DNA of 64,000 nt from Corynebacterium sp. (GTDB lineage Bacteria > Actinomycetota > Actinomycetes > Mycobacteriales > Mycobacteriaceae): assembly GCF_030532965.1 (NCBI RefSeq), contig NZ_JAUNKC010000006.1:58798-122797 (forward strand), read 5' to 3'. Position 1 is the first letter of the stretch. The number at the start of each line of letters is the position of its first letter. The notes under the pieces are model-generated. The model was not told where the DNA came from. It did not search any database and saw only the letters and a list, made by a program, of their open reading frames with translations. The translations under genes and the position numbers were made by a program. Of the stretch, positions 1 to 64,000 are shown one piece after another.

Positions 1-1
1 C

Positions 2-703
2 GGCGGCGGGCCCGGCGCCTGGGATCTGATCACGGTGCGTGGCATGAACCGCCTCAACGAAGCCGATGTGATTCTGGCCGACCACTTAGGTCCAACCACT
101 GAGCTCGACAAACTGTGCGACTTATCCACCAAACAACTCATTGATGTATCTAAACTTCCGTACGGAAAACAAGTCGCCCAGGAAAAAATCAACGATCTGC
201 TCGTTGAACACGCACAAGCCGGGAAGAAAGTCGTGCGGCTTAAAGGCGGCGACCCGTACGTTTTTGGTAGGGGATTCGAAGAACTCACTTATTTGGCGCA
301 ACACGGAATCGCCTGCGAAGTAATCCCAGGTGTCACCAGCGCGATCTCAGTTCCCGCCATGGCAGGCGTACCGATTACCCAACGCGGTATTGTCCACAGC
401 TTCACCGTCATCTCCGGGCATGTTCCGCCTGGCCACCCGCTGTCATTGAATAACTGGGAAGCGCTAGCTGCAACCGGCGGCACCCTCGCCGTGATCATGG
501 GCGTGAAAAACGCCCGCCCCATCGCCCAGACGCTTATCGACGCCGGACGCAGCCCCAAAACCCCCGCCGTCGTGGTGCAAGAAGGCAGCACCGAAAGCCA
601 GCGCAGCTTCCGCTGCGACCTCGGAAGCCTCGCCGACGTCATAGAACACGAGCATATAGTGCCGCCGGCTGTCTACATCATTGGGGATGTTGCCGGGCTT
701 TAA
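2..703 (+). CDS. cobA: Uroporphyrinogen-III C-methyltransferase (SUMT), 5' end outside window
   Basis: SAM-dependent methylation of uroporphyrinogen III to precorrin-2, the branch point to siroheme and cobalamin; cytoplasmic. The frame is open from base 2, and its first residues (GGGPGAWDLITVRG) are the SAM-binding loop found near the start of this family, so the gene begins upstream of the window. The internal GTG at 35 is not the start. Further family hallmarks are VVRLKGGDPYVFGRG, PGVTSAISVPAMAGVPITQRG and the C-terminal PAVYIIGDV. Only the methylase domain is visible; whether an N-terminal CysG-type dehydrogenase domain precedes it cannot be seen. It converges on yaaA with a 13 bp gap. 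In mycobacteria a cysG/cobA gene likewise lies near proS. Confidence 0.93.
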   Translation, partial: GGGPGAWDLITVRGMNRLNEADVILADHLGPTTELDKLCDLSTKQLIDVSKLPYGKQVAQEKINDLLVEHAQAGKKVVRLKGGDPYVFGRGFEELTYLAQHGIACEVIPGVTSAISVPAMAGVPITQRGIVHSFTVISGHVPPGHPLSLNNWEALAATGGTLAVIMGVKNARPIAQTLIDAGRSPKTPAVVVQEGSTESQRSFRCDLGSLADVIEHEHIVPPAVYIIGDVAGL

Positions 704-716
704 TCTGGTACCTGGT

Positions 717-1469
717 TTATGCTTCGACCACCAACGTCAATTCCAACGAATCCGGCGTCGATTCAATCACCATGCCGGATTCCTCCAAAACGGTGCGCAC
801 CTGCGACAGTGACGTTGGCGCAGTCTCCGCTAACGCCAATGCCCGCGCCACCAGCCCTTTGTAGTGCTTATTGAAGTGGCTCACCACTTTTCGACTACCA
901 TCAGCAGCCACCGACTCCACCCGGACTGTGACAGCGCCGGGCGCCTTTCCCAATTGTTGGTACGTGCCGGAGCGAAGATCAACAACAAGCCCCGGGTAAT
1001 CCGCGATCGCCTCGGAAATCTTCGACCCCCACCGCTTTTTCATCGTTGGCGGTTTTTCCGACTCACCAGAACCTGCGATAGGTAGCTTGGTTCCACCGGA
1101 AAGCCGATAATTGGGGATCTGGTCGGTGGCTTTTAGCAGTCCAAACAACGCGTCGCCCACCGCTAGTCGCTCCAAGGCTGATGGCGGTAGGGAAGTGGCA
1201 TCGAGGGCGTCGAAAAGCACACCGGTGAACCGGAAAATAGCTGGCATTGTCGGCGCAGAGAACAATTCCTGATTCACGGCGATTAATGCACTAAGTTTTA
1301 TGGAAATCCCCAATGTGGCAAGGGCTTCTTCTTCAGGCAGCGCGATAAGATCCGCCGCGATCTCTTCCCGCACCCCATTCAATTGGGGAAACGACAACGT
1401 GGACAAATCAAGTGGCGCACCGGTACCACCTGCGGCCTTGGTTTCGGACGGGGGCAGAATAATTAACAT
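717..1469 (-). CDS. yaaA: YaaA family protein (DUF328/UPF0246)
   Basis: About 250 aa, the usual family length. In E. coli YaaA limits free iron and DNA damage during peroxide stress and belongs to a DNA-binding fold family; the role here is inferred from that. Visible marks are the N-terminal MLIILPPSETK and, near the C-terminus, SHFNKHYKGLVARALA, both family signatures. An in-frame start at 1490 would add seven residues, but the ATG at 1469 puts the conserved LIILPPSETK motif at the very N-terminus and is preferred. Soluble, with no signal peptide. It converges with the siroheme methylase and diverges from the acyltransferase; the 126 bp upstream presumably holds both promoters. One copy of the 11-mer GCTTTTCGACG (1208-1218, reverse) lies inside it, encoding LFDA. 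Confidence 0.85.
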   Translation of the reverse strand: MLIILPPSETKAAGGTGAPLDLSTLSFPQLNGVREEIAADLIALPEEEALATLGISIKLSALIAVNQELFSAPTMPAIFRFTGVLFDALDATSLPPSALERLAVGDALFGLLKATDQIPNYRLSGGTKLPIAGSGESEKPPTMKKRWGSKISEAIADYPGLVVDLRSGTYQQLGKAPGAVTVRVESVAADGSRKVVSHFNKHYKGLVARALALAETAPTSLSQVRTVLEESGMVIESTPDSLELTLVVEA

Positions 1470-1595
1470 GAAATCCAACTCTATACCCATCTACACCCAC
1501 AGGTGGTGCTAGATTCTGGTTTTCCCACACGACCAATTAACCTAGAACCGCACGTAACGAAAAATCATGGCAGTTTAAAAGGGGGATTGTAACCG

Positions 1596-3437
1596 GTGGC
1601 TTTAGATGTGGCTCAACCACCTACAACCCAGACCCCGCGAAAAGCCCAATTGCGGCGAGTATCCGCAATCGACGGATTGCGGGGGTTGGCAGTACTTTCG
1701 GTGGTTCTCTATCACTTCTTTGGCACCATCGCCCCCGGTGGTTTCCTCGGGGTCGATATGTTCTTCGTCCTGTCAGGTTTCCTCATCACCTCACTGCTTC
1801 TGCGCGAATACGCGGTGAATTCCCGCATCGATCTGCGGTTGTTTTGGCTCCGTCGGGCTCGGCGCATCCTGCCAGCCGCCATCGTGGTTCTGGTGATAGG
1901 CACCGCCGCAGCGGGGCTGGTTGGTGGCGACCCGGCGGTGGGCTTAAAACCCCAATTCATTGGGACTTTGGCTTTCGTGAACAACTGGATGCAAATCGCC
2001 GGAAGCGAAAGCTATTTCGCCGATTTCGGGGTTCAGATTTTCGCCCACTATTGGTCGCTGGCCGTGGAGGAGCAATTCTATGTGCTCTTCCCATTGCTCG
2101 TGGTGGTGCTACTTCGACAGTCTCGTGCAGCGTTGATTGTGGCCAGCGCCGGTTTATGCTGCGCCTCGTACGCCGCGATGCAGATCCTCTATTCCCCAGA
2201 GCTTGACCCAACCCGAGTGTATTACGGCACCGACACGCACTCCTTCGGCCTCCTCATTGGGGTTTTACTAGCCTGCTTTACGACGAGCACCTCCGCCGAT
2301 CCCCACACCGACTCCTGGCCGGTAACGCCTACCCGGCACGCCCCCGCGATGGGGATTGTGGGGCTCATCGGATTGGTAGCCTTAGTGTGTTTCACACCCG
2401 ACACCTCGGCATTCACGTACCGAGGTGGGCTTCTGGCAGCAAGCCTATTCACGATGATGCTGTTGTATTCGATCCTGCACCAACAAGGACCAGCCCATGC
2501 CTTCGTCAATACGAAGTCCACGCGGTGGCTGGGAAAAATATCATTTTCCCTCTATTTATGGCACTGGCCTGTGTACGTCATCATCACCGCCCTGACCCAC
2601 CATCCCGTCCGGTCAATCATCGCCCTGGTTGCATCTCTTTCATTAGCGCACCTCAGCTACACCTGGGTAGAAACCCCCATCCGACGCCACGGATATCGCC
2701 ACATTTGGAACATACTGCGCCCCAAACCCAGATTGATAATCATCGGGACCGGTATAACCCTGCTCATGACGGCCGGAATTGCGATAATACAATCCCCGAA
2801 CGAAACCGCCCTGGAACGGCAGCTTAAAGAACTATCCGCAGCCGCAACGACAACAACTGCGGCACCTGCGGGACCGGCGAACGTCGTCAAGCTAAGTCCC
2901 GGCCCGCATCCCGTTCCGGATAGCGCCGCGCTCACCGCCATTGGGGATTCTGTCATGCTAGCCAGTAGCGACGCCCTTAAACGCCGCTACCCACACATCC
3001 ACGTCGATGCTCAGGTTTCCCGCAATATCGATGCTGCCCCCGACATTCTTAGAAGTCTCGACGCGAAAGATGCCCTCGACCCGATCGTCATCTTAGGTTT
3101 CGGCACCAACGCAGAACTTGACCTCAATGCAGTAGAAACCACAATGACAATCCTCGGCCCCGACCGCATCGCAATTCTCGTCACCCCCTTCGGCGACCGA
3201 CCATGGATCCTTAAATCACACGACAACATCCGCACCGCGCACGCCGAATACCCGAACCTGTACATCGCCGATTGGTGTGGCAAAGCCCAGGCGGACCCTG
3301 CCATTTTGCATGACGACGAAATACATCCCACGGATATCGGAGCCGAAAAATACACCGAGGCTATCACCCAAGCCCTCGTGCAATGGGCAAACCACCGAAA
3401 CCCAGAAACCCCTACCTGCGACAAACCCCGACAATGA
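1596..3437 (+). CDS. OafA/YrhL-type membrane O-acyltransferase with extracytoplasmic SGNH domain
   Basis: 613 aa, GTG start. The N-terminal acyltransferase-3 domain (about 22-370) has a DGLRG box, the catalytic His at about 40 (VVLYHFFG), GGFLGVDMFFVLSGFLIT, an RRARRILPA loop and EEQFYVLFPLL (159-168). Roughly ten hydrophobic segments follow, the last at about 380-397. After an Ala/Thr linker comes an SGNH-hydrolase domain with GDS at 450-452, GTN, and a terminal DDEIHP giving the Asp/His pair (about 574/577). Such proteins move acyl groups, often acetyl, across the membrane onto cell-envelope glycans or glycolipids; the acceptor cannot be read from sequence. Its TGA overlaps the ATG of the downstream lipoprotein (ATGA), so the two are translationally coupled. 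Confidence 0.9.
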   Translation: MALDVAQPPTTQTPRKAQLRRVSAIDGLRGLAVLSVVLYHFFGTIAPGGFLGVDMFFVLSGFLITSLLLREYAVNSRIDLRLFWLRRARRILPAAIVVLVIGTAAAGLVGGDPAVGLKPQFIGTLAFVNNWMQIAGSESYFADFGVQIFAHYWSLAVEEQFYVLFPLLVVVLLRQSRAALIVASAGLCCASYAAMQILYSPELDPTRVYYGTDTHSFGLLIGVLLACFTTSTSADPHTDSWPVTPTRHAPAMGIVGLIGLVALVCFTPDTSAFTYRGGLLAASLFTMMLLYSILHQQGPAHAFVNTKSTRWLGKISFSLYLWHWPVYVIITALTHHPVRSIIALVASLSLAHLSYTWVETPIRRHGYRHIWNILRPKPRLIIIGTGITLLMTAGIAIIQSPNETALERQLKELSAAATTTTAAPAGPANVVKLSPGPHPVPDSAALTAIGDSVMLASSDALKRRYPHIHVDAQVSRNIDAAPDILRSLDAKDALDPIVILGFGTNAELDLNAVETTMTILGPDRIAILVTPFGDRPWILKSHDNIRTAHAEYPNLYIADWCGKAQADPAILHDDEIHPTDIGAEKYTEAITQALVQWANHRNPETPTCDKPRQ

Positions 3438-5029
3438 AAAAACACGCCATCTTTATCGTAAGTACCGCCCTCGCTGCCTTGACTGCGTGCAGCCCCGAGC
3501 CAACCTCACCTGCTCCGACACCCACCACAATCACAGTTGCCACGGAGCCCTTTGCCTCAATCAACCCGTTAGAACAGCAACCACACCCGCTAACAACGCT
3601 GCTGTACCAGCCGCTCTTTAGCTACCTGCCACACAGCACCAACCGGTACCACCTCGACACCGTGCGCTCACTCGGCAACGTCACCGACATTAGCCCCGAC
3701 GGAACCACCTACACCATCACGCTCCACAACCGCAGCTGGTCCGACCAAACCCCCATCACCACCAACGACATCGAACTATGGTGGCAACTGTCGAACACCG
3801 CACAAACCCTGCCAGAAACCGTCACCGAACTGACGATTCTCAGCCACGATACCTTCACCATCACGGCCGACCAAGCCTACAATCCGACCTGGTTCATCGG
3901 GAACCAACTCAACCGCATCACCCCGCTGCCGCAACACGCTTGGAACCCCACCAATACCCTCACACCCACTGAACTACTCGAGGCCATCACAGCCGACGCT
4001 GCCAACCCCAATCAACCACGCTGGAAGACCACCAACGGGCCGTACGTTATGGCAGCACACTCAGTACAGGAAACCACAACGCTCACCATCAACCCCAATT
4101 ACGACGGCCTCGATAAACCCACTATCCCGACGGTCATCCTGAGCGCCGCCAACGACCGGCACCACACCGCCGACTACCAAACACTGCCCCCCAATACCGA
4201 TCCGGGTGCTCTGAACGAACTACGAGATGCTGGGTTTACGATCATGCCACGGTATGGGCATGCAATTAACTATATGGTGCCGAATATGACCAACCCCCTC
4301 ATTGGGGAAATGTATATCCGAAGTGTTATACAACAACTTGTCGACCAGCAGAAAATTATCAAGACAGTCTGGAACGGGCACGCCCTCCCAGGATGTGGGC
4401 CAACTCCAACGAACCCCAATCAACCATGTTCGTCGACATATAATCCAACGAGCGCGAAAAAAATACTGGAGAAAAACGGCTGGGTAAAACGCGGCGGTAG
4501 ATTCCACTGCAGTGAAGCTGATAAATGCGGTGGTGGAGCGGAAACAGGGCAAGAACTAGCTCTGGAAATTGCCGCGCCTACCGGAATCTTCAGCGACAAG
4601 ATCTTCCCAATTCTGGAAAAAGACTTTGAATCAGCAGGAATAAAACTCCAGCTAAAAACCACCGAGAATCCGTTTGAAATGCTTGCCGAATGTGAGCAAG
4701 TGGTTGAATGCTCCTGGCAATTGGGGATTTTCACAAACAGTGTTGCATGGATATTCCCAATTGCGGCTACAGGCGAGGACATTCTTTCCACCTCCGGCCG
4801 CGCTAATGTGGGTTCCTTTTCCGCTCTCGAGGTCGACGCTGCGATTGAAGCTTCCGTTTTCTCCAATGGTGAGGATGCGACAACTCCTACCTACATCGAT
4901 GCAGTTGCCTCTGAGCAGCCGTTGATTTGGCTTCCAACTCCTCCGGAGAAATTCGTGGCGGTGCGCGACTCGCTCGTTGGCGTGGATCCCACAAGCGGTT
5001 TCGTCCCCCAGGACTGGCGACTGCACTAA
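3434..5029 (+). CDS. Family-5 ABC substrate-binding lipoprotein (OppA/DppA type)
   Basis: 531 aa. The start ATG at 3434 overlaps the acyltransferase stop as ATGA; the longer frame upstream is only overlap. The signal peptide is MKKHAIFIVSTALAALTAC with lipobox LTAC, so it is predicted to be a lipid-anchored exoprotein. The body has the SBP_bac_5 layout: a binding-fold N-terminus (about 40-110), an ISPDGTTYTITLHNRSWSDQTPI-like block (read as two shorter parts), and a C-terminal lobe ending in IWLPTPPEKFVAVRD. These proteins capture peptides or similar solutes for an ABC importer, but no permease or ATPase gene lies nearby, so it is an orphan. The Thr/Asn/Pro-rich first half and CCCCAAT-rich codon choice (five copies of that word in either orientation are in or near this gene) set it apart from the neighbours. 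Confidence 0.82.
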   Translation: MKKHAIFIVSTALAALTACSPEPTSPAPTPTTITVATEPFASINPLEQQPHPLTTLLYQPLFSYLPHSTNRYHLDTVRSLGNVTDISPDGTTYTITLHNRSWSDQTPITTNDIELWWQLSNTAQTLPETVTELTILSHDTFTITADQAYNPTWFIGNQLNRITPLPQHAWNPTNTLTPTELLEAITADAANPNQPRWKTTNGPYVMAAHSVQETTTLTINPNYDGLDKPTIPTVILSAANDRHHTADYQTLPPNTDPGALNELRDAGFTIMPRYGHAINYMVPNMTNPLIGEMYIRSVIQQLVDQQKIIKTVWNGHALPGCGPTPTNPNQPCSSTYNPTSAKKILEKNGWVKRGGRFHCSEADKCGGGAETGQELALEIAAPTGIFSDKIFPILEKDFESAGIKLQLKTTENPFEMLAECEQVVECSWQLGIFTNSVAWIFPIAATGEDILSTSGRANVGSFSALEVDAAIEASVFSNGEDATTPTYIDAVASEQPLIWLPTPPEKFVAVRDSLVGVDPTSGFVPQDWRLH

Positions 5030-5053
5030 TTTTCGCGTTTCGGCACGCCTTAT

Positions 5054-5085
5054 ACCGGGTCTGCCAAGGTGTCTGCAGACCCGGT
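5054..5085. terminator. Bidirectional terminator between lipoprotein and DUF222-HNH genes
   Basis: Perfect inverted repeat ACCGGGTCTGC / GCAGACCCGGT with a 10-nt loop, lying between two converging genes. It can serve both strands. No long U tract follows on either side. Confidence 0.75.
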
Positions 5086-5103
5086 GTGCTAGTTGCGATG
5101 TAG

Positions 5104-6291
5104 TTAATGAAGTAGCCTGCGTGCTACTTCGTAGAAGCTTTTGTTAATGATCGGTGCGCGGTTAAACCGAAGGGGACTGGTGGGGGTTCGGCGATGTCCG
5201 ATTCTTCCGGATGTCAGATCTTTTTCAATTCTGCCGTTTTTAGGTTTGGCTGGATTGTCGTCGTTTTCCATGTTGTGGCGTTTGCATAGTGGTGCCAAGT
5301 TGTTTTGTTCGGTGGCTCCGCCTTGGGAAAAAGCCGTGATGTGATGCTGTTGGCAGTGTTGCGCTGGGATACGACAGTCGGGGTGTACACACATGAGGTG
5401 TCCGGCGATGGAGATGAGACGTTGTTCGTCGCTGGCGAGCCGTTGCCGGATGGGGATTGGTGGGCTGAGCTCGATAGTGTCCGTTGTGGTTTTATACGCG
5501 ATTGTAGTGTAACCGTGGGGTTTAAGAATGAGGTCGGCGTATTCTGCGAGATCGATCATCCCGCCGGTTGTTGTTGCTACAGTTCCGTCGATGTGTTCGA
5601 CGGTTTCGGCGAGCGGGATGAGAATGAGCGGGCCATAGTGGTTGTCTGGTGTGCTGCCGGCGGCGGGGGTGCTGACCCGATTAACGATAAGCTGAGCGCG
5701 TGCTTCCTCAATGCTGCTGGCGTGATGTTGGTGAAAGAGCGCCTTGGCTTCGTCGTTAAGTGCCGTGAGCATGCGGTTTGCTTGTTCGCTGGTCAGTTTC
5801 ATCATGACGTGGTGCATGCCGTCGATATCGGGCGTTTTGCTGAAGCGGGCGTAGCTGGCGCGGGGTTTATTGGCGAGTTGTTCGTTGAGTTTAGTTACGC
5901 GAATCCGCATGTATTCCCCCAATTCGTCGGTTGTGGCGGATGCGCCGTAGCGGAGGAATTCAGTGCAAATGTTGTCACGGGGTACCCCGAGGTTGGACAG
6001 TTTGCGGCAGTATTTGGCTATGGTTGCAAGCTTTTCGACGCTCAACCGTGCGGCCGCAGCTTCGTGAAGCTCTGCGGTGGTGAAGAAACGGGCATTGCGG
6101 ATGAGTTTCGTGGCGTTATTGAAGGTGTCGCCGAGCGCTTGGGCAATGTCTTCCGGTTTTGGTTGTTCCGTTTTGATTTCAAGCAGCAACTCAGCACCGT
6201 GGCTGGTGAGATTGCGGTAACGGTTCAGCAGTACGCCCATGGTTTTGACGGTAGAGGCGTCGAAAAGCGATAGCAAGCGAAATGAGAACAT
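5104..6291 (-). CDS. DUF222 domain protein with C-terminal HNH endonuclease motif
   Basis: About 395 aa from the ATG at 6291. The frame extends to a TTG at 6363, and the ATG at 6240 is another possible start, so the N-terminus is uncertain. The first two thirds is a helical DUF222 (13E12-repeat-like) region. The C-terminal part has the HNH layout: CVHPDC, then HCQQHHITAFSQGG, then NNLAPLCKRHN, with the paired His residues and Cys-x4-Cys/Cys-x2-His positions expected for a beta-beta-alpha metal site. Actinobacteria carry many such proteins; a nuclease role is inferred from the motif and the target is unknown. Three copies of ATTGGGG/CCCCAAT and two inverted copies of GCTTTTCGACG (6030, 6258) lie in or next to this gene. 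Confidence 0.8.
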   Translation of the reverse strand: MFSFRLLSLFDASTVKTMGVLLNRYRNLTSHGAELLLEIKTEQPKPEDIAQALGDTFNNATKLIRNARFFTTAELHEAAAARLSVEKLATIAKYCRKLSNLGVPRDNICTEFLRYGASATTDELGEYMRIRVTKLNEQLANKPRASYARFSKTPDIDGMHHVMMKLTSEQANRMLTALNDEAKALFHQHHASSIEEARAQLIVNRVSTPAAGSTPDNHYGPLILIPLAETVEHIDGTVATTTGGMIDLAEYADLILKPHGYTTIAYKTTTDTIELSPPIPIRQRLASDEQRLISIAGHLMCVHPDCRIPAQHCQQHHITAFSQGGATEQNNLAPLCKRHNMENDDNPAKPKNGRIEKDLTSGRIGHRRTPTSPLRFNRAPIINKSFYEVARRLLH

Positions 6292-6428
6292 TCTTAAGCA
6301 ATATTTTCCCAGTTCACACGCCAGATAATTTCTTGCTGATAGTTTGTCAATTGGGGGAACCAAACCGGGGTTTCGGTGAGTCTAACTAATAATGTGCTCT
6401 GCATGAATTCCCCCAATGCGGGGGCTGC

Positions 6429-6434
6429 TATTAT
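6429..6434 (+). promoter_or_regulatory. -10 element of proS (leaderless transcript predicted)
   Basis: TATTAT ends 8 nt before the proS ATG at 6443, which would place the transcription start at or next to the start codon. No Shine-Dalgarno sequence is present upstream of this ATG, in agreement with a leaderless mRNA. Confidence 0.6.
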
Positions 6435-6442
6435 TACCAACC

Positions 6443-8200
6443 ATGATTACTCGTCTTTCTACGCTGTTTCTGCGCACACTGCGCGAAGATCCAGCTGATG
6501 CTGAAGTTCCTAGCCACAAGCTTCTAGTCCGCGCCGGTTATATCCGCCGTGTCGCTCCCGGTGTGTACACCTGGTTGCCGTTGGGGTTGCGGACGTTGCG
6601 CAAAATTGAGGCTGTGGTGCGCGAGGAGATGGATTCCATTGGTGCACAGGAGTTGTTGTTTCCTGCGCTGCTGCCTCGGGAACCGTATGAACAGACGAAT
6701 CGGTGGACTGAGTACGGGGAGTCTTTGTTTAGGCTCAAGGATCGTAAAAACGTCGACATGCTTTTGGGGCCTACCCACGAGGAGATGTTCACTGCTCAGG
6801 TGAAAGACTTGTACACATCGTATAAGGATTTCCCGGTTACGCTTTACCAGATCCAGACGAAGTACCGTGACGAAGAACGGCCTCGGGCAGGTATTTTGCG
6901 GGGCCGGGAGTTCGTGATGAAGGATTCGTACTCCTTCGATATGACGGATGCTGGTTTGGAACAGTCCTACGCCGCGCACCGCAAGGCATATCAGGCGATT
7001 TTTGATCGGCTGGGTGTTGAATACGTCATTTGTCAGGCAACCTCTGGCGCTATGGGCGGTTCGGCTTCGGAAGAGTTCTTGGCAGTTTCTCCCAATGGGG
7101 AGGACACATTCGTTCGGGCGACTGACGGTGACTACGCGGCGAACGTTGAGGCGGTCGTAACGCAACCTGGCGTTGCTATTGAAATCGCCGGTCAGCCAGA
7201 CGCGCAGGAATACGTTACGCCGGAATCGGAAACAATCGAGGCATTGGTAGCGTGGGCTAATAACGCAGGAATTACAGTCTCCGGCCGGGATGTTACCGCG
7301 GCGGACACATTGAAGTGCTTGGTGGTCAAGGTGCGGCAACCAGGCGCTGAGGACTGGGAGTTGACGGGTATCCTGTTGCCTGGCGATCGGGAAGTCGACG
7401 TCAAGCGTCTCGAGGCATCATTGGAGCCTGCAGAGGTTGAATTGGCAGTCGAGGAGGATTTCGCAAAGAACTCTTTCCTGGTTAAGGGGTATGTCGGTCC
7501 TCGCGGTCTGGCTGCTAATGGTGTGACGGTGCTTGCCGATCCCCGCGTGGCCGAGGGCACTTCGTGGATAACCGGTGCGGATGCGCCTCAACGGCATGTG
7601 ATTGGTCTGGTTGCTGGTCGTGACTTCACGGTGGATGGTTTTATCGAGGCTGCCGAGGTGCGCGAGGGCGATCCGGCGCCGGACGGTCAGGGCGTGCTCA
7701 CGCTGGAACGAGGCATCGAGATCGGCCACATCTTCCAATTAGGCAGGAAATATACCGAGGCGTTCGATGTGCAGATTCTCGACGAGAACGGTAAACGCGC
7801 AATCCCGACGATGGGTTCCTACGGCATTGGGGTTTCCCGGTTAATGGCGGTGTTGGCCGAGCAACGCCACGATGAAAAAGGCCTGAATTGGCCCGTAGCT
7901 GTAGCGCCGTATCATGTGCATGTTGTTGTGGCGAATAAGGATGAGGCCGCAGTCGCTGCTGGTGATCGCATCGTGTCCGAGCTGGATGTGGCGGGCATCG
8001 AGGTGCTTTTCGACGACCGGCCGAAGGTTAGCCCCGGCGTAAAATTTAAAGACGCTGAATTGCTCGGCATGCCGTTTGTTGTGGTGATCGGCAGGAGCTT
8101 TGCGGATGGAGTAGTCGAGCTGCGTGTGCGGGGTGGGGAGACTCTATCGGTTGCGGCCGACGACATTGTCTCCCAGCTTCTTAAGTTGCTTGCACGCTAA
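6443..8200 (+). CDS. proS: Prolyl-tRNA synthetase (bacterial type with editing domain)
   Basis: 585 aa; charges tRNA-Pro. Class II synthetase: motif 1 region around [21 protein letters not shown], motif 2 [19 protein letters not shown], motif 3 [14 protein letters not shown]. Between motifs 2 and 3, about residues 220-400, sits the long insertion that in bacterial-type ProRS clears mischarged Ala-tRNA-Pro (KCLVVKV and the block near GYVGPRGL). The C-terminal anticodon-binding domain ([10 protein letters not shown]..., [17 protein letters not shown]) closes the protein. An in-frame GTG-type start at 6416 was rejected because [17 protein letters not shown] is the usual N-terminus and a -10 box sits just upstream. 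One GCTTTTCGACG copy (8005) encodes VLFDDR. Essential backbone gene. Confidence 0.97.
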
Positions 8201-8201
8201 C

Positions 8202-8723
8202 TTATATATTTCCCCAATGGGGCATCAGGTTTTTGCTGGTGCCCTCTTGTAGTTTGTCATCACCCGCGCGTTTTAAGCTGTTGAATGTGCCGATAAAGCC
8301 GATCACACAGTCGTTAAGTTACGCCAACGTTTTGGGCGGGTGTCGGGTAAGACGCCCGCCATCAAGCCCATTCGTCACACCGGCATGGCCAGTTCCTACA
8401 ACATGCTTATCGACGAACTTCGGGTTGCCGGATTTCATCGTGGCGTAGTTCGTCCCACACGTTGTCTTTTCTGCCATGCTTTGGTAGCCAGCTTCTGAAT
8501 AGAAGCGCAGCACCGGAATAGGGTATTCGGAATCATCGAACACGACCTGATCACCGGAAAGCCCCGCGATGTTGTGGACGAAATGAGCGTTTAAAGAAAC
8601 CGCCGCCCGAACGCTTTTTAGGCGTTCTTCTCCCACCGCGAAGGCCGCGGAGTCACCCAACGAATGACCAGCTACCACAATGCGCTTTGGAGCAATAAAA
8701 CGCTCATTGCGCGTTTGTGACGT
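8202..8723 (-). pseudogene. Remnant of an alpha/beta hydrolase (serine hydrolase)
   Basis: A decayed gene. One reading frame runs from about 8723 down to 8202 with a TAA at 8319-8321 splitting it; after the stop the same frame continues sensibly (VIGFIGTFNSLKRAGDDKL) to a TAA at 8202. The 5' end is missing: an in-frame stop lies at 8724-8726, directly before the beta-strand leading to the nucleophile elbow RIVVAGHSLGD. The Ser nucleophile (GHSLG) and a late GTGHAGVTNG that could supply the catalytic His are kept, but the N-terminal half of the fold is gone. Similar proteins are lipase/dienelactone-hydrolase-like. The longest intact piece (8319-8678, 119 aa) is unlikely to fold. It lies between proS and the beta-helix gene. 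Confidence 0.7.
8221..8243 (+). terminator. Hairpin after proS
   Basis: GGCATCAG / CTGGTGCC (one G-U pair) with a U-rich loop, 20 bases after the proS stop. The U tract behind it is short, so termination is likely but not certain. It overlaps the tail of the hydrolase remnant on the other strand. Confidence 0.5.
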
Positions 8724-8798
8724 TTACTTGTCAATGAATGACGTGAGGCGCTTTTCCCTTAGCTTTTAACGCCACCCACAGGCACATTGATGCAAAAA

Positions 8799-8823
8799 GG
8801 GAGGCAGGGGTGCCCCGCCTCCC
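8799..8823 (-). terminator. Rho-independent terminator of the beta-helix gene
   Basis: Strong GC stem GGGAGGC-A-GGGG / CCCC-GCCTCCC with a 2-nt loop, followed on the minus strand by TTTTT. It lies 20 bp past the stop of the beta-helix repeat gene. Confidence 0.85.
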
Positions 8824-8842
8824 GTTGCCTAGGTGAGAGAAG

Positions 8843-10030
8843 TTAAAGCTCTACGGCGTTTTCGATACGCTCCCGGTTGCGCTCCTCTTCCCATGCTTCA
8901 ATGCGGATTCGGAAGAGCTTCTCAATGGCCTTGTATTCGTTGACCCATTGGGTTTTTTCTTCAGGCTGTAGGTTGTGTTCACTTGCCCAAATCTTCACCG
9001 CTGGCAGAAGCTCGGCGATACGGCCTTCCCAATCTGCGACGCGAACACCGTAACCGGTGGTGGTGCGGAAGATGGTGATGCTACGCGGGTGGCTTGCGAT
9101 GTTGGCGACGTACATCAGGTGAGTGGAATTGAGGATTTCGGCATTGGAGGACACCTCAGCGCTGCCGTAGATTTCTGCGTTTCCGGAAACAATCGCGGAG
9201 CCTTCGACCACGGCGGCACCGTAGACGTGCGCGTTTCCTGCGATACGGGCTTGGCCGTGAACCCAGGCGTTGCCGGAGATATTGGCCTGGCCGTAGATTT
9301 CAGCCTTACCGTACACCTCGGCGTTGTCTAGCACGTGTGCGTCGCCCCGGACAACAGCCCGGTCGTAGACTTTGGCGTTGTCGTAGATGCGAGCATCATC
9401 AGCGATGAGTGCGTCGCCGTAGACCCGCGCGGTGCCCTGCACCCAGGCGTCGTTAGAGACCCAGGCGTTGTCGGCGAGGTTTTCGATGCTTTCGACCCAG
9501 CCGCCCAGATCGCCAGCCAGGACGTCGTGCTGCGGGATGTCCTGGGTGGCCCGGATACGGTGCAGACGCCGTCCTTCGAAGGTGACCGTGGTTTCCTGGG
9601 TCAGCTCGAAATGCCGCTTAGATTGTGGCTGTGCCTCTGGTGCCTTAGGTGCCGGGGCAGGTGTGCTCGGCACGGTTGCCCGTGGCGTTGTTGGGGCGGG
9701 AGGCGTTGCGGGTTTCGCGGCAGGTTGAGTCATTGGGGTTTGGGGTTGCTGCGGGGTGGCGGCGGTAGGTCGTTGCGTGGGGGCGGTGGCAGCTGCGGCT
9801 GGCTTGGCTGCAGGGTGTGTGCTCGACCGTGCGGTTTCGGAGCTTGCTCCTGATGCAGTGCCGGTTGCTGGCTTCTCAGGGGTGCTCTTGTTCGCTTGAT
9901 CCGCCCACCGGGTGTCGGAGTGCTTAGTTGCTTCGGAATCGAGCCACACGACGGTGTCGTCGGATTTCGCGGCGTGGGTGCCGGGGCGCTGTGGCAGGGA
10001 TGATTCTGTGTTGCGTTCTGGATTGCTCAT
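8843..10030 (-). CDS. Left-handed beta-helix (hexapeptide-like) repeat protein with Pro/Ala linker
   Basis: 395 aa from the ATG at 10030 (MSNPERNTE); a TTG at 10063 in the same frame is less likely. Residues 1-45 are polar, 45-145 are a Pro/Ala/Thr low-complexity linker, then comes a short strand region (RRLHRIRATQDI) and GDLGGWVES, a signature of phage and YdcK-like proteins. About 16 near-identical short units follow (pattern x-NAxVxG, e.g. DNAWVSN, GDALIAD, GNAHVYG), one coil step each, as in left-handed beta-helices. The C-terminal 85 residues are charged and helical (KAIEKLFRIRIEAWEEERNRER). No signal peptide. No acyltransferase residues are evident, so an enzymatic role should not be assumed. 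The repeats suggest a structural or binding scaffold; family relatives occur in prophages and enterobacteria. Flanked by an AT-rich upstream gap and a strong terminator: a self-contained accessory unit. Confidence 0.8.
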   Translation of the reverse strand: MSNPERNTESSLPQRPGTHAAKSDDTVVWLDSEATKHSDTRWADQANKSTPEKPATGTASGASSETARSSTHPAAKPAAAATAPTQRPTAATPQQPQTPMTQPAAKPATPPAPTTPRATVPSTPAPAPKAPEAQPQSKRHFELTQETTVTFEGRRLHRIRATQDIPQHDVLAGDLGGWVESIENLADNAWVSNDAWVQGTARVYGDALIADDARIYDNAKVYDRAVVRGDAHVLDNAEVYGKAEIYGQANISGNAWVHGQARIAGNAHVYGAAVVEGSAIVSGNAEIYGSAEVSSNAEILNSTHLMYVANIASHPRSITIFRTTTGYGVRVADWEGRIAELLPAVKIWASEHNLQPEEKTQWVNEYKAIEKLFRIRIEAWEEERNRERIENAVEL

Positions 10031-10348
10031 TATTTTCTTCAGTCTTTTTTCTAGGTTGTGCAACTTCCTCGTTGCCGGTGGGCTACTCGGTTCTGTGCTT
10101 GATGATATGACATTAGGTTGATAAATGGCACATTATTTGGCTGTCTAGCCTATGAGTTTTAGTTAATTTTCTTGTTATATATTTTTATATTCCACGACTC
10201 AATATTCACATAGCATTTGTGACATTTTAGCGGCTAGGCAAGTAAAACGCGATTTATTGACGGTTTTATTTTCTAAGGATTTTCTCGTTTATATGCAGCA
10301 AATATGCGTTTCTGCTGTGAAAATAGGGGTATATCGGGTGTGCTATTT
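10031..10348. other. AT-rich intergenic stretch upstream of the beta-helix gene
   Basis: About 318 bp, clearly richer in A/T than its neighbours, especially 10110-10340 (runs such as TTATATATTTTTATATT). It must hold the promoter of the minus-strand beta-helix gene. No open frame or RNA gene was recognised. Such composition is often bound by xenogeneic silencers of the Lsr2/CgpS kind in corynebacteria; that is inference. Confidence 0.5.
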
Positions 10349-11131
10349 TTAACCATTAGGGGTTGACAAAAGTGTAGCGATTCTGATACTTCCGATGCGC
10401 CAGGGAGTGGTTTGGGCGGTTTCGGCGGTCCTTCGCCAAAAGGCTTCGGTGGTTTCGGTGAGCTTTTCGACGGCCCCAATAGCGTCCTGATTGTTAGTCA
10501 AAGGTTGGTCTGGAGGCAGGATATCGCTTGGAATCTGATACCCGGCCGGGATCGCGGGTGGATTGGCAGCCGTGGTGAGGTTTTCTGTCAGCGCCGCCAA
10601 GACTTTTTCGTGCTGATCTTCAAGATCATCCAACCGGTCGCGGGTGGGGTTATCGGCAAAGGCGCGGATGGTGCCGATCGTGTACAGAACACCCAATTCG
10701 CGTTCGATGGCTGATGCTACTGCGGATTTGTCGGCGGTGGCTGATGCACCGGTGTCTTCAATGAAGGAGGTGAAGTCAATGCCGTCGAAAAGCTGCGAGG
10801 GGCGCTCAGGGGTTGGGGTCAAGGCGTAGGTTTGGCTGTAGACCTCGACAACAACGGGTAGGGATTCTTGGGGAACCTGCGACAATTGTTCTTCAATTCC
10901 GGCGGTTCCGGGGTTCGCGACTGGGATGGGGGATTTATTAGGATCGCAGGATTCGGGGACGCTTCCGTCTTCAAAATGGCCACAAAGCCGGGTAATTTCA
11001 GCCAGCACTGGTTCTTTTAATGAATCGGAAGTTTGCTTATAGATGCTGGTTAAGGCCGGATCTGGTTCGGGTGCCGCGCAGCCGGAAAGGGTTAAAAGTA
11101 CCATGCCGCAAATAAACAAACGTCGAGTCAT
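10349..11131 (-). CDS. DUF4439 domain lipoprotein
   Basis: 260 aa from the ATG at 11131. The signal peptide is MTRRLFICGMVLLTLSGC with lipobox TLSGC, so a lipid-anchored exoprotein is predicted. The mature part is Ala/Pro-rich and helical; residues about 130-235 contain the ferritin-like DUF4439 segment ([19 protein letters not shown], then a long DDLEDQHEKVLAALTENL helix). The function of the family is unknown. In mycobacteria a DUF4439 gene (Rv2843) likewise neighbours rimP, which supports the call. It diverges from rimP with only 19 bp between start codons, so the two promoters must overlap the coding regions. The longer frame to 11413 runs over rimP and is an artefact. Confidence 0.78.
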   Translation of the reverse strand: MTRRLFICGMVLLTLSGCAAPEPDPALTSIYKQTSDSLKEPVLAEITRLCGHFEDGSVPESCDPNKSPIPVANPGTAGIEEQLSQVPQESLPVVVEVYSQTYALTPTPERPSQLFDGIDFTSFIEDTGASATADKSAVASAIERELGVLYTIGTIRAFADNPTRDRLDDLEDQHEKVLAALTENLTTAANPPAIPAGYQIPSDILPPDQPLTNNQDAIGAVEKLTETTEAFWRRTAETAQTTPWRIGSIRIATLLSTPNG

Positions 11132-11150
11132 GTCGGCTAATTGTACTAGC

Positions 11151-11696
11151 ATGGCGGACATGGCTTTTCCTTCTGTCGAAACACTAACCACACTTGTGGC
11201 CCCCATCGTCGCTGAGCATGGCCTCGACCTAGAGCGGCTGCGTACAACGCGGGCGGGCAAAAAGTCGGTGGTAGCTATCGCGGTTGATGGTGACGATCGC
11301 CCAGGATCGGAAGTATTGGAGAAAATCACGCAACAAATCTCCGCCTGTTTCGACGAGGAAGAAGAAACAGGCAATCTCAATTTCGGTCCAGGATATACCT
11401 TGGAGGTCAGCACCCCGGGCCTGGATAGTCCGCTTACTCATCCGCGTCATTGGCGTAGGCAGCGTGGCCGGTTGGTTACGATAACCGAGGAAGGAAAGAA
11501 ACGCACTGTTCGCGTGGGTGCGCTCAATGACGATGAGACTGCTGTTGCCGTTATCTCTAAGAACGGGAAGAAACTAGTTGTCGAGTCCATTCAATTAGCC
11601 AATCACCCAGAAGCAATGGTAGAAATTGAGTTCGCTACTCCTGCGGCCGACGAACTCGAATTGGCTGCAGCTACCTACGACGATGTTGTGCGCTAA
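11151..11696 (+). CDS. rimP: Ribosome maturation factor RimP
   Basis: 181 aa. RimP binds the 30S subunit precursor and promotes 16S processing and S12 loading. Family marks: VAPIVAEHGLDLERLRTTRAGKK (split here for length), GSEVLEKITQQIS, and the YTLEVSTPGLDSPLTHPRHW block that joins the two domains; the C-terminal part (about 95-175) is the SH3-like barrel. The start is ATG 11151 or ATG 11160; no Shine-Dalgarno precedes either, and a TAATTG seven bases upstream could be a -10 for a leaderless transcript. First gene of the rimP-nusA-ylxR-infB-rbfA cluster, whose order is conserved across bacteria. nusA follows after 25 bp. Confidence 0.92.
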   Translation: MADMAFPSVETLTTLVAPIVAEHGLDLERLRTTRAGKKSVVAIAVDGDDRPGSEVLEKITQQISACFDEEEETGNLNFGPGYTLEVSTPGLDSPLTHPRHWRRQRGRLVTITEEGKKRTVRVGALNDDETAVAVISKNGKKLVVESIQLANHPEAMVEIEFATPAADELELAAATYDDVVR

Positions 11697-11721
11697 CGCA
11701 TAGCGAGAGGAACACTAACAA

Positions 11722-12720
11722 GTGAATATTGATGTCCAAGCACTGAAAAATATTGAGGCCGAAAAAGGGATTCCGGTTAGGGAATTAACTGAAACCATCG
11801 CCGGTGCTTTGATGTTTGCCTACCGAGAGTTCAAAGACGCTCCGGCTGAAGAAGGCACCAAAGCCCGTGTTGATATCGATATTGCAACCGGCAAGGTTGC
11901 GGTCATTGTCAGTGAGCTTGACGACGAAGGAAACGTCGTCACCGAATACGACGACACGCCTGCTAATTTCGACCGCATTGGGGCATCAACCGTGCGCGAT
12001 TCCATCGTGAAGCGGCTGCGGGAAGCAGAGACCCGCCAAGCATACGATGCCTATTCCGAATATGAAGGGCGAGTAGTTTCGGGCATTGTTCAAGCAGATG
12101 TTTACGCCAACGAACGCGGAATCGTCATCGTTCATTTGGGAACCGAAGCCGACGGGCAAGACGGTGTACTTCTGCCCGCCGAGCAACTGCCCGGGGAAAA
12201 ACTCAAACACGGCGACCGGGTGAAGTCCTACGTGGTCGGTGTCAATAACGCGGGTCGCAATCTCAATATCAACCTTTCCCGTACTCACCCAGAACTCGTC
12301 CGTAAACTGTTCGAATTGGAAATCCCGGAAGTAGCTGACGGTTCTGTCGAGATCGTTTCCATCGCACGCGAAGCAGGCCACCGATCAAAAGTCGCGGTTC
12401 GGGCGACAGCGAAGGGTCTCAATGCCAAGGGGGCCTGCATCGGGCCACGCGGTCAGCGGGTGAATAACATTATGAAGGAACTGGGCGGTGAGAAGATCGA
12501 CATCATCGATTTCTCCGAAGACCCAGCCGCCTATGTGGGTAACGCATTGGCGCCGTCGAAGGTGGTGCACGTAGAGATTGTCGACCTGGAAGCGCAAACC
12601 GCTCGGGTGACTGTTCCTGATTATCAACTGTCCTTGGCCATTGGTAAAGAGGGACAAAATGCTCGTCTGGCAGCCCGGTTAACGGGCTGGAAAATCGACA
12701 TCCGATCGGATGCCGCGTAA
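11722..12720 (+). CDS. nusA: Transcription termination/antitermination protein NusA
   Basis: 332 aa, GTG start preceded by GAGAGGA. NusA binds RNA polymerase and the nascent RNA and controls pausing, termination and antitermination. Order of domains: N-terminal RNAP-binding domain (about 1-110), S1 domain (YEGRVVSGIVQADVY onward, about 115-185), KH1 (about 200-270, with KGACIGPRGQRVNNI) and KH2 (about 270-332, ending LSLAIGKEGQNARLAARLTGW). The acidic C-terminal repeats of E. coli NusA are absent, as is usual in actinobacteria. One ATTGGGG word falls at 11977. Confidence 0.96.
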   Translation: MNIDVQALKNIEAEKGIPVRELTETIAGALMFAYREFKDAPAEEGTKARVDIDIATGKVAVIVSELDDEGNVVTEYDDTPANFDRIGASTVRDSIVKRLREAETRQAYDAYSEYEGRVVSGIVQADVYANERGIVIVHLGTEADGQDGVLLPAEQLPGEKLKHGDRVKSYVVGVNNAGRNLNINLSRTHPELVRKLFELEIPEVADGSVEIVSIAREAGHRSKVAVRATAKGLNAKGACIGPRGQRVNNIMKELGGEKIDIIDFSEDPAAYVGNALAPSKVVHVEIVDLEAQTARVTVPDYQLSLAIGKEGQNARLAARLTGWKIDIRSDAA

Positions 12721-12841
12721 ACATTCGGGTTTCAAATTAACTTTTGCACTGTCATTTAAGCTAAGCTTGTCAAGGCTTAAAAGTCTCGAGTGAATTGCCA
12801 ATAGGCAAAATAGCGGCAGAAGTTGATCATGAAGGAGCCGG

Positions 12842-13195
12842 ATGGGTAGTAACGGGTCGAGTGTGTCGTCGAAAAGCACAACGAAACATCGCCGTCCCAT
12901 CCGAATCCGAACCTGTATCGCTCATAAAACTCGACACCACGACAGCCAATTACTGCGGGTTGTGGCGGCACAACCGGAATCGGCAGAGATCGTTCTTGTT
13001 CCCGATCCTAACCGCAGTCTCGGCGGGCGTGGTTGTTGGATCACCCCCACTCTCGAGGCGGTTGAGCTAGCAGAAAAGCGCAACGCATTTCGTCGTGCGC
13101 TTAGGGTGTCTGCTCAGGTAGACACCGGTCCTGTACGTAAGTACCTCGCAGCGAATCCGCTGGACCTAGAGAAAAGAAAGAAGACCGAACACTGA
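12842..13195 (+). CDS. ylxR: YlxR family RNA-binding protein (DUF448)
   Basis: 117 aa, ATG with AAGGAG six bases upstream. A small basic protein between nusA and infB, the standard position. Marks: PIRIRTCIAHKTRH (the family has RTCxxCR; here the second Cys is replaced by His) and VPDPNRSLGGRGCWITP. In other bacteria YlxR acts as a nucleoid-associated or RNase P-linked regulator; the role here is not settled. A GCTTTTCGACG copy (12867, reverse) lies in the N-terminal extension, encoding SSKST. Confidence 0.85.
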   Translation: MGSNGSSVSSKSTTKHRRPIRIRTCIAHKTRHHDSQLLRVVAAQPESAEIVLVPDPNRSLGGRGCWITPTLEAVELAEKRNAFRRALRVSAQVDTGPVRKYLAANPLDLEKRKKTEH

Positions 13196-13258
13196 TGAGC
13201 CTACGATGAAGCATCAGCGATGAACGTCCACATCAACCAGGTGGAAAACCGCATCTAG

Positions 13259-13274
13259 GCCCGGAAATCCGGGC
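13259..13274 (+). other. Small GC hairpin in the infB leader
   Basis: GCCCGG / CCGGGC with loop AAAT, 37 bases upstream of the infB start. No U tract follows. It could be an attenuating or stabilising structure between ylxR and infB. Confidence 0.45.
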
Positions 13275-13311
13275 ACGATGCCGCTTTTCACCGAAGAACA
13301 CAAGGAGAAAA

Positions 13312-16182
13312 GTGCCCGGAAAGCTACGCGTACACGAGCTAGCAAAACAACTCGGCGTAACCAGTAAAGAACTACTAGCCACTTTGAAAGAAAAGGGCGA
13401 GTTCGTTAAAACCGCATCCTCCACCATTGAACCGCCAGTGGTGAAGCGGATGAAGGAACACTACGCCTCGCTAGGGATCACCCCGGCAGACGAAGCACCG
13501 AAAGAAAAAGAACCCGCCAAAGCTGCAGGAGCCCCTAAACCAGGTGCCCCGAAGCCCGGCGCTCAGGCAGCCGCAAAGCCAGCTGCACCCAAGCCAGCTG
13601 CACAAGCAGCGAAACCTGCCCCAGCACAGGCAGCCAAGCCTGCCGGACCAAAACCCGGACAAGCAAAGCCTGCTGCACAGGCAGCGAAACCAGGTCCAAA
13701 GCCTGGACCAGCACAAGCGGCAAAGCCTGCCGCAACTAAGCCACAAACGCCTGCTTTCAGTGGCTCGGAAAAGCCTGCAGCCCCGAAGCCTGGTGGTTCC
13801 GCACCAACCCCTGGGGCGATGCCACGACCACAGGCGAAGCCAGGACCGAAGCCTGGCGCACGCGCGCCACGTGTGGCGAATAACCCATTCTCCACTGGCG
13901 GCGAACAGCGTCCTGCACCACGCCCGGGTGGTGGGCGGCCAGGCGGCCCAGCCCGTGGTCAAGGCGGAAGTCAGGAACGTGGGCCACGCCCAGGTGGCGC
14001 TGGTCGCGGTCGGGGTGGCCAAGGCGAATCTCGCGGAGATCGGGCTCCACGGCCGCAAGGACAATCAGCACAGGCCGGTTCCGATCGGCAGGGTGGCGGA
14101 CGTAGGCCTTCGCCTGCGATGATGCCAAGTCAGCCGAGCCCAGGGCAGATGCCAAGCCGGGCCAATGGTGGACGCGGTCGCGGCGGCGCTGGCCCAGAAT
14201 CTAAGGGTGGCGGCTTCGGCGGTCGCGGCGGCGGAGCAGGCCGCGGCGGTCGGCGCGGCGGAACCGCAGGTGCATTCGGTCGTCCGGGTGGCGCGCCGCG
14301 TAAAGGCCGCAAGTCGAAGCGGCAGAAGCGTAACGAGTACGAGGCAATGCAGGCTCCAAACGTCATCGGTGGCGTGCGGCTTCCAGACGGTGGCGGCGCA
14401 ACTGTACGGTTGGCGCGCGGCGCATCGCTGTCCGATTTCGCCGATAAGATCGGCGCGGAGTCCGCAGCACTGGTGCAGGCACTGTTTAACCTCGGTGAAA
14501 TGGTGACCGCCACCGCATCGGTTTCGGAAGAAACCTTGATGTTGCTGGGCGACGAAATGAACTACGTGGTTGAAGTCGTGTCGCCCGAAGACGAGGACCG
14601 TGAATTGCTGGAGTCCTTCGACCTTCAATTCGGTGAAGACGCCGGCACAGAGGAAGACCTCGAGTCTCGGCCACCGGTGGTTACCGTCATGGGTCACGTT
14701 GACCACGGTAAGACCCGGTTGCTGGACACGATCCGTAAGGCCAACGTTGGTTCTGGTGAAGCTGGTGGTATCACCCAGGGAATCGGTGCCTACCAGGTGA
14801 AAGTGACGGTCGACGACGAGTCGCGCACGATCACATTCCTGGATACCCCAGGTCACGAGGCCTTCACCGCTATGCGTGCCCGTGGTGCTAAATCCACCGA
14901 CATCGCGGTTCTGGTAGTTGCTGCCGACGACGGCGTAATGCCACAGACGGTGGAAGCCATTAACCACGCTAAGGCTGCCGATGTACCGATCGTGGTTGCC
15001 GTGAACAAGATCGATAAGCCAGGTGCGTCCCCAGATAAGATCCGGGGCCAGTTGACCGAATACGGTTTGATTCCGGAAGAATACGGTGGCGACACCATGT
15101 TCGTGGACATCTCTGCTAAGCAGAACATCAATATCGATGGCCTGCTTACCGCAGTGACTTTGACCGCAGACGCGGCGTTGGATCTTCGCGCTAACCCAGA
15201 CATGGCGGCTCAAGGTGTAGCCATCGAAGCACACCTTGACCGAGGCCGCGGTCCGGTGGCAACCGTTATCGTCCAGCGTGGTACCTTACGGGTTGGCGAT
15301 TCCATTGTTGCTGGCGACACCTTCGGCCGCGTGCGTCGCATGGTTGACGAATACGGCAACGACGTTAAGGAAGCTGGCCCATCACGGCCGGTTCAGGTGC
15401 AAGGCCTCAACGGCGTGCCAGGTGCTGGCGATAACCTGCTGGTGGTTGAAGACGACCGCGTGGCTCGCCAGATTGCTAACCAGCGCAACGCCCGTAAGCG
15501 CAATGCCTTGGCGGCTCGCACCCATAAGCGTGTCTCCTTGGAAGACCTCGATGCGGTGTTGAAGGAACAGTCCACCCTCAACCTCATTATCAAGGGCGAT
15601 AATGCCGGTTCGGTGGAAGCTCTGGAAGAGGCATTGCTGAAGATCAATGTTGACGATGAGGTTCAGCTGAACATCATCGACCGGGGTGTCGGTGCCGTTA
15701 CTCAGACCAACGTGTCGTTGGCTGCAGCTTCCGATGCTGTCATCATTGCCTTCAACGTTCGCGCGGAAGGTAAGGCTACTGAGGAAGCAAATTCCGAGGG
15801 CGTCGATGTACGGTACTACACCGTCATTTACCGTGCGATTGAAGAAGTAGAGGCAGCGTTGCGCGGCATGCTCAAGCCGATCTTCGAAGAACGCGAAGTC
15901 GGTAAGGCTGAGATCCGTGCTATCTTCAAGGCCTCCGCAGTCGGCCTCATCGCTGGTTGTAAGGTCGACGAAGGCAAGGTGCGTCGTGGTGCATCTATCA
16001 GGCTGGTCCGCGACGGAAACGTCGTGGCAGCTGACGCAACTATCAACTCGTTGCGTCGGGAAAAGGACGATGTCACTGAGGTTACGGCTGGTTACGAATG
16101 CGGTATGGTTCTGTCCTACCCAGACATTCAAGTCGGCGACATCATTGAGGTGTTTGAACAAGTCGAGGTACCTCGTACCTAA
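13312..16182 (+). CDS. infB: Translation initiation factor IF-2
   Basis: 956 aa, GTG start with AAGGAG five bases upstream. GTPase that delivers fMet-tRNA to the 30S subunit and joins the 50S. The N-terminal IF2N helix domain ([15 protein letters not shown]) is followed by a long Lys/Ala/Pro linker (about 65-190) and an Arg/Gly-rich stretch (about 190-335), both low complexity. The G domain begins near 455: GHVDHGKT (about 461-468), switch region [26 protein letters not shown]. Domains II, III and C2 complete the protein to [11 protein letters not shown]. The basic/Gly-rich linker is typical of actinobacteria. The terminator-like hairpin at 16213 separates it from rbfA. Confidence 0.97.
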
Positions 16183-16212
16183 CTGCCACACGCAGTAAAT
16201 CGTCGTTGAAAA

Positions 16213-16245
16213 TGGCCCCACCTGATCGTTGTTAGGTTGGGGCCA
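16213..16245 (+). terminator. Terminator-like hairpin after infB
   Basis: TGGCCCCA-CCT / AGG-TTGGGGCCA with one bulge and a 10-nt loop, followed by ATTTA. It lies 31 bases past the infB stop; rbfA then has its own upstream AT-rich promoter region (candidate -10 TAAACT at 16274-16279). Confidence 0.65.
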
Positions 16246-16371
16246 ATTTACGCCCTCAGTAGTGGAAAACGCCTAAACTTTTTAGAGTGAAAACACTACG
16301 ATTTTAAAGAAAGAACCAAAAATATAAGCGTGCATTCTTCTGCGATGCACTTTTCAAGGAGAGAAAAACTC

Positions 16372-16824
16372 ATGGCTGATCCCGCACGCGCCCAACGAAT
16401 GGCGAAGCGAATCTTGCACATCGTGGCTTCTGCTATCGAACGGGAAATTAAAGACCCCCGTCTGCAATTTGTCACGATTACAGACTGTCGGGTTACGGGT
16501 GACTTGCATGATGCAACGGTATTTTACACAGTGCGCGGCATGCAGCTTTCCGACGAGCCCGATGTGGAAGCCGCAGCTGAAGGCTTGCGCCGAAGCAGTG
16601 GACAGCTGCGTCGCATAGTCGGCGAGCAACTAAGCGTCCGGTTCACCCCGACGTTGAGTTTCGAATTAGACACCGTGCCGGAAACATCCGCCCGGATGGA
16701 AGACTTATTGGCACGTGCCCGGCAACGTGACGCGGAACTTGCAGAGTTACGCAAAAATGCGACCCCAGCCGGGGACGCAAACCCCTATAAAACTGATGTT
16801 TCAGCTGAGGAAGACAACCGCTAG
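16372..16824 (+). CDS. rbfA: 30S ribosome-binding factor A
   Basis: 150 aa. Cold-shock associated factor needed for 16S 5'-end maturation. KH-like fold; marks are [54 protein letters not shown] and [21 protein letters not shown] at 16372 chosen for the AAGGAGAG eight bases upstream; the GTG at 16330 in the same frame is weaker. The nrnA gene follows 32 bp downstream, as in mycobacteria. Confidence 0.94.
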
Positions 16825-16856
16825 TTGAAATCTTGTAACGCATTAAAGAGGTCGCG

Positions 16857-17888
16857 ATGGAATTTCCGTCATATCTGGGCGCAGTGCCAATCCTTAAGCC
16901 GCTGTCGGCAGTGGATACATCAGATTGGGCGGAAGCGACCGCTAAAGTGCATGAACATTCCTCGTTCTGTGTCGTTGGCCATCACACCCCGGACGCCGAT
17001 GCCATCGGATCGGTGACCGCGTTGGTGAAGGCCTTAGAATCCTTGGATAAAACCGCCATTGGGGTTATAGGCCAGACCGAGCCGATCGATTCAGCGTTAA
17101 TGACAATTCCCGGTGCGGATCACATCCAATTGATTGACGGCGACCTGCCGGAATGTGAAGTCATCATCGTGGTGGATTGTGGTTCAGCCTCACGGTTGGG
17201 GACTGTTGCTGATCCAGTGGTGGCTCGGATGTCGGACGTGATTTTGATTGATCATCATGCCTCCAATCCTGGTTGCGCCGGTGTTAATCTGATTGATTAT
17301 CGTGCGGAATCCACCACGACGATAATTTGGCAGTGGCTAAGGGCGTTGGATGTCGCAATAGACAGGGACATAGCGCACGGTTTGTATGCAGGCCTGCTCA
17401 CAGATACTCAAGGGTTCCGGTGGGGGCGTCCGGTCATGCACGAAATGGCGAAGCAATTGGTTGACACGGGCCTCGATATCCGCGCCATCGGCAACCAATT
17501 ATTCGGCGGATTCTCGGTAACCGATTTAAAGGTGATTGGTACTGTTTTATCCCAATTATCCGTGGTGCATTCGAGATGCCACACCATTGTGGTGGCGGAA
17601 ATTAGCAATGACAAGGTTCAGCAAGCATCCATCGGTGCGGTGGAGTCAATCGCCGAGATGATTAAAGGCATTGAAGAAGCCGATATTTGCGTGGTGATTA
17701 AGGAATATGAACCTGGCCTGAACGGCGTTAGCCTGCGTTCGGATACGGTCGATGTTTCGACGCTTGCTCAGGCATTGGGCGGCGGCGGACATTTGCGTTC
17801 CGCTGGATTCAGGTTGGAGGCACCCGCGAGCCATATCATTCGCTTGATTGTCGAACAGGCTTCCCAGTTTTGTTCTGTGCTTCCGTAA
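16857..17888 (+). CDS. nrnA: DHH/DHHA1 bifunctional oligoribonuclease and PAP phosphatase
   Basis: 343 aa, ATG with AGAGG upstream. Degrades nanoRNA and dephosphorylates 3'-phosphoadenosine 5'-phosphate; the mycobacterial homologue (Rv2837c) also hydrolyses cyclic dinucleotides. The metal site is visible as GHHTPDADAIGS (DxD), VVDCGSASRLG, and DHHASNPGCAGVNL; the DHHA1 substrate-binding end is GGGGHLRSAGFRL. Cytoplasmic. Its place between rbfA and the DinF-type transporter matches the conserved actinobacterial order. Confidence 0.93.
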   Translation: MEFPSYLGAVPILKPLSAVDTSDWAEATAKVHEHSSFCVVGHHTPDADAIGSVTALVKALESLDKTAIGVIGQTEPIDSALMTIPGADHIQLIDGDLPECEVIIVVDCGSASRLGTVADPVVARMSDVILIDHHASNPGCAGVNLIDYRAESTTTIIWQWLRALDVAIDRDIAHGLYAGLLTDTQGFRWGRPVMHEMAKQLVDTGLDIRAIGNQLFGGFSVTDLKVIGTVLSQLSVVHSRCHTIVVAEISNDKVQQASIGAVESIAEMIKGIEEADICVVIKEYEPGLNGVSLRSDTVDVSTLAQALGGGGHLRSAGFRLEAPASHIIRLIVEQASQFCSVLP

Positions 17889-17970
17889 GATGGCTGAATT
17901 GATACCTTAAGCGGAGGGTTTCAGGTATTGAACTGCCTGTTTTTAACGCGCATATTGTGAAAGGACCTGA

Positions 17971-19269
17971 GTGCGTAATCAATCTGATGTATCCCCAACC
18001 GCGGGTAGCATTCTTGCGTTGGCGTTGCCAGCATTAGGGGTGCTCATCGCCACTCCGCTTTTTCTTCTCCTTGATACTGCCGTGGTGGGGCAATACGGCG
18101 GCGCAACGTTACTCGCGGCGTTGGCCACGGGAACGACGTTATACGCGATAGTGACAACACAATTAACGTTTCTGTCCTACGGCACGACCGCTCGAGCCGC
18201 GCGGCTTTATGGGGCTGGTCGGCGTGATGAGGCAGTATCGGAAGGTGTGCAAGCAACGTGGGTTGCGGTGGCTATCGGCGTGGGGTTGCTAGGGGTTATG
18301 TGGTGTGGTGCGCCAGTTTTCACGCTGTGGCTGTCGAATGATGAAAAGATCGCAGCGCTTGCCACCTCTTGGTTGCGGGTAGTGAGCTTTGCTATCCCAT
18401 TGGTGCTGGTAGACATGGCCGGAAACGGGTGGTTACGCGGCATCCAAAATACCCGGGCACCCTTGATTTTTACGTTGGCGGGGATTATTCCCGGCGCGAT
18501 TTTGATTCCTATTTTGGTTCACTCATATGGTTTGATCGGATCCGCGTGGGCGACGTTGATTGGGACGTTGATTACGTCCGTGTGTTTTTTGGGTGCGTTG
18601 CTTCGGGTGCATTCGGGGTCGTGGTTGCCGCAATGGTCGATTATCGTCAAGCAATTGGTATTGGGCCGGGATTTGATCCTGCGGTCGTTGGCGTTCCAAG
18701 TGGCATTGATTTCAGCAGCGGCGGTGGCGGGCCGGTTTGGTGCGGCTGCGTTGGGCGCGCATCAGGTGCTGTTGCAATTATGGAACTTCATCGCCTTGGT
18801 TTTGGATTCGCTGGCGATCGCTGCGCAGTCGATGGTGGGCGCGGCGTTGGGGGCTAGTCGGGTTGCGGTCGCACGGTCGGTGGGGGTGAAAGTGGTGGTG
18901 TATTCCGTGGCGTTTTCGTTGGTATTGGCTGCGGTGTTGGCTGTTGGTTATTCGGTGGTGCCGATGATTTTCACGTCTGATTCTGCGGTGATTTCTGCTC
19001 TTTCCGGCCCGTGGTGGCAGCTGGTTCTTTTGGTTCCGGTGGGTGGTGTGGTCTTTGCCCTGGATGGCGTTTTATTGGGTGCGGCCGACGCGGCGTTTCT
19101 GCGTTCGACGACGCTTGTTGCTGCCACCTGTGGATACGTACCGGGTATATGGTTGGCGTATGTGCTAGACACCGGTTTGGTGGGGGTGTGGTGGGGTCTG
19201 GTGGCCTTTATGACCATTCGGTTGGTTGCGTGCGGTTGGCGGTTTCAGTCGATGCGCTGGGCGACATAG
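17971..19269 (+). CDS. dinF: MATE family efflux transporter (DinF type)
   Basis: 432 aa, GTG start with GAAAGGA upstream. About twelve hydrophobic segments in two halves, which fits the MATE fold: PALGVLIATPLFLLLDTAVVG is the conserved first helix, and the second half opens with FQVALISAAAVAGRFGAAALGAHQVLLQLW. MATE pumps export cationic drugs or metabolites using H+ or Na+; substrate unknown. DinF is SOS-induced in E. coli, but no LexA box was found upstream here. The next gene begins about 100 bp downstream, with one GCTTTTCGACG copy (19277) in between. Confidence 0.9.
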   Translation: MRNQSDVSPTAGSILALALPALGVLIATPLFLLLDTAVVGQYGGATLLAALATGTTLYAIVTTQLTFLSYGTTARAARLYGAGRRDEAVSEGVQATWVAVAIGVGLLGVMWCGAPVFTLWLSNDEKIAALATSWLRVVSFAIPLVLVDMAGNGWLRGIQNTRAPLIFTLAGIIPGAILIPILVHSYGLIGSAWATLIGTLITSVCFLGALLRVHSGSWLPQWSIIVKQLVLGRDLILRSLAFQVALISAAAVAGRFGAAALGAHQVLLQLWNFIALVLDSLAIAAQSMVGAALGASRVAVARSVGVKVVVYSVAFSLVLAAVLAVGYSVVPMIFTSDSAVISALSGPWWQLVLLVPVGGVVFALDGVLLGAADAAFLRSTTLVAATCGYVPGIWLAYVLDTGLVGVWWGLVAFMTIRLVACGWRFQSMRWAT

Positions 19270-19377
19270 TACCTGTGCTTTTCGACGCCGAACTGCCGCG
19301 CGGTGGGGCAGTGGGGCCTGAATGTCCTAGCTGTGTGGTTAGATTTAAAAAGAAGACGAGGAGGTGTGAGCGGGCTG

Positions 19378-20175
19378 GTGACTCAAACGTTGTGGGCAGT
19401 GGCGGATTTGCACGCTGCGGTAAAACAAAACCGGGCAGCAATCGACCGGATTGTGCCGCGCGATCCGGGGGATTGGTTGATCGTTGCCGGTGACGTCGCT
19501 GAACGCACCGAGCTGGTGATCGAGATTTTGCACAAGCTTCGCAAACGCTTTGCCAAAGTTATATGGGTGCCGGGCAACCATGAGTTGTTTTCCCGCTCAA
19601 CGGATCGGTTTCAGGGGCGAGCTAAATACGACGAATTGTGCGAGGCGTGTCGCAAGATCGACGTGTTAACCCCTGAGGATCCGTATCCGGTTTTCCACGG
19701 TGTGACAATTGTCCCGTTATTCACTTTGTACGATTACTCCTTCCGCCAGCCTGGGTTAACCGTCGAACAGGCTGTCGCAGCTGCCCGGGAGCGGGGCATT
19801 ATGCTTACCGATGAATTCGCCATCGCACCGTTTGTTGATATCCGGGCCTGGTGTTGGGACCGGTTGGCATATTCGATTAAGCGGCTTTCGCGGATCATGG
19901 GGCCGACGATCCTCATCAATCACTGGCCACTTGTGGTCGAGCCGGTTAACAAGCTGAAATACACAGAGATTGGATTGTGGTGCGGAACCCGTCATACCCG
20001 CACGTGGGCGCAACGATACGACGCCCAAGCGGTCATCTTCGGGCATTTGCATACCCCGGGTGAAACTGTCGTTGATGGTGTGCGCCACATCGAAGTCTCC
20101 CTCGGTTACCCGAGGGAATGGCAATCGCCGGGGCATTTAGGTCCGTGGCCGTATCCGGTGCTGGAGGTGGAGTGA
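19378..20175 (+). CDS. Calcineurin-like metallophosphoesterase
   Basis: 265 aa if started at GTG 19378, directly before TQTLWAVADLH; GTG 19366 is also possible. A GAGGAGG at 19358-19364 fits either only loosely. All five metallophosphoesterase blocks are present in order: DLH, GDVAERTE, GNHELFS, INHW and GHLHTP, giving a full dimetal site. Substrate unknown. The homologue in mycobacteria (Rv2795c region) also precedes the PptT gene, and here the stop overlaps the next start (TGATG at 20173-20177), so the pair is coupled. In mycobacteria the enzyme at this position is reported to act as a phosphopantetheinyl hydrolase opposing PptT; the arrangement here agrees with such a role by inference. 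Confidence 0.87.
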   Translation: MTQTLWAVADLHAAVKQNRAAIDRIVPRDPGDWLIVAGDVAERTELVIEILHKLRKRFAKVIWVPGNHELFSRSTDRFQGRAKYDELCEACRKIDVLTPEDPYPVFHGVTIVPLFTLYDYSFRQPGLTVEQAVAAARERGIMLTDEFAIAPFVDIRAWCWDRLAYSIKRLSRIMGPTILINHWPLVVEPVNKLKYTEIGLWCGTRHTRTWAQRYDAQAVIFGHLHTPGETVVDGVRHIEVSLGYPREWQSPGHLGPWPYPVLEVE

Positions 20176-20828
20176 TGAACCCTGATCTTTTCCCAGCTTC
20201 GGCTAAATTTGCCATGCTGAAAGTTCCACTCGGGTCGACAGATCTCAGCCGGTTCGATTTGCTGCACCCGCTGGAGCGCGCATTGGTGGCGCATGCGGTG
20301 GATGTCCGCAAAGCGGAATTTGGCGACGCCCGCTGGTGCGCTCGACAGGCACTAAAGGAGCTGCACCGGGAATCCGACAACCCGATTTTGCGGGGTGAAA
20401 AAGGAATGCCGCTGTGGCCCGCATCGGTGTCCGGTTCGTTAACCCACACCGATGGTTTCCGGGCGGCAGTCGTCGCGCCGCGGCTGTTGGTGCGCTCCAT
20501 GGGATTAGATGCCGAGCCAGCAAATCCGCTTCCGGACGGTGTCGCCGATTCCATTGCGCGCGAAAGCGAACTGCCGCAGTTAGATCGATTGCGCTCCGGC
20601 GGCATCGACTGCGCCGACCGGTTGTTGTTTTGTGCAAAGGAAGCCACCTATAAAGCGTGGTTCCCACTCACCCGACGCTGGCTGGGGTTTGAACAGGCCG
20701 AAATCGACTTACGTGATGACGGCAGCTTCGTGTCGTACCTTTTGGTGCGACCCACCCCGGTGCCGTTTATCGAAGGCCGCTGGGAAATAACCGACGGCTA
20801 TATCATCGCGGCAACGGCCGTGTATTAG
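20175..20828 (+). CDS. pptT: 4'-phosphopantetheinyl transferase (PptT type)
   Basis: 217 aa. Moves phosphopantetheine from CoA to carrier proteins (fatty acid synthase, mycolate polyketide synthase Pks13, siderophore enzymes). Metal/catalytic blocks: SGSLTHTDGFRAAVV, GLDAEPANPLPDGV (Asp/Glu metal ligands) and FCAKEATYKAWFPL. ATG 20175 overlaps the stop of the phosphoesterase gene, with GGAGGTGG just upstream; the frame opens earlier at 20118 only by overlap. Ends three bases before the converging truB gene. Confidence 0.92.
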   Translation: MNPDLFPASAKFAMLKVPLGSTDLSRFDLLHPLERALVAHAVDVRKAEFGDARWCARQALKELHRESDNPILRGEKGMPLWPASVSGSLTHTDGFRAAVVAPRLLVRSMGLDAEPANPLPDGVADSIARESELPQLDRLRSGGIDCADRLLFCAKEATYKAWFPLTRRWLGFEQAEIDLRDDGSFVSYLLVRPTPVPFIEGRWEITDGYIIAATAVY

Positions 20829-20831
20829 CCG

Positions 20832-21794
20832 CTACAACGTGTTGGGCCGGGCAACGAAGGTCGTCGACAAGCGGCTGCCGGATTCTTTCACAAGCGCAAC
20901 TGCTTGACCGTTCGGTGCCACCGCAGCATGAACACCACGCAATCCGCGCGGCTCAAGCCACTTACCCATCGATAGATCCAACGCCTGGCTTGCAGTTACC
21001 TCAAGCACCGGGAAACACCGAACGAGCGCCGCATCCAGGCTTAACGAAAGTCGGGGGTTTTCTTCAATGTCCGCAAGCGGCAGTGCATCCGCCAGGGTGA
21101 AATTCCCAACCGCTAACCTGCGCAATGCCGTTAAATGACCACCAACCCCCAGCTGGGCGCCCACATCCCGGGCCAGGGACCGAATATAGGTACCGGAGGA
21201 ACACTCAACCACAACATCAACGTCGATAAACTCCTCCGACGCAACAACGTTTGTAATATCAAACCGAGAAACCGTCACCGGACGCTCCGGCAATTCCACA
21301 GTTTCACCGGCACGCACTCGCTCATGGGCGCGTTTACCGGCGACCTTAATGGCGCTCACAGCAGCTGGTCGCTGCATAATATCCCTCGTGTGGTCTGCGA
21401 CCGCAGCCGCAATATCCGCCTGTGTAATCGCAGCAGGGGAACAGCGGGTAATAACATCGCCCTCCGCATCATCCGTGGTGGTCGATGCCCCCAACCGAAT
21501 GGTAGCGGAATACGCCTTCGTGGCAGCCACCATATGCGCCAAAAACCGCGTTCCCCGTTCAATGCCGACAACCAAAACCCCGGTCGCCATCGGATCAAGG
21601 GTACCCGCATGTCCAACCCGTTTCGTTTTAAATGCCCGCCGCAGTTTTCCCACCACATCATGCGAGGTCATGCCAGCCGGTTTATCCACTACCACCAGGC
21701 CAGAAGTGGCCAGCGGATCGGGTTGGGTCACAGGGGGCTCATCAAAGCTCATAGGTGAAAGTTTAAGCGCACTGTATGGCGTTTGCGATTTCAT
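20832..21794 (-). CDS. truB: tRNA pseudouridine-55 synthase
   Basis: 320 aa from ATG 21794, or 306 aa from ATG 21752 (MSFDEPPV). Makes pseudouridine 55 in tRNA T-loops. Marks: LVVVDKPAGMTSHDVVGKLRR, the catalytic block VGHAGTLDPMATGVLVVGI with the nucleophilic Asp, and SSGTYIRSLARDVG. The C-terminal 80 residues form the actinobacterial TruB extension. The 21794 start would leave 17 bp to the divergent ribF start; a TAAGAT on the minus strand six bases before it suits a leaderless transcript, whereas no Shine-Dalgarno precedes 21752. Confidence 0.93.
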   Translation of the reverse strand: MKSQTPYSALKLSPMSFDEPPVTQPDPLATSGLVVVDKPAGMTSHDVVGKLRRAFKTKRVGHAGTLDPMATGVLVVGIERGTRFLAHMVAATKAYSATIRLGASTTTDDAEGDVITRCSPAAITQADIAAAVADHTRDIMQRPAAVSAIKVAGKRAHERVRAGETVELPERPVTVSRFDITNVVASEEFIDVDVVVECSSGTYIRSLARDVGAQLGVGGHLTALRRLAVGNFTLADALPLADIEENPRLSLSLDAALVRCFPVLEVTASQALDLSMGKWLEPRGLRGVHAAVAPNGQAVALVKESGSRLSTTFVARPNTL

Positions 21795-21811
21795 AACGTA
21801 ATCTTAAGCCT
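21795..21811. promoter_or_regulatory. Overlapping divergent -10 elements of truB and ribF
   Basis: The 17 bp between the two start codons read AACGTAATCTTAAGCCT. TAATCT (21799-21804) lies 7 nt before the ribF GTG; on the other strand TAAGAT (21806-21801) lies 6 nt before the truB ATG. Both spacings fit leaderless transcription, and the two hexamers share four bases. Confidence 0.55.
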
Positions 21812-22792
21812 GTGGATATTTGGCGTGGATTTAACGACGTACCGGAAAACCTAGGAAAAACCGTAGTTACCATCGGAGTATTCGACGGAATGCACCGGGG
21901 GCACAAAACCCTGTTAGCTGCGGCAACCAGCCGGGCACAGGAACTAAAACTAGCAACAATTTTACTCACCTTCGACCCCCACCCACTTGCCGTATTGCGG
22001 CCAGACAAAATGCCACCGCTTCTAGGCACAGTAACCCACCGGGCGGAGCTAGCCGCCGCGGAAGGCATCGACCACATGCTCGCCATGACCTTCAATGCAG
22101 CGATGGCGCAATTGAGCCCCGAAGAATTCTTCACCACCATCCTGCTAGATACCCTTAATGCCCAAGTCGTCGTCGTGGGCGAAAACTTCACCTTCGGGCA
22201 CAACGCAGCAGGAACCACCGAAACCTTAGCCGAACTCGGTAAAAAACACGGGGTGGAGATTCACGTCCAGCGGTTGCTTATCGACGACGGCGCGACCGTC
22301 TGCTCAACACTCATCCGACAGCTCCTGGCCGAAGGAAAAGTAGCCGAAGCAAACTGGGCACTAGGGCGCACCTTCAAAGTCCGCGGCGAAGTAGTCCGCG
22401 GAGCTGGCCGCGGCGGAAAAGAATTAGGCTTTCCCACCGCCAACCTCTATTTCCCCGAATCCGTCGCATTACCCAAAGACGGCGTCTACGCAGGCTGGTT
22501 CCGGATCGTCTCCGACGCACCCGTCGACGGCGACATGCAGCAAGGAATTGATTACGCAGCCGCAATCTCAGTGGGACACAACCCCACCTTCGGCGACGCC
22601 CGCCGCAGCGTCGAAAGCTACGTCATTGGGCGAAACGCCGACCTGTACGGACACACCGTCGAAGTCGAATTCGTCGACTACATCCGGGGCATGGAGAAAT
22701 TCTCAAACGTTGACGAACTCCTTGACGCAATCCGAAACGACATTACCCTCGTACATAAAGCGCTAGAAACCGAAGAAATGGAGAATCCATGA
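21812..22792 (+). CDS. ribF: Bifunctional riboflavin kinase / FAD synthetase
   Basis: 326 aa, GTG start; MDIWRGFNDVPENLGKTVV is the standard N-terminus of actinobacterial RibF, which fixes the start. The FAD synthetase (nucleotidyl transferase) domain holds VTIGVFDGMHRGHK and, later, FTFGHNAAG; the riboflavin kinase domain (about 185-310) holds GRGGKELGFPTANLY and GHNPTFGDARRSVESYV. Makes FMN and FAD. Its TGA overlaps the ATG of the nucleoside hydrolase (ATGA), so the two are coupled. Confidence 0.95.
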   Translation: MDIWRGFNDVPENLGKTVVTIGVFDGMHRGHKTLLAAATSRAQELKLATILLTFDPHPLAVLRPDKMPPLLGTVTHRAELAAAEGIDHMLAMTFNAAMAQLSPEEFFTTILLDTLNAQVVVVGENFTFGHNAAGTTETLAELGKKHGVEIHVQRLLIDDGATVCSTLIRQLLAEGKVAEANWALGRTFKVRGEVVRGAGRGGKELGFPTANLYFPESVALPKDGVYAGWFRIVSDAPVDGDMQQGIDYAAAISVGHNPTFGDARRSVESYVIGRNADLYGHTVEVEFVDYIRGMEKFSNVDELLDAIRNDITLVHKALETEEMENP

Positions 22793-23751
22793 GCCCCAAA
22801 AAGATCATCCTCGACCTCGACACTGGCATCGACGACGCAATGGCGCTCGCCTACGCCCTTGGTTCACCCGAACTAGAACTCATCGGCGTCACCGGAACCT
22901 ACGGCAACGTCCTGGTCGAAACCGGAGTACGCAACAACCTCGCACTGCTCGAACTATTCGGCCGCCCAGACATACCAGTTTTCTCCGGCATCAGCCACGC
23001 CCGAAAAAAGGACTCCTTCGAAGTTCTCGAAATCTCCGCCTTCATCCACGGCACAAACGGAATCGGTGAAGTCACCATCCCTGATCCCACCAGCACTGCC
23101 CAAGAAACTTCAGCCGTGGACTTCCTCATCGAATCAGTACGCCAACACGGCGACGACCTCGTTATCGTCCCCACCGGCGCATTAACCAACATCGCCGCGG
23201 CTATCGAAAAATCATCTGAATTTGCCCAAAACGCACACATTGTATTCATGGGCGGAGCGCTGACCGCGCCAGGCAATGTCAACGCCTGGTCGGAAGCAAA
23301 CGTTATCCAGGATCCGGAAGCCGCCGATATTGTTTTGCGGAAAGCCGCCGACGTCACCATGATCGGTTTGGATGTCACGCTGCAAACCCTGCTTACCTAC
23401 GAAGAAACGAAGCAGTGGCGGACACAAAACACACCAGGTGCGCTCTTTTTAGCAGATGCCGTCGACTACTACATCAAAGCCTACGACACCGTTGCGCCAC
23501 ATTTGGGTGGTTGCGGTTTGCATGACCCGCTGGCTGTAGCGGTTGCAGTCGATCCATCATTGGTCACGCTTCTTCCGCTCAATATGAAAGTCGACTGCGA
23601 TGGTCCGACCCGGGGTCGGACGATTGGCGACGAAACTCGCCTGAACGACCCGGTTAAAAACGCACGGGTTGCGGTCGGCGTTGACGTTGAGCGTTTCGTG
23701 TCGGAGCTGATGAACCGGCTTATGCAGCTGACTCGACCCGCAGTGAGCTGA
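22789..23751 (+). CDS. Inosine-uridine-preferring nucleoside hydrolase
   Basis: 320 aa. Splits ribonucleosides into base and ribose for salvage. The Ca2+-binding N-terminus ILDLDTGIDDAMALAYAL, the TGALTNIAAAI and FMGGAL blocks, and the C-terminal HDPLAVAVAVDPSL (metal/His site) are all present, so the active site looks complete. No signal peptide. Coupled to ribF by a 4-nt overlap; the pairing of a flavin gene with a ribosyl hydrolase has no obvious biochemical reason. Specificity (purine, pyrimidine or nicotinamide riboside) cannot be read from sequence. Confidence 0.9.
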   Translation: MSPKKIILDLDTGIDDAMALAYALGSPELELIGVTGTYGNVLVETGVRNNLALLELFGRPDIPVFSGISHARKKDSFEVLEISAFIHGTNGIGEVTIPDPTSTAQETSAVDFLIESVRQHGDDLVIVPTGALTNIAAAIEKSSEFAQNAHIVFMGGALTAPGNVNAWSEANVIQDPEAADIVLRKAADVTMIGLDVTLQTLLTYEETKQWRTQNTPGALFLADAVDYYIKAYDTVAPHLGGCGLHDPLAVAVAVDPSLVTLLPLNMKVDCDGPTRGRTIGDETRLNDPVKNARVAVGVDVERFVSELMNRLMQLTRPAVS

Positions 23752-23776
23752 TTACTGGGATCAGACTTTAGCGTGC

Positions 23777-23782
23777 TACAAT
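23777..23782 (+). promoter_or_regulatory. -10 element of rpsO
   Basis: TACAAT in the context GTGCTACAATCC, about 100 bases before the rpsO start. The resulting leader (about 95 nt) contains complementary stretches GTCCAC (about 23806) and GTGGAC (about 23858) that could fold; in E. coli S15 represses its own mRNA through a leader pseudoknot. Confidence 0.5.
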
Positions 23783-23884
23783 CCTTGAGGTTTCTTTTAC
23801 TGTGGTCCACAGCAGTTGAGAATCACCAGGATAATTGCTGGTTTATATAAGGTTAATGTGGACTGAAAAACAAGGAGTATTTCC

Positions 23885-24154
23885 ATGGCTCTTAGCTCAG
23901 AGCAGAAAAAAGCAATCCTCGCTGAGTACGGTCTTCACGAGACCGACACCGGTTCGCCAGAGGCACAGGTTGCATTGCTGACCTCCCGCATCAACAGCTT
24001 GACCGAGCACCTGAAGTTCCACAAGCACGATCACCACTCCCGTCGTGGTCTGCTGCTTCTGGTTGGTCGCCGCCGTGGCCTGCTGAAGTACCTGGCTGCT
24101 AATAACGTTGACCGGTACCGTGATCTGATCTCCCGGTTGGGTCTGCGCCGCTAA
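23885..24154 (+). CDS. rpsO: 30S ribosomal protein S15
   Basis: 89 aa, the family's exact length, ATG with AAGGAG upstream. Binds 16S rRNA helix 22 and bridges to the 50S. Marks: [26 protein letters not shown] and [21 protein letters not shown]. Followed by a strong terminator, then pnp, the common rpsO-pnp order. Confidence 0.98.
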
Positions 24155-24168
24155 TTAAGCGATTGCAT

Positions 24169-24232
24169 ACGACACTCCTTGTAGTGTGTCGAAACCGCCT
24201 TGCGCTCTTCGTGAGTTGTGCAAGGCGGTTTC
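24169..24232 (+). terminator. Double hairpin terminator after rpsO
   Basis: First a small hairpin CGACAC / GTGTCG (24169-24191), then a strong stem GAAACCGCCTTGC / GCAAGGCGGTTTC (24191-24232) followed by GTTATTCTT. The second is the likely terminator, ending about 80 bases past the rpsO stop. Confidence 0.85.
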
Positions 24233-24536
24233 GTTATTCTTGATTGCCAAGCGACGGGGTGGGGGTGGATTGCTGGGGTTGCTGGCAGTATAAAGCAACG
24301 ATTCCCCGGGGCGCGCGTAGTGTTTGCGCTGGTAAATGCGAAGAAATTTGTGCTTGTCGACGTTAGTGGGGTGCGGCTTTGCTGAAAGGTCTTTTAAGCA
24401 TGAATAAGAAGTTCTCATAAGTGCACGTTACGTGCTATACTCTGACCTCGTTGCCTAGATTTAATAACAAACAAAACCCCTAAGACGGCACCGATGACCG
24501 TCGATAAGCACGAATGTCAAAGAGGAGACGTGCATA
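24233..24536 (+). promoter_or_regulatory. pnp leader and promoter region
   Basis: About 300 bp between the rpsO terminator and pnp. The best promoter element is TATACT (24436-24441) in the context GTGCTATACTCTG, giving a leader of some 90 nt; a minus-strand frame here (24155-24418) has no support. In E. coli pnp controls itself through RNase III cleavage of its leader; no clear long stem was seen here. Confidence 0.5.
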
Positions 24537-26801
24537 GTGAGCAACAAAAATCTAAAAAAACTGATTTCTTTTAAAGAAGACCCAGAGTTTGGGATCACCG
24601 AGGCGGAAGCCATCATCGACAATGGGGACTTCGGTACCCGCGTGATTCGATTCGAAACCGGGCAACTAGCCCGCCAAGCAGGTGGATCTGTTACCACCTA
24701 TCTTGACGACGACACGATGCTGTTATCGACGGTGACAGCATCCTCACAACCGCGCGAAGGATTCGATTTCTTCCCACTCACCGTCGACGTTGAAGAGCGA
24801 ATGTACGCCGCGGGCCGCATTCCAGGCTCCTTCTTCCGCCGCGAAGGTCGCCCATCCACCGAGGCGATTCTCGCATGTCGGCTCATCGACCGGCCGCTGC
24901 GCCCGACCTTCGTCAAGGGCCTACGCAACGAAGTCCAGGTAGTTGTCACCGTCTTGTCGGTGGACCCGAAGGACATGTACGACGTCGTGGCGATCAATGG
25001 TGCATCCGCCGCAACCCAACTGTCCGGCCTGCCGGTTTCCGGCCCGGTTGGTGGCGTGCGCATGGCGCTGATCGCAGACCGCGAGCATCCCAAGGGACAG
25101 TGGGTCGCATTCCCAACCCACGAGCAACATGAGCAAGCACTGTTTGAACTGGTAGTAGCAGGCCGTATTGTGTCCAAGAAGGTGGGCAAGAAGACCATCG
25201 ACGATGTTGCCATCATGATGGTGGAAGCCGGTGCCACGGAGTCCGTCGTCAAGCAAATCGCAGACGGAAAGCCTGCCCCGACCGAAGAAGTGGTCGCTCA
25301 AGGCCTTGAAGCTGCGAAGCCGTTCATCGAGGTTCTGTGCCGCGCCCAGGAAGGGCTGGCCGAATTGGCGGCAAAGGAAACCCAAGAATTCCCACTGTTC
25401 CCACCGTATTCCGACGACATCTACGAGGCAGTGGAAAAGAAAGCCTCCAAGAAGTTGCGGGAGCTTTTGACCATCAAGTCAAAGGCGGAGCGCGACGATG
25501 CCACCAACGAATACATGGAGAAGATCGAAGCTGACCTGATTGATCGCTTCGACGAGAATGAAAACGCCGCGAAGGAAATCCGCGCTGCCTACAACGCAGT
25601 GATGAAGAAGATCGTTCGGCACATGATCCTCACCGAAGAATTCCGCATCGACGGGCGCGGCGTCAAGGACATCCGCGATCTTTCGGTGGAAGTAGAACTG
25701 ATTCCACGCGCCCACGGCTCCTCGCTGTTCGAGCGTGGCGAAACCCAGATCATGGGTGTCACAACCCTGGATATGCTGAAGATGGAACAGCAAATCGATT
25801 CGCTTACCCCAACGACATCGAAACGCTATATCCACCACTACAACTTCCCACCGTATTCCACCGGTGAAACTGGCCGCGTCGGTTCACCAAAGCGCCGTGA
25901 AATCGGTCACGGTGCGCTCGCAGAACGTGCGCTTGTGCCAGTGATCCCCTCCCGGGAAGAATTCCCGTACGCTATCCGTCAGGTTTCGGAAGCTTTGGGT
26001 TCCAACGGTTCCACCTCCATGGGTTCTGTCTGCGCCTCCACGTTATCGCTGCTTAACGCCGGTGTGCCGTTGCTGGCTCCGGTAGCCGGTATTGCAATGG
26101 GCTTGGTCTCCGACGAAATCGACGGCGAAACCCGCTACGTTGCCCTCACCGATATCCTCGGTGCTGAAGACGCCTTCGGCGACATGGACTTCAAAGTTGC
26201 AGGCACCGCCGACTTTGTGACCGCGCTGCAATTGGACACCAAGCTTGATGGAATTCCCTCCGAAGTACTAGCTGCGGCATTGTCTCAGGCGCGCGACGCC
26301 CGCATTTATATCCTGGACACAATGGCCGAGGTCATCCCAACCCCGGACGAGATGAGCGAATACGCACCACGTATCACCTCCATCAAGGTTCCAGTTTCTA
26401 AGATCGGCGAAGTGATCGGCCCAAAGGGTAAGAGCATCAACCAGATCACGGAAGAAACCGGTGTTGAGGTCACCATCGAAGAAGACGGTACCGTCTATAT
26501 CTCCGCGGCTAATAGTGAGGCAGCCGATGCTGCGATCGAAAAGATCAATGCCATTGCTAACCCGCAGTTGCCAAAGGTGGGCGAGCGGTTCCTAGGAACC
26601 GTGGTGAAAACCACCGCCTTCGGTGCTTTCGTATCGCTGGTTCCAGGGCGCGACGGCCTGGTTCACATCTCGAAGCTTGGTAACGGCAAGCGAGTAGAGA
26701 AAGTCGAAGACGTTGTACAGGTTGGCGAGAAAATCGAGGTAGAAATCCTTGATATCGACAACCGCGGCAAGATCTCGCTGGGGCTTAGCCAAGATAGCTA
26801 A
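24537..26801 (+). CDS. pnp: Polyribonucleotide nucleotidyltransferase (PNPase / GpsI)
   Basis: 754 aa, GTG start with GAGGAG about ten bases upstream. 3'-5' phosphorolytic exoribonuclease of mRNA decay. First RNase PH core (about 20-230; [11 protein letters not shown]), an alpha-helical linker (about 260-350), the second and catalytic RNase PH core ([43 protein letters not shown]), then a KH domain (about 610-670, [15 protein letters not shown]) and an S1 domain (about 682-750, [17 protein letters not shown]). Full length and intact. A perfect terminator follows at 26831. Confidence 0.97.
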
Positions 26802-26830
26802 ACCTGACTAGCGCCAGACGACATCAATAA

Positions 26831-26866
26831 CGCCCGGCAACCACGTATTCTCGTGGTTGCCGGGCG
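26831..26866. terminator. Perfect 15-bp stem terminator between pnp and the VOC gene
   Basis: CGCCCGGCAACCACG / CGTGGTTGCCGGGCG with a 6-nt loop, centred between two converging genes, so it can act on both strands. U tracts are short. Confidence 0.85.
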
Positions 26867-26913
26867 TTCGTAATGTCACTTCGTTGTGAAAGATGCCCAA
26901 ACATCTTGCGGCA

Positions 26914-27327
26914 CTATTCGACGCTAAACGCCCACTGCACGCCGAATGGATCAAGAACCTGACCGTAGTGCCCGCCCCACGGCGCCACCTCAAACGGCAT
27001 GGCGATTTCACCGCCACCGGCGACCATCTTGTCAATCAACGCCTCCGCCTCCGCAACACTCGTGGCTTCAATCAGAAGGGAATATGCGGTACCTCTGAGT
27101 TCCAGTTCCTCACCCGGCGCGTTGTCACCGCCAGCAATCGTGCCGGATTCGAGAGTGAGAACGGCGTGCGCCACTGCGTTGGGGTCGGGGGTAAATGGAA
27201 TTCCCTCCATCGGTGGGAAATCGGAGTACCTCATGAGATCAAGGGTGCCGCCGAAAACCTGTTGATAGAACGTAAAAGCGTCGGCGGCGGTGCCGGGAAA
27301 TGAAATATATGTAGCTAAGGTCGCCAT
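26914..27327 (-). CDS. VOC superfamily protein (PhnB/glyoxalase-like)
   Basis: 137 aa from ATG 27327 (MATLATYISFPGTAADAF). Resembles PhnB-type members of the vicinal-oxygen-chelate fold: FYQQVFGGTLDLMRYSDFP, HAVLTLESGTIAGGDNAPG and the end block GHYGQVLDPFGVQWAFS. Proteins of this branch often lack a proven enzymatic role and are annotated only by fold. An upstream extension of the frame to 27390 has no support. It lies in a small accessory block between pnp and dapB. Confidence 0.85.
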   Translation of the reverse strand: MATLATYISFPGTAADAFTFYQQVFGGTLDLMRYSDFPPMEGIPFTPDPNAVAHAVLTLESGTIAGGDNAPGEELELRGTAYSLLIEATSVAEAEALIDKMVAGGGEIAMPFEVAPWGGHYGQVLDPFGVQWAFSVE

Positions 27328-27441
27328 CGGTAGCCTTTCTTTATGCGATAAAAGCCGTGAGGCCGATCTTAGATCATTCCCCATTACCATGCCTGCAAAC
27401 CACTGGTGGAAGCGGTTACGGAAAGAAGGACAGCCGAGGTA

Positions 27442-28128
27442 TCAGGCCAACTGGAAGTCCGGAAGGTTGACAGGATCAGCATTCGGGGGCGGAGCAAGGC
27501 CGACGGTTTTCTCAGTCGGCAGTGGCCATTGCCAGGAGGCTTTCTGGGTGTCATGTAGAAGGTAGATATTGCCGTCATTTGGTGGCAGTGTGTACATGTT
27601 TACTGTTTTAACCTTGTGTCCCGGTCGGCCTTCTAGCAGCCATTCTTTGTCGAACCGTGGGTCCAAGACACAATCCAAGGCGGACTCGAGCGGTTCTGTG
27701 AAACCGTCGGGGGTTTTAATGGCCCATTCCGTATTCCAATTGAAGTTTTCTGCCTCGAAGGACAGGTCCTGATCTAATTCAAGGGAAGCCTCTACGATGA
27801 GAAGTTGGTTTCCGTTATGGGTGGAGGAGTATTCTTCGCTGTCGCTGGGGATACCCAAGTCTTCGCAGGAGTCGGCGAATTTGAGGTCAATGACGTCGAA
27901 GTTGACGGCGCAATGAGATTCGGTGCAATCAAAGCCGCCCGCTTCGCCTGGGGTTGAACGAAATTCTATTGGTTTTTCTTCGGTTTGCTCATCGTCGTAG
28001 ATGAAGTCTGGGTCGTGGGTCACTATGTCAGAATTTGGATGATAAAAAAGCCAGGGTACTAATCCACAACCGGAGACACTAGTAGCAGTGAGGATTATGG
28101 AGGCAAAAACTAAAAGTTGCTTTCGCAT
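27442..28128 (-). CDS. Putative lipoprotein of unknown function
   Basis: 228 aa. Signal peptide MRKQLLVFASIILTATSVSGC with lipobox SVSGC; the Cys is followed by GLVPWLFYHP. The mature protein is acidic, about 200 aa, with no family I recognise. Features seen: an FDCTESHCAVNFDVIDLKF segment with two close Cys, and a GRPGHKVKTVNMYTLPPNDG segment (split for length) resembling a beta-rich domain. Predicted to be exported and membrane-anchored. It diverges from the helical-repeat gene at 28315 and ends about 110 bp before the VOC gene. Its A/T-rich upstream region and lack of recognisable relatives suggest acquisition, which is inference. Confidence 0.7.
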   Translation of the reverse strand: MRKQLLVFASIILTATSVSGCGLVPWLFYHPNSDIVTHDPDFIYDDEQTEEKPIEFRSTPGEAGGFDCTESHCAVNFDVIDLKFADSCEDLGIPSDSEEYSSTHNGNQLLIVEASLELDQDLSFEAENFNWNTEWAIKTPDGFTEPLESALDCVLDPRFDKEWLLEGRPGHKVKTVNMYTLPPNDGNIYLLHDTQKASWQWPLPTEKTVGLAPPPNADPVNLPDFQLA

Positions 28129-28314
28129 GGGTGTCGACTCCTTGATTGTCAGTGGATAGAAATGATTGCGGTGATTAGCCGATATTTCAGGTAAAAGTAT
28201 GGCGGTGAAGTACTTGTTAGGATCACATTTTAAGTTTTAGTTGCTGGTTGCCAAAACGGCATCCATCCAGCGATTTTGCTATCATTTGACCTCATCAAGG
28301 GATCGGAGGGTGCC

Positions 28315-29154
28315 GTGGATTTTCTCGATTGTTACCAGCTGTGCAAAACCGCTGATTCAGCGCAATTATGGGCCTGGACTACGCATGAGGATGAACAGCT
28401 GCGATATGCCGCTGGGCGGCAGCTCCAATATGAAAAATTTTCCGCGATCGCCCAGGTCATTGAAGAGAAGCTTTCCTCAAAGTTCGATCCCCGGTCGTGG
28501 GAAATGATGGCCTTCATCGTTGGCCAGCCGCAGGCGGAATTAACCAGAGATGACATTGTGCGTATTCAAGACATCCTTACCCGGCTGCTGTGCAGTGATA
28601 ATGAGGCGGTTGTTGCGTCTGTTATTTGTGCACTCGGTCACCTGTATTCCAATGGTTTATTGGGGGAGGAAGATTTCTGCCAGTTTGAACCGGCAATCCG
28701 CACGGCCTGCGACCGGGACGATCGTGATACCCGTATTTCATTGCTGTTTGCCATTGCAAGTTTGCCGCCTCGCAGTTTTCTCGCCGATTACGTTCTTCAG
28801 CAGATGCGGCGACCTGGGCAAGACCCTGATTCTTCGGAGACAGTGTCGTGGGCGTTATTTGCACTTGAGTATGGACCATATCCGTTTGAAGAGGTTGATC
28901 CCTTGCTTATCACCATTGCCGAAACCGTAGACTCAGACGTGGCAGCTGAGGCGCTAACCCTTCTTGTCCAGCGCGAACAAGACTCGGCATTGGCTCTGGC
29001 AGAAGAGTACTGTAAACGGCGCGAATCTGCCTTTGCTTTCGATGCAGAGATAGAAATCCATGACGATTTGCTTACTGTGTTGGCAGACAGTCGCGATGAG
29101 AGATTGCGTGCAATTTACCAGCGGCTTAATGCTCTTTTAAAAGCCAGTGACTAG
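28315..29154 (+). CDS. HEAT-like helical repeat protein, unknown function
   Basis: 279 aa from GTG 28315 (MDFLDCYQLCKTADSAQLW), chosen for GGAGG six bases upstream; a TTG at 28276 is in frame. The protein is almost wholly alpha-helical and built from paired helices of about 30-35 residues, e.g. DEQLRYAAGRQLQYEKF, EAVVASVICALGHLYSN, DTRISLLFAIASLPP, ETVSWALFALEYGPYP. This fits HEAT/ARM-type adaptors. It has no signal peptide and is probably cytosolic. Such proteins are common as immunity or adaptor proteins next to toxins, but no toxin gene is adjacent. Function not assigned. Confidence 0.7.
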   Translation: MDFLDCYQLCKTADSAQLWAWTTHEDEQLRYAAGRQLQYEKFSAIAQVIEEKLSSKFDPRSWEMMAFIVGQPQAELTRDDIVRIQDILTRLLCSDNEAVVASVICALGHLYSNGLLGEEDFCQFEPAIRTACDRDDRDTRISLLFAIASLPPRSFLADYVLQQMRRPGQDPDSSETVSWALFALEYGPYPFEEVDPLLITIAETVDSDVAAEALTLLVQREQDSALALAEEYCKRRESAFAFDAEIEIHDDLLTVLADSRDERLRAIYQRLNALLKASD

Positions 29155-29319
29155 CATTACTGCTTCGTGTTGTTGCGCGTAGTCTACCGCAGGTGAATCC
29201 GGACACGAAGCTTTATCCGGGACTAAAAATCCGGAAGTTTTCGTGGGGTTGTTAAAGAAATTTATCGACGGATCCGGCTAAGCGGTGCTTGTCGCGGTTC
29301 GATCCGGGTAGTGTTTTAA

Positions 29320-30099
<780 letters not shown>

Positions 30100-30102
30100 A
30101 AA

Positions 30103-30855
30103 ATGGCGTTGGAATCACAATTGCGGGTAGAGCTACTGGCGTGTTCGGAGTTTTTTGCCCCAACAGACATTGCATGGGAGACGGATACTACAGGGCCGGA
30201 AGCGCTCGTAGAATTCGCGGGTCGTGCTTGTTACGAGACTTTCGATAAACCAAATCCCCGTACCGCCACTAATGCTGGCTATATTCGCCACATTATGGAA
30301 GTCGGGCACATGGCACTGTTGGAGCACCCGACGGCTACACTGTACATACGGGGTCTGTCCCGGTCGGCGAGCCACGAACTTATTCGTCACCGCCACTTCA
30401 GTTTCTCGCAATTGTCCCAGCGGTTTGTCCATACCAACCAAGCTGAGGTAGTTGTTCCACCACTAATTGCTGAAGACGACCGGTTGCGGCAGTTGTTTAT
30501 ACAGGCTATCGATGAAACCCGATTTGCCTACGACGAATTATTGGCAGCCTTGGAAGAAAAACTTGCCGACGAACCCAATGCGCTGTTGCGGAGGAAACAA
30601 GCTCGTCAAGCAGCTCGGGCCGTTCTTCCCAATGCCACTGAAACCCGCATCGTCGTCACCGGAAACTTCCGTACCTGGCGCCATTTCATCGGCATGCGGG
30701 CAACGGAACATGCGGACGTCGAAATTCGTCGATTAGCGGTGGAGTGCCTGAAAAAACTCAAGGAAAAAGCTCCCGTTGTGTTTGGCGACTTCCACATCGC
30801 TACGCTTTCCGACGGCTCGGAAATGGCAACGAGCCCATATGTTGCGGACTTTTGA
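30103..30855 (+). CDS. thyX: Flavin-dependent thymidylate synthase
   Basis: 250 aa. Makes dTMP from dUMP using methylene-THF and FADH2. The defining ThyX motif [13 protein letters not shown] is intact at about 95-107. Other marks are the N-terminal [10 protein letters not shown] block and the C-terminal [21 protein letters not shown] (split for length). The start ATG lies three bases after the dapB stop, without its own clear ribosome site, so it is probably coupled to dapB. Its place between two DAP genes is usual in actinobacteria and has no obvious metabolic reason. Confidence 0.96.
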
Positions 30856-31038
30856 GAAAGATATTAAACCCGCGCGAGGTGGCGAATACCGTGTTTTCCC
30901 ACCTCGATTGCCGAACCGTTGGCGCGGATGAAATCTACGCTTCTCTCGTCATACGGGATGGGGGTAAGCGAGACAAACCCGTGCGAAAAACGGGGATAAT
31001 TCCTACGAATCGGGCAAAAGCGGGTAACCTTGTCTTTC

Positions 31039-31944
31039 ATGAGCACAGGTTTGGTAGCAACGACGGGAGCCGAGACCTTCGGCACGATTTCCGTCGCTAT
31101 GGTTACGCCGTTTACCACCACTGGTGAATTGGATTTAGAACAAGGGGCGCGATTAGCGCGGCATCTTGTCGATAACGGCGTTGATTCCTTAGTATTAGCC
31201 GGCACCACCGGCGAATCACCGACTACCACTCTCAATGAGAAAATGGACCTGCTCAGGACCGTTCGGCGGGAAGTGGGGGACAGTATCAAGCTGATCGCTG
31301 GTGCTGGATCCTATAACACCGCCGTGTCGGTCGAAGTAGCGAAAGCATCTGCCGAAGCAGGTGCCGACGCGCTTTTGGTTGTTACTCCTTATTACTCCAA
31401 GCCGAGTCAAGAGGGTATTTACCAGCATTTCGCAACGGTAGCCAACGCTACCGCGCTGCCGATTTGTGTATATGACATTCCACCGCGTTCCGTGGTGCCG
31501 ATTATGCCCGATACACTGCGCCGGTTAGCGGAATTGGACACAATCCAGGCTGTTAAAGATGCTAAGGGAAACATCGCGGAATCCACCAGCTTGATTCAGG
31601 AAACTGGACTCGCATGGTATTCCGGGGATGATCCGTTGAACTTACCGTGGTTATCGGTAGGCGCGACAGGTTTTGTGTCTGTGATTGGGCATTTAGCCCC
31701 CGCTCGATTGCGCGAAATGCACACACTATTCAATAACGGCGATCTCATCGCCGCACGTGAGCTCAATGCTTCGTTAGCGCCGTTGGTAGCTGCGCAAGGT
31801 CGGTTAGGGGGAGTCACTATGGCTAAAGCTGGCTTGCGCCTTCAAGGAATTACCGTAGGCGATCCCCGATTGCCGATTGTGGCACCAAATGAGTCCGAAT
31901 ACGAGGCATTGAGACAAGACATGGAAAAAGCTGGAGTTTTATAA
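31039..31944 (+). CDS. dapA: 4-hydroxy-tetrahydrodipicolinate synthase
   Basis: 301 aa. Condenses pyruvate with aspartate semialdehyde, the entry step to lysine and peptidoglycan DAP. ATG 31039 chosen because [18 protein letters not shown] matches the known corynebacterial N-terminus; TAACCT (31025-31030) ends 8 nt before it, so the mRNA may be leaderless. Marks: [30 protein letters not shown] and AVKDAKGNI, whose first Lys (about 173) forms the Schiff base. The rnj start follows two bases after the stop. Confidence 0.95.
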
Positions 31945-31946
31945 CA

Positions 31947-33920
31947 ATGACTGAACCTCGTAGTCGTTCCCGGAAAGTGACCCGAAAGGCGGGATCTCCG
32001 GAGGCTGCAGAAACCCCTGTATTTCAAGCGCCAAAGGAAAAAGGCGAAAAACAGGAAAAGAAATCGTCGAACCGGTCAGGTGGCCGGTCTCGGAATTCGA
32101 AACGCACCGACAATAATTCCGCGAACCGCGAGAACCGCGGCCGCCGAAACGTCGTCAAGTCGATGCAGGGTGCGGATTTAACAGGGCGGTTGCCGCAACC
32201 ACCCAAAGCGCCACGTAACGGGCTTCGTATTTATGCCCTAGGCGGTATCTCGGAAATTGGCCGTAATATGACGGTTTTCGAATACAACAATCGGCTTTTG
32301 ATCGTTGACTGCGGTGTGTTGTTCCCGTCGTCTGGCGAGCCCGGTGTCGATTTGATCTTGCCGGATTTCGGTCCGATTGAGGAAAAAATCAATAAAGTTG
32401 AGGCACTAGTCGTGACCCACGGCCATGAGGATCACATCGGTGCTATCCCGTGGCTGTTGAAGCTGCGACCTGATCTACCTATCATTGCCTCCAAGTTCAC
32501 CCTCGCGTTGATTCGGGCGAAGTGCCAGGAGCATCGCCAACGGCCGAAGCTCATTGAGGTTACTGAAAAGTCGAATGAGAATCGCGGCCCATTTAATTTG
32601 CGGTTCTGGACCGTCAATCACTCGATTCCGGATTGTCTCGGTGTCGCGATCAAGACCGGCGCTGGTCTTGTCGTCATGACCGGCGACGTGAAGCTAGATC
32701 AAACCCCGCCGGATGGTCGACCAACGGATCTGCCTGCGTTGTCGCGCTTCGGCGACGAGGGAATCGACCTGTTCCTATGCGATTCCACGAACGCTACCAC
32801 CCCAGGTGTATCCAGTTCCGAATCGGATATTGCACCAACATTGAAGCGAATCGTAGCTGACGCCAAGCAGCGGGTTATCCTCGCGTGTTTCGCCTCGAAC
32901 GTGTATCGCGTGCAGGCGGCGGTGGATGCGGCAGTGGCTGCTGGCCGAAAGGTCGCATTCAACGGTCGTTCCATGATCCGCAATATGGAAATCGCGGAGA
33001 AGCTCGGTTTCCTTAAGGCACCGCGCGGCACGATCGTGACCATGGACGACGCCTCCAAGATGGCACCGCATAAGGTCATGCTAATCACCACCGGTACCCA
33101 GGGTGAGCCGATGGCGGCGTTGTCCCGGATGGCGCGTCGTGAGCATCGCCAGATCACGGTACGTGATGGCGACGTTATTGTTTTGTCCTCCTCCCTGGTG
33201 CCAGGAAACGAAGAAGCTGTCTTCGGTGTTATCAATATGCTGGCCCAAATTGGCGCAACCGTCATTACGGGTAAAGACGCGAAAGTGCATACCTCAGGGC
33301 ACGGATATTCCGGCGAGTTATTGTTCCTCTATAACGCTGCGCGCCCGAAGAACGCGATGCCGGTTCACGGCGAGTGGCGCCACCTTCGCGCGAATAAGGA
33401 ACTAGCGATCGCAACTGGTGTCGAACGCGACCGCGTGGTGCTTGCACAGAACGGTGTCGTGGTGGATCTGGTTGATGGCCGTGCTTCAGTGGTCGGCCAA
33501 ATCCCAGTGGGTAACCTGTACGTCGATGGTGTGACCATGGGCGATATTGACCAAGAAGTTTTGGACGATCGTACCTCGATGGGCGAAGGTGGCTTGATTG
33601 CCATTACCGCAGTGATCGACAACCGCACCGGCCGCCTTCTGGAGCGACCATCGGTTATCGCAAAGGGCTTCTCCGAGGACGCTGTAGCGATGATGCCGGA
33701 AGTTACCGAGCTTGTCCAAAACACCATGAACGATCTGGCCGCTGAAGGCGAAAACGATCCGTACCGCATGGTGCAGCAATTGCGTCGCAAGGTTTCCCGG
33801 TTTGTGGAGCAAACCTGGCGTCGTAAACCGATGATTATGCCGACCGTGGTTCCAATGAGCTCCGACGTTCATTCACCGGTTGAGGATGAGGAAGTTCGCC
33901 AGTCCCGGCCAAGCCAGTAA
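31947..33920 (+). CDS. rnj: Ribonuclease J
   Basis: 657 aa, ATG two bases after the dapA stop. 5'-3' exo- and endoribonuclease of rRNA and mRNA processing. The N-terminal 85 residues are a Lys/Arg/Glu/Asn-rich disordered tail, common in actinobacterial RNase J. The metallo-beta-lactamase core has the metal motif THGHEDHIG (about 158-164), the beta-CASP region follows with SGHGYSGELL and GEWRHL, and the C-terminal domain ends with KPMIMPTVVPM. Often found beside dapA in this phylum. Confidence 0.96.
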   Translation: MTEPRSRSRKVTRKAGSPEAAETPVFQAPKEKGEKQEKKSSNRSGGRSRNSKRTDNNSANRENRGRRNVVKSMQGADLTGRLPQPPKAPRNGLRIYALGGISEIGRNMTVFEYNNRLLIVDCGVLFPSSGEPGVDLILPDFGPIEEKINKVEALVVTHGHEDHIGAIPWLLKLRPDLPIIASKFTLALIRAKCQEHRQRPKLIEVTEKSNENRGPFNLRFWTVNHSIPDCLGVAIKTGAGLVVMTGDVKLDQTPPDGRPTDLPALSRFGDEGIDLFLCDSTNATTPGVSSSESDIAPTLKRIVADAKQRVILACFASNVYRVQAAVDAAVAAGRKVAFNGRSMIRNMEIAEKLGFLKAPRGTIVTMDDASKMAPHKVMLITTGTQGEPMAALSRMARREHRQITVRDGDVIVLSSSLVPGNEEAVFGVINMLAQIGATVITGKDAKVHTSGHGYSGELLFLYNAARPKNAMPVHGEWRHLRANKELAIATGVERDRVVLAQNGVVVDLVDGRASVVGQIPVGNLYVDGVTMGDIDQEVLDDRTSMGEGGLIAITAVIDNRTGRLLERPSVIAKGFSEDAVAMMPEVTELVQNTMNDLAAEGENDPYRMVQQLRRKVSRFVEQTWRRKPMIMPTVVPMSSDVHSPVEDEEVRQSRPSQ

Positions 33921-33966
33921 CGGTGTCATTTTTCGTCGCTAGAAAAGTCATGTCCGAGCCAAGTAT

Positions 33967-33972
33967 TAGACT
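33967..33972 (+). promoter_or_regulatory. -10 element for the TIGR03085 gene
   Basis: TAGACT ends 7 nt before the ATG at 33980, compatible with leaderless transcription. Confidence 0.5.
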
Positions 33973-33979
33973 TGGGGGC

Positions 33980-34603
33980 ATGACTTTTTCTGCTTCAGAG
34001 CGCCATGCCCTTGCCGCCCTCATGCGCGCCGTCGGTCCCGATGCACCCACGTTATGCGAGGGCTGGACTGTTAAAGATTTATTAATTCACTTGATAATCC
34101 GCGAGAATCATCCGCTGGCGGCGCTGGGTATGTTTGCTGCACCGGCGCAGGAAAAACTTCGCGACAAAACCGCCGAATTGGCAGAAGAACCCTTTGATGC
34201 ATTAGTGCGGCAGTGGGAGAGCGGTTCCCGGTTGTGGCCGCTGGCGAAACTCGATCGAATAATGAACGTTGCCGAGCATTTCGTTCATCATGAAGACGTG
34301 CGTCGAATGTTGCCCGACTCGCATCCGCGAAGTTTTACCCGAAGCGACCAGTCGCAGCTTTACGACGCAGCAAGGTTTGCGGGAAAAGTGATGCTGAAGC
34401 GCTCAACGATTCCGGTTATCCTGGAACCTACTGGTTGGCCCCGTGTTGTTGTCCATGATCGCCGGGGTGTGGCGGACGCTGGGGGACAGGTGGCGACAAT
34501 CCGAGGCGACATTGGTGAGATCGTGTTGTGGATTTTCGGCCGCGACGTTGCTGAGGTTACCGTCACCGATCCCGCAGGCGGTTTACACCGGTCTAGTGTT
34601 TAG
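33980..34603 (+). CDS. TIGR03085 family metal-binding protein (DinB-like)
   Basis: 207 aa from ATG 33980 (MTFSASERHALAALMRAVGP). The family belongs to the DinB/maleylpyruvate-isomerase-like four-helix fold with a His metal site: CEGWTVKDLLIHLIIRENHP and NVAEHFVHHEDVRRMLP. These proteins are often thiol-transferase or unknown; function not assigned. It lies between rnj and ftsK as in related genomes. A longer frame from 33923 is unlikely, as the -10 box falls inside it. Confidence 0.85.
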   Translation: MTFSASERHALAALMRAVGPDAPTLCEGWTVKDLLIHLIIRENHPLAALGMFAAPAQEKLRDKTAELAEEPFDALVRQWESGSRLWPLAKLDRIMNVAEHFVHHEDVRRMLPDSHPRSFTRSDQSQLYDAARFAGKVMLKRSTIPVILEPTGWPRVVVHDRRGVADAGGQVATIRGDIGEIVLWIFGRDVAEVTVTDPAGGLHRSSV

Positions 34604-34665
34604 GCTTGACTTTCTTTTTCTGGTGTTTAGAGTGTTGCGTATGTGAAAGATGTTGAATGAACAGC

Positions 34666-34671
34666 TAAACT
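34666..34671 (+). promoter_or_regulatory. -10 element of ftsK
   Basis: TAAACT ends 7 nt before the ftsK ATG at 34679, the same spacing as in the gene just upstream. No Shine-Dalgarno is present. Confidence 0.55.
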
Positions 34672-34678
34672 CTTGGGC

Positions 34679-37600
34679 ATGACTGTCACACGCACTTCTT
34701 CGACTGCATCCCGTGGTGGACGTTCCAAAAAAGGCGCCACGGGGCCGGGTTCCCGGGCAAACCGTCGTGGAAACTCAAATCGCACGAACACTTCGGCAAG
34801 CCGCACTACTGCGGCTACATCGGGGTCACGTGTTGTGGCGGGAAGTAACACTGCGCGTCGCGCAGCCGAAACAGGAACGGAACGAACCGGAAGCGCACTT
34901 AAGCCTGTTGGTGCCGGTATTGCCGTGGTGTTTGGGGCTGCCGCCAAGGGGTTAGGATCTCTTACCCGAGCAGTGGTGCCGCATAAGCGTAGTGACGAAT
35001 CGGATTTATTTGAGGATTTTGAATCAACTGACGTGGAAAAAACAGATGTAACTTCTCCCGACAGCTCCGAGCGGGGGTCGGGAACCGAACCTAAAGCTCA
35101 CCAGAGCAATGCCGACAGCATCGGGCTGTTGCTTATTGCGTTGGCTGTCGTACTTGGCGCCTCAGTATGGTTTAGCATCGCAGGCCCTATTGGTGCGGCG
35201 ATCGCTTATGGGATGCATATGGTGGTCGGCGCGGGCGCGCTGGTGCTGCCGGTGGCTTTCGTCGCGCTGGCAGTGGCATTGATGCTGGGGTACCAACCAC
35301 AGCCGCACGATCGGCTTCAGGTGATTGGTGGCACTGCACTCATTATCGTGTCGATGTTAGGTTTGGTGCACCTTTTTGCTGGCAATCCCAGCGATTGGTC
35401 TGGTCGGATGCAAGCAGGCGGTGCGATTGGTACGGCGATCGGTGCGCCGCTGGCAGTAGGTTTCACTGAGTATTTAGCCATCCCGCTTCTATTCCTGCTC
35501 ATCGTGTACGGTGCGCTTCGAGCGACCGGAATTAGCGTTCGGGAGCTGGTGGACTACGTCCGTGAAATTATTGCTGAACGACGCGAAGCCGAAGATGACT
35601 ATGACCTTGACGATGACTACGGTTACGTAGATCAGGCTTTAGAAGATCGAGTGTCGGGCCACGAGGCTTCCTATCGGCCAGCTCCACAGTCGGCACCGCG
35701 TCCCCGCGCTTCCAGTCGCAGAACAGGGCAGCACACCAGCGATGCTCCACCGGTGCAGCAAGCGCTTTTCGGGGAGCCGCAGAAACCGGCAGCTGAGCCG
35801 ACGACTCAGCTTTTTGGCGGTGTTCCACCTAAGCCGAAACGTGAACTGACAGACACCGATGAATTCCCAGCTGTGGAACCGACCACTGTCATTGAGCGCA
35901 AACCTAACCGAAAGAACAGCGCGGCGTCTGCTTCACAGGTTGATTCCCCGGGTGGCGCAACCGCAGCCATTGCAGGGGGAGTTATTGGTGCGGCGGCAGG
36001 TGCGGCGTCGCAAAGCGCGAGCGATGCAGTAACGGCAGCGCAACGCGGATTGGAAGTCGCCAAGTCACTTCAATCCGCGCCAACTGCAAAACAAACACAG
36101 CCTACTGCGGCAGAAAAACCGGCGGCACGTACGCTCCCGGCGGCTGATGCTCCGTATGAATTACCGAGTACCGCGCTGCTAACTCCGGGTGCGGCACCGA
36201 AGTCACAAACGGCGGCGAATGATCGCATGATCGAAGCGATCACCGATGTCTTCGCGGAATTCAAAGTTGACGCCCATGTTGTCGGCTTCAGCCGGGGTCC
36301 GACAGTCACCCGGTACGAAGTCGAATTAGGCCCCGGCGTGAAGGTTTCGAAAATCACGAACCTGCAATCTAATCTCGCATACGCAGTGGCCACGGACAAT
36401 GTCCGGTTGCTCACCCCAATTCCGGGTAAATCTGCGGTGGGTATCGAAGTTCCCAACACAGATCGGGAAATGGTTCGTCTTGCCGACGTCCTTAATGCCC
36501 CGAAGATTCACGGTGATACTGACCCAATGCTTATTGGCTTGGGCAAAGACATCGAAGGCGAATTTGTGGCGCATTCCGTGCAAAAAATGCCACACTTGCT
36601 GGTAGCAGGTTCCACTGGTTCCGGTAAGTCGGCGTTTGTTAACTCGCTCCTGGTCTCGTTGCTCACCCGCGCCACCCCGGAGGATGTGCGGCTGATTCTG
36701 GTTGACCCGAAGATGGTGGAATTGACGCCATATGAGGGGATTCCGCATCTGATTACGCCGATCATCACGCAGCCGAAAAAGGCCGCCGCTGCATTGCAGT
36801 GGTTGGTTGAAGAGATGGAACAGCGGTATATGGACATGAAGTCCGCCCGAGTGCGGCACATCAAGGACTTCAACCGCAAGATTCATAGCGGCGAAATTCA
36901 AACGCCGCCAGGTTCGCAACGCGAGTACAAAGCGTATCCATACATTGTTTGTATCGTCGACGAGCTGGCTGACCTCATGATGACCGCGCCGAAAGAGATC
37001 GAGGATTCGATCGTTCGGATTACGCAAAAGGCGCGTGCGGCCGGTATTCACCTGGTTCTTGCAACGCAGCGTCCATCGGTCGACGTTGTCACCGGTCTGA
37101 TCAAAACCAACGTGCCATCCCGTCTTGCCTTTGCTACCAGTTCGTTAACCGATTCCCGGGTTATTCTGGACCAAGCTGGCGCGGAGAAGCTCATCGGTAT
37201 GGGCGATGGCTTGTTTATTCCGCAGGGTGGTCGGCCACAGCGTATTCAGGGTGCATTTGTCACCGATGAAGAAATCCAGGCAGTGGTTGAGGCTGCCAAG
37301 TCCCAGGGCGAGCCGGAGTACACCGAGGGTGTGACAGAAGACAAAGCTGCCGAATCGAAACGCGACATTGATGACGATATCGGAGGCGACCTGGAAGACC
37401 TGCTGCAAGCGGTGGAACTCGTGGTGACTTCGCAACTCGGTTCAACGTCAATGCTGCAGCGCAAGATGCGGATCGGCTTTGCAAAGGCAGGCCGGTTGAT
37501 GGATTTGATGGAATCGCGTGAAATCGTGGGTCCTTCGGAAGGATCTAAAGCACGGGAAGTGCTTATCAAACCCGAAGAATTGGACACCATCGTGTGGATG

Positions 37601-37723
37601 CTTAAGGGCGGCGATCCACGCGAGGTGCCAAAAGAAGACGGATTTGAGGACAGCGGCATAGCCTCAGATTCCGACTCCTCGGTTGTGGAAGCGACCTATA
37701 ACCCATCAAATAACGCGTTTTAG
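34679..37723 (+). CDS. ftsK: DNA translocase FtsK/SpoIIIE
   Basis: 1014 aa. Septal DNA pump for chromosome segregation and dimer resolution. The N-terminal ~90 residues are Arg/Thr/Ser-rich and basic; four or so membrane segments follow between about 155 and 290; then a long Pro/Ala/Gln linker (about 300-520). The alpha-beta motor starts near 525: Walker [14 protein letters not shown] at about 643-650, Walker [13 protein letters not shown], and [23 protein letters not shown] (split for length). The C-terminal gamma winged helix ([21 protein letters not shown]) binds polar DNA motifs. A TTG at 34673 in frame is ignored. Intact. Confidence 0.95.
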
Positions 37724-37737
37724 TTTTTGCTCACATG

Positions 37738-37773
37738 TGCCCCTTGCGTTGGCTACACTGCCATGCAGGGGCA
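37738..37773 (+). terminator. Hairpin after ftsK
   Basis: TGCCCCT-T-GC / GC-AGGGGCA with a long loop that contains a TACACT (37754-37759) suited to be the -10 of the next gene. Terminator and promoter would overlap. Confidence 0.5.
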
Positions 37774-37805
37774 TTTGCATGATTTGCAGAAAGTGAGGAA
37801 CGCGC

Positions 37806-38222
37806 ATGATTAGCAGCGCCGAAGTTGGTCGCCGGATGGTGGGGTACCAGATGCCAGCTATCACCTTGGACGAATTCTTTAACGGCAATAACGAAGAAGA
37901 GTCGATCGCCCCAAACCAATGGGGGTTTGGCAGGCCACCGCTAGCCGAGATCGAATCACGTCTGCGCGCGATCAACGCTTGTGATGACGTGGCGTGGGTC
38001 AGGATTGAAACTCACCCGGATACCGAGATGGAAGAAGAAAACGGGATAGTTGCTGCAGAGTCGGCGATTATCTGCACCTCGGCGTTTGCTGAGGATATAG
38101 AAGCCAGGGTAGGGAATATGGAACAAGATGGGGTTTGTGAACTGCCTGCAAAGTTAAAAGAGATATGCGATATTCCCGCTGTTCCTGATGGTTATCGCAT
38201 TGTTTTCGTTCTATGGGATTAG
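37806..38222 (+). CDS. Small soluble protein of unknown function
   Basis: 138 aa, ATG with GAGGAA upstream. Acidic, no signal peptide or membrane segment. Seen: a WGFGRPPLAEIESRLRAI segment, an EEENGIVAAESAIICTSAF segment, and a hydrophobic end YRIVFVLWD. No family recognised. First of three close genes in one direction downstream of ftsK. By size, acidity and position it resembles immunity proteins of polymorphic toxin loci; that is inference, since no toxin gene is nearby. Confidence 0.7.
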   Translation: MISSAEVGRRMVGYQMPAITLDEFFNGNNEEESIAPNQWGFGRPPLAEIESRLRAINACDDVAWVRIETHPDTEMEEENGIVAAESAIICTSAFAEDIEARVGNMEQDGVCELPAKLKEICDIPAVPDGYRIVFVLWD

Positions 38223-38235
38223 GAGTGATAAAAAC

Positions 38236-38760
38236 ATGAAACTACTTGTAACAAGTAGCCGGGAAGTCATCATCAGCGTCGAAGATAAACAGGTGTCCTT
38301 CGCGCTAGGTTCGCCGGTAGCGCCAGTCGTTGAGGCGCTCAAGGAGCTTTTCGACGACGTCAGCTGCGAAGACAACCTGGTTTACGCGGCAGAAAACGCG
38401 TTCCAGATTGAGACTCAAGGCGATTGCGTAGTATCTACCCAATGGTCGTTGCGAGATGTTCCATTTGAATCCGTTGTGATAGCCGATATCGATTTTATTA
38501 GCACCCCCGCCAAAGAAATTGCACCAGCATTGGCGCAGCTAGAAACTGAGCAGGTGGTGCATGCTGAAGGTGAAGAACCTGTATATATCGGGTTGGGTAT
38601 TGCTCCATGGCGGAGATTCACGGAAGAAGACGTGGAGCAAGAACGCCAGGATTATATCGACGATGACGCGGAGGATTTGTACTTAGAAGAGTTGGAAAAA
38701 GCTCGGTATTACGAGTCGGTTTTAGTGGGAACACCGGAGTATATGCAGAACTATGTCTAG
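38236..38760 (+). CDS. Small acidic protein of unknown function
   Basis: 174 aa from ATG 38236, with AGGAG ten bases upstream; the gene starts 13 bp after the previous stop. Very acidic (C-terminus rich in Asp/Glu: EEDVEQERQDYIDDDAEDLY), no signal peptide. Beta-rich N-terminal half (KLLVTSSREVIISVEDKQVS). No family recognised. Its last 8 bases overlap the next gene, so the two are coupled. A GCTTTTCGACG copy (38346) encodes ELFDDV. Confidence 0.7.
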   Translation: MKLLVTSSREVIISVEDKQVSFALGSPVAPVVEALKELFDDVSCEDNLVYAAENAFQIETQGDCVVSTQWSLRDVPFESVVIADIDFISTPAKEIAPALAQLETEQVVHAEGEEPVYIGLGIAPWRRFTEEDVEQERQDYIDDDAEDLYLEELEKARYYESVLVGTPEYMQNYV

Positions 38761-39142
38761 TTCGTCTGATCGGAAGATATGGATAGCGGAAACAAGTGCC
38801 GTAACCACAGTGGTGAGCGGCGCTGATGCTAGTAGTCTTGTTCGGCGACGATTAGCATCCGGATTCCATGAGACGAATTTCGAATGTAATAATGCAGCTT
38901 GGGGCATCACGGTGGTCACCAATGGACAACGCGCTATGGTGTGCTGCACGTTGTCAGATAGCGGTGAATATCGGCATCTGATCGATGCATCCGCGACTGG
39001 TGAAAGCTGCGGCTATATTCTGTCCAATGGGCAATCTGATTGCTATGCAAACCGTGACACTGTGGAATTGGACGTTGCATTAGATGAGCTCGCACGGTTC
39101 ATCGATGGCGAAAAACCACGCGCGACCTGGCAGGTGGATTAG
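38753..39142 (+). CDS. Imm1-like small protein (candidate immunity protein)
   Basis: 129 aa; ATG overlaps the stop of the preceding gene. The C-terminal pattern, a SNGQSDCYANRDTV segment followed by a helix VALDELARFIDG and ending KPRATWQVD, matches the Imm1 family layout (xxGxxxxYP...V....AL..F...G..P....W). Imm1 proteins neutralise deaminase-type toxins in actinobacteria. The match is by eye and partial, so the family assignment is tentative. No toxin gene is adjacent, so it would be an orphan. Four Cys residues are present; no signal peptide. Confidence 0.6.
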   Translation: MSSSSDRKIWIAETSAVTTVVSGADASSLVRRRLASGFHETNFECNNAAWGITVVTNGQRAMVCCTLSDSGEYRHLIDASATGESCGYILSNGQSDCYANRDTVELDVALDELARFIDGEKPRATWQVD

Positions 39143-39164
39143 AACCTATTCTGTGGTAACATTG

Positions 39165-39363
39165 CTTCACGTTGGAGGGGAGTACCCCACAAACAACGTG
39201 GATCGTCAACACGTGACTTGCAGGATTTCGGTTCTGTGGTGATCCGGTTCCGTTGGGTTAATGTTGAGTTTTTCGATTCCGTGAACCGTCGAAAAGCACA
39301 ATGTTAACCGGGGGAGACCTCCGGCTCTATTCGCATGTTTATTTTCACGAATGAGACCGGAGG
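39165..39363 (+). promoter_or_regulatory. yybP-ykoY manganese riboswitch controlling terC
   Basis: The leader of terC has the family's two conserved loops: GGAGG-GGAGTA at 39174-39184 and GGGGAGACCTCC at 39311-39322. GGAGG (39174-39178) can pair with CCTCC (39318-39322) as the closing aptamer stem. The same CCTCCGGCTC (39318-39327) can instead pair with GAGACCGGAGG (39353-39363), which contains the terC Shine-Dalgarno, 12 bases before ATG 39376. So the two folds exclude each other: Mn2+ binding would free the ribosome site. The family is known to sense Mn2+ and to precede terC/alx and mntP genes. Confidence 0.82.
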
Positions 39364-39375
39364 ATTGTAACTTCA

Positions 39376-40479
39376 ATGGAAGTGAACCTAACCGTATGGG
39401 CAATTACCATCGCCGTGGTAATTGGCTTTTTTATTTTCGACTTCTTTTCACACGTCCGCACCCCGCACGAACCGACTCTTAAAGAATCCGCGTGGTGGTC
39501 GGTGTTCTACGTCGCCTTAGCGTGCGCCTTCGGTGTCTTCTTATGGTTTACCTGGGGCGAGCCGGGCAATCCCCATCAACACGGCATCGAGTTCTTCACC
39601 GGCTATATCACGGAAAAAGCGCTCAGCGTCGACAATCTATTTGTGTTTGCTCTTATCATGGGGTCGTTCCGGATCCCGCGGAAATACCAGCAAAAAGTAC
39701 TGCTTATCGGCATCGCGCTTGCCTTGGTGTTCCGCCTCGTTTTCATTTTGGCTGGTGCTGCCGCCATTTCCTTGTGGTCGGATGTGTTCTATCTCTTTGG
39801 AATCTTCCTCATCTACACCGCGGTGAAACTCATAGCCGATGAAATCCGCGACAAACCCGAAACTGATCCTAACGACATGTGGATCATTAAAACGCTGCGG
39901 CGCGTGATCCCCGTTACCGCAGGTTACGAGAAAGACCACCTGTATGTCCACAAGAAAGGGCAATTTGCGCTAACCCCACTTTTTGTCGCGTTGGTGGCTA
40001 TTGGAATGGTCGATATCATGTTCGCGCTTGATTCCATTCCCGCGATTTACGGCATCACTGCCGAGCCATATATCGTCTTCACGACGAATGCATTCGCCCT
40101 TTTGGGATTGCGGCAAATGTACTTCCTCTTGGATGGATTGCTAGATCGCCTCGTCTACCTCCCGTACGGCTTGGGTGCGGTTTTGGGTTTCATTGGAATC
40201 AAACTCATTCTTCACGCACTTCATGAGAACAAACTGGGCTTTATCAACGGTGGCGAACCAGTCCATGTGTTTGAAATTCCAACCGTATGGTCGTTGGTTG
40301 TTATCGTTGCGATCCTGACCATCTCGGTACTTGCATCCTTGCTCAAATCCAAGCGTGATGAGGTTCAAGGTGCCGTTCCCGTCAAATGGAACCGTGATTA
40401 TGCGGAACACGATGTTCCAGTTGATGGGGAACCTAGTGTGGTCGCAGACAAGAAAAACCAAGGTAAATTAGCGGACTAA
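39376..40479 (+). CDS. TerC family membrane protein (Alx-like, probable Mn2+ exporter)
   Basis: 367 aa, ATG 12 bases after GGAGGA. About nine hydrophobic segments. Marks: the FFTGYITEKALSVDNLFVFALIM block (split for length) with acidic residues in the membrane, and FVALVAIGMVDIMFALDSIPAI, the second conserved acidic helix pair. TerC/Alx proteins export Mn2+, some metallating exoenzymes. The manganese riboswitch upstream supports metal export directly. The cytoplasmic tail (about 330-367) is charged. A hairpin terminator follows. Confidence 0.92.
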   Translation: MEVNLTVWAITIAVVIGFFIFDFFSHVRTPHEPTLKESAWWSVFYVALACAFGVFLWFTWGEPGNPHQHGIEFFTGYITEKALSVDNLFVFALIMGSFRIPRKYQQKVLLIGIALALVFRLVFILAGAAAISLWSDVFYLFGIFLIYTAVKLIADEIRDKPETDPNDMWIIKTLRRVIPVTAGYEKDHLYVHKKGQFALTPLFVALVAIGMVDIMFALDSIPAIYGITAEPYIVFTTNAFALLGLRQMYFLLDGLLDRLVYLPYGLGAVLGFIGIKLILHALHENKLGFINGGEPVHVFEIPTVWSLVVIVAILTISVLASLLKSKRDEVQGAVPVKWNRDYAEHDVPVDGEPSVVADKKNQGKLAD

Positions 40480-40496
40480 TCCCGCTGTGTACACGT

Positions 40497-40536
40497 GGTG
40501 TGAGGGGCAGTTCGTTTCAATGCTGCCACTCACACC
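40497..40536. terminator. Terminator between terC and the YciI-like gene
   Basis: GGTGTGAG-G-GGCAG / CTGCC-A-CTCACACC with a 12-nt loop, between two converging genes. Confidence 0.75.
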
Positions 40537-40544
40537 ATTAGTTG

Positions 40545-40847
40545 TTAGGGAGCCTGGTACCCAAACACATTTAGCACCGGGTTCCATGTGTGAAAAACCC
40601 GCCCATCAAGCGCCCCGCCAACATAAAAAGGATCGCTATCCATGAGGGCAGTTGCGTCGGCCACCGTTGCTGAATCAGCGAGCTGGATGACAATGAGCGC
40701 ACCTCCTTCGCCATCAGTGAACGGGCCGGAACCGATCAACTTTCCTTCGTCTTTGAGGCCGGACAAGAATTTGCGGTGCTCCGGTCGAATCTCAGTGATG
40801 AGTTCACTATCGGCTTTGTACTGGTATTCAATAGCAAAAACGGTCAT
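40545..40847 (-). CDS. YciI-like (YCII-related domain) protein
   Basis: 100 aa, ATG start. Small ferredoxin-like alpha-beta fold with the family's PEHRKFLSGLKDEGKLIGSGPF block (split for length) and DPFYVGG, which carry the conserved His and Asp. Members act as muconolactone-isomerase-like or unknown enzymes; no function assigned. It converges on terC and diverges from pgsA, 65 bp between start codons. Confidence 0.85.
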   Translation of the reverse strand: MTVFAIEYQYKADSELITEIRPEHRKFLSGLKDEGKLIGSGPFTDGEGGALIVIQLADSATVADATALMDSDPFYVGGALDGRVFHTWNPVLNVFGYQAP

Positions 40848-40898
40848 GTAGCTGATAGTAGTGGGTTCTACTTAAAAATTTGTGGCCAATTACTTGTG

Positions 40899-40904
40899 TA
40901 ATCT
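40899..40904 (+). promoter_or_regulatory. -10 element of pgsA
   Basis: TAATCT ends 8 nt before ATG 40913; no Shine-Dalgarno, so a leaderless start is likely. Confidence 0.55.
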
Positions 40905-40912
40905 AAGAAGCT

Positions 40913-41494
40913 ATGAACACGCCTTCGCCCAATGCGGTAGATAAGCAACCCTCGAATCTTAATCTGCCTAACGTCTTGACCAGTCTGCGCATCATAGCGA
41001 TTCCACTGTTTGCGTGGTTGGTTTTAAAAAGCGAAAGTCAACACACATCCTGGATGCTGTGGTCCTTCGCGTGCTTTGTGGCTTTGATGATCACTGACAA
41101 ACTTGATGGCGATATCGCACGATCCCGTGGACTGATTACTAATTTTGGCAAAATAGCAGACCCGATCGCGGATAAAGCTTTGATGGCGACTGCGTTCATT
41201 TGTCTAAATATCACTGGCATTCTACCGATCTGGATCACCGTGGTGATTCTTATCCGCGAAATCGGAATCACTATCTGGCGCATGCTGGAATTACGAAAAG
41301 GCAATGTCGTTCCTGCCTCCAAAGGAGGGAAACTCAAGACAGTCTTGCAGACGTTAGCGGTGGCACTATATCTTTTGCCGCTCCCACCATCATTCCACTT
41401 TGTAGCGTTGACAGTCATGATCATTGCAGTCGTCGTAACCGTCGTTACTGGCGTGCAATACATCTACGATTCATTTCAGATCAAGAAAAAGTAA
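40913..41494 (+). CDS. pgsA: CDP-alcohol phosphatidyltransferase (phosphatidylglycerophosphate synthase)
   Basis: 193 aa. Transfers phosphatidyl from CDP-diacylglycerol to glycerol-3-phosphate, first step of phosphatidylglycerol and cardiolipin. The CDP-alcohol motif DGDIARSRGLITNFGKIADPIAD (split for length: DGDIAR and GKIADPIAD) is complete, with its four Asp residues. Five or six membrane segments. The position upstream of cinA and clgR is the same as for Rv2746c (pgsA3) in mycobacteria. cinA begins six bases after its stop. Confidence 0.94.
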   Translation: MNTPSPNAVDKQPSNLNLPNVLTSLRIIAIPLFAWLVLKSESQHTSWMLWSFACFVALMITDKLDGDIARSRGLITNFGKIADPIADKALMATAFICLNITGILPIWITVVILIREIGITIWRMLELRKGNVVPASKGGKLKTVLQTLAVALYLLPLPPSFHFVALTVMIIAVVVTVVTGVQYIYDSFQIKKK

Positions 41495-41500
41495 GCGACA

Positions 41501-42031
41501 ATGTTTTCTGTTTCCTCTCAAGCAAATGTCGTGGTTTCCACCATGACTCGGATGGGGCACACGCTCTCCGCCTGTGAATCGTTGACCGCTGGGTTATTCT
41601 GTGCGACTGTGGCTAATATTCCAGGCGCGAGTGCGGTTCTCACCGGTGGATTAGTCACCTACGCAACACCGCTGAAAGCGGTTATCGGGGGAGTTCCGCA
41701 AGACGTGCTCGCTACTAATGGTCCGGTTTCGGAAGTGACTGTCCGCCACATGGCAGAGCACGTGAAAAAGACCTGCCTATCCGATTGGGGAATTTCATTG
41801 TCTGGGGTTGCCGGACCTGATATGCAGGATGGGCACCCGGTGGGAGAGGTGTGGATAGGCCTTGCCCGACCAGACAACAGTATTTCCGCCTATCTCGCGG
41901 GCGATCTCCTGACGGAAGCACCGCAATCGGTGCATCGGCTATTGATCGGCGACCGGGCGACGATTCGACACACCGCAGTCTCGGCCGCGCTTGGTTTATT
42001 AATCAGGGAACTATCGTCTTATTCGACGTGA
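41501..42031 (+). CDS. pncC: CinA C-terminal domain protein (nicotinamide-nucleotide amidase)
   Basis: 176 aa, ATG six bases after the pgsA stop; the context AAGTAAGCGACA gives only a weak ribosome site. It is the stand-alone deamidase domain of CinA, which turns NMN into NaMN for NAD recycling. Marks: TLSACESLTAGLFCATVANIPGAS (split: SACESLTAG, PGAS), GGLVTYATPLKAVIGG and SLSGVAGPDMQDGHPVGEVWIG (GVAGP). It lacks the N-terminal MoaB-like domain, as is usual in this position in actinobacteria. Confidence 0.9.
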   Translation: MFSVSSQANVVVSTMTRMGHTLSACESLTAGLFCATVANIPGASAVLTGGLVTYATPLKAVIGGVPQDVLATNGPVSEVTVRHMAEHVKKTCLSDWGISLSGVAGPDMQDGHPVGEVWIGLARPDNSISAYLAGDLLTEAPQSVHRLLIGDRATIRHTAVSAALGLLIRELSSYST

Positions 42032-42072
42032 TTCTTTCTTGAGCGGTATAGACTCAAGAACTTTTGGTTGTC

Positions 42073-42101
42073 GGGAACAAACTGACGGCGTTTACCGTTA
42101 C
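42073..42101 (+). promoter_or_regulatory. SigH-type promoter of clgR
   Basis: GGGAAC (42073-42078) and GTTACA (42097-42102) with an 18-nt spacer match the corynebacterial/mycobacterial SigH pattern (GGGAA...GTT). A TACACT (42099-42104) could in addition act as a vegetative -10 five bases before ATG 42110. In C. glutamicum clgR is known to depend on SigH. Confidence 0.72.
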
Positions 42102-42109
42102 ACTAAGTG

Positions 42110-42433
42110 ATGATGAAATACACCGCAGTTCTTGAAAAGCCAGTAGCACCAACAGCTACCCCCAAAACTCCTGAGCCTCTTCTGCGTCAGGCGCTAGGTT
42201 CGGCTTTACGGGCCTTCCGTGCAGACAAAGGGATTACGTTACGTGAGCTTGCTGAAGCGTCGCGAGTCTCGCCTGGTTACCTCTCTGAACTGGAGCGAGG
42301 ACGCAAGGAAGTATCGTCTGAACTTTTAGCCAGCGTATGCCACGCGTTGGGTACCAGTGTTTCGGATGTTCTCATTGAAGCCGCAGGTACCATGGCGGTG
42401 CGCAATGTGGAAAAGGAATTGGCGCACGTTTAG
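42110..42433 (+). CDS. clgR: Clp protease regulator ClgR (XRE-type activator)
   Basis: 107 aa from ATG 42110; GTG 42107 and ATG 42113 are adjacent alternatives, all leaderless or nearly so. Helix-turn-helix: GITLRELAEASRVSPGYLSELERGRKEVSSELLASVCHAL (read as several blocks), the well-known ClgR signature. Activates clpP1P2, clpC and related stress genes, and is itself degraded by ClpCP. It precedes pspA, matching Rv2745c-Rv2744c. The C-terminus here ends at NVEKELAHV, slightly shorter than in some relatives. Confidence 0.94.
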   Translation: MMKYTAVLEKPVAPTATPKTPEPLLRQALGSALRAFRADKGITLRELAEASRVSPGYLSELERGRKEVSSELLASVCHALGTSVSDVLIEAAGTMAVRNVEKELAHV

Positions 42434-42497
42434 TTTGGATCTGGTGGCTGCGTCGAGAAAGTCGCATCATTCCTCTAAAAAGGCCATCATTTTCCAC

Positions 42498-42503
42498 TAT
42501 GAT
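42498..42503 (+). promoter_or_regulatory. -10 element of pspA
   Basis: TATGAT within TTTCCACTATGATGGG, 50 bases before the pspA ATG; pspA can therefore be transcribed apart from clgR. Confidence 0.5.
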
Positions 42504-42553
42504 GGGCACCGGTTAAGAAATAAAATACAAAAGTAGAAAGGCGCTTAACAGTA

Positions 42554-43387
42554 ATGGCGAATCCATTCGTGCGGGCTTGGAAGTATTTGATGGCCTTGTT
42601 TGACAGCAAGATCGATGAGCATGCTGATCCTAAGGTTCAAATCCAACAAGCAATTCAAGATGCACAGCGTCAACATCAAGAGCTGTCTCAGCAAGCAGCA
42701 GCGGTGATCGGTAACCAACGCCAATTAGAGATGCAGCTTAACCGTCGTCTAGCAGATATTGAGAAGCTCCAGGCGAACACTCGGCAGGCGATTCAGTTAG
42801 CCGATAAAGCACGCGCAGCAGGCGATGTGCAGAAAGCTACTGAATACGAAAACGCTGCGGAAGCTTTCGCTGCCCAGTTGGTTACAGCAGAACAATCCGT
42901 CGAAGACACGAAGCAACTCCACGATCAGGCTTTGCAGCAGGCTGCGGCAGCAAAGAAAGCGGTCGAGCGTAACTCGATGGCATTGCAGCAGAAAGTAGCG
43001 GAGCGCACCAAGCTCCTTAGCCAGCTTGAGCAGGCTAAGATGCAGGAAAAGGTCGCAGAGTCGATCCAGTCCATGAATGCTATTACCTCGCGTGATACTC
43101 CTAACCTGGAGCAAGTTCGAGAGAAAATCGAACGTCGTTACGCAAATGCTCTTGGCACCGCCGAACTTGCAGAAAATTCTGTCCAAGGACGCATGGTCGA
43201 GATTGAGCAAGCTAGTGTTCAGTTAGCTGGCCATTCCCGTCTTGAACAGATCCGTGCTCAGATGGCTGGCGAACTGGCTTCAGGCTCTTCTTCCGCACAG
43301 CAATCCATTGAAGCACCGGCTGATCAACCATCGGCAGCCGATGACGCCGTGGCGCAGCGTATGCGTGAGCTACGCGGCGAAAGCTAA
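42554..43387 (+). CDS. pspA: PspA/IM30 family envelope stress protein
   Basis: 277 aa. Long antiparallel coiled coil binding the inner face of the membrane (ESCRT-III relatives). The N-terminal amphipathic helix [20 protein letters not shown] is typical; heptad-rich helices run from about 28 to 200 ([19 protein letters not shown] and following). The end is a disordered Ser/Ala-rich tail plus a short helix (RMRELRGES). The mycobacterial homologue Rv2744c (35-kDa antigen) works with ClgR in cell-envelope stress, and the same order is kept here. The strong convergent terminator at 43402 follows. Confidence 0.92.
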
Positions 43388-43401
43388 ATTTTCACCAGTA
43401 A

Positions 43402-43453
43402 AATAACCCCTTGTCAAACCTCTAACAGTTACGAGGTTTGACAAGGGGTTATT
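43402..43453. terminator. Bidirectional terminator between pspA and bioN
   Basis: A near-perfect 21-bp stem: AATAACCCCTTGTCAAACCTC and its complement flank a 10-nt loop. It ends at the bioN stop, so it can end both transcripts. Confidence 0.92.
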
Positions 43454-44067
43454 CAGTCACCGACTCCTCGGGCCATGAGGGCATCTGCTATGTTTCGGGC
43501 CCGTTTTATGGATCGAATAAGCACTGGGGTGCCGAATGCCGTTATGGAAAAGGCTGCGCCGCGGGCTTTTCGTGCATCAAGAACCTCATAAACCGTAGCC
43601 AACATTAATGGTATGAGTCGCATCGTGAGGGAGAACGCCAAAACGATAATGTCAACGGGTACACCGAATCGGGCCAGGGGTTGAAGTGCTCGCTCCATGG
43701 CTTCCATCATTTCGTCGATCGTTGTCGTCAATGTCAGTAGCATGGCGAGCATAATTGCTGCGAAGATCACGAAAACGGTGACGAGGGCTTTTTCGATGCC
43801 GCTTTGCCACCACTGAAACGCACCCAATGCTAACAAGACTGGTAGCGGTGGCCATAACTGTTGGAATGCGATGCGGGCTGGTATTTTTCCCAGAACGTAT
43901 AGTCCGGCGACGCAGACGACGCTTAGGACAGCGGCAGTTGGCGTGGAGATTAGAATGCTGGTCCCGACGATAAAGACGATCAAAAAACAGAACTTGAGCA
44001 GCGGCGGAAGTCTGTGAATGACGCTGTTGCTAGCGACATAGACACCTAAGGGTATTGACCGCATCAT
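43453..44067 (-). CDS. bioN: Energy-coupling factor transmembrane protein of biotin transporter (EcfT type)
   Basis: 204 aa. T component of the ECF transporter BioYMN. About five hydrophobic segments, then the cytoplasmic coupling helices with the two Ala-Arg-Gly signatures (DARKARGAAF and ALMARGVGD) that dock on the ATPase. Overlaps the end of bioM by 4 nt, so they are coupled. Confidence 0.92.
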   Translation of the reverse strand: MMRSIPLGVYVASNSVIHRLPPLLKFCFLIVFIVGTSILISTPTAAVLSVVCVAGLYVLGKIPARIAFQQLWPPLPVLLALGAFQWWQSGIEKALVTVFVIFAAIMLAMLLTLTTTIDEMMEAMERALQPLARFGVPVDIIVLAFSLTMRLIPLMLATVYEVLDARKARGAAFSITAFGTPVLIRSIKRARNIADALMARGVGD

Positions 44068-44756
44068 AGTTCCTCCGCAGCCATTAGGTCTTTATAAAAG
44101 CTGATTACGTCGTCTGGATTGCCGTCGGCAACAATGCCATTGTCATGGACACATAACACCCGATCGAATCCGGAAAGAAAATCGAGATCATGCGTCACCA
44201 CGATCATTTGCTGTGCTAAGCCATCAAATACGGCGCGGATTTTGCGGCGGTTTCGCATGTCAAGCAGAGTAGTTGGTTCGTCTGCCACGATGATGTCTGG
44301 TTCCAAAACCAAGACGGCGGCTAATGCAAGCAGTTGCTTCTGTCCGCCAGATAAAAGGTGAGGGGAGTGTTGCGCGTGTCCTAAAAGCCCGAATTGTTCC
44401 AGCATGTGGTGAGCGCGTTCTAGGCGCTCTGCTTTCTTTATGCCAAGTCGTCGAAGTGAAAAGGCAACGTCGTCTTCGACCGTAGGCATAATGATTTGGT
44501 TTTCGGCATCAGAAAATACAAATCCCACTTGGCGCCGGACTTGTTTACCATTTTTGGCGACATCAAGGCCATTGACGGTCACTTTTCCTTCCGTGGGTGT
44601 GCCGAGGCCATTGATTAATCGGATGAGGGTGGATTTTCCGCCACCGTTAGCCCCGATGACCCCGATGCGATGCTCCCTGAGGGTGAGATCGACATTGCGG
44701 AGGACTTCGCGTTCTTCGTATTGGACGCTGACGTTTTCGAAACAGATTTCCGGCAC
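44064..44756 (-). CDS. bioM: Energy-coupling factor ATPase of biotin transporter
   Basis: 230 aa from GTG 44756 (MPEICFENVSVQYEE); an earlier in-frame start at 44798 lies inside a terminator hairpin and is rejected. ABC ATPase: Walker A GANGGGKST, Q-loop, signature LLSGGQKQLLALA, Walker B DIIVADEPTTLLD, H-loop VTHDLDFL. Powers biotin uptake with BioN and BioY. Order on the minus strand is bioY-bioM-bioN. Confidence 0.93.
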   Translation of the reverse strand: MPEICFENVSVQYEEREVLRNVDLTLREHRIGVIGANGGGKSTLIRLINGLGTPTEGKVTVNGLDVAKNGKQVRRQVGFVFSDAENQIIMPTVEDDVAFSLRRLGIKKAERLERAHHMLEQFGLLGHAQHSPHLLSGGQKQLLALAAVLVLEPDIIVADEPTTLLDMRNRRKIRAVFDGLAQQMIVVTHDLDFLSGFDRVLCVHDNGIVADGNPDDVISFYKDLMAAEEL

Positions 44757-44790
44757 AAGATTTCTTTCGCGACTTAATTTGTAAAACACA

Positions 44791-44822
44791 AAACCCAAGG
44801 CAGATTTTATTGCCTTGGGTTT
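44791..44822 (-). terminator. Attenuator-like terminator between bioY and bioM
   Basis: Stem AAACCCAAGGCA / TGCCTTGGGTTT with an 8-nt loop; on the minus strand the stem is followed by a U-rich GTGTTTT. It lies between bioY and bioM, so it should lower bioMN expression relative to bioY. Confidence 0.75.
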
Positions 44823-44834
44823 ACATTAATTTAC

Positions 44835-45410
44835 TTAACGACGATTACGAATGTCAGGCAGCGCCATCAATACGCTATAAGCGATTACGACGACAGCTGC
44901 TAGTTTGCCCAGATCAGGGATGATGAAGGGGAGATTAACAGCTGCCGCTGCGGTCAATGTCATATCGGAACGGATCATCAGGCCGATGGTGCCGCACAGA
45001 TATTGAGTTGCAAGTGCCGCCAGCCCAGCTACGATGAGGAAAGCGATAAGTGTGTTGGACTTTCCTTTAGGGCTCGCGTAGCTGATCAAACCAGCCACGA
45101 TAACTGCGATGAGGTAGCCAACAAGGTATCCGACAGTAGGGCCGGCGATGGCAGCAAGTGTCGTTTTACCGCCAGAAAGTACCGGAAGCCCGATTAGTCC
45201 AAGACCAAGAAATAGCGCGACGGCCAAAAACCCCCGTTTGGGGCCGAGGACGAGACCAGTCAAAATGACGGCTGCATTTTGCAGAACGATTGGGACGCCA
45301 GCGGCACCAACGGGAATGGCAACAAAGGCTAATACGATGATCAGCGCTGCAAATACTGCGATGTATGCGACATCAAGCAATGTATTTGAAGAAGTTTTTT
45401 GTGTTGTCAT
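44835..45410 (-). CDS. bioY: Biotin transporter substrate-binding subunit BioY
   Basis: 191 aa from ATG 45410 (MTTQKTSSNTLLDVAYIAVF). S component of the ECF transporter: six hydrophobic segments, with VPIVLQNAAVILTGLVLGPKRG (split: LQNAAV, LGPKRG), GPTVGYLVGYL and GTIGLM, all BioY signatures. Needed for biotin uptake; many corynebacteria cannot make biotin from scratch. A TAATGT on the minus strand ends 8 nt before the ATG. Confidence 0.93.
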   Translation of the reverse strand: MTTQKTSSNTLLDVAYIAVFAALIIVLAFVAIPVGAAGVPIVLQNAAVILTGLVLGPKRGFLAVALFLGLGLIGLPVLSGGKTTLAAIAGPTVGYLVGYLIAVIVAGLISYASPKGKSNTLIAFLIVAGLAALATQYLCGTIGLMIRSDMTLTAAAAVNLPFIIPDLGKLAAVVVIAYSVLMALPDIRNRR

Positions 45411-45428
45411 ACCTGGACACATTACTGC

Positions 45429-45441
45429 TAAACATTGTTCA
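45429..45441 (-). promoter_or_regulatory. BioQ-like operator upstream of bioY
   Basis: On the minus strand, TGAAC-AAT-GTTTA matches 8 of 10 fixed positions of the 13-bp BioQ operator TGAAC-N3-GTTAC of C. glutamicum. It ends about 4 bp upstream of the bioY -10 candidate, a place where a TetR-type repressor would block transcription. Confidence 0.5.
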
Positions 45442-45536
45442 AGCCACTTCAGGGGCGCCTGCCCCACACAAAAGGGGGTAGTGAATGTCGGAGTTAACAC
45501 GCCACCTTGGATCAGCGGGCCGATTCATTCGATAGA

Positions 45537-45542
45537 TACAAT
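45537..45542 (+). promoter_or_regulatory. -10 element of the DUF3046 gene
   Basis: TACAAT in the context GATAGATACAATGG ends 7 nt before ATG 45550, suggesting a leaderless mRNA; this also rejects ATG 45541, which overlaps the box. Confidence 0.65.
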
Positions 45543-45549
45543 GGGGTTC

Positions 45550-45756
45550 ATGCGGCTTACTCAGTTTCAGAAACTAATAACTGACGAATTCGGGGACCAG
45601 TATGGTGCCTGGATAGTGCATTCCCATGTTGTTTCCGGAACCGGTAAAACGCCAAATGTCCTCATAGAAGAGGGGATGGATCCCGCGGAAGTATGGGAAA
45701 AGATGTGTGACGATTTCCAGATTCCAGCTGAGCGCCGCCTTGGTAACGACGACTAA
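45550..45756 (+). CDS. DUF3046 family protein
   Basis: 68 aa, ATG 45550 (MRLTQFQKLITDEFG). Small conserved actinobacterial protein always found just before recA; marks are GAWIVHSHVVSGTGKTPNVLI (split: HSHVV, GKTPNVLIEEG) and DPAEVWEKMCDDFQIPAERR. Function unknown. The long frame starting at 45148 is antisense to bioY and not real. Confidence 0.88.
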   Translation: MRLTQFQKLITDEFGDQYGAWIVHSHVVSGTGKTPNVLIEEGMDPAEVWEKMCDDFQIPAERRLGNDD

Positions 45757-45802
45757 AATCCGTTGTAATTCCTCGATTAGCTTGCCGCGTTTCGGTTGAA
45801 TT

Positions 45803-45818
45803 TCGAACAGTTGTGCGT
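45803..45818 (+). promoter_or_regulatory. LexA (SOS) box upstream of recA
   Basis: TCGAACAGTTGTGCGT matches the corynebacterial/mycobacterial SOS box TCGAACANNTGTTCGA at 12 of 14 fixed positions. It lies about 175 bases before the recA ATG and directly upstream of a TATAAC (-10 candidate, about 45823), so the recA leader is about 150 nt. Confidence 0.78.
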
Positions 45819-45993
45819 GTAATATAACTCCGTGTCAGAGTGATTGATTATCTTAACAACATAGATCAACCCAGCACGGAAAGTTTTCTTAAACATTAGG
45901 GAACCAAACGGTATAGAAGTTGAGTCTAACTATATGAGGACCCAGATAATCCTCCAGTGTCAAACAACCAAGATATAAATTAAGGATTTTGAT

Positions 45994-47103
45994 ATGGCTG
46001 CAAAGAAAAGCACCAAAACCGCAGTTTCGGCTGGCGGCGACCGGCAGAAAGCACTCGATGCTGCATTGGCATTGATTGAAAAGGATTTTGGCAAAGGTGC
46101 CGTGATGCGTCTTGGGGACGACAATCGTCCGCCGATTCGTGCGATCTCCTCGGGAAATACCGCGATCGATGTTGCCCTAGGGATCGGCGGTTTCCCACGC
46201 GGACGTATCGTAGAGATTTATGGGCCGGAATCCTCTGGTAAAACCACGGTGGCGTTGCATGCAATTGCCAGTGCTCAGCGGGAAGGCGGGATCGCGGCAT
46301 TTATCGACGCGGAGCACGCGCTTGATCCAGAATATGCCCGTAAACTCGGCGTTGATACCGATGCGTTACTGGTTTCACAGCCGGATCACGGTGAGCAGGC
46401 TCTTGAAATCGCAGACATGTTGGTGCGATCTGGTGCTATCGACATTATTGTTATTGACTCGGTGGCTGCGCTTACCCCGAAGGCCGAAATCGAGGGGGAA
46501 ATGGGCGACAGCCATGTGGGTTTACAGGCCCGCCTTATGAGCCAGGCGCTGCGCAAAATGACGGGTGCCCTCTATAACTCCGGTACTACTGCCATCTTCA
46601 TCAACCAGTTGCGCGAAAAAATCGGCGTGATGTTCGGGTCCCCGGAGACTACGACCGGTGGTAAGGCATTGAAGTTTTATGCTTCAGTGCGGTGTGATGT
46701 GCGTCGGATTCAGACGTTGAAAGACGGACAAGATGCAATTGGTAACCGGACAAAGCTGAAGGTTGTCAAGAATAAGGTCTCACCGCCTTTCAAAGTTGCA
46801 GAGTTCGACATTATGTATGGCGAGGGAATTTCTCGGGAATCTTCGTTGATCGATATGGGTGTCGACAATGGCATTATTAAGAAATCCGGTTCGTGGTTCA
46901 CTTATGAAGGAGACCAACTAGGCCAGGGCAAAGAAAAAGTGCGTATGCACTTGAAGAACAATCCAGAATTGGCAAATGAGATCGAGCAGAAGATTCTGAA
47001 GAAGCTCGGAGTTGGCGAATACGCGCAGGCTGCTGATGAGCTTTCCGACGAACCTGTCGATATGGTCCCTAATATTGACTTCGACGACGAGACTGATGAC
47101 TAA
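45994..47103 (+). CDS. recA: Recombinase RecA
   Basis: 369 aa, ATG with AAGGA seven bases upstream. Strand exchange and SOS coprotease. Marks: Walker [16 protein letters not shown] (at about 76), [20 protein letters not shown] (split: GDSHVG, QALRK), [21 protein letters not shown] (split: NQLREKIGV), and the acidic C-terminus ending DFDDETDD. No intein, in contrast to M. tuberculosis recA. Overlaps recX by 8 bases. Confidence 0.98.
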
Positions 47104-47710
47104 TAGGTCTCGTTCCTCAGTTCAACAGGAGAAATTGGCACGAGCACAACAAGCTTTCGCTGATTATCTTGAAAACGGCAGTGACTTGTTCGACCCTGTT
47201 GTTGAAAAGGGAAAGCAAGAAATACGCCGTAGGGCATTGTTATTACTGGACCAGCGGGGCCGCTCCCGCTCGGAGTTACGTGACCGGTTGCTGCGTCTGG
47301 ATTTCGATTCGACGTTAGTGGAGAGTGTGTTAGACGACCTAGCGGAATGCCGATTGATCGATGACGCGCTTTTTGCTTCTGAATGGGTGCGGCAACGCCA
47401 CCAGCGCAGTGGGAAAAGCCGCGTGGTGCTCGATCGCGAACTAAAGTCCAAAGGAGTTTCACGCAGCGAGCGCGAAGCTGCTTTGGCCCAAATCTCTGAG
47501 GACGACGAAAAAGACGTCGCTAAACGAATAGCAACGAAAAAGGCTAGTTCGATTAAAGAGATCCCCTGCGATCACAAACAGCGGGATAAGTACCTGCGGC
47601 GAATTGTAGGGATGCTAGCCCGAAGAGGATTCTCAGAAGGGTACAGTTACGCTATTGCCCAACAGGCCATTGAGGAAAGAATTGGTGTTTTAGAAAGCAA
47701 TAGTCTTTAG
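47096..47710 (+). CDS. recX: Regulatory protein RecX
   Basis: 204 aa from ATG 47096 ([13 protein letters not shown]), inside the end of recA, so they are translationally coupled. RecX binds RecA filaments and limits their activity. Three-helix repeats: [22 protein letters not shown] (split: [11 protein letters not shown]), [29 protein letters not shown] (split: RLIDDALFA) and [14 protein letters not shown]. An earlier in-frame start at 47012 lies within recA coding sequence. Terminator at 47723. Confidence 0.93.
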
Positions 47711-47722
47711 CGTAACGAAATT

Positions 47723-47752
47723 GGCGCCCACTCCTTTTGCTCGGTGGGCGCC
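47723..47752. terminator. Terminator between recX and the CAP-domain gene
   Basis: GGCGCCCAC / GTGGGCGCC with a 12-nt loop between converging genes. Confidence 0.8.
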
Positions 47753-47768
47753 ATGATCTAGTGCTGGC

Positions 47769-48284
47769 TTAATAGCGGTTTTGGATAACGATGTAGATCT
47801 GGTTTCCGAAACCTTGAGCAATGCCAATACCGCCGATATTAGGGACATCGCTCATTAACGCACGGTTATGGCTAGGCGAAGCCATGAAAGTGGCAATGAT
47901 TAGTTGGGCATTCCACTGATCGGTAGTCCAGATTACTTCTCCGGATCCATCATTACGGATGCTATGCGCATAGGTTCCCGTGGCGGCCATGTACTGTGCC
48001 CACCCTTGGGCTTGCGGCTCAAAACCAAGATCGCGTGCGATAGGACGTTTGCCGTGAGCGATGCGCACGCGATTCATTTCATTGAATGTATCAACTTTAA
48101 GTTGTTCAATTGAGGTTGCTTGACCAGGAAAAGCGGTAAACCGCACTTGGTTGCCGAGACTGTGTACTTGCTGAAGCGCTGCGTCGAATGGGTTTTGCGC
48201 ATGTGCTGCAGGGCTGAAAGCGGCAATCGAAAAACACGTCAGTGCAGAAACTGTGAATTTCTTAAGTTTACTTACATTACGCAT
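47769..48284 (-). CDS. CAP-domain (SCP/PR1-like) secreted protein
   Basis: 171 aa. A Sec signal peptide (hydrophobic core VSALTCFSIAAFSPA, cleavage after AHA|QN) leads to a CAP domain: FNEMNRVRIAHGKRPIARD, GWAQYMAATGTYAHS, the EVIWT segment with the family's Glu, and ASPSHNRALMSDVPNIGGIGIA (split: SPSHNRALMS). The two His (HS and HN) and Glu residues that make the CAP cavity are present. Secreted CAP proteins are common in actinobacteria; role unknown. No anchor, so probably released. Confidence 0.88.
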   Translation of the reverse strand: MRNVSKLKKFTVSALTCFSIAAFSPAAHAQNPFDAALQQVHSLGNQVRFTAFPGQATSIEQLKVDTFNEMNRVRIAHGKRPIARDLGFEPQAQGWAQYMAATGTYAHSIRNDGSGEVIWTTDQWNAQLIIATFMASPSHNRALMSDVPNIGGIGIAQGFGNQIYIVIQNRY

Positions 48285-48759
48285 TGGCGGAACGTCCTTC
48301 CGTTGAGGGCGTGACTTTTAAAAGACCAGGTTGATTCGGTAGTTAACCTGCTAATAGGAATAATTGCCTGATTAAAAAATTAAGTCAAGCTGAGAAATAT
48401 ATTAATGAATAGGTTGAAATATCAACTTTCATAACGGAAATCGCAATAGTGTGCCACTACCTGTATATATTGAAAATTCTAAAAAAATTTATAACCCCCT
48501 TTGTGGGGGTGGAGGGAATAAATCGGCAGGCAGCGTCCGTGTGGGCCGCGTTTGGTTTTTGTTAAAAGTATTGGGCCAATCGCAAATAATGCAGGTTTTT
48601 CCTAAATGTGCGACCCGGTTTTTAAGGCTTAACCTTTAACGAACCTTAGTTTTAAATAAGAATTTTGGGGGAGGGGATTTTTTAGGGCGCCTTGAAACGT
48701 TGGTGGTGTCAGGTATTGCCTTTGGGTTTTAGGTGGATCGCCGATTAAACTGGGCAATT
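48285..48759. other. Long intergenic region between CAP-domain gene and miaB
   Basis: About 475 bp, AT-rich between 48300 and 48480. It holds the promoter of the minus-strand CAP gene and that of miaB. One clear structure, a hairpin ACCCCC-TTTGT-GGGGGT (48494-48510), is followed on the minus strand by a U-rich stretch (ATAAATTTTTTT), so it would terminate any minus-strand transcript arriving from 48.6 kb; no gene of that kind is seen. No RNA gene recognised. Confidence 0.5.
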
Positions 48760-50337
48760 GTGATTTCAGCTGTTAGCGAAGAAAAAACCGTGGATAATGC
48801 CAAAACCGCACCCAGGACATATGAGGTGCGTACGTTTGGTTGCCAAATGAATGTTCATGATTCTGAACGTTTATCGGGTTTGCTAGAGGAAGCGGGATAT
48901 GTCCCGCTTGAGGGGGACAACACTCCTGACCTCATCGTTTTTAATACCTGTGCTGTTCGGGAAAACGCGGACATGCGTCTATATGGCACGCTAGGCAATC
49001 TTCGTAGTGTAAAACAGGAAAATCCTGGCATGCAGATTGCCGTAGGGGGCTGTTTAGCGCAGAAAGATAAAGACCGCGTCGTGGAAAAAGCCCCGTGGGT
49101 CGATGTAGTCTTCGGGACTCACAATATTGGTTCCCTGCCGACTCTTCTGGATCGGGCGGCTCACAATCGACAGGCGGAAGTTGAAATTGTGGATTCGCTG
49201 GAGCAGTTCCCATCGGTTCTGCCCGCAAAACGGGAATCCGCCTACGCAGGGTGGGTTTCGGTATCGGTAGGTTGCAATAACACTTGTACGTTTTGTATCG
49301 TTCCGTCTTTGCGTGGAAAAGAAGTGGATCGTCGGCCAGGCGACGTGTTAGCTGAAGTTTCTGCGCTGGTCGAGCAGGGTGTCATCGAGGTGACTTTGCT
49401 CGGGCAGAATGTGAATGCGTATGGGGTTAATTTTGCCGACCCAACGGAAGATCGGGATCGGTCGGCGTTTTCTAAACTACTCCGTGCTTGCGGCGATATT
49501 GAAGGTTTGGAACGGGTGCGGTTTACTTCACCGCACCCGGCAGAATTTACTTCAGACGTCATTGATGCAATGGCGGAAACGCCTAACGTGTGTCCGCAGC
49601 TACACATGCCGTTGCAGTCGGGTTCTGATCGTATTTTGAAGGAAATGCGTCGGTCATATCGGTCGAAGAAGTTTTTGAATATCTTGGCCGAGGTGCGGGA
49701 AAAGATCCCGCATGCGTCTATCACCACCGATATCATCGTGGGATTCCCAGGCGAAACTGAAGAAGACTTCCAGGCAACCCTCGATGTGGTGGAAAAGGCA
49801 AGATTTACTAGCGCTTATACCTTCCAATACTCACCACGGCCGGGAACACCAGCAGCGGAGTACGCTGAGCAGATTCCTAAAGAAGTTGTTCAAGAGCGTT
49901 ACGAACGACTGATTGCGCTTCAAGAGCGAATTTGTTTGGAAGAGAATCGCAATCTTGTCGATACGGAAGTCGAACTCCTCGTTCAAGCTGACGGCGGCCG
50001 AAAGAACGACCGTACACACCGACTCACTGGACGATCTCGGGACGGGCGGTTAGTGCATTTCATGCCTATTGCGGCATCGGAAGGCGTCATCGATGGTGCC
50101 ATTCGCCCGGGCGATATCGTCAGCACAGTCATTACCGATGCGAAACCTCATTACCTGATCGCCGATAGCGGTGTGACATCGCATCGACGTACCCGAGCCG
50201 GCGATATGAGCGAAGCGGGTAAGACACCTACTACCGCGCCAATTGGAGTAGGGTTGGGCATGCCGCGAATTTCAACGGCGAGCACACCAACGCCACCGCC
50301 AGTTGCTGGTTGCTCAGATGGTGGCTGTGGTTGTTAA
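48760..50337 (+). CDS. miaB: tRNA-2-methylthio-N6-dimethylallyladenosine synthase (MiaB)
   Basis: 525 aa from GTG 48760; GTG 48733 and GTG 48790 are also in frame, and the start is uncertain. TAAACT (48746-48751) ends 8 nt before 48760. Radical-SAM methylthiotransferase acting on tRNA position 37 after MiaA. The UPF0004 domain has [18 protein letters not shown] and the second cluster Cys; the radical-SAM site is [13 protein letters not shown]; the TRAM domain is at about 395-460. A C-terminal tail of some 65 residues, Thr/Pro-rich, ends CSDGGCGC. miaA lies 4.3 kb downstream. Confidence 0.94.
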
Positions 50338-50405
50338 GACTTTGGTGTCTGAATGCAACACATCCGGATGTTTCAACGACTGGCTTACTACCTGCGAGGT
50401 GTTAA

Positions 50406-51101
50406 ATGACTGAAAACAATGAAAGTGCGATTGCACATGAAGAAGCCACGCCTGAGGTTTTAGGTGCCCAGGAACTTGCTGAAGCGGAAAAGAAGGCGGC
50501 AGCAAAGTTCTCGCTGGAGTATTTCGGTAAGTTCCTGATCGGTGCGTGGGTGTTGTTTGTCATCGGCTTGCTCTTACCGCATGGCGGTGCGGTTCGTGGC
50601 TGGCAAGTGCTCACGCTCCAAGGCGAAGCACTCGGCTTGCGAATCGGTGTTGTAGAAGAATTCTTCGTTATTGTCGGCACCTTGGGCGTTGTCGTTTTCG
50701 GTGGTTGTTTGCTCCTCACACGGCGCACGATTTTCGCTAATATTTCGTTTTTGCTCACCGGCATTTCCTTGTTCAGTTCGCTTCTCGCAATGTGGATGCG
50801 CCTGCAGGACAAGGAGATTTCAGGCGGTCCCGGGTTGGGGATCGGCTTGCTGCTGGAAGTAGCTGCGGTAATTGTTGCTACCTTTGCGCTGTCATACATG
50901 ATTCTTCGCCGGTCCGACGAACAGGTACGGTTAGCGCAGCAACGTCAACAACACGAGAACCTCGACGAGGTTGGTTATGCTCAGCGTGCTGCTTTGGTTA
51001 GTCAACAGCAAAACACACCCGAAACGAATCCGCTGTTTATCGACGATCGTCGGCAGCAAGCCGCGGCGCGGCACAAGAAAACTAACGAGGCTGCCGATTA
51101 A
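50406..51101 (+). CDS. Rv2732c-like four-helix membrane protein
   Basis: 231 aa, ATG. Four hydrophobic segments: FLIGAWVLFVIGLLLPH, EEFFVIVGTLGVVVFGGCLLL (split: FFVIVGTLGVVVFGG), ANISFLLTGISLFSSLLAM and LLEVAAVIVATFALSYMIL. Long polar tails at both ends (N-terminal acidic, C-terminal Gln/Arg-rich). Directly after miaB, the same place as Rv2732c in M. tuberculosis; the family function is unknown. Its stop overlaps the converging GNAT gene by 4 nt. Confidence 0.82.
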   Translation: MTENNESAIAHEEATPEVLGAQELAEAEKKAAAKFSLEYFGKFLIGAWVLFVIGLLLPHGGAVRGWQVLTLQGEALGLRIGVVEEFFVIVGTLGVVVFGGCLLLTRRTIFANISFLLTGISLFSSLLAMWMRLQDKEISGGPGLGIGLLLEVAAVIVATFALSYMILRRSDEQVRLAQQRQQHENLDEVGYAQRAALVSQQQNTPETNPLFIDDRRQQAAARHKKTNEAAD

Positions 51102-52240
51102 CGGTTGATGGTCGCTTGATACACCTGGATACGGCTTTGCGGAGTAAAACCAAGTTGTTGGTTTATTCGGCACATGGCCACATTAGAGTTGGCGTTGCTG
51201 GTAAAGACGCGTTCCAGCTCTGGCCACTGGTTGGCCGTAGTTATCAAACTAGCTTCTTTTAGTGCTGTGCCGAGTCCGGCTCCGCGAAAGTTTTCTGCGA
51301 TCACGGTTGAGCCTTGATCCGCAACGGTGGGATCTGAATCTGCCAGCCTGGTCGTGTCGGAGAAGCCGATAGGGTGGCCGTCCTTCAGCAGTACCGTGGT
51401 GATGTTTTCATTTGCTTTTCGACGCAATAAGGCCCGCGCTTGTTCTAGCCGCTGCTTCGTCCATGGTTGTGGGTCTACCGCCAAGTTGCCGACGGGTATA
51501 TCGGTGCTCGCGGCGTCGAAAAGCGTGAGCATCCCAGAAACTAGTTCAGGGCTCGGATCGTGATTGAGATAGCTGCAAAAACTATATCCGTTTGGCAGTA
51601 TGGGCAGTGGAAGCCCGCGTTTAGCAATAACGGGGATATAGCCGTGGGTTTCATCGTGGGCGAGGCTGAAGCCAGCTTCAGCTATTGCCTGGGCAAATCG
51701 TGGATTTAGATCACCGTCGGCGAGCGGTACTGGGTGCCATAACCGAACTATCTGACGGTCTAACCGCCTGGCCAACTCCTTGGTCTGATGAAGCAAAGTC
51801 AACCAGTGCTCGGTTTCGGTTTCGTCCCCAGGTTCACCCGGAATTGGGGCGATCTCGGCATCTAAAATCACATCGCAGTCAATGCCGTTGGTGTGCGCCT
51901 GAAGCGGCACTGACGCCTCGATATAGCCGAGTAGGTCGGCGTCGACAAGCGGTGAGGTAGGCGAGTCCGTATACGCCGAAATGACGGGGTAATTCAGTGC
52001 GGACATCGCAGAATCGGTCGCTGCCGCGCTTCCGGTTATTGCCGCCAAAATGACGGTGTGCGATTGGGGATTCTCCTTCAGTGACTCGATGACTGCCCCA
52101 GCCGAGGTAGAGGTTGCTGTATCGCCGGAAACGTCCTGCGCGGCGAGATTGGCGGAGAATACGAACGACAACAATGCGTCGCTTGGATCGCAATCTGTGA
52201 TACCAAGCGGCGGTTGTTCAAATTGGAAAAAGGCAGTCAT
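51098..52240 (-). CDS. GNAT-like acetyltransferase (two-domain)
   Basis: 380 aa from ATG 52240 (MTAFFQFEQPPLG). The C-terminal half has the clear GNAT acetyl-CoA site: VIAENFRGAGLGTALKEASL (R/Q-x-x-G-x-G/A loop) and NSNVAMCRINQQLGF. The N-terminal half is a second, degenerate GNAT-like domain. Substrate unknown; two-domain GNATs in actinobacteria include mycothiol synthase, but this one does not show its usual substrate residues that I could name. Ends by overlapping the converging membrane protein gene. A GCTTTTCGACG copy (51514, reverse) encodes TLFDAAS. Confidence 0.82.
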   Translation of the reverse strand: MTAFFQFEQPPLGITDCDPSDALLSFVFSANLAAQDVSGDTATSTSAGAVIESLKENPQSHTVILAAITGSAAATDSAMSALNYPVISAYTDSPTSPLVDADLLGYIEASVPLQAHTNGIDCDVILDAEIAPIPGEPGDETETEHWLTLLHQTKELARRLDRQIVRLWHPVPLADGDLNPRFAQAIAEAGFSLAHDETHGYIPVIAKRGLPLPILPNGYSFCSYLNHDPSPELVSGMLTLFDAASTDIPVGNLAVDPQPWTKQRLEQARALLRRKANENITTVLLKDGHPIGFSDTTRLADSDPTVADQGSTVIAENFRGAGLGTALKEASLITTANQWPELERVFTSNANSNVAMCRINQQLGFTPQSRIQVYQATINR

Positions 52241-52284
52241 GACAAACATCATAACTGCCTGTAGCAAGTAGTAACGACCCAGGA

Positions 52285-53625
52285 CTAGCGGGTTTCCACC
52301 GCGTTGATCGCGGCATCAGCCCATTCTTGCCACTGAGCTGCCTGTGCCCGCAACTTCTCTGCTTCTTTCGTCTTGCCCTTGGCTTCCGCAGCGTCAGCGG
52401 CAGCATTAAATTCGGCTACCCGTGCGCTGAACTGCGCAGCCCGCGCCTGGGCTTCAGGGTCGGTGCGCCGCCATTGCGCGTCGGCGGCTTGGGTGACACG
52501 GTTTTCAAGCTCGGCGATTTTATCTTCAAACTCCCGGATCTGGGCCCGAGGAACAAAACCGATTTCTTCCCACTTTTCCTGAAGCTCACGGAGCTTCTGG
52601 CGGGCGTGATCGAGACCACCTTCCGGATCGATCAAACGATCGTATTCGTCTAATAGCGCTTGCTTCGCCTGAGCATTCGCCTCAAACTCGCGATTACGTT
52701 CGTCTTGGATCGCGTGCCGTGCATTGAAGAAGTGGTCTTGTGCAGCTTTAAACGCATCCCACAGCTTGTCGTCGATTTCGCGCGGTGCACGGCCAGCTTT
52801 CTTCCATTGATCCATGAGCTGCCGGAACGCACGGGCTGTCTCGTTCCAATCGGTCGAGTCCTTCAATTGCTCCGCCTGAGCGACAAGCTCTTCTTTCGCC
52901 TTACGGGCAGCTGCCCGGCCCCGATCTAGCTCCGCGAAATGTGCACCTCGACGTCGATTGAAGGCATCCCGTGCACGAGAGTATCGCCGCCACAAAGCAT
53001 CATCAGTTTTGCGGTCGATACCGCGGATAGTCTTCCATTCCTCGAGAATTTCACGAATCCGATCACCTGCGTGCTTCCAGTCTGTGGAGCTCTCGGCGAT
53101 GGATTCGGCTTCGGCTGCCAACTCTTCTTTGCGGGCAATTGCTGCAGCGCGACGTGCTTGTTTTTCTTCCTTGGCCTTGAGCCCTGCGGCATCGGCGTTA
53201 TCGATGACGGTTTGCAGTCGAATATGTAACGAGTCAAGGTCGCCAATGACCGCTGCCTCTGCCAGAGACTGTTGTAACTGTGCGGCTTTTTCCTTTAGGT
53301 GGTTAGCTTCGCCAGGGTGGGAGACCAACCGCGCTTCCAAATAGACAACTTCGGTAGCCAGATCGTCGAAACGCGCACCATAATGCGCCAAACCTTCGGC
53401 GGGAGTTCCGGCTTGCCAAGACCCAATCAGCCGTTCGCCGTCCTTGGTTTTAACGTAGGCGTTACCGCTGTCGTCCACGCGTCCCCACTGTGCCGGATCG
53501 GATGCTGGGGCTGCTTGCGCTGGTGGCTGAGCAGAAACCACCGGAGCTGCAACGGAAGCTCCAGGACGTGGACCAGGCCGGGGACCAGGACGTGGACCTG
53601 GCTTCGGAGGATTGGGAGTGCTCAT
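52285..53625 (-). CDS. DUF349 repeat protein
   Basis: 446 aa. N-terminal Pro/Arg/Gly repeat (MSTPNPPKPGPRPG...), a short folded region (about 45-90), then four to five DUF349 helical repeats of 70-75 aa: WKHAGDRIREILEEWKTIRG, WNETARAFRQLMDQWKKAGR, and LDHARQKLRELQEKWEEIG. Almost all helical and highly charged, cytosolic. The function of the family is unknown; the M. tuberculosis homologue is Rv2731 beside miaA. Ends 44 bp before the GNAT gene start, likely one transcript. Confidence 0.85.
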   Translation of the reverse strand: MSTPNPPKPGPRPGPRPGPRPGASVAAPVVSAQPPAQAAPASDPAQWGRVDDSGNAYVKTKDGERLIGSWQAGTPAEGLAHYGARFDDLATEVVYLEARLVSHPGEANHLKEKAAQLQQSLAEAAVIGDLDSLHIRLQTVIDNADAAGLKAKEEKQARRAAAIARKEELAAEAESIAESSTDWKHAGDRIREILEEWKTIRGIDRKTDDALWRRYSRARDAFNRRRGAHFAELDRGRAAARKAKEELVAQAEQLKDSTDWNETARAFRQLMDQWKKAGRAPREIDDKLWDAFKAAQDHFFNARHAIQDERNREFEANAQAKQALLDEYDRLIDPEGGLDHARQKLRELQEKWEEIGFVPRAQIREFEDKIAELENRVTQAADAQWRRTDPEAQARAAQFSARVAEFNAAADAAEAKGKTKEAEKLRAQAAQWQEWADAAINAVETR

Positions 53626-53962
53626 GGCTGTTTCCTTAAAAGTATCTCGTACCGCGCGACGCGGCTGCCGAAGTTGTTAACCTGAAATTCGCATCACTTT
53701 TACTACTGGCAAAACTGCAAGCTAACAATGACGCGAGCAACGTGTCCGCAGACATACATGCCAACAAACACTATTGACCAACATACCGCGTAATCGGAAG
53801 GTATGTCATGGTTGGCGCCGAAAAATCCCAAATTTTATTGGTTTAATTGTCAAAAATAGGACGCCAGAGTGTTGCGAACAACCAATCTTCCAGCGAATTT
53901 TGACCGGACGTCCATCCCACAACCGTCGATCGGATTAGGGGATTGGCCATTAAGGTAGGGTA
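53626..53962. other. Intergenic region between DUF349 gene and the LigB-like gene
   Basis: 337 bp between two diverging genes. It contains a hairpin ACATACC / GGTATGT (53781-53806) next to a TTGACC (53774-53779), and a TAAGGT (53951-53956) that ends 6 nt before the GTG of the plus-strand gene. No coding frame or RNA gene recognised. Confidence 0.45.
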
Positions 53963-54631
53963 GTGAAGGTGAGGGAACACGATGACGAACGCATACCTAC
54001 AACAGTGGTAATAATTCCAGGAAGCCCTGCAATAATTCCGGGTCTTGGTTTCGGAGATTCCGTCGGCATGGCAATCCGGGAAACGGTATCGGACCTTTTG
54101 TCATCTCTGGCTTCTACACGTTCGCGTGGATCGGAGCGATCTGTTCGCATTCTGTGTTCTCACGATAGTGATTACCAAACGAACATTACTGGGTCGTTTG
54201 CTGCCTGGGGTGCGCCTGATGTGACAGTTTCAGGTGGAAATTATCTGCCGGAACTCATTGCTAGGTTTTTTCTCGAATCGGCTGGTTTCACTGTGCCGGA
54301 AACTGCAGCTTCCGATACTGCAGCGCTGTCGCCAGGGCTGATCGTGGCGGTTGTAGACGGTAGTGCTGGGTTAACCGCACGCGCTCCGCTTTCGCTGCTT
54401 GACCACGCGCCAGAAATTCATCAGTGGTGTGAACAATTCCTAGGGAACCCGAAGAAGTACTGCGGTCAGTACGACCGTGCACGCATGGTTCAAGCCGGAG
54501 TTTTGGATCCTAGAATTTGGTCCGAATTAACCAGATTGGTGCCGCACGTTACTAAAGCTGAGCTCGTCGCCAGCGATTTTTCGCTAGGCGTCGGTCGGTA
54601 CGTTGCACGATGGGAGTTGACTACCTCATGA
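53963..54631 (+). CDS. Class III extradiol dioxygenase LigB-like protein (Rv2728c family)
   Basis: 222 aa, GTG 53963 (GTG 53969 also possible). The family fold is related to LigB extradiol dioxygenases: VVIIPGSPAIIPGLG, ILCSHDSDYQTNITGSF and a C-terminal EIHQWCEQFLGNPKKY. The metal-binding His pattern of true LigB is not clear, so a dioxygenase reaction should not be assumed. Function unknown; it lies just before miaA as in mycobacteria and shares ATGA with it. Confidence 0.8.
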   Translation: MKVREHDDERIPTTVVIIPGSPAIIPGLGFGDSVGMAIRETVSDLLSSLASTRSRGSERSVRILCSHDSDYQTNITGSFAAWGAPDVTVSGGNYLPELIARFFLESAGFTVPETAASDTAALSPGLIVAVVDGSAGLTARAPLSLLDHAPEIHQWCEQFLGNPKKYCGQYDRARMVQAGVLDPRIWSELTRLVPHVTKAELVASDFSLGVGRYVARWELTTS

Positions 54632-55554
54632 AACCACAGGTCCCCGTAGTGATTGTAGGCCCCACTGCCTCCGGTAAGTCCGCACTGGCGATAGCAATAG
54701 CACAGGAATATGGTGGCGAAATCGTCAACGTGGATTCCATGCAGCTTTATCGGGGCATGGACATTGGAACCGCTAAACTTCCGGAATCCGAACGCGGCGG
54801 AATACCACATCATATGCTTGATGTTTGGCGAGTTACAGAGACAGCTTCAGTTGCGCGCTTTCAATCGGAAGCAGTTGCGGTTGTTGAGGACATCAGTCGA
54901 CGCGGCAAGCTCCCAGTGTTAGTTGGTGGTTCCATGCTCTACGTCCAGTCGCTTATCGACGATTGGCAGTTTCCACCCACAGACGAAACCGTGCGCCTCA
55001 AGTGGGAAGAACGACTTGAGAAACATGGAGTCGACGAATTGCACAATCAATTGGCGAAGTTGGATCCAGAAGCTGCCGAAATAATCGAAGACAAAGATCC
55101 CCGCCGGACCGTTCGGGCGTTGGAAGTAATTGAGCTAACCGGCCAGCCATTTAAAGCCAGTCAGCCCTCCAAAACCGCACCGCCGCGATGGGGCAGCATT
55201 TTACTTGGTTTAGAAACCACTCCGGAATGGTTGAATCCACGTATCGAAGAACGAACTCGCCAGATGTTTCAAGCAGGTTTTATCGAAGAAGTACAACGGT
55301 TAGTCAACACGGAAGGTTTGATTGCAGATTCAACGGCGGGACGCGCCATTGGGTACGCCCAAGTTTTGGCGGCGATGGCTGGCGAGCTTTCTTGGGCGGA
55401 AGTTGAAGAGCGAACGACGATCGCAACACGGCGCTATGTGCGACGGCAAAAGAGCTGGTTTAAAAAGGATCCACGGATTACCTGGATACCAGCGGCGACG
55501 GATACACAAGCCCATGCAACCGCAGTGATAGAACGCAGATCTGTAGGTAAATAA
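54628..55554 (+). CDS. miaA: tRNA dimethylallyltransferase (MiaA)
   Basis: 308 aa; ATG 54628 overlaps the previous stop as ATGA, and an upstream ATG at 54610 in frame is less likely. Adds the isopentenyl group to A37 of tRNAs reading UNN codons. Walker A GPTASGKSALA, the DSMQLYRGMDIGTAK block with the catalytic Asp, HHMLDVW, VLVGGSMLYVQSL and the end TRRYVRRQKSWFKKDPRITW (split: RRQKSWF). dapF follows 60 bp downstream. Confidence 0.96.
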   Translation: MKPQVPVVIVGPTASGKSALAIAIAQEYGGEIVNVDSMQLYRGMDIGTAKLPESERGGIPHHMLDVWRVTETASVARFQSEAVAVVEDISRRGKLPVLVGGSMLYVQSLIDDWQFPPTDETVRLKWEERLEKHGVDELHNQLAKLDPEAAEIIEDKDPRRTVRALEVIELTGQPFKASQPSKTAPPRWGSILLGLETTPEWLNPRIEERTRQMFQAGFIEEVQRLVNTEGLIADSTAGRAIGYAQVLAAMAGELSWAEVEERTTIATRRYVRRQKSWFKKDPRITWIPAATDTQAHATAVIERRSVGK

Positions 55555-55614
55555 TTAGCGTTACAATAGGCAGAGATACAGCCGCTGCGTAAATAGAAGG
55601 ATGCAGGAAACCCA

Positions 55615-56514
55615 ATGAATGCTAGTAGCGATCATGGTACTCTTCCGTTTCTGAAAGGACACGGAACAGAAAATGATTTTGTGATTATTTGTGATCCTGA
55701 TGCCCACCAGGAATTGCATCCGGAATTCATTGCCGCGCTTTGTAATAGGCGCTCAGGCATTGGCGGTGATGGATTGCTCCGGGTAGCCCGAACCGGTGCG
55801 CTTTTCGACGCTGGCCTGATCACCGAAATCCCAGCGGGTGTTGATCGTTCCGATTGGTTCATGGATTATTACAACGCTGACGGATCGATTGCGGAAATGT
55901 GCGGGAATGGCACCCGGGTTTTTGCCCATTTCGTTCGCAGTCGGGGATTGGTGACCACAGATTCGTTTACGATTGGCACCCGCGCAGGTGGGAAAGAGGC
56001 CACCGTCTTTAACTGCGACGACCTCACCGCTGATGTTTCGGTGGAAATGGGGGAACCGGTAGTAACTGGAATATCTACCTGCGAGATCGGCGATCGCAGC
56101 TTTGCTGGTTTAGGTGTCGATATGGGCAACCCGCACTTGGCGTGCGTGGTTCCTGATTTAACTGCTAGCGATTTAGCGGACCTAGAGCTGGTTCAGCCCG
56201 TTTTCGACCAGGAGTTTTTCCCAGCGGGGGTCAATGTCGAGATTTTAACTGCTTTGACCACTGACACGGAAACTCCAATGTGCCACATGAGGGTGTACGA
56301 ACGCGGTGTCGGCGAAACACGTTCCTGTGGCACCGGCACAGTTGCTGCGGCACGTGCGGCTCTTGCTGATGCTGGTATTGACCTAGGAAGTGTTCGGGTT
56401 GTTGTCCCTGGCGGCGAGGTGCTCGTAACCCTAACAGAAACGGGATCGCAGCTCCGGGGACCATCAAAAATCATCGCTGAAGGGGTCGTTTCGAAAACAG
56501 CGGTTTTGCCATAA
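55615..56514 (+). CDS. dapF: Diaminopimelate epimerase
   Basis: 299 aa, ATG with AAGGA upstream. Turns LL-DAP into meso-DAP for peptidoglycan and lysine. PLP-free two-thiol mechanism: both active-site Cys are present, [11 protein letters not shown] and [11 protein letters not shown]. Further marks are [18 protein letters not shown] and [23 protein letters not shown] copy (55800) encodes ALFDAGL. Downstream is a strong bidirectional terminator. Confidence 0.96.
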
Positions 56515-56521
56515 AACGAAA

Positions 56522-56567
56522 GACAATAGTCGCCCTCTTTCTCCATGAAAGTTGGGCGACTATTGTC
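56522..56567. terminator. Bidirectional terminator between dapF and the LRR surface protein gene
   Basis: A 14-bp perfect stem GACAATAGTCGCCC / GGGCGACTATTGTC with an 18-nt loop, ending with GTTT on the plus strand; the other side reads TTTCG. Confidence 0.9.
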
Positions 56568-56569
56568 GT

Positions 56570-58471
56570 TTAACTATTGCGTTGCATTTCCTTTAACCGA
56601 AGGTATGCAGTGTCTTTACCAGCGGTACGACGATCGTAGACAACGTATGCGCCGAATACTGCAAGTAGGAGCAGCAGCGCGATAAACGCGGTCATCGTGG
56701 CGATGCGCAATGACGGCGACAACGTAGAATTCTCAGATACAGAGGTCGGGGTGATATCGAAACCACTGACGGTTATCAAGGACAATGATGGATTGCCGTA
56801 GTTGTCCCAGGCCTTGACGGTGATGGTCTCGTCTTCTTCGAAGACTCGGGAATACGTATTAGGTTCAGTGGGAACCTCTTTCCATTCAGGAGAAATCGCC
56901 CGCAATGGTTCGTCGGTAGTAATTTTGATGGTAACTGGGCCGTCTTTGTCGGAATCCAGATCCTCTTTATTGACAACCGAAATAACTGGTCCTTGGTATT
57001 CCTCAGCAGCGCCTGCGTCGTTGCGAGTCCAGCCTTTTTCCGTCAACTTGGCCAAGGTTTCGTCGAAACTTGGGTGTGGGCACCAATAGACACCAGCAGC
57101 GCCGATATTCAATCCGTAAGGCGAATACTGTTGCCGCACCCAGCCGTCAAGTGTCGAGGAATAGTTGATCGGAGACAACCCAGAGTTATCAAAAATATTG
57201 TTTAACTTCTGGATCGATGCCAGATTCCAGGTGCGCAAATTCACGTCGAATGCTTTAGCATCGGTGAACATATCGTTCATGTTGCGAACGTTTGCGGTAT
57301 TCCAACCACTGATGTCCGCACTGAAAGAGTGCGCCGACTGGAACATGCTTGGCATGGTTTCGACGTGAGATGTATCCCATCCGGAGATATTGCTATTGAA
57401 TGCGTGCGCATTCATGAACATCCCGGACATGTCGCGGACATTTCCGGTATTCCACCCCGAAAGGTCACCGTTGAAAAGGGTGGCACCTTCAAACATGTAC
57501 GCAGTCGATTGAACTTGGGACATGTTTGGTGCGCCAGAGTAAGGGGAGAATTCCAAGTTATTGGCTTTTTGGAACATTCCTTCCATGCTGCGCCAGACAT
57601 TCATTCCCCAGGAATCAACACTGACCAATGCACTCGCGGTACTGGCCTGCCGGTCGCTGACACCAAGCTTTATATGCGGGTAGTTTCCCTTCAGCATCAC
57701 GGTATATTTACCGGGATTTTTGTAATTACAAACGGCATCACCGGTGGTTTCTTCGACGCGGAACCGATTAGCTGGATCCTTAATATCGCAGAAGACTTCG
57801 AAGTTTGGTTCAACTCCTTCCGATCCGAGCGCGGTGAGTGCGTAGCTGGTCGGGTTATGCGGAGTCAGCCGGGTATCAATGGTGAATACGAACGCATCAG
57901 GATTATTTCCAATGGTTTCGTCGCGGGCGAGCTGTTCCGGTTCTTTCTTAGAGCTGCTGCTTGTCGATGAGGCGGAATTGTTGTTGCTCGTTGGCGAGTC
58001 GCTTGGTTCCTTAGAAGGCCTCTCACTTGGGGTGGGATCAACTCCAGCTGGGACTGTGGGTTCCGGGTACTGCAATACAGTGCTCGGAGTTGTCGCCTCG
58101 GGGGCACGGGGCGGTGTAGGGCTGGCTGGTGCCGTCCGTGATGGGGCAGGGGCCGGTGCAGGAGCGGGCGCTGGTGCCGGAGCCGGGGCAGGCGCGGGAG
58201 CAGGAGCCGGTGCAGGGACTGGTGCTTCTATCGTGATCGGATCAACATCGATCGGAATAGCGGGACCTACCGCCACGGAATCTGGAGATCCTGGAGCTAC
58301 AACGAAGGGGACAACCGCGACTGGAACTGGGACTGGAACAACGCCAACTACTTCGACCTCAGTTTCTTCTTGTTGAGCGTTACTGGAAAGCGAAGCACTG
58401 AGCACGCCGGAAACCAACAGGGTGCTTAATCCTGTTGCCAAAACTCGTGTGGCGCGGGTGCGCTTGCTCAA
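56570..58471 (-). CDS. BspA-like (DUF285) leucine-rich repeat surface protein
   Basis: 633 aa. A Sec signal (TRATRVLATGLSTLLVSGVL, cleavage near 30), then a Val/Pro/Ala region with an APAPAP tract at about 82-105, a Ser/Asn/Pro stretch with Lys/Glu (about 140-190), a folded region, and about residues 300-440 the DUF285 repeats (LSGWNTGNVRDMSGMF, ISGWDTSHVETMPSMF, ISGWNTANVRNMNDMF), each about 25 aa. An Ig-like region with VVNKEDLDSDKDGPVTIKI follows, then one transmembrane helix (about 583-606, IALLLLLAVFGAYVVYD) and a short basic tail. No LPXTG motif: anchored by the helix. Relatives (BspA) bind fibronectin in oral bacteria and are frequent in Mycoplasma, Treponema and Firmicutes. Adhesion is inferred. 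Confidence 0.87.
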   Translation of the reverse strand: MSKRTRATRVLATGLSTLLVSGVLSASLSSNAQQEETEVEVVGVVPVPVPVAVVPFVVAPGSPDSVAVGPAIPIDVDPITIEAPVPAPAPAPAPAPAPAPAPAPAPAPAPSRTAPASPTPPRAPEATTPSTVLQYPEPTVPAGVDPTPSERPSKEPSDSPTSNNNSASSTSSSSKKEPEQLARDETIGNNPDAFVFTIDTRLTPHNPTSYALTALGSEGVEPNFEVFCDIKDPANRFRVEETTGDAVCNYKNPGKYTVMLKGNYPHIKLGVSDRQASTASALVSVDSWGMNVWRSMEGMFQKANNLEFSPYSGAPNMSQVQSTAYMFEGATLFNGDLSGWNTGNVRDMSGMFMNAHAFNSNISGWDTSHVETMPSMFQSAHSFSADISGWNTANVRNMNDMFTDAKAFDVNLRTWNLASIQKLNNIFDNSGLSPINYSSTLDGWVRQQYSPYGLNIGAAGVYWCPHPSFDETLAKLTEKGWTRNDAGAAEEYQGPVISVVNKEDLDSDKDGPVTIKITTDEPLRAISPEWKEVPTEPNTYSRVFEEDETITVKAWDNYGNPSLSLITVSGFDITPTSVSENSTLSPSLRIATMTAFIALLLLLAVFGAYVVYDRRTAGKDTAYLRLKEMQRNS

Positions 58472-59054
58472 GTTTCCTTCTCCTCTTCTCGATACTCCAC
58501 AGCGGTTCTATATAAGCGGAACCTAAGTTTTGGTGTGATTCTTATGGTTTGGGTTCGCGGTTTGCACGGGGCTTAATGTGCCGTTTACGTCCCTATATAA
58601 GAATCGAACTCTCTATGAGATTACCAAAGTTTTCCATTCAGAATAATAATGTTAACCCGCTTTTCTTAAAACGGTCTTAACTGTCAGCTTCTGATATTAC
58701 AGTAAATTCACCCTTAAAGATATTCGTTTTGGAGCGGGATTTCATCTTTAAACCTCTACTTGAATCTTAAAATATGTGCTGGTTGACATATTTGAAAGTG
58801 GGTAAAACCAGCAATTATTGGATGCGGTACCGTTTATATTTTTGCTGGCAGTGGCATTTTATGGCTACGGGTCGGACGTCCACCAAGGAACGAATTATCT
58901 AAGAAAGACTAGGCTTTTCGTTATGTTTAGCAAGGGGCGGTTCTGATGTTTTCATAAGATTAAAGTTCTTTAATCTTTGTTGATGTGTGCAATAAAAATG
59001 ACTGCTGTCAAAGGTTGCGCTGGATTTTCGTCGAAAAGCAAACCGAAAACAGAA
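58472..59054. other. Long AT-rich intergenic region
   Basis: About 580 bp, AT-rich throughout. It must hold the promoter of the LRR protein gene (minus strand). A TTGACA (58793-58798) with only a poor -10 partner (TTATTG) is seen on the plus strand. One GCTTTTCGACG copy (59029-59039, reverse) lies at the end. Only short frames; no gene, RNA or repeat recognised. Confidence 0.5.
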
Positions 59055-59612
59055 TTAAATATAATCCTGGCCTAATCGATGTGCTGCCCGCCTAGCTTGC
59101 AACCATGCCTCCTTTAACTCGAGCGCGCGGCGGTCTGTTACGACCAAAAGCGCTTCAAGCTGTTGCACATTAAGGTTGCGCTTGAGCCGTGCGTTCACGC
59201 GCGATGCAAACCTTCGAGACGACGCTGCAAGAAAATGAAAAGCTGAGATATCTGGATCTGTACAGTCCTCATCAGCTAAGGCGGGCCGATGTAGTGTTCT
59301 ATCTGCAATGGCATCTGCATCCGTACTGGAAAGAAACTCATCATACTTCGCAAGGACATCTTCTATGTCCTCCCGAGACAAGGCGATCGAAGACTTCAAT
59401 GCATCGGTTTCCAACGAGTTCGGCTGATACCGAGAAACGAAAAACGCAGCAACCAAAATGACCGCAGATAGTGCCACTCCTTCGTATTTGAGCAAATACG
59501 TCAATAAGATACAGGCACCGATTATCACGAACCACGGCCACCGAGGCTGTGGACTTTGATCGTCTATTGCATCGAGTTCTTTCATGATGACATCACACTC
59601 TCGCACTAACAT
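59055..59612 (-). CDS. Membrane protein of unknown function
   Basis: 185 aa from ATG 59612 (MLVRECDVIMKELDAIDD); the start two bases after the previous stop means coupling. Two close hydrophobic segments (PWFVIIGACILLTYLL and GVALSAVILVAAFFVS) joined by a 4-6-residue loop, then a helical cytosolic domain of about 105 residues ending in RRAAHRLGQDYI. No family recognised. The longer frame to 59762 overlaps the upstream gene. Confidence 0.72.
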   Translation of the reverse strand: MLVRECDVIMKELDAIDDQSPQPRWPWFVIIGACILLTYLLKYEGVALSAVILVAAFFVSRYQPNSLETDALKSSIALSREDIEDVLAKYDEFLSSTDADAIADRTLHRPALADEDCTDPDISAFHFLAASSRRFASRVNARLKRNLNVQQLEALLVVTDRRALELKEAWLQARRAAHRLGQDYI

Positions 59613-59614
59613 TT

Positions 59615-60373
59615 TTAATGCCCACCACAACCGCAACCGCCGGAGCCGCATCCCCCGGATCCATCGCCGCAACCTTGTGGAGCGATGATGGATCCCACCA
59701 TGATTGCTTGTCCTGCTAGCACACTGTTCTTTTCCGGTAGTTCGATGGTGTCTGGAATGCATACATCCAAAGCGAAAGAGCCATCCACGGTGGCATGGAT
59801 AAACCGTTGCCCAGTCAGTGCATTGTGACGGTATTCGGCTTCAAGGACTCGGACCGCAATGTCTGCGATTGCACTTGGGGTTACAGCGCCGTTGCCAGCC
59901 GCTATGGTTTGTGCACCCTCGGAAACCACGAAACCTACTTCTTGTGACATTTCGGATTCGAATTCTTGCACGCTAGAAAAGTGGCGTAGCCCCTCTGCAT
60001 ACATGAGTGCGGTAATTCCCATTTGTTGCCAACGTTGTTCAGGTTGCTCAGCAAGAAGCGGTCCCTGTGACAAGTTACAGGTCAGCGTTGTTACTGGTTG
60101 GCCGTTGTAATCAACGATTTCGCACAGCGCAACGACATCATTAATCATTGACACGTGTGCAAAACTTTGCGCCTGTGCCTCAAATCCTGCGAAGGTAGCA
60201 AAAGGCTCTACCGCCAAGATATTGATCTGTGCGCCGGATGGATCGGAGTATTGGACGAGTTGGCCGCCTCTTAATTCACCGATGACGGACAACTGATTCG
60301 TGGAAATGGCTGCTTCAACAGCATCTTGCCATTTCTCATACTTCATTCCCAACGCGAAAAGATCTTTGCCCAT
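59615..60373 (-). CDS. Unknown protein with a Cys/Gly-rich C-terminal tail
   Basis: 252 aa from ATG 60373 (MGKDLFALGMKYEKW). About 230 residues of ordinary mixed alpha/beta sequence, then a tail GCGDGSGGCGSGGCGCGGH with five Cys, reminiscent of metal-binding or maturation tails. No signal peptide. Key seen features: VQYSDPSGAQINILAVEP and EYRHNALTGQRFIHATVDG. No family recognised; a similar tail CSDGGCGC ends the MiaB of this window. Forms a two-gene unit with the membrane protein at 59055. Confidence 0.72.
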   Translation of the reverse strand: MGKDLFALGMKYEKWQDAVEAAISTNQLSVIGELRGGQLVQYSDPSGAQINILAVEPFATFAGFEAQAQSFAHVSMINDVVALCEIVDYNGQPVTTLTCNLSQGPLLAEQPEQRWQQMGITALMYAEGLRHFSSVQEFESEMSQEVGFVVSEGAQTIAAGNGAVTPSAIADIAVRVLEAEYRHNALTGQRFIHATVDGSFALDVCIPDTIELPEKNSVLAGQAIMVGSIIAPQGCGDGSGGCGSGGCGCGGH

Positions 60374-60707
60374 AGGCAAGTATTTTACGACTAATTGACA
60401 AATAAACACTCATTGTGGCGGTTGCAGATTTATAACACTATTTCAGCACCTGCTTAGGAGCAGTGCCGATATAGAAGAAAAATCTAAGACTTTAATACGA
60501 AATTTAAGCCGTTAGGTGAAAAGCATCGACACCTTGATTCCCGCAGGCAGCCACCCCTTAGCTAACTTAAGGTCAAGCCTAAGCACTGAACGAGAGAAAC
60601 TGGTTGGTGTTCCGTCTGATGGCGTTCGCAATACGCGATCACCGTCGGCTAATTACCGCCAACTCTTGGCTGTATCAGAGGATGCATGGAAGAATAATGC
60701 AGTAACG

Positions 60708-62294
60708 ATGACTACACATATGAATGATAAAAAGAAAACCGAGAATTCCACCGAGTCGATTCTCAAGCAGGCGTTCCGAAATACAACAGTCACTACCAGT
60801 TCGAACGAGCGCGAATTCGAAAACGAATTAGAGTCAGTTTCAACGCAGATTTCTGCGTCGATCGCCGCGCCAAAGGCCGGTGCTAGTCCACAAACGCACC
60901 CGACCGTTGGTGAACTTGATCTGGAAGACCGCTCGAGCTTACGTAGCTTGTCACGGGGTAGGTCGTACGCCACAGACCAGGATGATGGGTATGACGTTGA
61001 ATACCGCAAGCTACGCTTGGAACGAGTTATTTTGGTCGGCGTGTGGACTGAGGGGACAACTGCCGAAATCGACGCGAATATGCAAGAACTGGCAGCTCTA
61101 GCAGAAACTGCCGGTTCCGAGGTGGTCGAAATGTTTTATCAAAAACGTGACCGGCCAGATCCCGGAACCTATATCGGATCAGGAAAAGTGCAAGAGCTAA
61201 AAGAAATCGTCATGGCGACCGCTGTAGACACCGTTATTTGTGATGGTGAGCTTTCTCCAGGGCAGATGATCGCGTTGGAGAAAGCACTTGATGTCAAGGT
61301 GATTGACCGCACCATGCTTATCCTCGATATCTTTGCTCAGCATGCGAAGAGTAAAGAAGGTAAAGCACAGGTATCGCTCGCCCAAATGGAGTACCTGATT
61401 ACCCGAGTTCGAGGTTGGGGCGGTGCATTATCTCGACAGGCGGGTGGTCGTGCTGGTTCCAACGGCGGCGTGGGTCTACGCGGGCCGGGTGAAACTAAGA
61501 TTGAGGCTGATCGGCGCAGGTTGCGCAGTGATATGGCTAAGCTACGCAAAGAGATTGCCGGTATGAAAACCGCCCGCGATGTGAAGCGGTCGCAGCGGAA
61601 GTCGTCCCCCATTCCGCAAATTGCGATTGCCGGATATACGAACGCGGGGAAGTCGTCGCTCATCAATGCGCTCACCGGCGCGGGTGTATTGGTGGAGGAC
61701 GCATTGTTTGCGACGCTGGATCCCACGACTCGGCGGGCGGAACTTGCCGACGGCCGCTCCGTCGTGTTCACGGATACGGTTGGATTCGTGCGGCATCTGC
61801 CTACCCAATTGGTGGAAGCCTTCAGGTCTACTTTAGAAGAAGTCGTGGAAGCAGACCTCGTGTTGCACGTCGTGGACGGCTCGGATCCATTTCCGCTGAA
61901 ACAATTCGAAGCGGTTAATGGGGTTGTCACTGATATTGTGCGGGAATTAAAGGTCGATGCGCCGCCGGAAATCATCGTGGTGAACAAGATCGATGCTGCA
62001 GACCCGTTGGTATTGGCGCAGCTGCGGCATGCCCTCGATGACGTAGTATTCGTCTCCGCGCACACTGGCGAGGGGATCGCGGAACTGGAAGCTCGTATTG
62101 AGCTCTTTCTTAATTCAAAAGACGCACATGTCGAGTTGTTGATTCCATTTACCCGAGGCGAGATTGTATCGCGGCTGCACCGAAACGGCACTGTGTTACG
62201 GGAAGAATACTTGCCAGAAGGCACAGCAATGGAGGTTCGACTTCCGCATTCGCTAGCGGAAGAGCTTAGCGAGTTCCTTGTGAGCAATACCTAA
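60708..62294 (+). CDS. hflX: GTPase HflX
   Basis: 528 aa from ATG 60708 (MTTHMNDKKKTENS); ATG 60720 or an earlier start at 60516 are possible, as the frame stays open upstream. Ribosome-splitting GTPase active in heat stress. The N-terminal 125 residues are charged and disordered; then the HflX domain (ERVILVGVWTEG, EMFYQKRDRPDPGTYIGSGKV, split) with the GGRAGSNGGVGLRGPGE glycine segment, and the G domain: AGYTNAGKSSLINAL (about 309), DTVGFVRHLP, NKID. Rv2725c homologue, close to dapF in mycobacteria too. Confidence 0.93.
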   Translation: MTTHMNDKKKTENSTESILKQAFRNTTVTTSSNEREFENELESVSTQISASIAAPKAGASPQTHPTVGELDLEDRSSLRSLSRGRSYATDQDDGYDVEYRKLRLERVILVGVWTEGTTAEIDANMQELAALAETAGSEVVEMFYQKRDRPDPGTYIGSGKVQELKEIVMATAVDTVICDGELSPGQMIALEKALDVKVIDRTMLILDIFAQHAKSKEGKAQVSLAQMEYLITRVRGWGGALSRQAGGRAGSNGGVGLRGPGETKIEADRRRLRSDMAKLRKEIAGMKTARDVKRSQRKSSPIPQIAIAGYTNAGKSSLINALTGAGVLVEDALFATLDPTTRRAELADGRSVVFTDTVGFVRHLPTQLVEAFRSTLEEVVEADLVLHVVDGSDPFPLKQFEAVNGVVTDIVRELKVDAPPEIIVVNKIDAADPLVLAQLRHALDDVVFVSAHTGEGIAELEARIELFLNSKDAHVELLIPFTRGEIVSRLHRNGTVLREEYLPEGTAMEVRLPHSLAEELSEFLVSNT

Positions 62295-62372
62295 CGAAGT
62301 GGTTCAAAGTTTCCGTCTGAGTGCTTTCACCAACTTGAACATTTATCGCGAGACACGAAATAATAAGGTTTC

Positions 62373-63659
62373 GTGAGTAAAGCTTCCTGGGGATGGTCCC
62401 TGCACGGTGATGGGAAAACCATCAAACCGGGTGCGGTAGTTGCGCCCGATGAACGGCTTGATTGGCCTCGCACCATCGGAATTGGCATGCAGCACGTGAT
62501 CGCCATGTTCGGTGCAACGTTGCTGGTACCGACATTGACTGGTTTCCCGGTGAATACAACGTTGTTGTTCTCCGGTGTGGGAACCATGATTTTCCTGTTG
62601 GTAACTCGGAACCGATTGCCGTCTTATTTAGGATCGTCGTTTGCGTTCATTGCGCCGTTGTTGGCGTCGCAAGGCAGTGGCATCGGGGTTCAACTAGGCG
62701 GTGTGGTAGTTGCCGGTCTCGTACTTGTCATCATCGGCTTTATCGTTAAGAAACTTGGCAAACGGGTCATCGATCTTGTCATGCCACCTGCGGTCACGGG
62801 TGCGATTGTCGCATTGATTGGTTTGAATCTCGCGCCAGTTGCAGCAGACAATTTTCAAAGTCAGCCGCTGGTTGCCTTGGTCACGTTAGTTGCGATTATT
62901 GTCTTCACCGTGGCTGGCCGCGGCATGATAGCTCGATTAGGTATTCTGCTCGGCGTCATCGTGGGATGGGTTTTTGCCGCGGTTACTGGAAACCTGTCAG
63001 AGGGCGCTGCGGATACAGTAGCTGCTGCCGCGTGGCTGGGCGTTCCGGAGTTTCACACTCCAGAATTTAAGGTTTCGGCGGTCCTCATAACGCTGCCTGT
63101 CGTCGTTGTTCTGATTGCAGAAAACGTTGGACACGTCAAGGCAGTATCTGAGATGACCGGGAAGGATCTTGATGACCTAGCTGGCGATGCCCTAATCGCG
63201 GACGGTTTGGGCACTACGTTGGCCGGTGGCTTCGGCGGTTCCGGTACAACCACATATGCGGAAAACATTGGCGTTATGGCGGCGACTCGTGTATATTCCA
63301 CCGCTGCATACTGGGTTGCTGCGACAACTGCGGTGGTGCTTGCATTCATTCCGAAGTTTGGTGCGTTGATTTTTACGATTCCAGTTGGCGTTTTAGGCGG
63401 CGCCGCGATGGTCTTATATGGATTGATCGGCATGCTGGGTGTACGAATCTGGCAAGACAACAACGTGAATTTCAATAATCCGGTTAACTTAACTGCCGCC
63501 GCTGTCGCTCTGGTCGCCGGTATCGGAAATTTGACCCTCACAGTGTTTGGCGTGCAATTAGAAGGCATCGCTTGGGGGTCGGTCGGCATCATCGTCGGTT
63601 ACCCGATTTTAAAGAAGCTTTATCTAGTCAGCGGCGAGGGGAAGAACGCAAAGTTTTAA
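62373..63659 (+). CDS. uraA: Uracil-xanthine permease (NCS2/UraA family)
   Basis: 428 aa, GTG 62373; AATAAT ends 8 nt before it. About 13-14 hydrophobic segments, the UraA fold. Marks: MQHVIAMFGATLLVPTLTG, NRLPSYLGSSFAFIAP, the second half VVVLIAENVGHVKAVSEMTG (Glu of the NCS2 motif) and GGFGGSGTTTYAENIGVMAATRVYS (split: GGSGTTTYAENIG). Imports uracil, by analogy to UraA, with H+; xanthine or another base cannot be excluded. A terminator with a U tract follows. Confidence 0.9.
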   Translation: MSKASWGWSLHGDGKTIKPGAVVAPDERLDWPRTIGIGMQHVIAMFGATLLVPTLTGFPVNTTLLFSGVGTMIFLLVTRNRLPSYLGSSFAFIAPLLASQGSGIGVQLGGVVVAGLVLVIIGFIVKKLGKRVIDLVMPPAVTGAIVALIGLNLAPVAADNFQSQPLVALVTLVAIIVFTVAGRGMIARLGILLGVIVGWVFAAVTGNLSEGAADTVAAAAWLGVPEFHTPEFKVSAVLITLPVVVVLIAENVGHVKAVSEMTGKDLDDLAGDALIADGLGTTLAGGFGGSGTTTYAENIGVMAATRVYSTAAYWVAATTAVVLAFIPKFGALIFTIPVGVLGGAAMVLYGLIGMLGVRIWQDNNVNFNNPVNLTAAAVALVAGIGNLTLTVFGVQLEGIAWGSVGIIVGYPILKKLYLVSGEGKNAKF

Positions 63660-63684
63660 CGCCACCGCTATGACCGCGCGACGT

Positions 63685-63722
63685 AACGGGCTGGGAACAC
63701 TTAAAGTGGGTGCCTGCCCGTT
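63685..63722 (+). terminator. Terminator after uraA
   Basis: AACGGGC / GCCCGTT enclosing a second stem CACTT / AAGTG, followed by TTTTTG. Its U tract runs into a GCTTTTCGACG copy (63726-63736). Confidence 0.82.
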
Positions 63723-63760
63723 TTTGCTTTTCGACGCTCCAAGCGTCCGCGCGACAAAGG

Positions 63761-63790
63761 TTGACTTCATTGCCAGGTCGGGTCTACGCT
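63761..63790 (+). promoter_or_regulatory. Strong sigma-A-like promoter facing right
   Basis: TTGACT (63761-63766) and TACGCT (63785-63790) with an 18-nt spacer, followed by AAAGGAG at 63802-63808. The start codon right after (GTG 63814) meets TAA at once; a TTG at 63812 opens only 15 codons. What gene the promoter served is not visible. Confidence 0.5.
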
Positions 63791-63898
63791 AGCAGGGAAC
63801 CAAAGGAGAGATTGTGTAATACGACAGTTGAGGTTTTCTCACCAGGAAAATGTGTATGAAATGTTGACCTGTGGTTTTGGGGGTTTTGTGGGTGTGTC

Positions 63899-63983
63899 AT
63901 AGCAAAGCACGCGGGGTTCTAGGTTCAGAATGGTTTTTGTCAAAAGAAAATCAAACTGAAAGGAACACCGCGTGCTTTGCTAT
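63899..63983. repeat. Perfect 16-bp inverted repeat at the window edge
   Basis: ATAGCAAAGCACGCGG (63899-63914) and CCGCGTGCTTTGCTAT (63968-63983), spaced 53 nt. The repeat is imperfectly continued inward (GGGTTC.../...GGAACACC), giving about 30 paired positions over the arms. This looks like a terminal repeat or hairpin at the start of a mobile element. Confidence 0.6.
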
Positions 63984-64000
63984 TGTGCCACACTTTTTCG
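63972..64000 (+). CDS. Start of an ORF cut by window edge (possible transposase)
   Basis: GTG 63972 with AAAGGA eight bases upstream reads MLCYCATLF and stays open to the last base. Only nine residues are visible. Together with the inverted repeat it could be the 5' end of a transposase gene of an ISL3-like element; that is a guess from the layout, not from the protein. Confidence 0.3.

What the first reader, a model, noticed from the sequence alone, without database searches (positions are those of the whole stretch)
1208..63736. An 11-mer, GCTTTTCGACG, is scattered 14 times with no strand bias
Seven copies lie on each strand. By chance an 11-mer should occur about 0.03 times on both strands of 64 kb, so this is a very large excess. 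Copies lie in coding sequence in several frames (encoding LFDA, LFDG, VEKL, SSKST and others), in intergenic DNA, in the terC riboswitch leader and beside a terminator, so codon use cannot explain it. Even strand use speaks against Chi or FtsK-orienting (KOPS) sites, which are skewed. It resembles DNA-uptake sequences, or a binding site for a nucleoid or segregation protein. I know of no described corynebacterial element of this form. Copies are denser in 1-13 kb (seven) than after it, and two convergent pairs sit 220-320 bp apart (6030/6258, 10462/10783), with the partial copy at 887 and 1208 making a third.
Basis: partly seen in the sequence, partly recalled or inferred. Interest (0 to 1): 0.8.

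Follow-up and report, generated by a model that had tools for sequence, protein, structure and literature searches.

The report
Corynebacterium genome-wide DNA self-tag word
Many Corynebacterium chromosomes, but hardly any of their plasmids or phages that were checked, are sprinkled with one short DNA word about every two thousand letters, and it behaves like the 'own DNA' tags that Neisseria and Haemophilus use when taking up DNA from outside.

Summary
The unit is a gapped word, GCTT-NN-CGACG: 1,875 copies in this genome against 96 controls. Among 31 genera sampled only Corynebacterium is strongly enriched. Of 151 Corynebacterium genomes, 104 carry 221 or more copies (form GCTTVNCGACG) and 47 carry 123 or fewer. 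Eight of those 47, plus one genome with both words, carry a one-letter dialect, GCTT-NN-CGATG (625-1,337 copies). Core letters are rigid. Sites are conserved in place against the sister species at 82% identity (37 of 51; controls 11 of 42). Plasmid-like contigs hold 5 where about 127 are expected; a 33-kb prophage holds none. There is no significant replichore skew. Same-strand copies avoid each other within about 1.5 kb; opposite-strand copies do not. A DNA-uptake-signal (DUS-like) self-tag fits best (0.56). ComEC and DprA are in 151 of 151 genomes and a TadA-type ATPase in 145, so the machine is there but does not explain who has the word; the reader protein was not found. A Chi-like site for an AdnAB-type enzyme is the main rival. 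No function was tested.

The parts
1208..1218 (-). GCTTTTCGACG, sense in ORF 717-1490(-), peptide VLFDA; not compared with G026
6030..6040 (+). GCTTTTCGACG, antisense in ORF 5104-6363(-); intact in G026
6258..6268 (-). GCTTTTCGACG, sense in ORF 5104-6363(-); three core mismatches in G026
8005..8015 (+). GCTTTTCGACG, sense in proS-like ORF 6416-8200; intact in G026
10462..10472 (+). GCTTTTCGACG, antisense in ORF 10349-11413(-); intact in G026
10783..10793 (-). GCTTTTCGACG, sense in ORF 10349-11413(-); intact in G026
12867..12877 (-). GCTTTTCGACG, between genes upstream of infB; one core mismatch in G026
19277..19287 (+). GCTTTTCGACG, between ORFs 17971-19269 (MatE) and 19303-20175; not compared with G026
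38346..38356 (+). GCTTTTCGACG, sense in ORF 38188-38760; intact in G026
39287..39297 (-). GCTTTTCGACG, between genes upstream of ORF 39376-40479; intact in G026
51414..51424 (+). GCTTTTCGACG, antisense in ORF 51098-52267(-); intact in G026
51514..51524 (-). GCTTTTCGACG, sense in ORF 51098-52267(-); intact in G026
55800..55810 (+). GCTTTTCGACG, sense in ORF 55615-56514; intact in G026
59029..59039 (-). GCTTTTCGACG, between genes; not compared with G026
63726..63736 (+). GCTTTTCGACG, between genes, abutting a terminator-like hairpin; not compared with G026
532..542 (+). variant GCTTATCGACG; not compared with G026
2275..2285 (+). variant GCTTTACGACG, intact in G026
2882..2892 (-). variant GCTTGACGACG, intact in G026
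8405..8415 (+). variant GCTTATCGACG; not compared with G026
11916..11926 (+). variant GCTTGACGACG, intact in G026
16545..16555 (+). variant GCTTTCCGACG, two core mismatches in G026
20862..20872 (-). variant GCTTGTCGACG, core intact in G026
22276..22286 (+). variant GCTTATCGACG, two core mismatches in G026
24352..24362 (+). variant GCTTGTCGACG upstream of pnp, core intact in G026
24499..24509 (-). variant GCTTATCGACG upstream of pnp, intact in G026
25244..25254 (-). variant GCTTGACGACG in pnp (antisense), intact in G026
29481..29491 (+). variant GCTTGTCGACG, intact in G026
29821..29831 (-). variant GCTTCTCGACG, intact in G026
30804..30814 (+). variant GCTTTCCGACG, intact in G026
34357..34367 (+). 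variant GCTTTACGACG upstream of ftsK, one core mismatch in G026
36006..36016 (-). variant GCTTTGCGACG in ftsK (antisense), one core mismatch in G026
47040..47050 (+). variant GCTTTCCGACG, two core mismatches in G026
51940..51950 (-). variant GCTTGTCGACG, core intact in G026
54951..54961 (+). variant GCTTATCGACG, one core mismatch in G026

Best explanation
The word is the core of a DNA-uptake-signal-like self-tag of Corynebacterium. SHOWN: a non-palindromic 11-base word, GCTT-NN-CGAYG with a preferred C at position 13, is kept at about one per 1.7 kb in the window's genome and one per 2.3 kb in 400 kb of its sister's, on both strands, in genes and between them, with far more conservation of the individual sites than control words have; a copy goes with fewer copies on the same strand for about 1.5 kb but not on the other strand; it is nearly missing from the plasmids and phages examined; one group of genomes spells letter 10 as T instead of C throughout; other genomes have neither spelling in force. 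The reader protein is not identified.
For: Copy number and about 20-30-fold excess over the reversed word. Genus restriction: in a family sample of 101 genomes and 31 genera, 4 of the 6 Corynebacterium genomes are strongly enriched; the largest excess in the other 30 genera is about 1.7-fold. Two states in the genus: 104 of 151 with 221 or more GCTTVNCGACG, 47 with 123 or fewer. Dialect CGATG in 9 of 151 (625-1,337 copies; next highest 213), 8 of them among the 47; on a 20-genome tree the five T-dialect genomes sampled and one wordless genome form one group (support 1.00). Rigid core: 357 perfect against 20 reversed in G026, while the 27 one-letter neighbours together stay near control, only A at position 1 clearly raised (40 against 7). 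In-place conservation at 81.7% identity: 37 of 51 sites intact (16 of 18 of the TTTT form), reversed-word controls 11 of 42. Mobile DNA: 5 seen against about 127 expected on 18 readable stretches of small contigs of 11 genomes, three of which were shown to carry relaxases; a 33-kb gap of unchanged GC holds terminase and portal genes; three named phages and three named plasmids of the genus hold 8 in about 252 kb (one of these plasmids is also among the small contigs). No significant replichore skew (rows). Intergenic excess in one of three genomes (92 of 369 in G026 against 15% of bases), inverted close pairs resembling terminators, and one sense frame favoured in all three, as reported for known uptake sequences (passages read of PMC2346458, PMC1939737, PMC3630211). 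Uptake genes: ComEC 151 of 151, TadA-type ATPase over the cut-off in 145 of 151, DprA 151 of 151; TadA, TadB, TadC and Flp homologues in 20 of 20 loci, TadE- and TadF-like in 19. Tad pili drive transformation in the actinobacterium Micrococcus luteus (PMC4322843, passages).
Against: ComEC, TadA and DprA are equally present in genomes without the word, so nothing here ties the word to uptake; and five of the six genomes without a TadA match over the cut-off (G021, G075, G092, G113, G119, drafts) are word-rich. No residue in Flp, TadA, TadB, TadC, TadE, TadF, ComEA or ComEC separates C- from T-dialect genomes (0 in each of 8 alignments, 10 C and 5 T genomes), while the non-uptake control HolA has 6. 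No intergenic excess in G090 (27 of 156) or G000 (10 of 59). Near-miss words are hardly in excess (by hand: about 314 against 291 controls in G026, about 102 against 142 in G090), whereas allowing one mismatch adds 21% for kingDUS, and ratios of 1:1.15 and 1:1.45 are quoted for Neisseria, which I take as totals (passages); the two counts are not strictly like for like. The orientation-specific exclusion was not shown for a known DUS and is natural for Chi. The one genome of 36 without a strong AdnAB-type match (G073) also has a decayed word. No listing of the searches named natural transformation of a Corynebacterium in its title or abstract start.
Confidence: 0.56

Rival explanations
1. Chi-like recombination site: the word, read in one orientation, tells an end-resecting AdnAB-type helicase-nuclease to stop degrading and load RecA. 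Copies spread evenly on each strand serve both ends of a break anywhere on the chromosome; foreign DNA lacks them.
For: Orientation-specific exclusion with near-independence of the two strands is what a one-way reader would select. In-place conservation and scarcity on mobile DNA fit. A strong match to a UvrD-helicase/PD-(D/E)XK protein of the window's genome (called AdnAB-type by me from its domains) is in 35 of 36 genomes searched, and the one without it, G073, has a decayed T-dialect word (213 copies against 625-1,337). [quoted passage not shown]
Against: RecC in 0 of 151 genomes, so no RecBCD. Nine of ten weak or lost genomes and ten of ten wordless genomes keep the AdnAB-type protein, so the enzyme is not enough. 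No significant replichore skew. Nine specified bases, a 20-30-fold excess, absence from a quarter of the genus sample (39 of 151) and a one-letter dialect inside a genus are unlike the Chi sites I recall.
Confidence: 0.22
2. Site for a chromosome-structure, segregation or nucleoid protein that needs a copy every few kb.
For: Sub-Poisson spacing per strand in 400 kb of G026, variance/mean 0.68 and 0.51 in 5-kb bins (0.97 and 0.57 in 20-kb bins); scarce on plasmid-like contigs.
Against: No significant strand skew in 40 sampled 20-kb stretches of two chromosomes; opposite-strand copies show no repulsion and can overlap; the word is absent or re-spelled in other species of the genus.
Confidence: 0.13
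3. Recognition word of a DNA methyltransferase or restriction system that protects or marks the chromosome.
For: Presence varies among species and shows dialects; two small contigs of C. deserti carry Type ISP restriction enzymes.
Against: Methylation sites are not normally enriched 20-30-fold nor evenly spaced per strand (recalled); no methyltransferase was tied to the word. Not tested by methylome.
Confidence: 0.06
4. Chance, codon usage, a protein motif, or copies of a repeat family.
For: The L-x-D sense frame is the commonest context (147 of 369 in G026, 71 of 156 in G090, 31 of 59 in G000).
Against: Other sense frames, three antisense frames and intergenic DNA also hold it, reversed-word controls are 1/20 to 1/30, NN varies and flanks diverge, and plasmid-like contigs of similar GC lack it.
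Confidence: 0.01

Closest known systems
DNA uptake sequence (DUS) of Neisseriaceae, read by the minor pilin ComP
   Same: About 10-letter directional word, hundreds to thousands of copies, both strands, in and between genes, inverted pairs in terminator-like hairpins, dialects of one or a few letters that follow the tree, scarce on mobile DNA
   Different: Different phylum and unrelated sequence; gapped core; near-miss words hardly enriched; Tad-type pilus genes; uptake not shown; reader protein unknown
Uptake signal sequence (USS) of Pasteurellaceae
   Same: Nine specified bases plus a weaker flank; similar density (1,471 copies in 1.83 Mb in H. influenzae, from passages of PMC1939737); no orientation bias; even spacing reported by Karlin et al. 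as cited there
   Different: USS flank is AT-rich (recalled), here C-rich; different phylum; same-strand-only exclusion not shown for USS
Chi sites (RecBCD, AddAB)
   Same: Orientation matters, chromosomal enrichment, foreign DNA lacks it (recalled for Chi)
   Different: No RecC in the genus sample; no significant replichore skew; longer word, stronger excess, dialect and absences inside one genus
KOPS / FtsK-orienting sequences
   Same: Short directional chromosomal word
   Different: KOPS point to the terminus on each replichore (recalled); here both orientations are used about equally on both halves

Membership tests
DNA uptake sequence (DUS/USS) | Strong genome-wide excess of a short word on both strands | tested here: met
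DNA uptake sequence (DUS/USS) | No orientation bias along replichores | tested here: met
   rows summed by hand by chromosome half: leading 113 to lagging 92 in G026, 76 to 69 in G090; not significant
DNA uptake sequence (DUS/USS) | Scarce on plasmids, phages and islands | tested here: met
DNA uptake sequence (DUS/USS) | Dialects differing by few letters and congruent with phylogeny | tested here: met
   (one dialect pair, 20-genome tree)
DNA uptake sequence (DUS/USS) | Single-mismatch words also in excess | tested here: inconclusive
   little or no excess; comparison figures are not like for like
DNA uptake sequence (DUS/USS) | Competence machinery present | tested here: met
   but equally present without the word
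DNA uptake sequence (DUS/USS) | Word increases DNA uptake or transformation | not testable with these tools
   needs experiment
DNA uptake sequence (DUS/USS) | Specific pilin receptor (ComP-like) | tested here: inconclusive
   no diagnostic residues in Tad/Com proteins; no ComP search made
Chi | Cognate helicase-nuclease regulated by the word | tested here: inconclusive
   RecC 0 of 151; AdnAB-type 35 of 36; regulation not testable
Chi | Replichore strand skew | tested here: not met
Chi | Orientation-dependent function | tested here: inconclusive
   same-strand exclusion is indirect
KOPS | Strong skew towards the terminus | tested here: not met

The most novel reading that the evidence does not exclude
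Mycolic-acid actinobacteria have an uptake-signal system of their own: a directional self-tag read one way by a Tad-pilus/ComEC machine, with at least two dialects that act as mating barriers between Corynebacterium species. The genus, C. deserti included (a close relative of the industrial C. glutamicum, as I recall), would then be or have been naturally transformable with self-recognition.
Probability: 0.5. Interest if true: 0.92.

Novelty: new variant of a known kind. Interest (0 to 1): 0.85.

Why it matters
Uptake signal words are known to me only from two proteobacterial families. A third, unrelated case in Gram-positive, mycolate-walled bacteria would let the old questions (why such words evolve, what reads them, whether they isolate species) be asked with an independent replicate. 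It would also predict natural transformation, and which DNA is accepted, in a genus of industrial and medical weight. If it is instead a Chi for an AdnAB-type enzyme, it bears on an open question about that enzyme. Either way the word is a sharp, cheap marker that tells chromosomal DNA from plasmid or prophage DNA in many Corynebacterium species.

Tried and rejected
Replichore-skewed word (KOPS, fork-directed Chi): rejected; the apparent skew in the listing looks like an artefact, since rows of a contig appear to be listed forward strand first and then cut. Codon or protein motif: rejected. Presence of ComEC, TadA or DprA as the discriminator: no. Loss of a ComEC nuclease domain in word-bearing genomes: suggested by ORF lengths, but Pfam shows only the Competence domain in the nine long and short forms scanned, so not claimed. 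Other words in ten weak or wordless genomes: none of comparable strength in 40 kb each, 23.7 kb for G073. Diagnostic residues of a reader among Tad/Com proteins: none. RecBCD-Chi: no RecC. Literature: the exact 11-mer occurs in 5 papers and its complement in 4, seen only as listings; I took them for primer or coincidental matches without reading them. Searches combining Corynebacterium with uptake-sequence, competence, Tad or Chi terms gave no report of the word in their listings, several of which were cut. PMC5217627, found that way, showed other Corynebacterium motifs only (passages and outline); PMC4046766 passages gave nothing; PMC5030088 passages gave only background; PMC146255 is not held.

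Calls that led nowhere: the one genome-contig scan, with a MatE query, returned two Nocardia loci and one clostridial one; a mistaken three-base query.
Full report
OBSERVATION. Shuffles give 0.05, a third-order Markov model 0.12. In the window's genome it occurs 360 + 336 times against 23 for the word read backwards. Single-letter variants in the window are enriched mainly at positions 5 and 6, so the unit is GCTT-NN-CGACG: 34 sites in the window, 1,875 in the genome against 96 controls, one per 1.7 kb.

ANATOMY. In G026 (identified as Corynebacterium mustelae: its contig C2 has the length of plasmid NZ_CP011543.1 and its relaxase matches that record at 100%) 369 sampled sites prefer T (or G, A) at position 5 and T at 6, avoid G at -1 and prefer C at 13. 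Part of the 3-periodic flank is codon phase, but in G090 a C-rich 3' flank (GCTTTTCGACGCC.ccctcCacc) recurs between genes and in several frames, so it belongs to the word there. The nine core letters are rigid: in 0.76 Mb of G026 there are 357 perfect words (20 reversed), while the 27 one-letter neighbours sum to about 314 against 291 for their reversed controls, only A at position 1 being clearly raised (40 against 7). In 0.4 Mb of G090 there are 145 perfect (4 reversed) and about 102 neighbours against 142 controls, with small rises for T at position 10 (9 against 1) and A at 2 (7 against 1) (sums by hand).

WHERE IT LIES. In G026, with 84.8% of sampled bases called coding by a simple gene caller, 369 sites fall as 147 in the L-x-D sense frame, 21 in the other two sense frames, 101 antisense, 92 between genes and 8 on gene edges; the intergenic share is in excess (p about 1e-6). 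In G090 (27 of 156 intergenic, 84.4% coding) and G000 (10 of 59, 84.1% coding) it is not. Close inverted pairs occur, several with A/T-rich ends like terminators, for example 21 and 43 bases start to start in G026. In 20 stretches of 20 kb spread round each of two chromosomes both orientations are used about equally on both halves (summing its rows, leading to lagging 113 to 92 in G026 and 76 to 69 in G090, not significant).

SPACING. Neighbouring sites alternate strand more than chance: opposite against same 125 to 60 in G026, 86 to 41 in G090, 24 to 9 in the window (pooled p about 1e-11). In 400 kb of G026, 115 of 171 steps alternate against 86.0 +/- 6.6 when strands are permuted, 0 of 10,000 reaching it. 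Circularly shifting one strand against the other gives 101.6 +/- 5.4 (p 0.0125), so a large part comes from spacing within each strand. For the TTTT form alone (67 sites) the effect is weak (p 0.03 and 0.09). Pooled pair counts over three sample sets, against uniform re-placement within 20-kb blocks, show same-strand pairs depleted (observed/expected 0.29 below 250 bp, then 0.65, 0.55 and 0.69 up to 1.5 kb, 0.84 up to 2 kb), while opposite-strand pairs are not consistently so (convergent 1.34, 0.70, 1.14, 0.74; divergent 1.25, 1.07, 1.08, 1.20 in the same four bins, no z beyond 1.7). The word therefore appears to work with a direction.

CONSERVATION IN PLACE. Aligning 90,545 bases of the window's genome with G026 (81.7% identical), 51 sites could be compared without gaps (6 more unaligned, 2 gapped): 37 keep the core, 9 have one change, 4 two, 1 three. 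In the other direction 37 of 44 (6 unaligned). Reversed-word controls are intact in 11 of 42, one-letter neighbours in 6 of 61. Of 18 TTTT-form sites compared, 16 are intact (p about 1e-5 against controls).

SELF AND NON-SELF. Small separate contigs of 11 word-rich genomes (18 readable stretches) carry 5 sites where about 127 would be expected at each genome's density, at GC 0.51-0.61. Of the proteins scanned from them, three are MobF/TrwC relaxases and one a phage tape-measure protein. A 33-kb gap in G026 (233,819-267,205; GC 0.526 against 0.527) holds terminase and portal genes. Three named Corynebacterium phages and three plasmids hold 8 in about 252 kb, 5 of them in phage Juicebox (GC 0.68); of the T dialect they hold 6. 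The first 20 kb of G117 contig C2 equal pCdes1 of C. deserti, so G117 is C. deserti; that plasmid is in both tallies.

DISTRIBUTION AND DIALECTS. Of 151 Corynebacterium genomes, 104 have 221 or more GCTTVNCGACG and 47 have 123 or fewer, with nothing between. In a family sample of 101 genomes and 31 genera only Corynebacterium genomes (4 of the 6 drawn) are strongly enriched; the largest excess elsewhere is about 1.7-fold. De novo word counts in 40 kb (33 kb for G000) around the tad and com loci of 20 genomes put GCTT-NN-CGACG first among gapped words in the word-rich genomes whose output I could see, except G087 where a CRISPR-like repeat outranks it, and revealed GCTT-NN-CGATG in several 'wordless' ones; part of that output was cut. 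Genus-wide, GCTT-NN-CGATG has 625-1,337 copies in 9 of 151 genomes, next highest 213. Eight of the nine are low for CGACG; G142 has both (244 GCTTVNCGACG, 1,337 CGATG). Thirty-nine genomes have neither in force, some with a small excess (for example G132, 113 against 33 controls). In ten weak or wordless ones checked no word of comparable strength appears. On a tree of 20 genomes from six proteins, rooted at the midpoint, the five T-dialect genomes and wordless G014 form one group (support 1.00), with G014 inside it (0.99); the C dialect is found in the main group and in G099 on the deep branch; G015, G030, G146 and G039 have none. So the C word is probably old in the genus, T derived once in this sample, and losses repeated; this is inference from 20 genomes.

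WHAT READS IT. ComEC is in 151 of 151 genomes, a TadA-type ATPase over the cut-off in 145 (148 with any match), DprA in 151. TadA, TadB, TadC and Flp homologues are found in 20 of 20 tad loci and TadE- and TadF-like ones in 19, with and without the word (ORFs). The kind of machine used for transformation by Micrococcus luteus is thus present, but presence does not separate the groups, and five of the six genomes without a TadA match over the cut-off are word-rich drafts. RecC is in 0 of 151. PD-(D/E)XK nucleases of the PDDEXK_1 family are in 151 of 151. One of two adjacent helicase-nucleases of the window's genome (UvrD-type helicase plus PDDEXK_1; I call the pair AdnAB-type) has a strong match in 35 of 36 genomes searched; G073, the exception, has a decayed T-dialect word. 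No residue of eight Tad/Com proteins separates dialects, while the control HolA has six.

VERDICT. The features taken together match DNA uptake sequences better than anything else I know: saturation, no significant replichore skew, terminator-like pairs, a dialect along the tree, scarcity on mobile DNA. Two features differ from what I could read of known DUS: near-misses are hardly enriched, and exclusion acts only within a strand. The second is what a one-way reader predicts, be it directional uptake or a Chi-reading nuclease. I put uptake at 0.56 and a Chi-like role at 0.22. Function is untested; 'it is a DUS' is not claimed as membership.

Noticed in passing
G073 (handle): The only one of 36 Corynebacterium genomes searched without a strong AdnAB-type match; it also has the fewest PDDEXK_1 matches of 151 (1) and a decayed T-dialect word. 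Either a link or general decay.
   Followed up: partly
L072/L092 (G087 tad and com loci, probably L092): About 31 copies of a CRISPR-like repeat containing GTGTTCCCCGCG dominate the word counts.
   Followed up: no
L080/L100 (G014), L079/L099 (G094), L086/L106 (G143), L084/L104 (G146): DnaA-box-like words (TTATCCACA, TTGTCCACA; name recalled) occur 5-7 times in 40 kb around the tad and com loci where at most about 0.2 are expected.
   Followed up: no
L016 and L017 (G090, 1.925 and 2.100 Mb): Two 20-kb stretches with no copy of the word; no phage gene recognised among the four proteins scanned. Possibly recently acquired islands.
   Followed up: partly
window 56570-58471 (-): 633-aa ORF with two DUF285 stretches ('Mycoplasma protein of unknown function'), unexpected to me in a Corynebacterium.
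   Followed up: no
L117 and L118 (small contigs C2 and C3 of G117, C. deserti): Each carries a large Type ISP restriction-modification enzyme.
   Followed up: no
G142 (handle): Holds the T dialect in bulk (1,337) and a smaller excess of the C dialect (244 against 52 controls): a mixed or mid-switch genome.
   Followed up: no
   Followed up: partly
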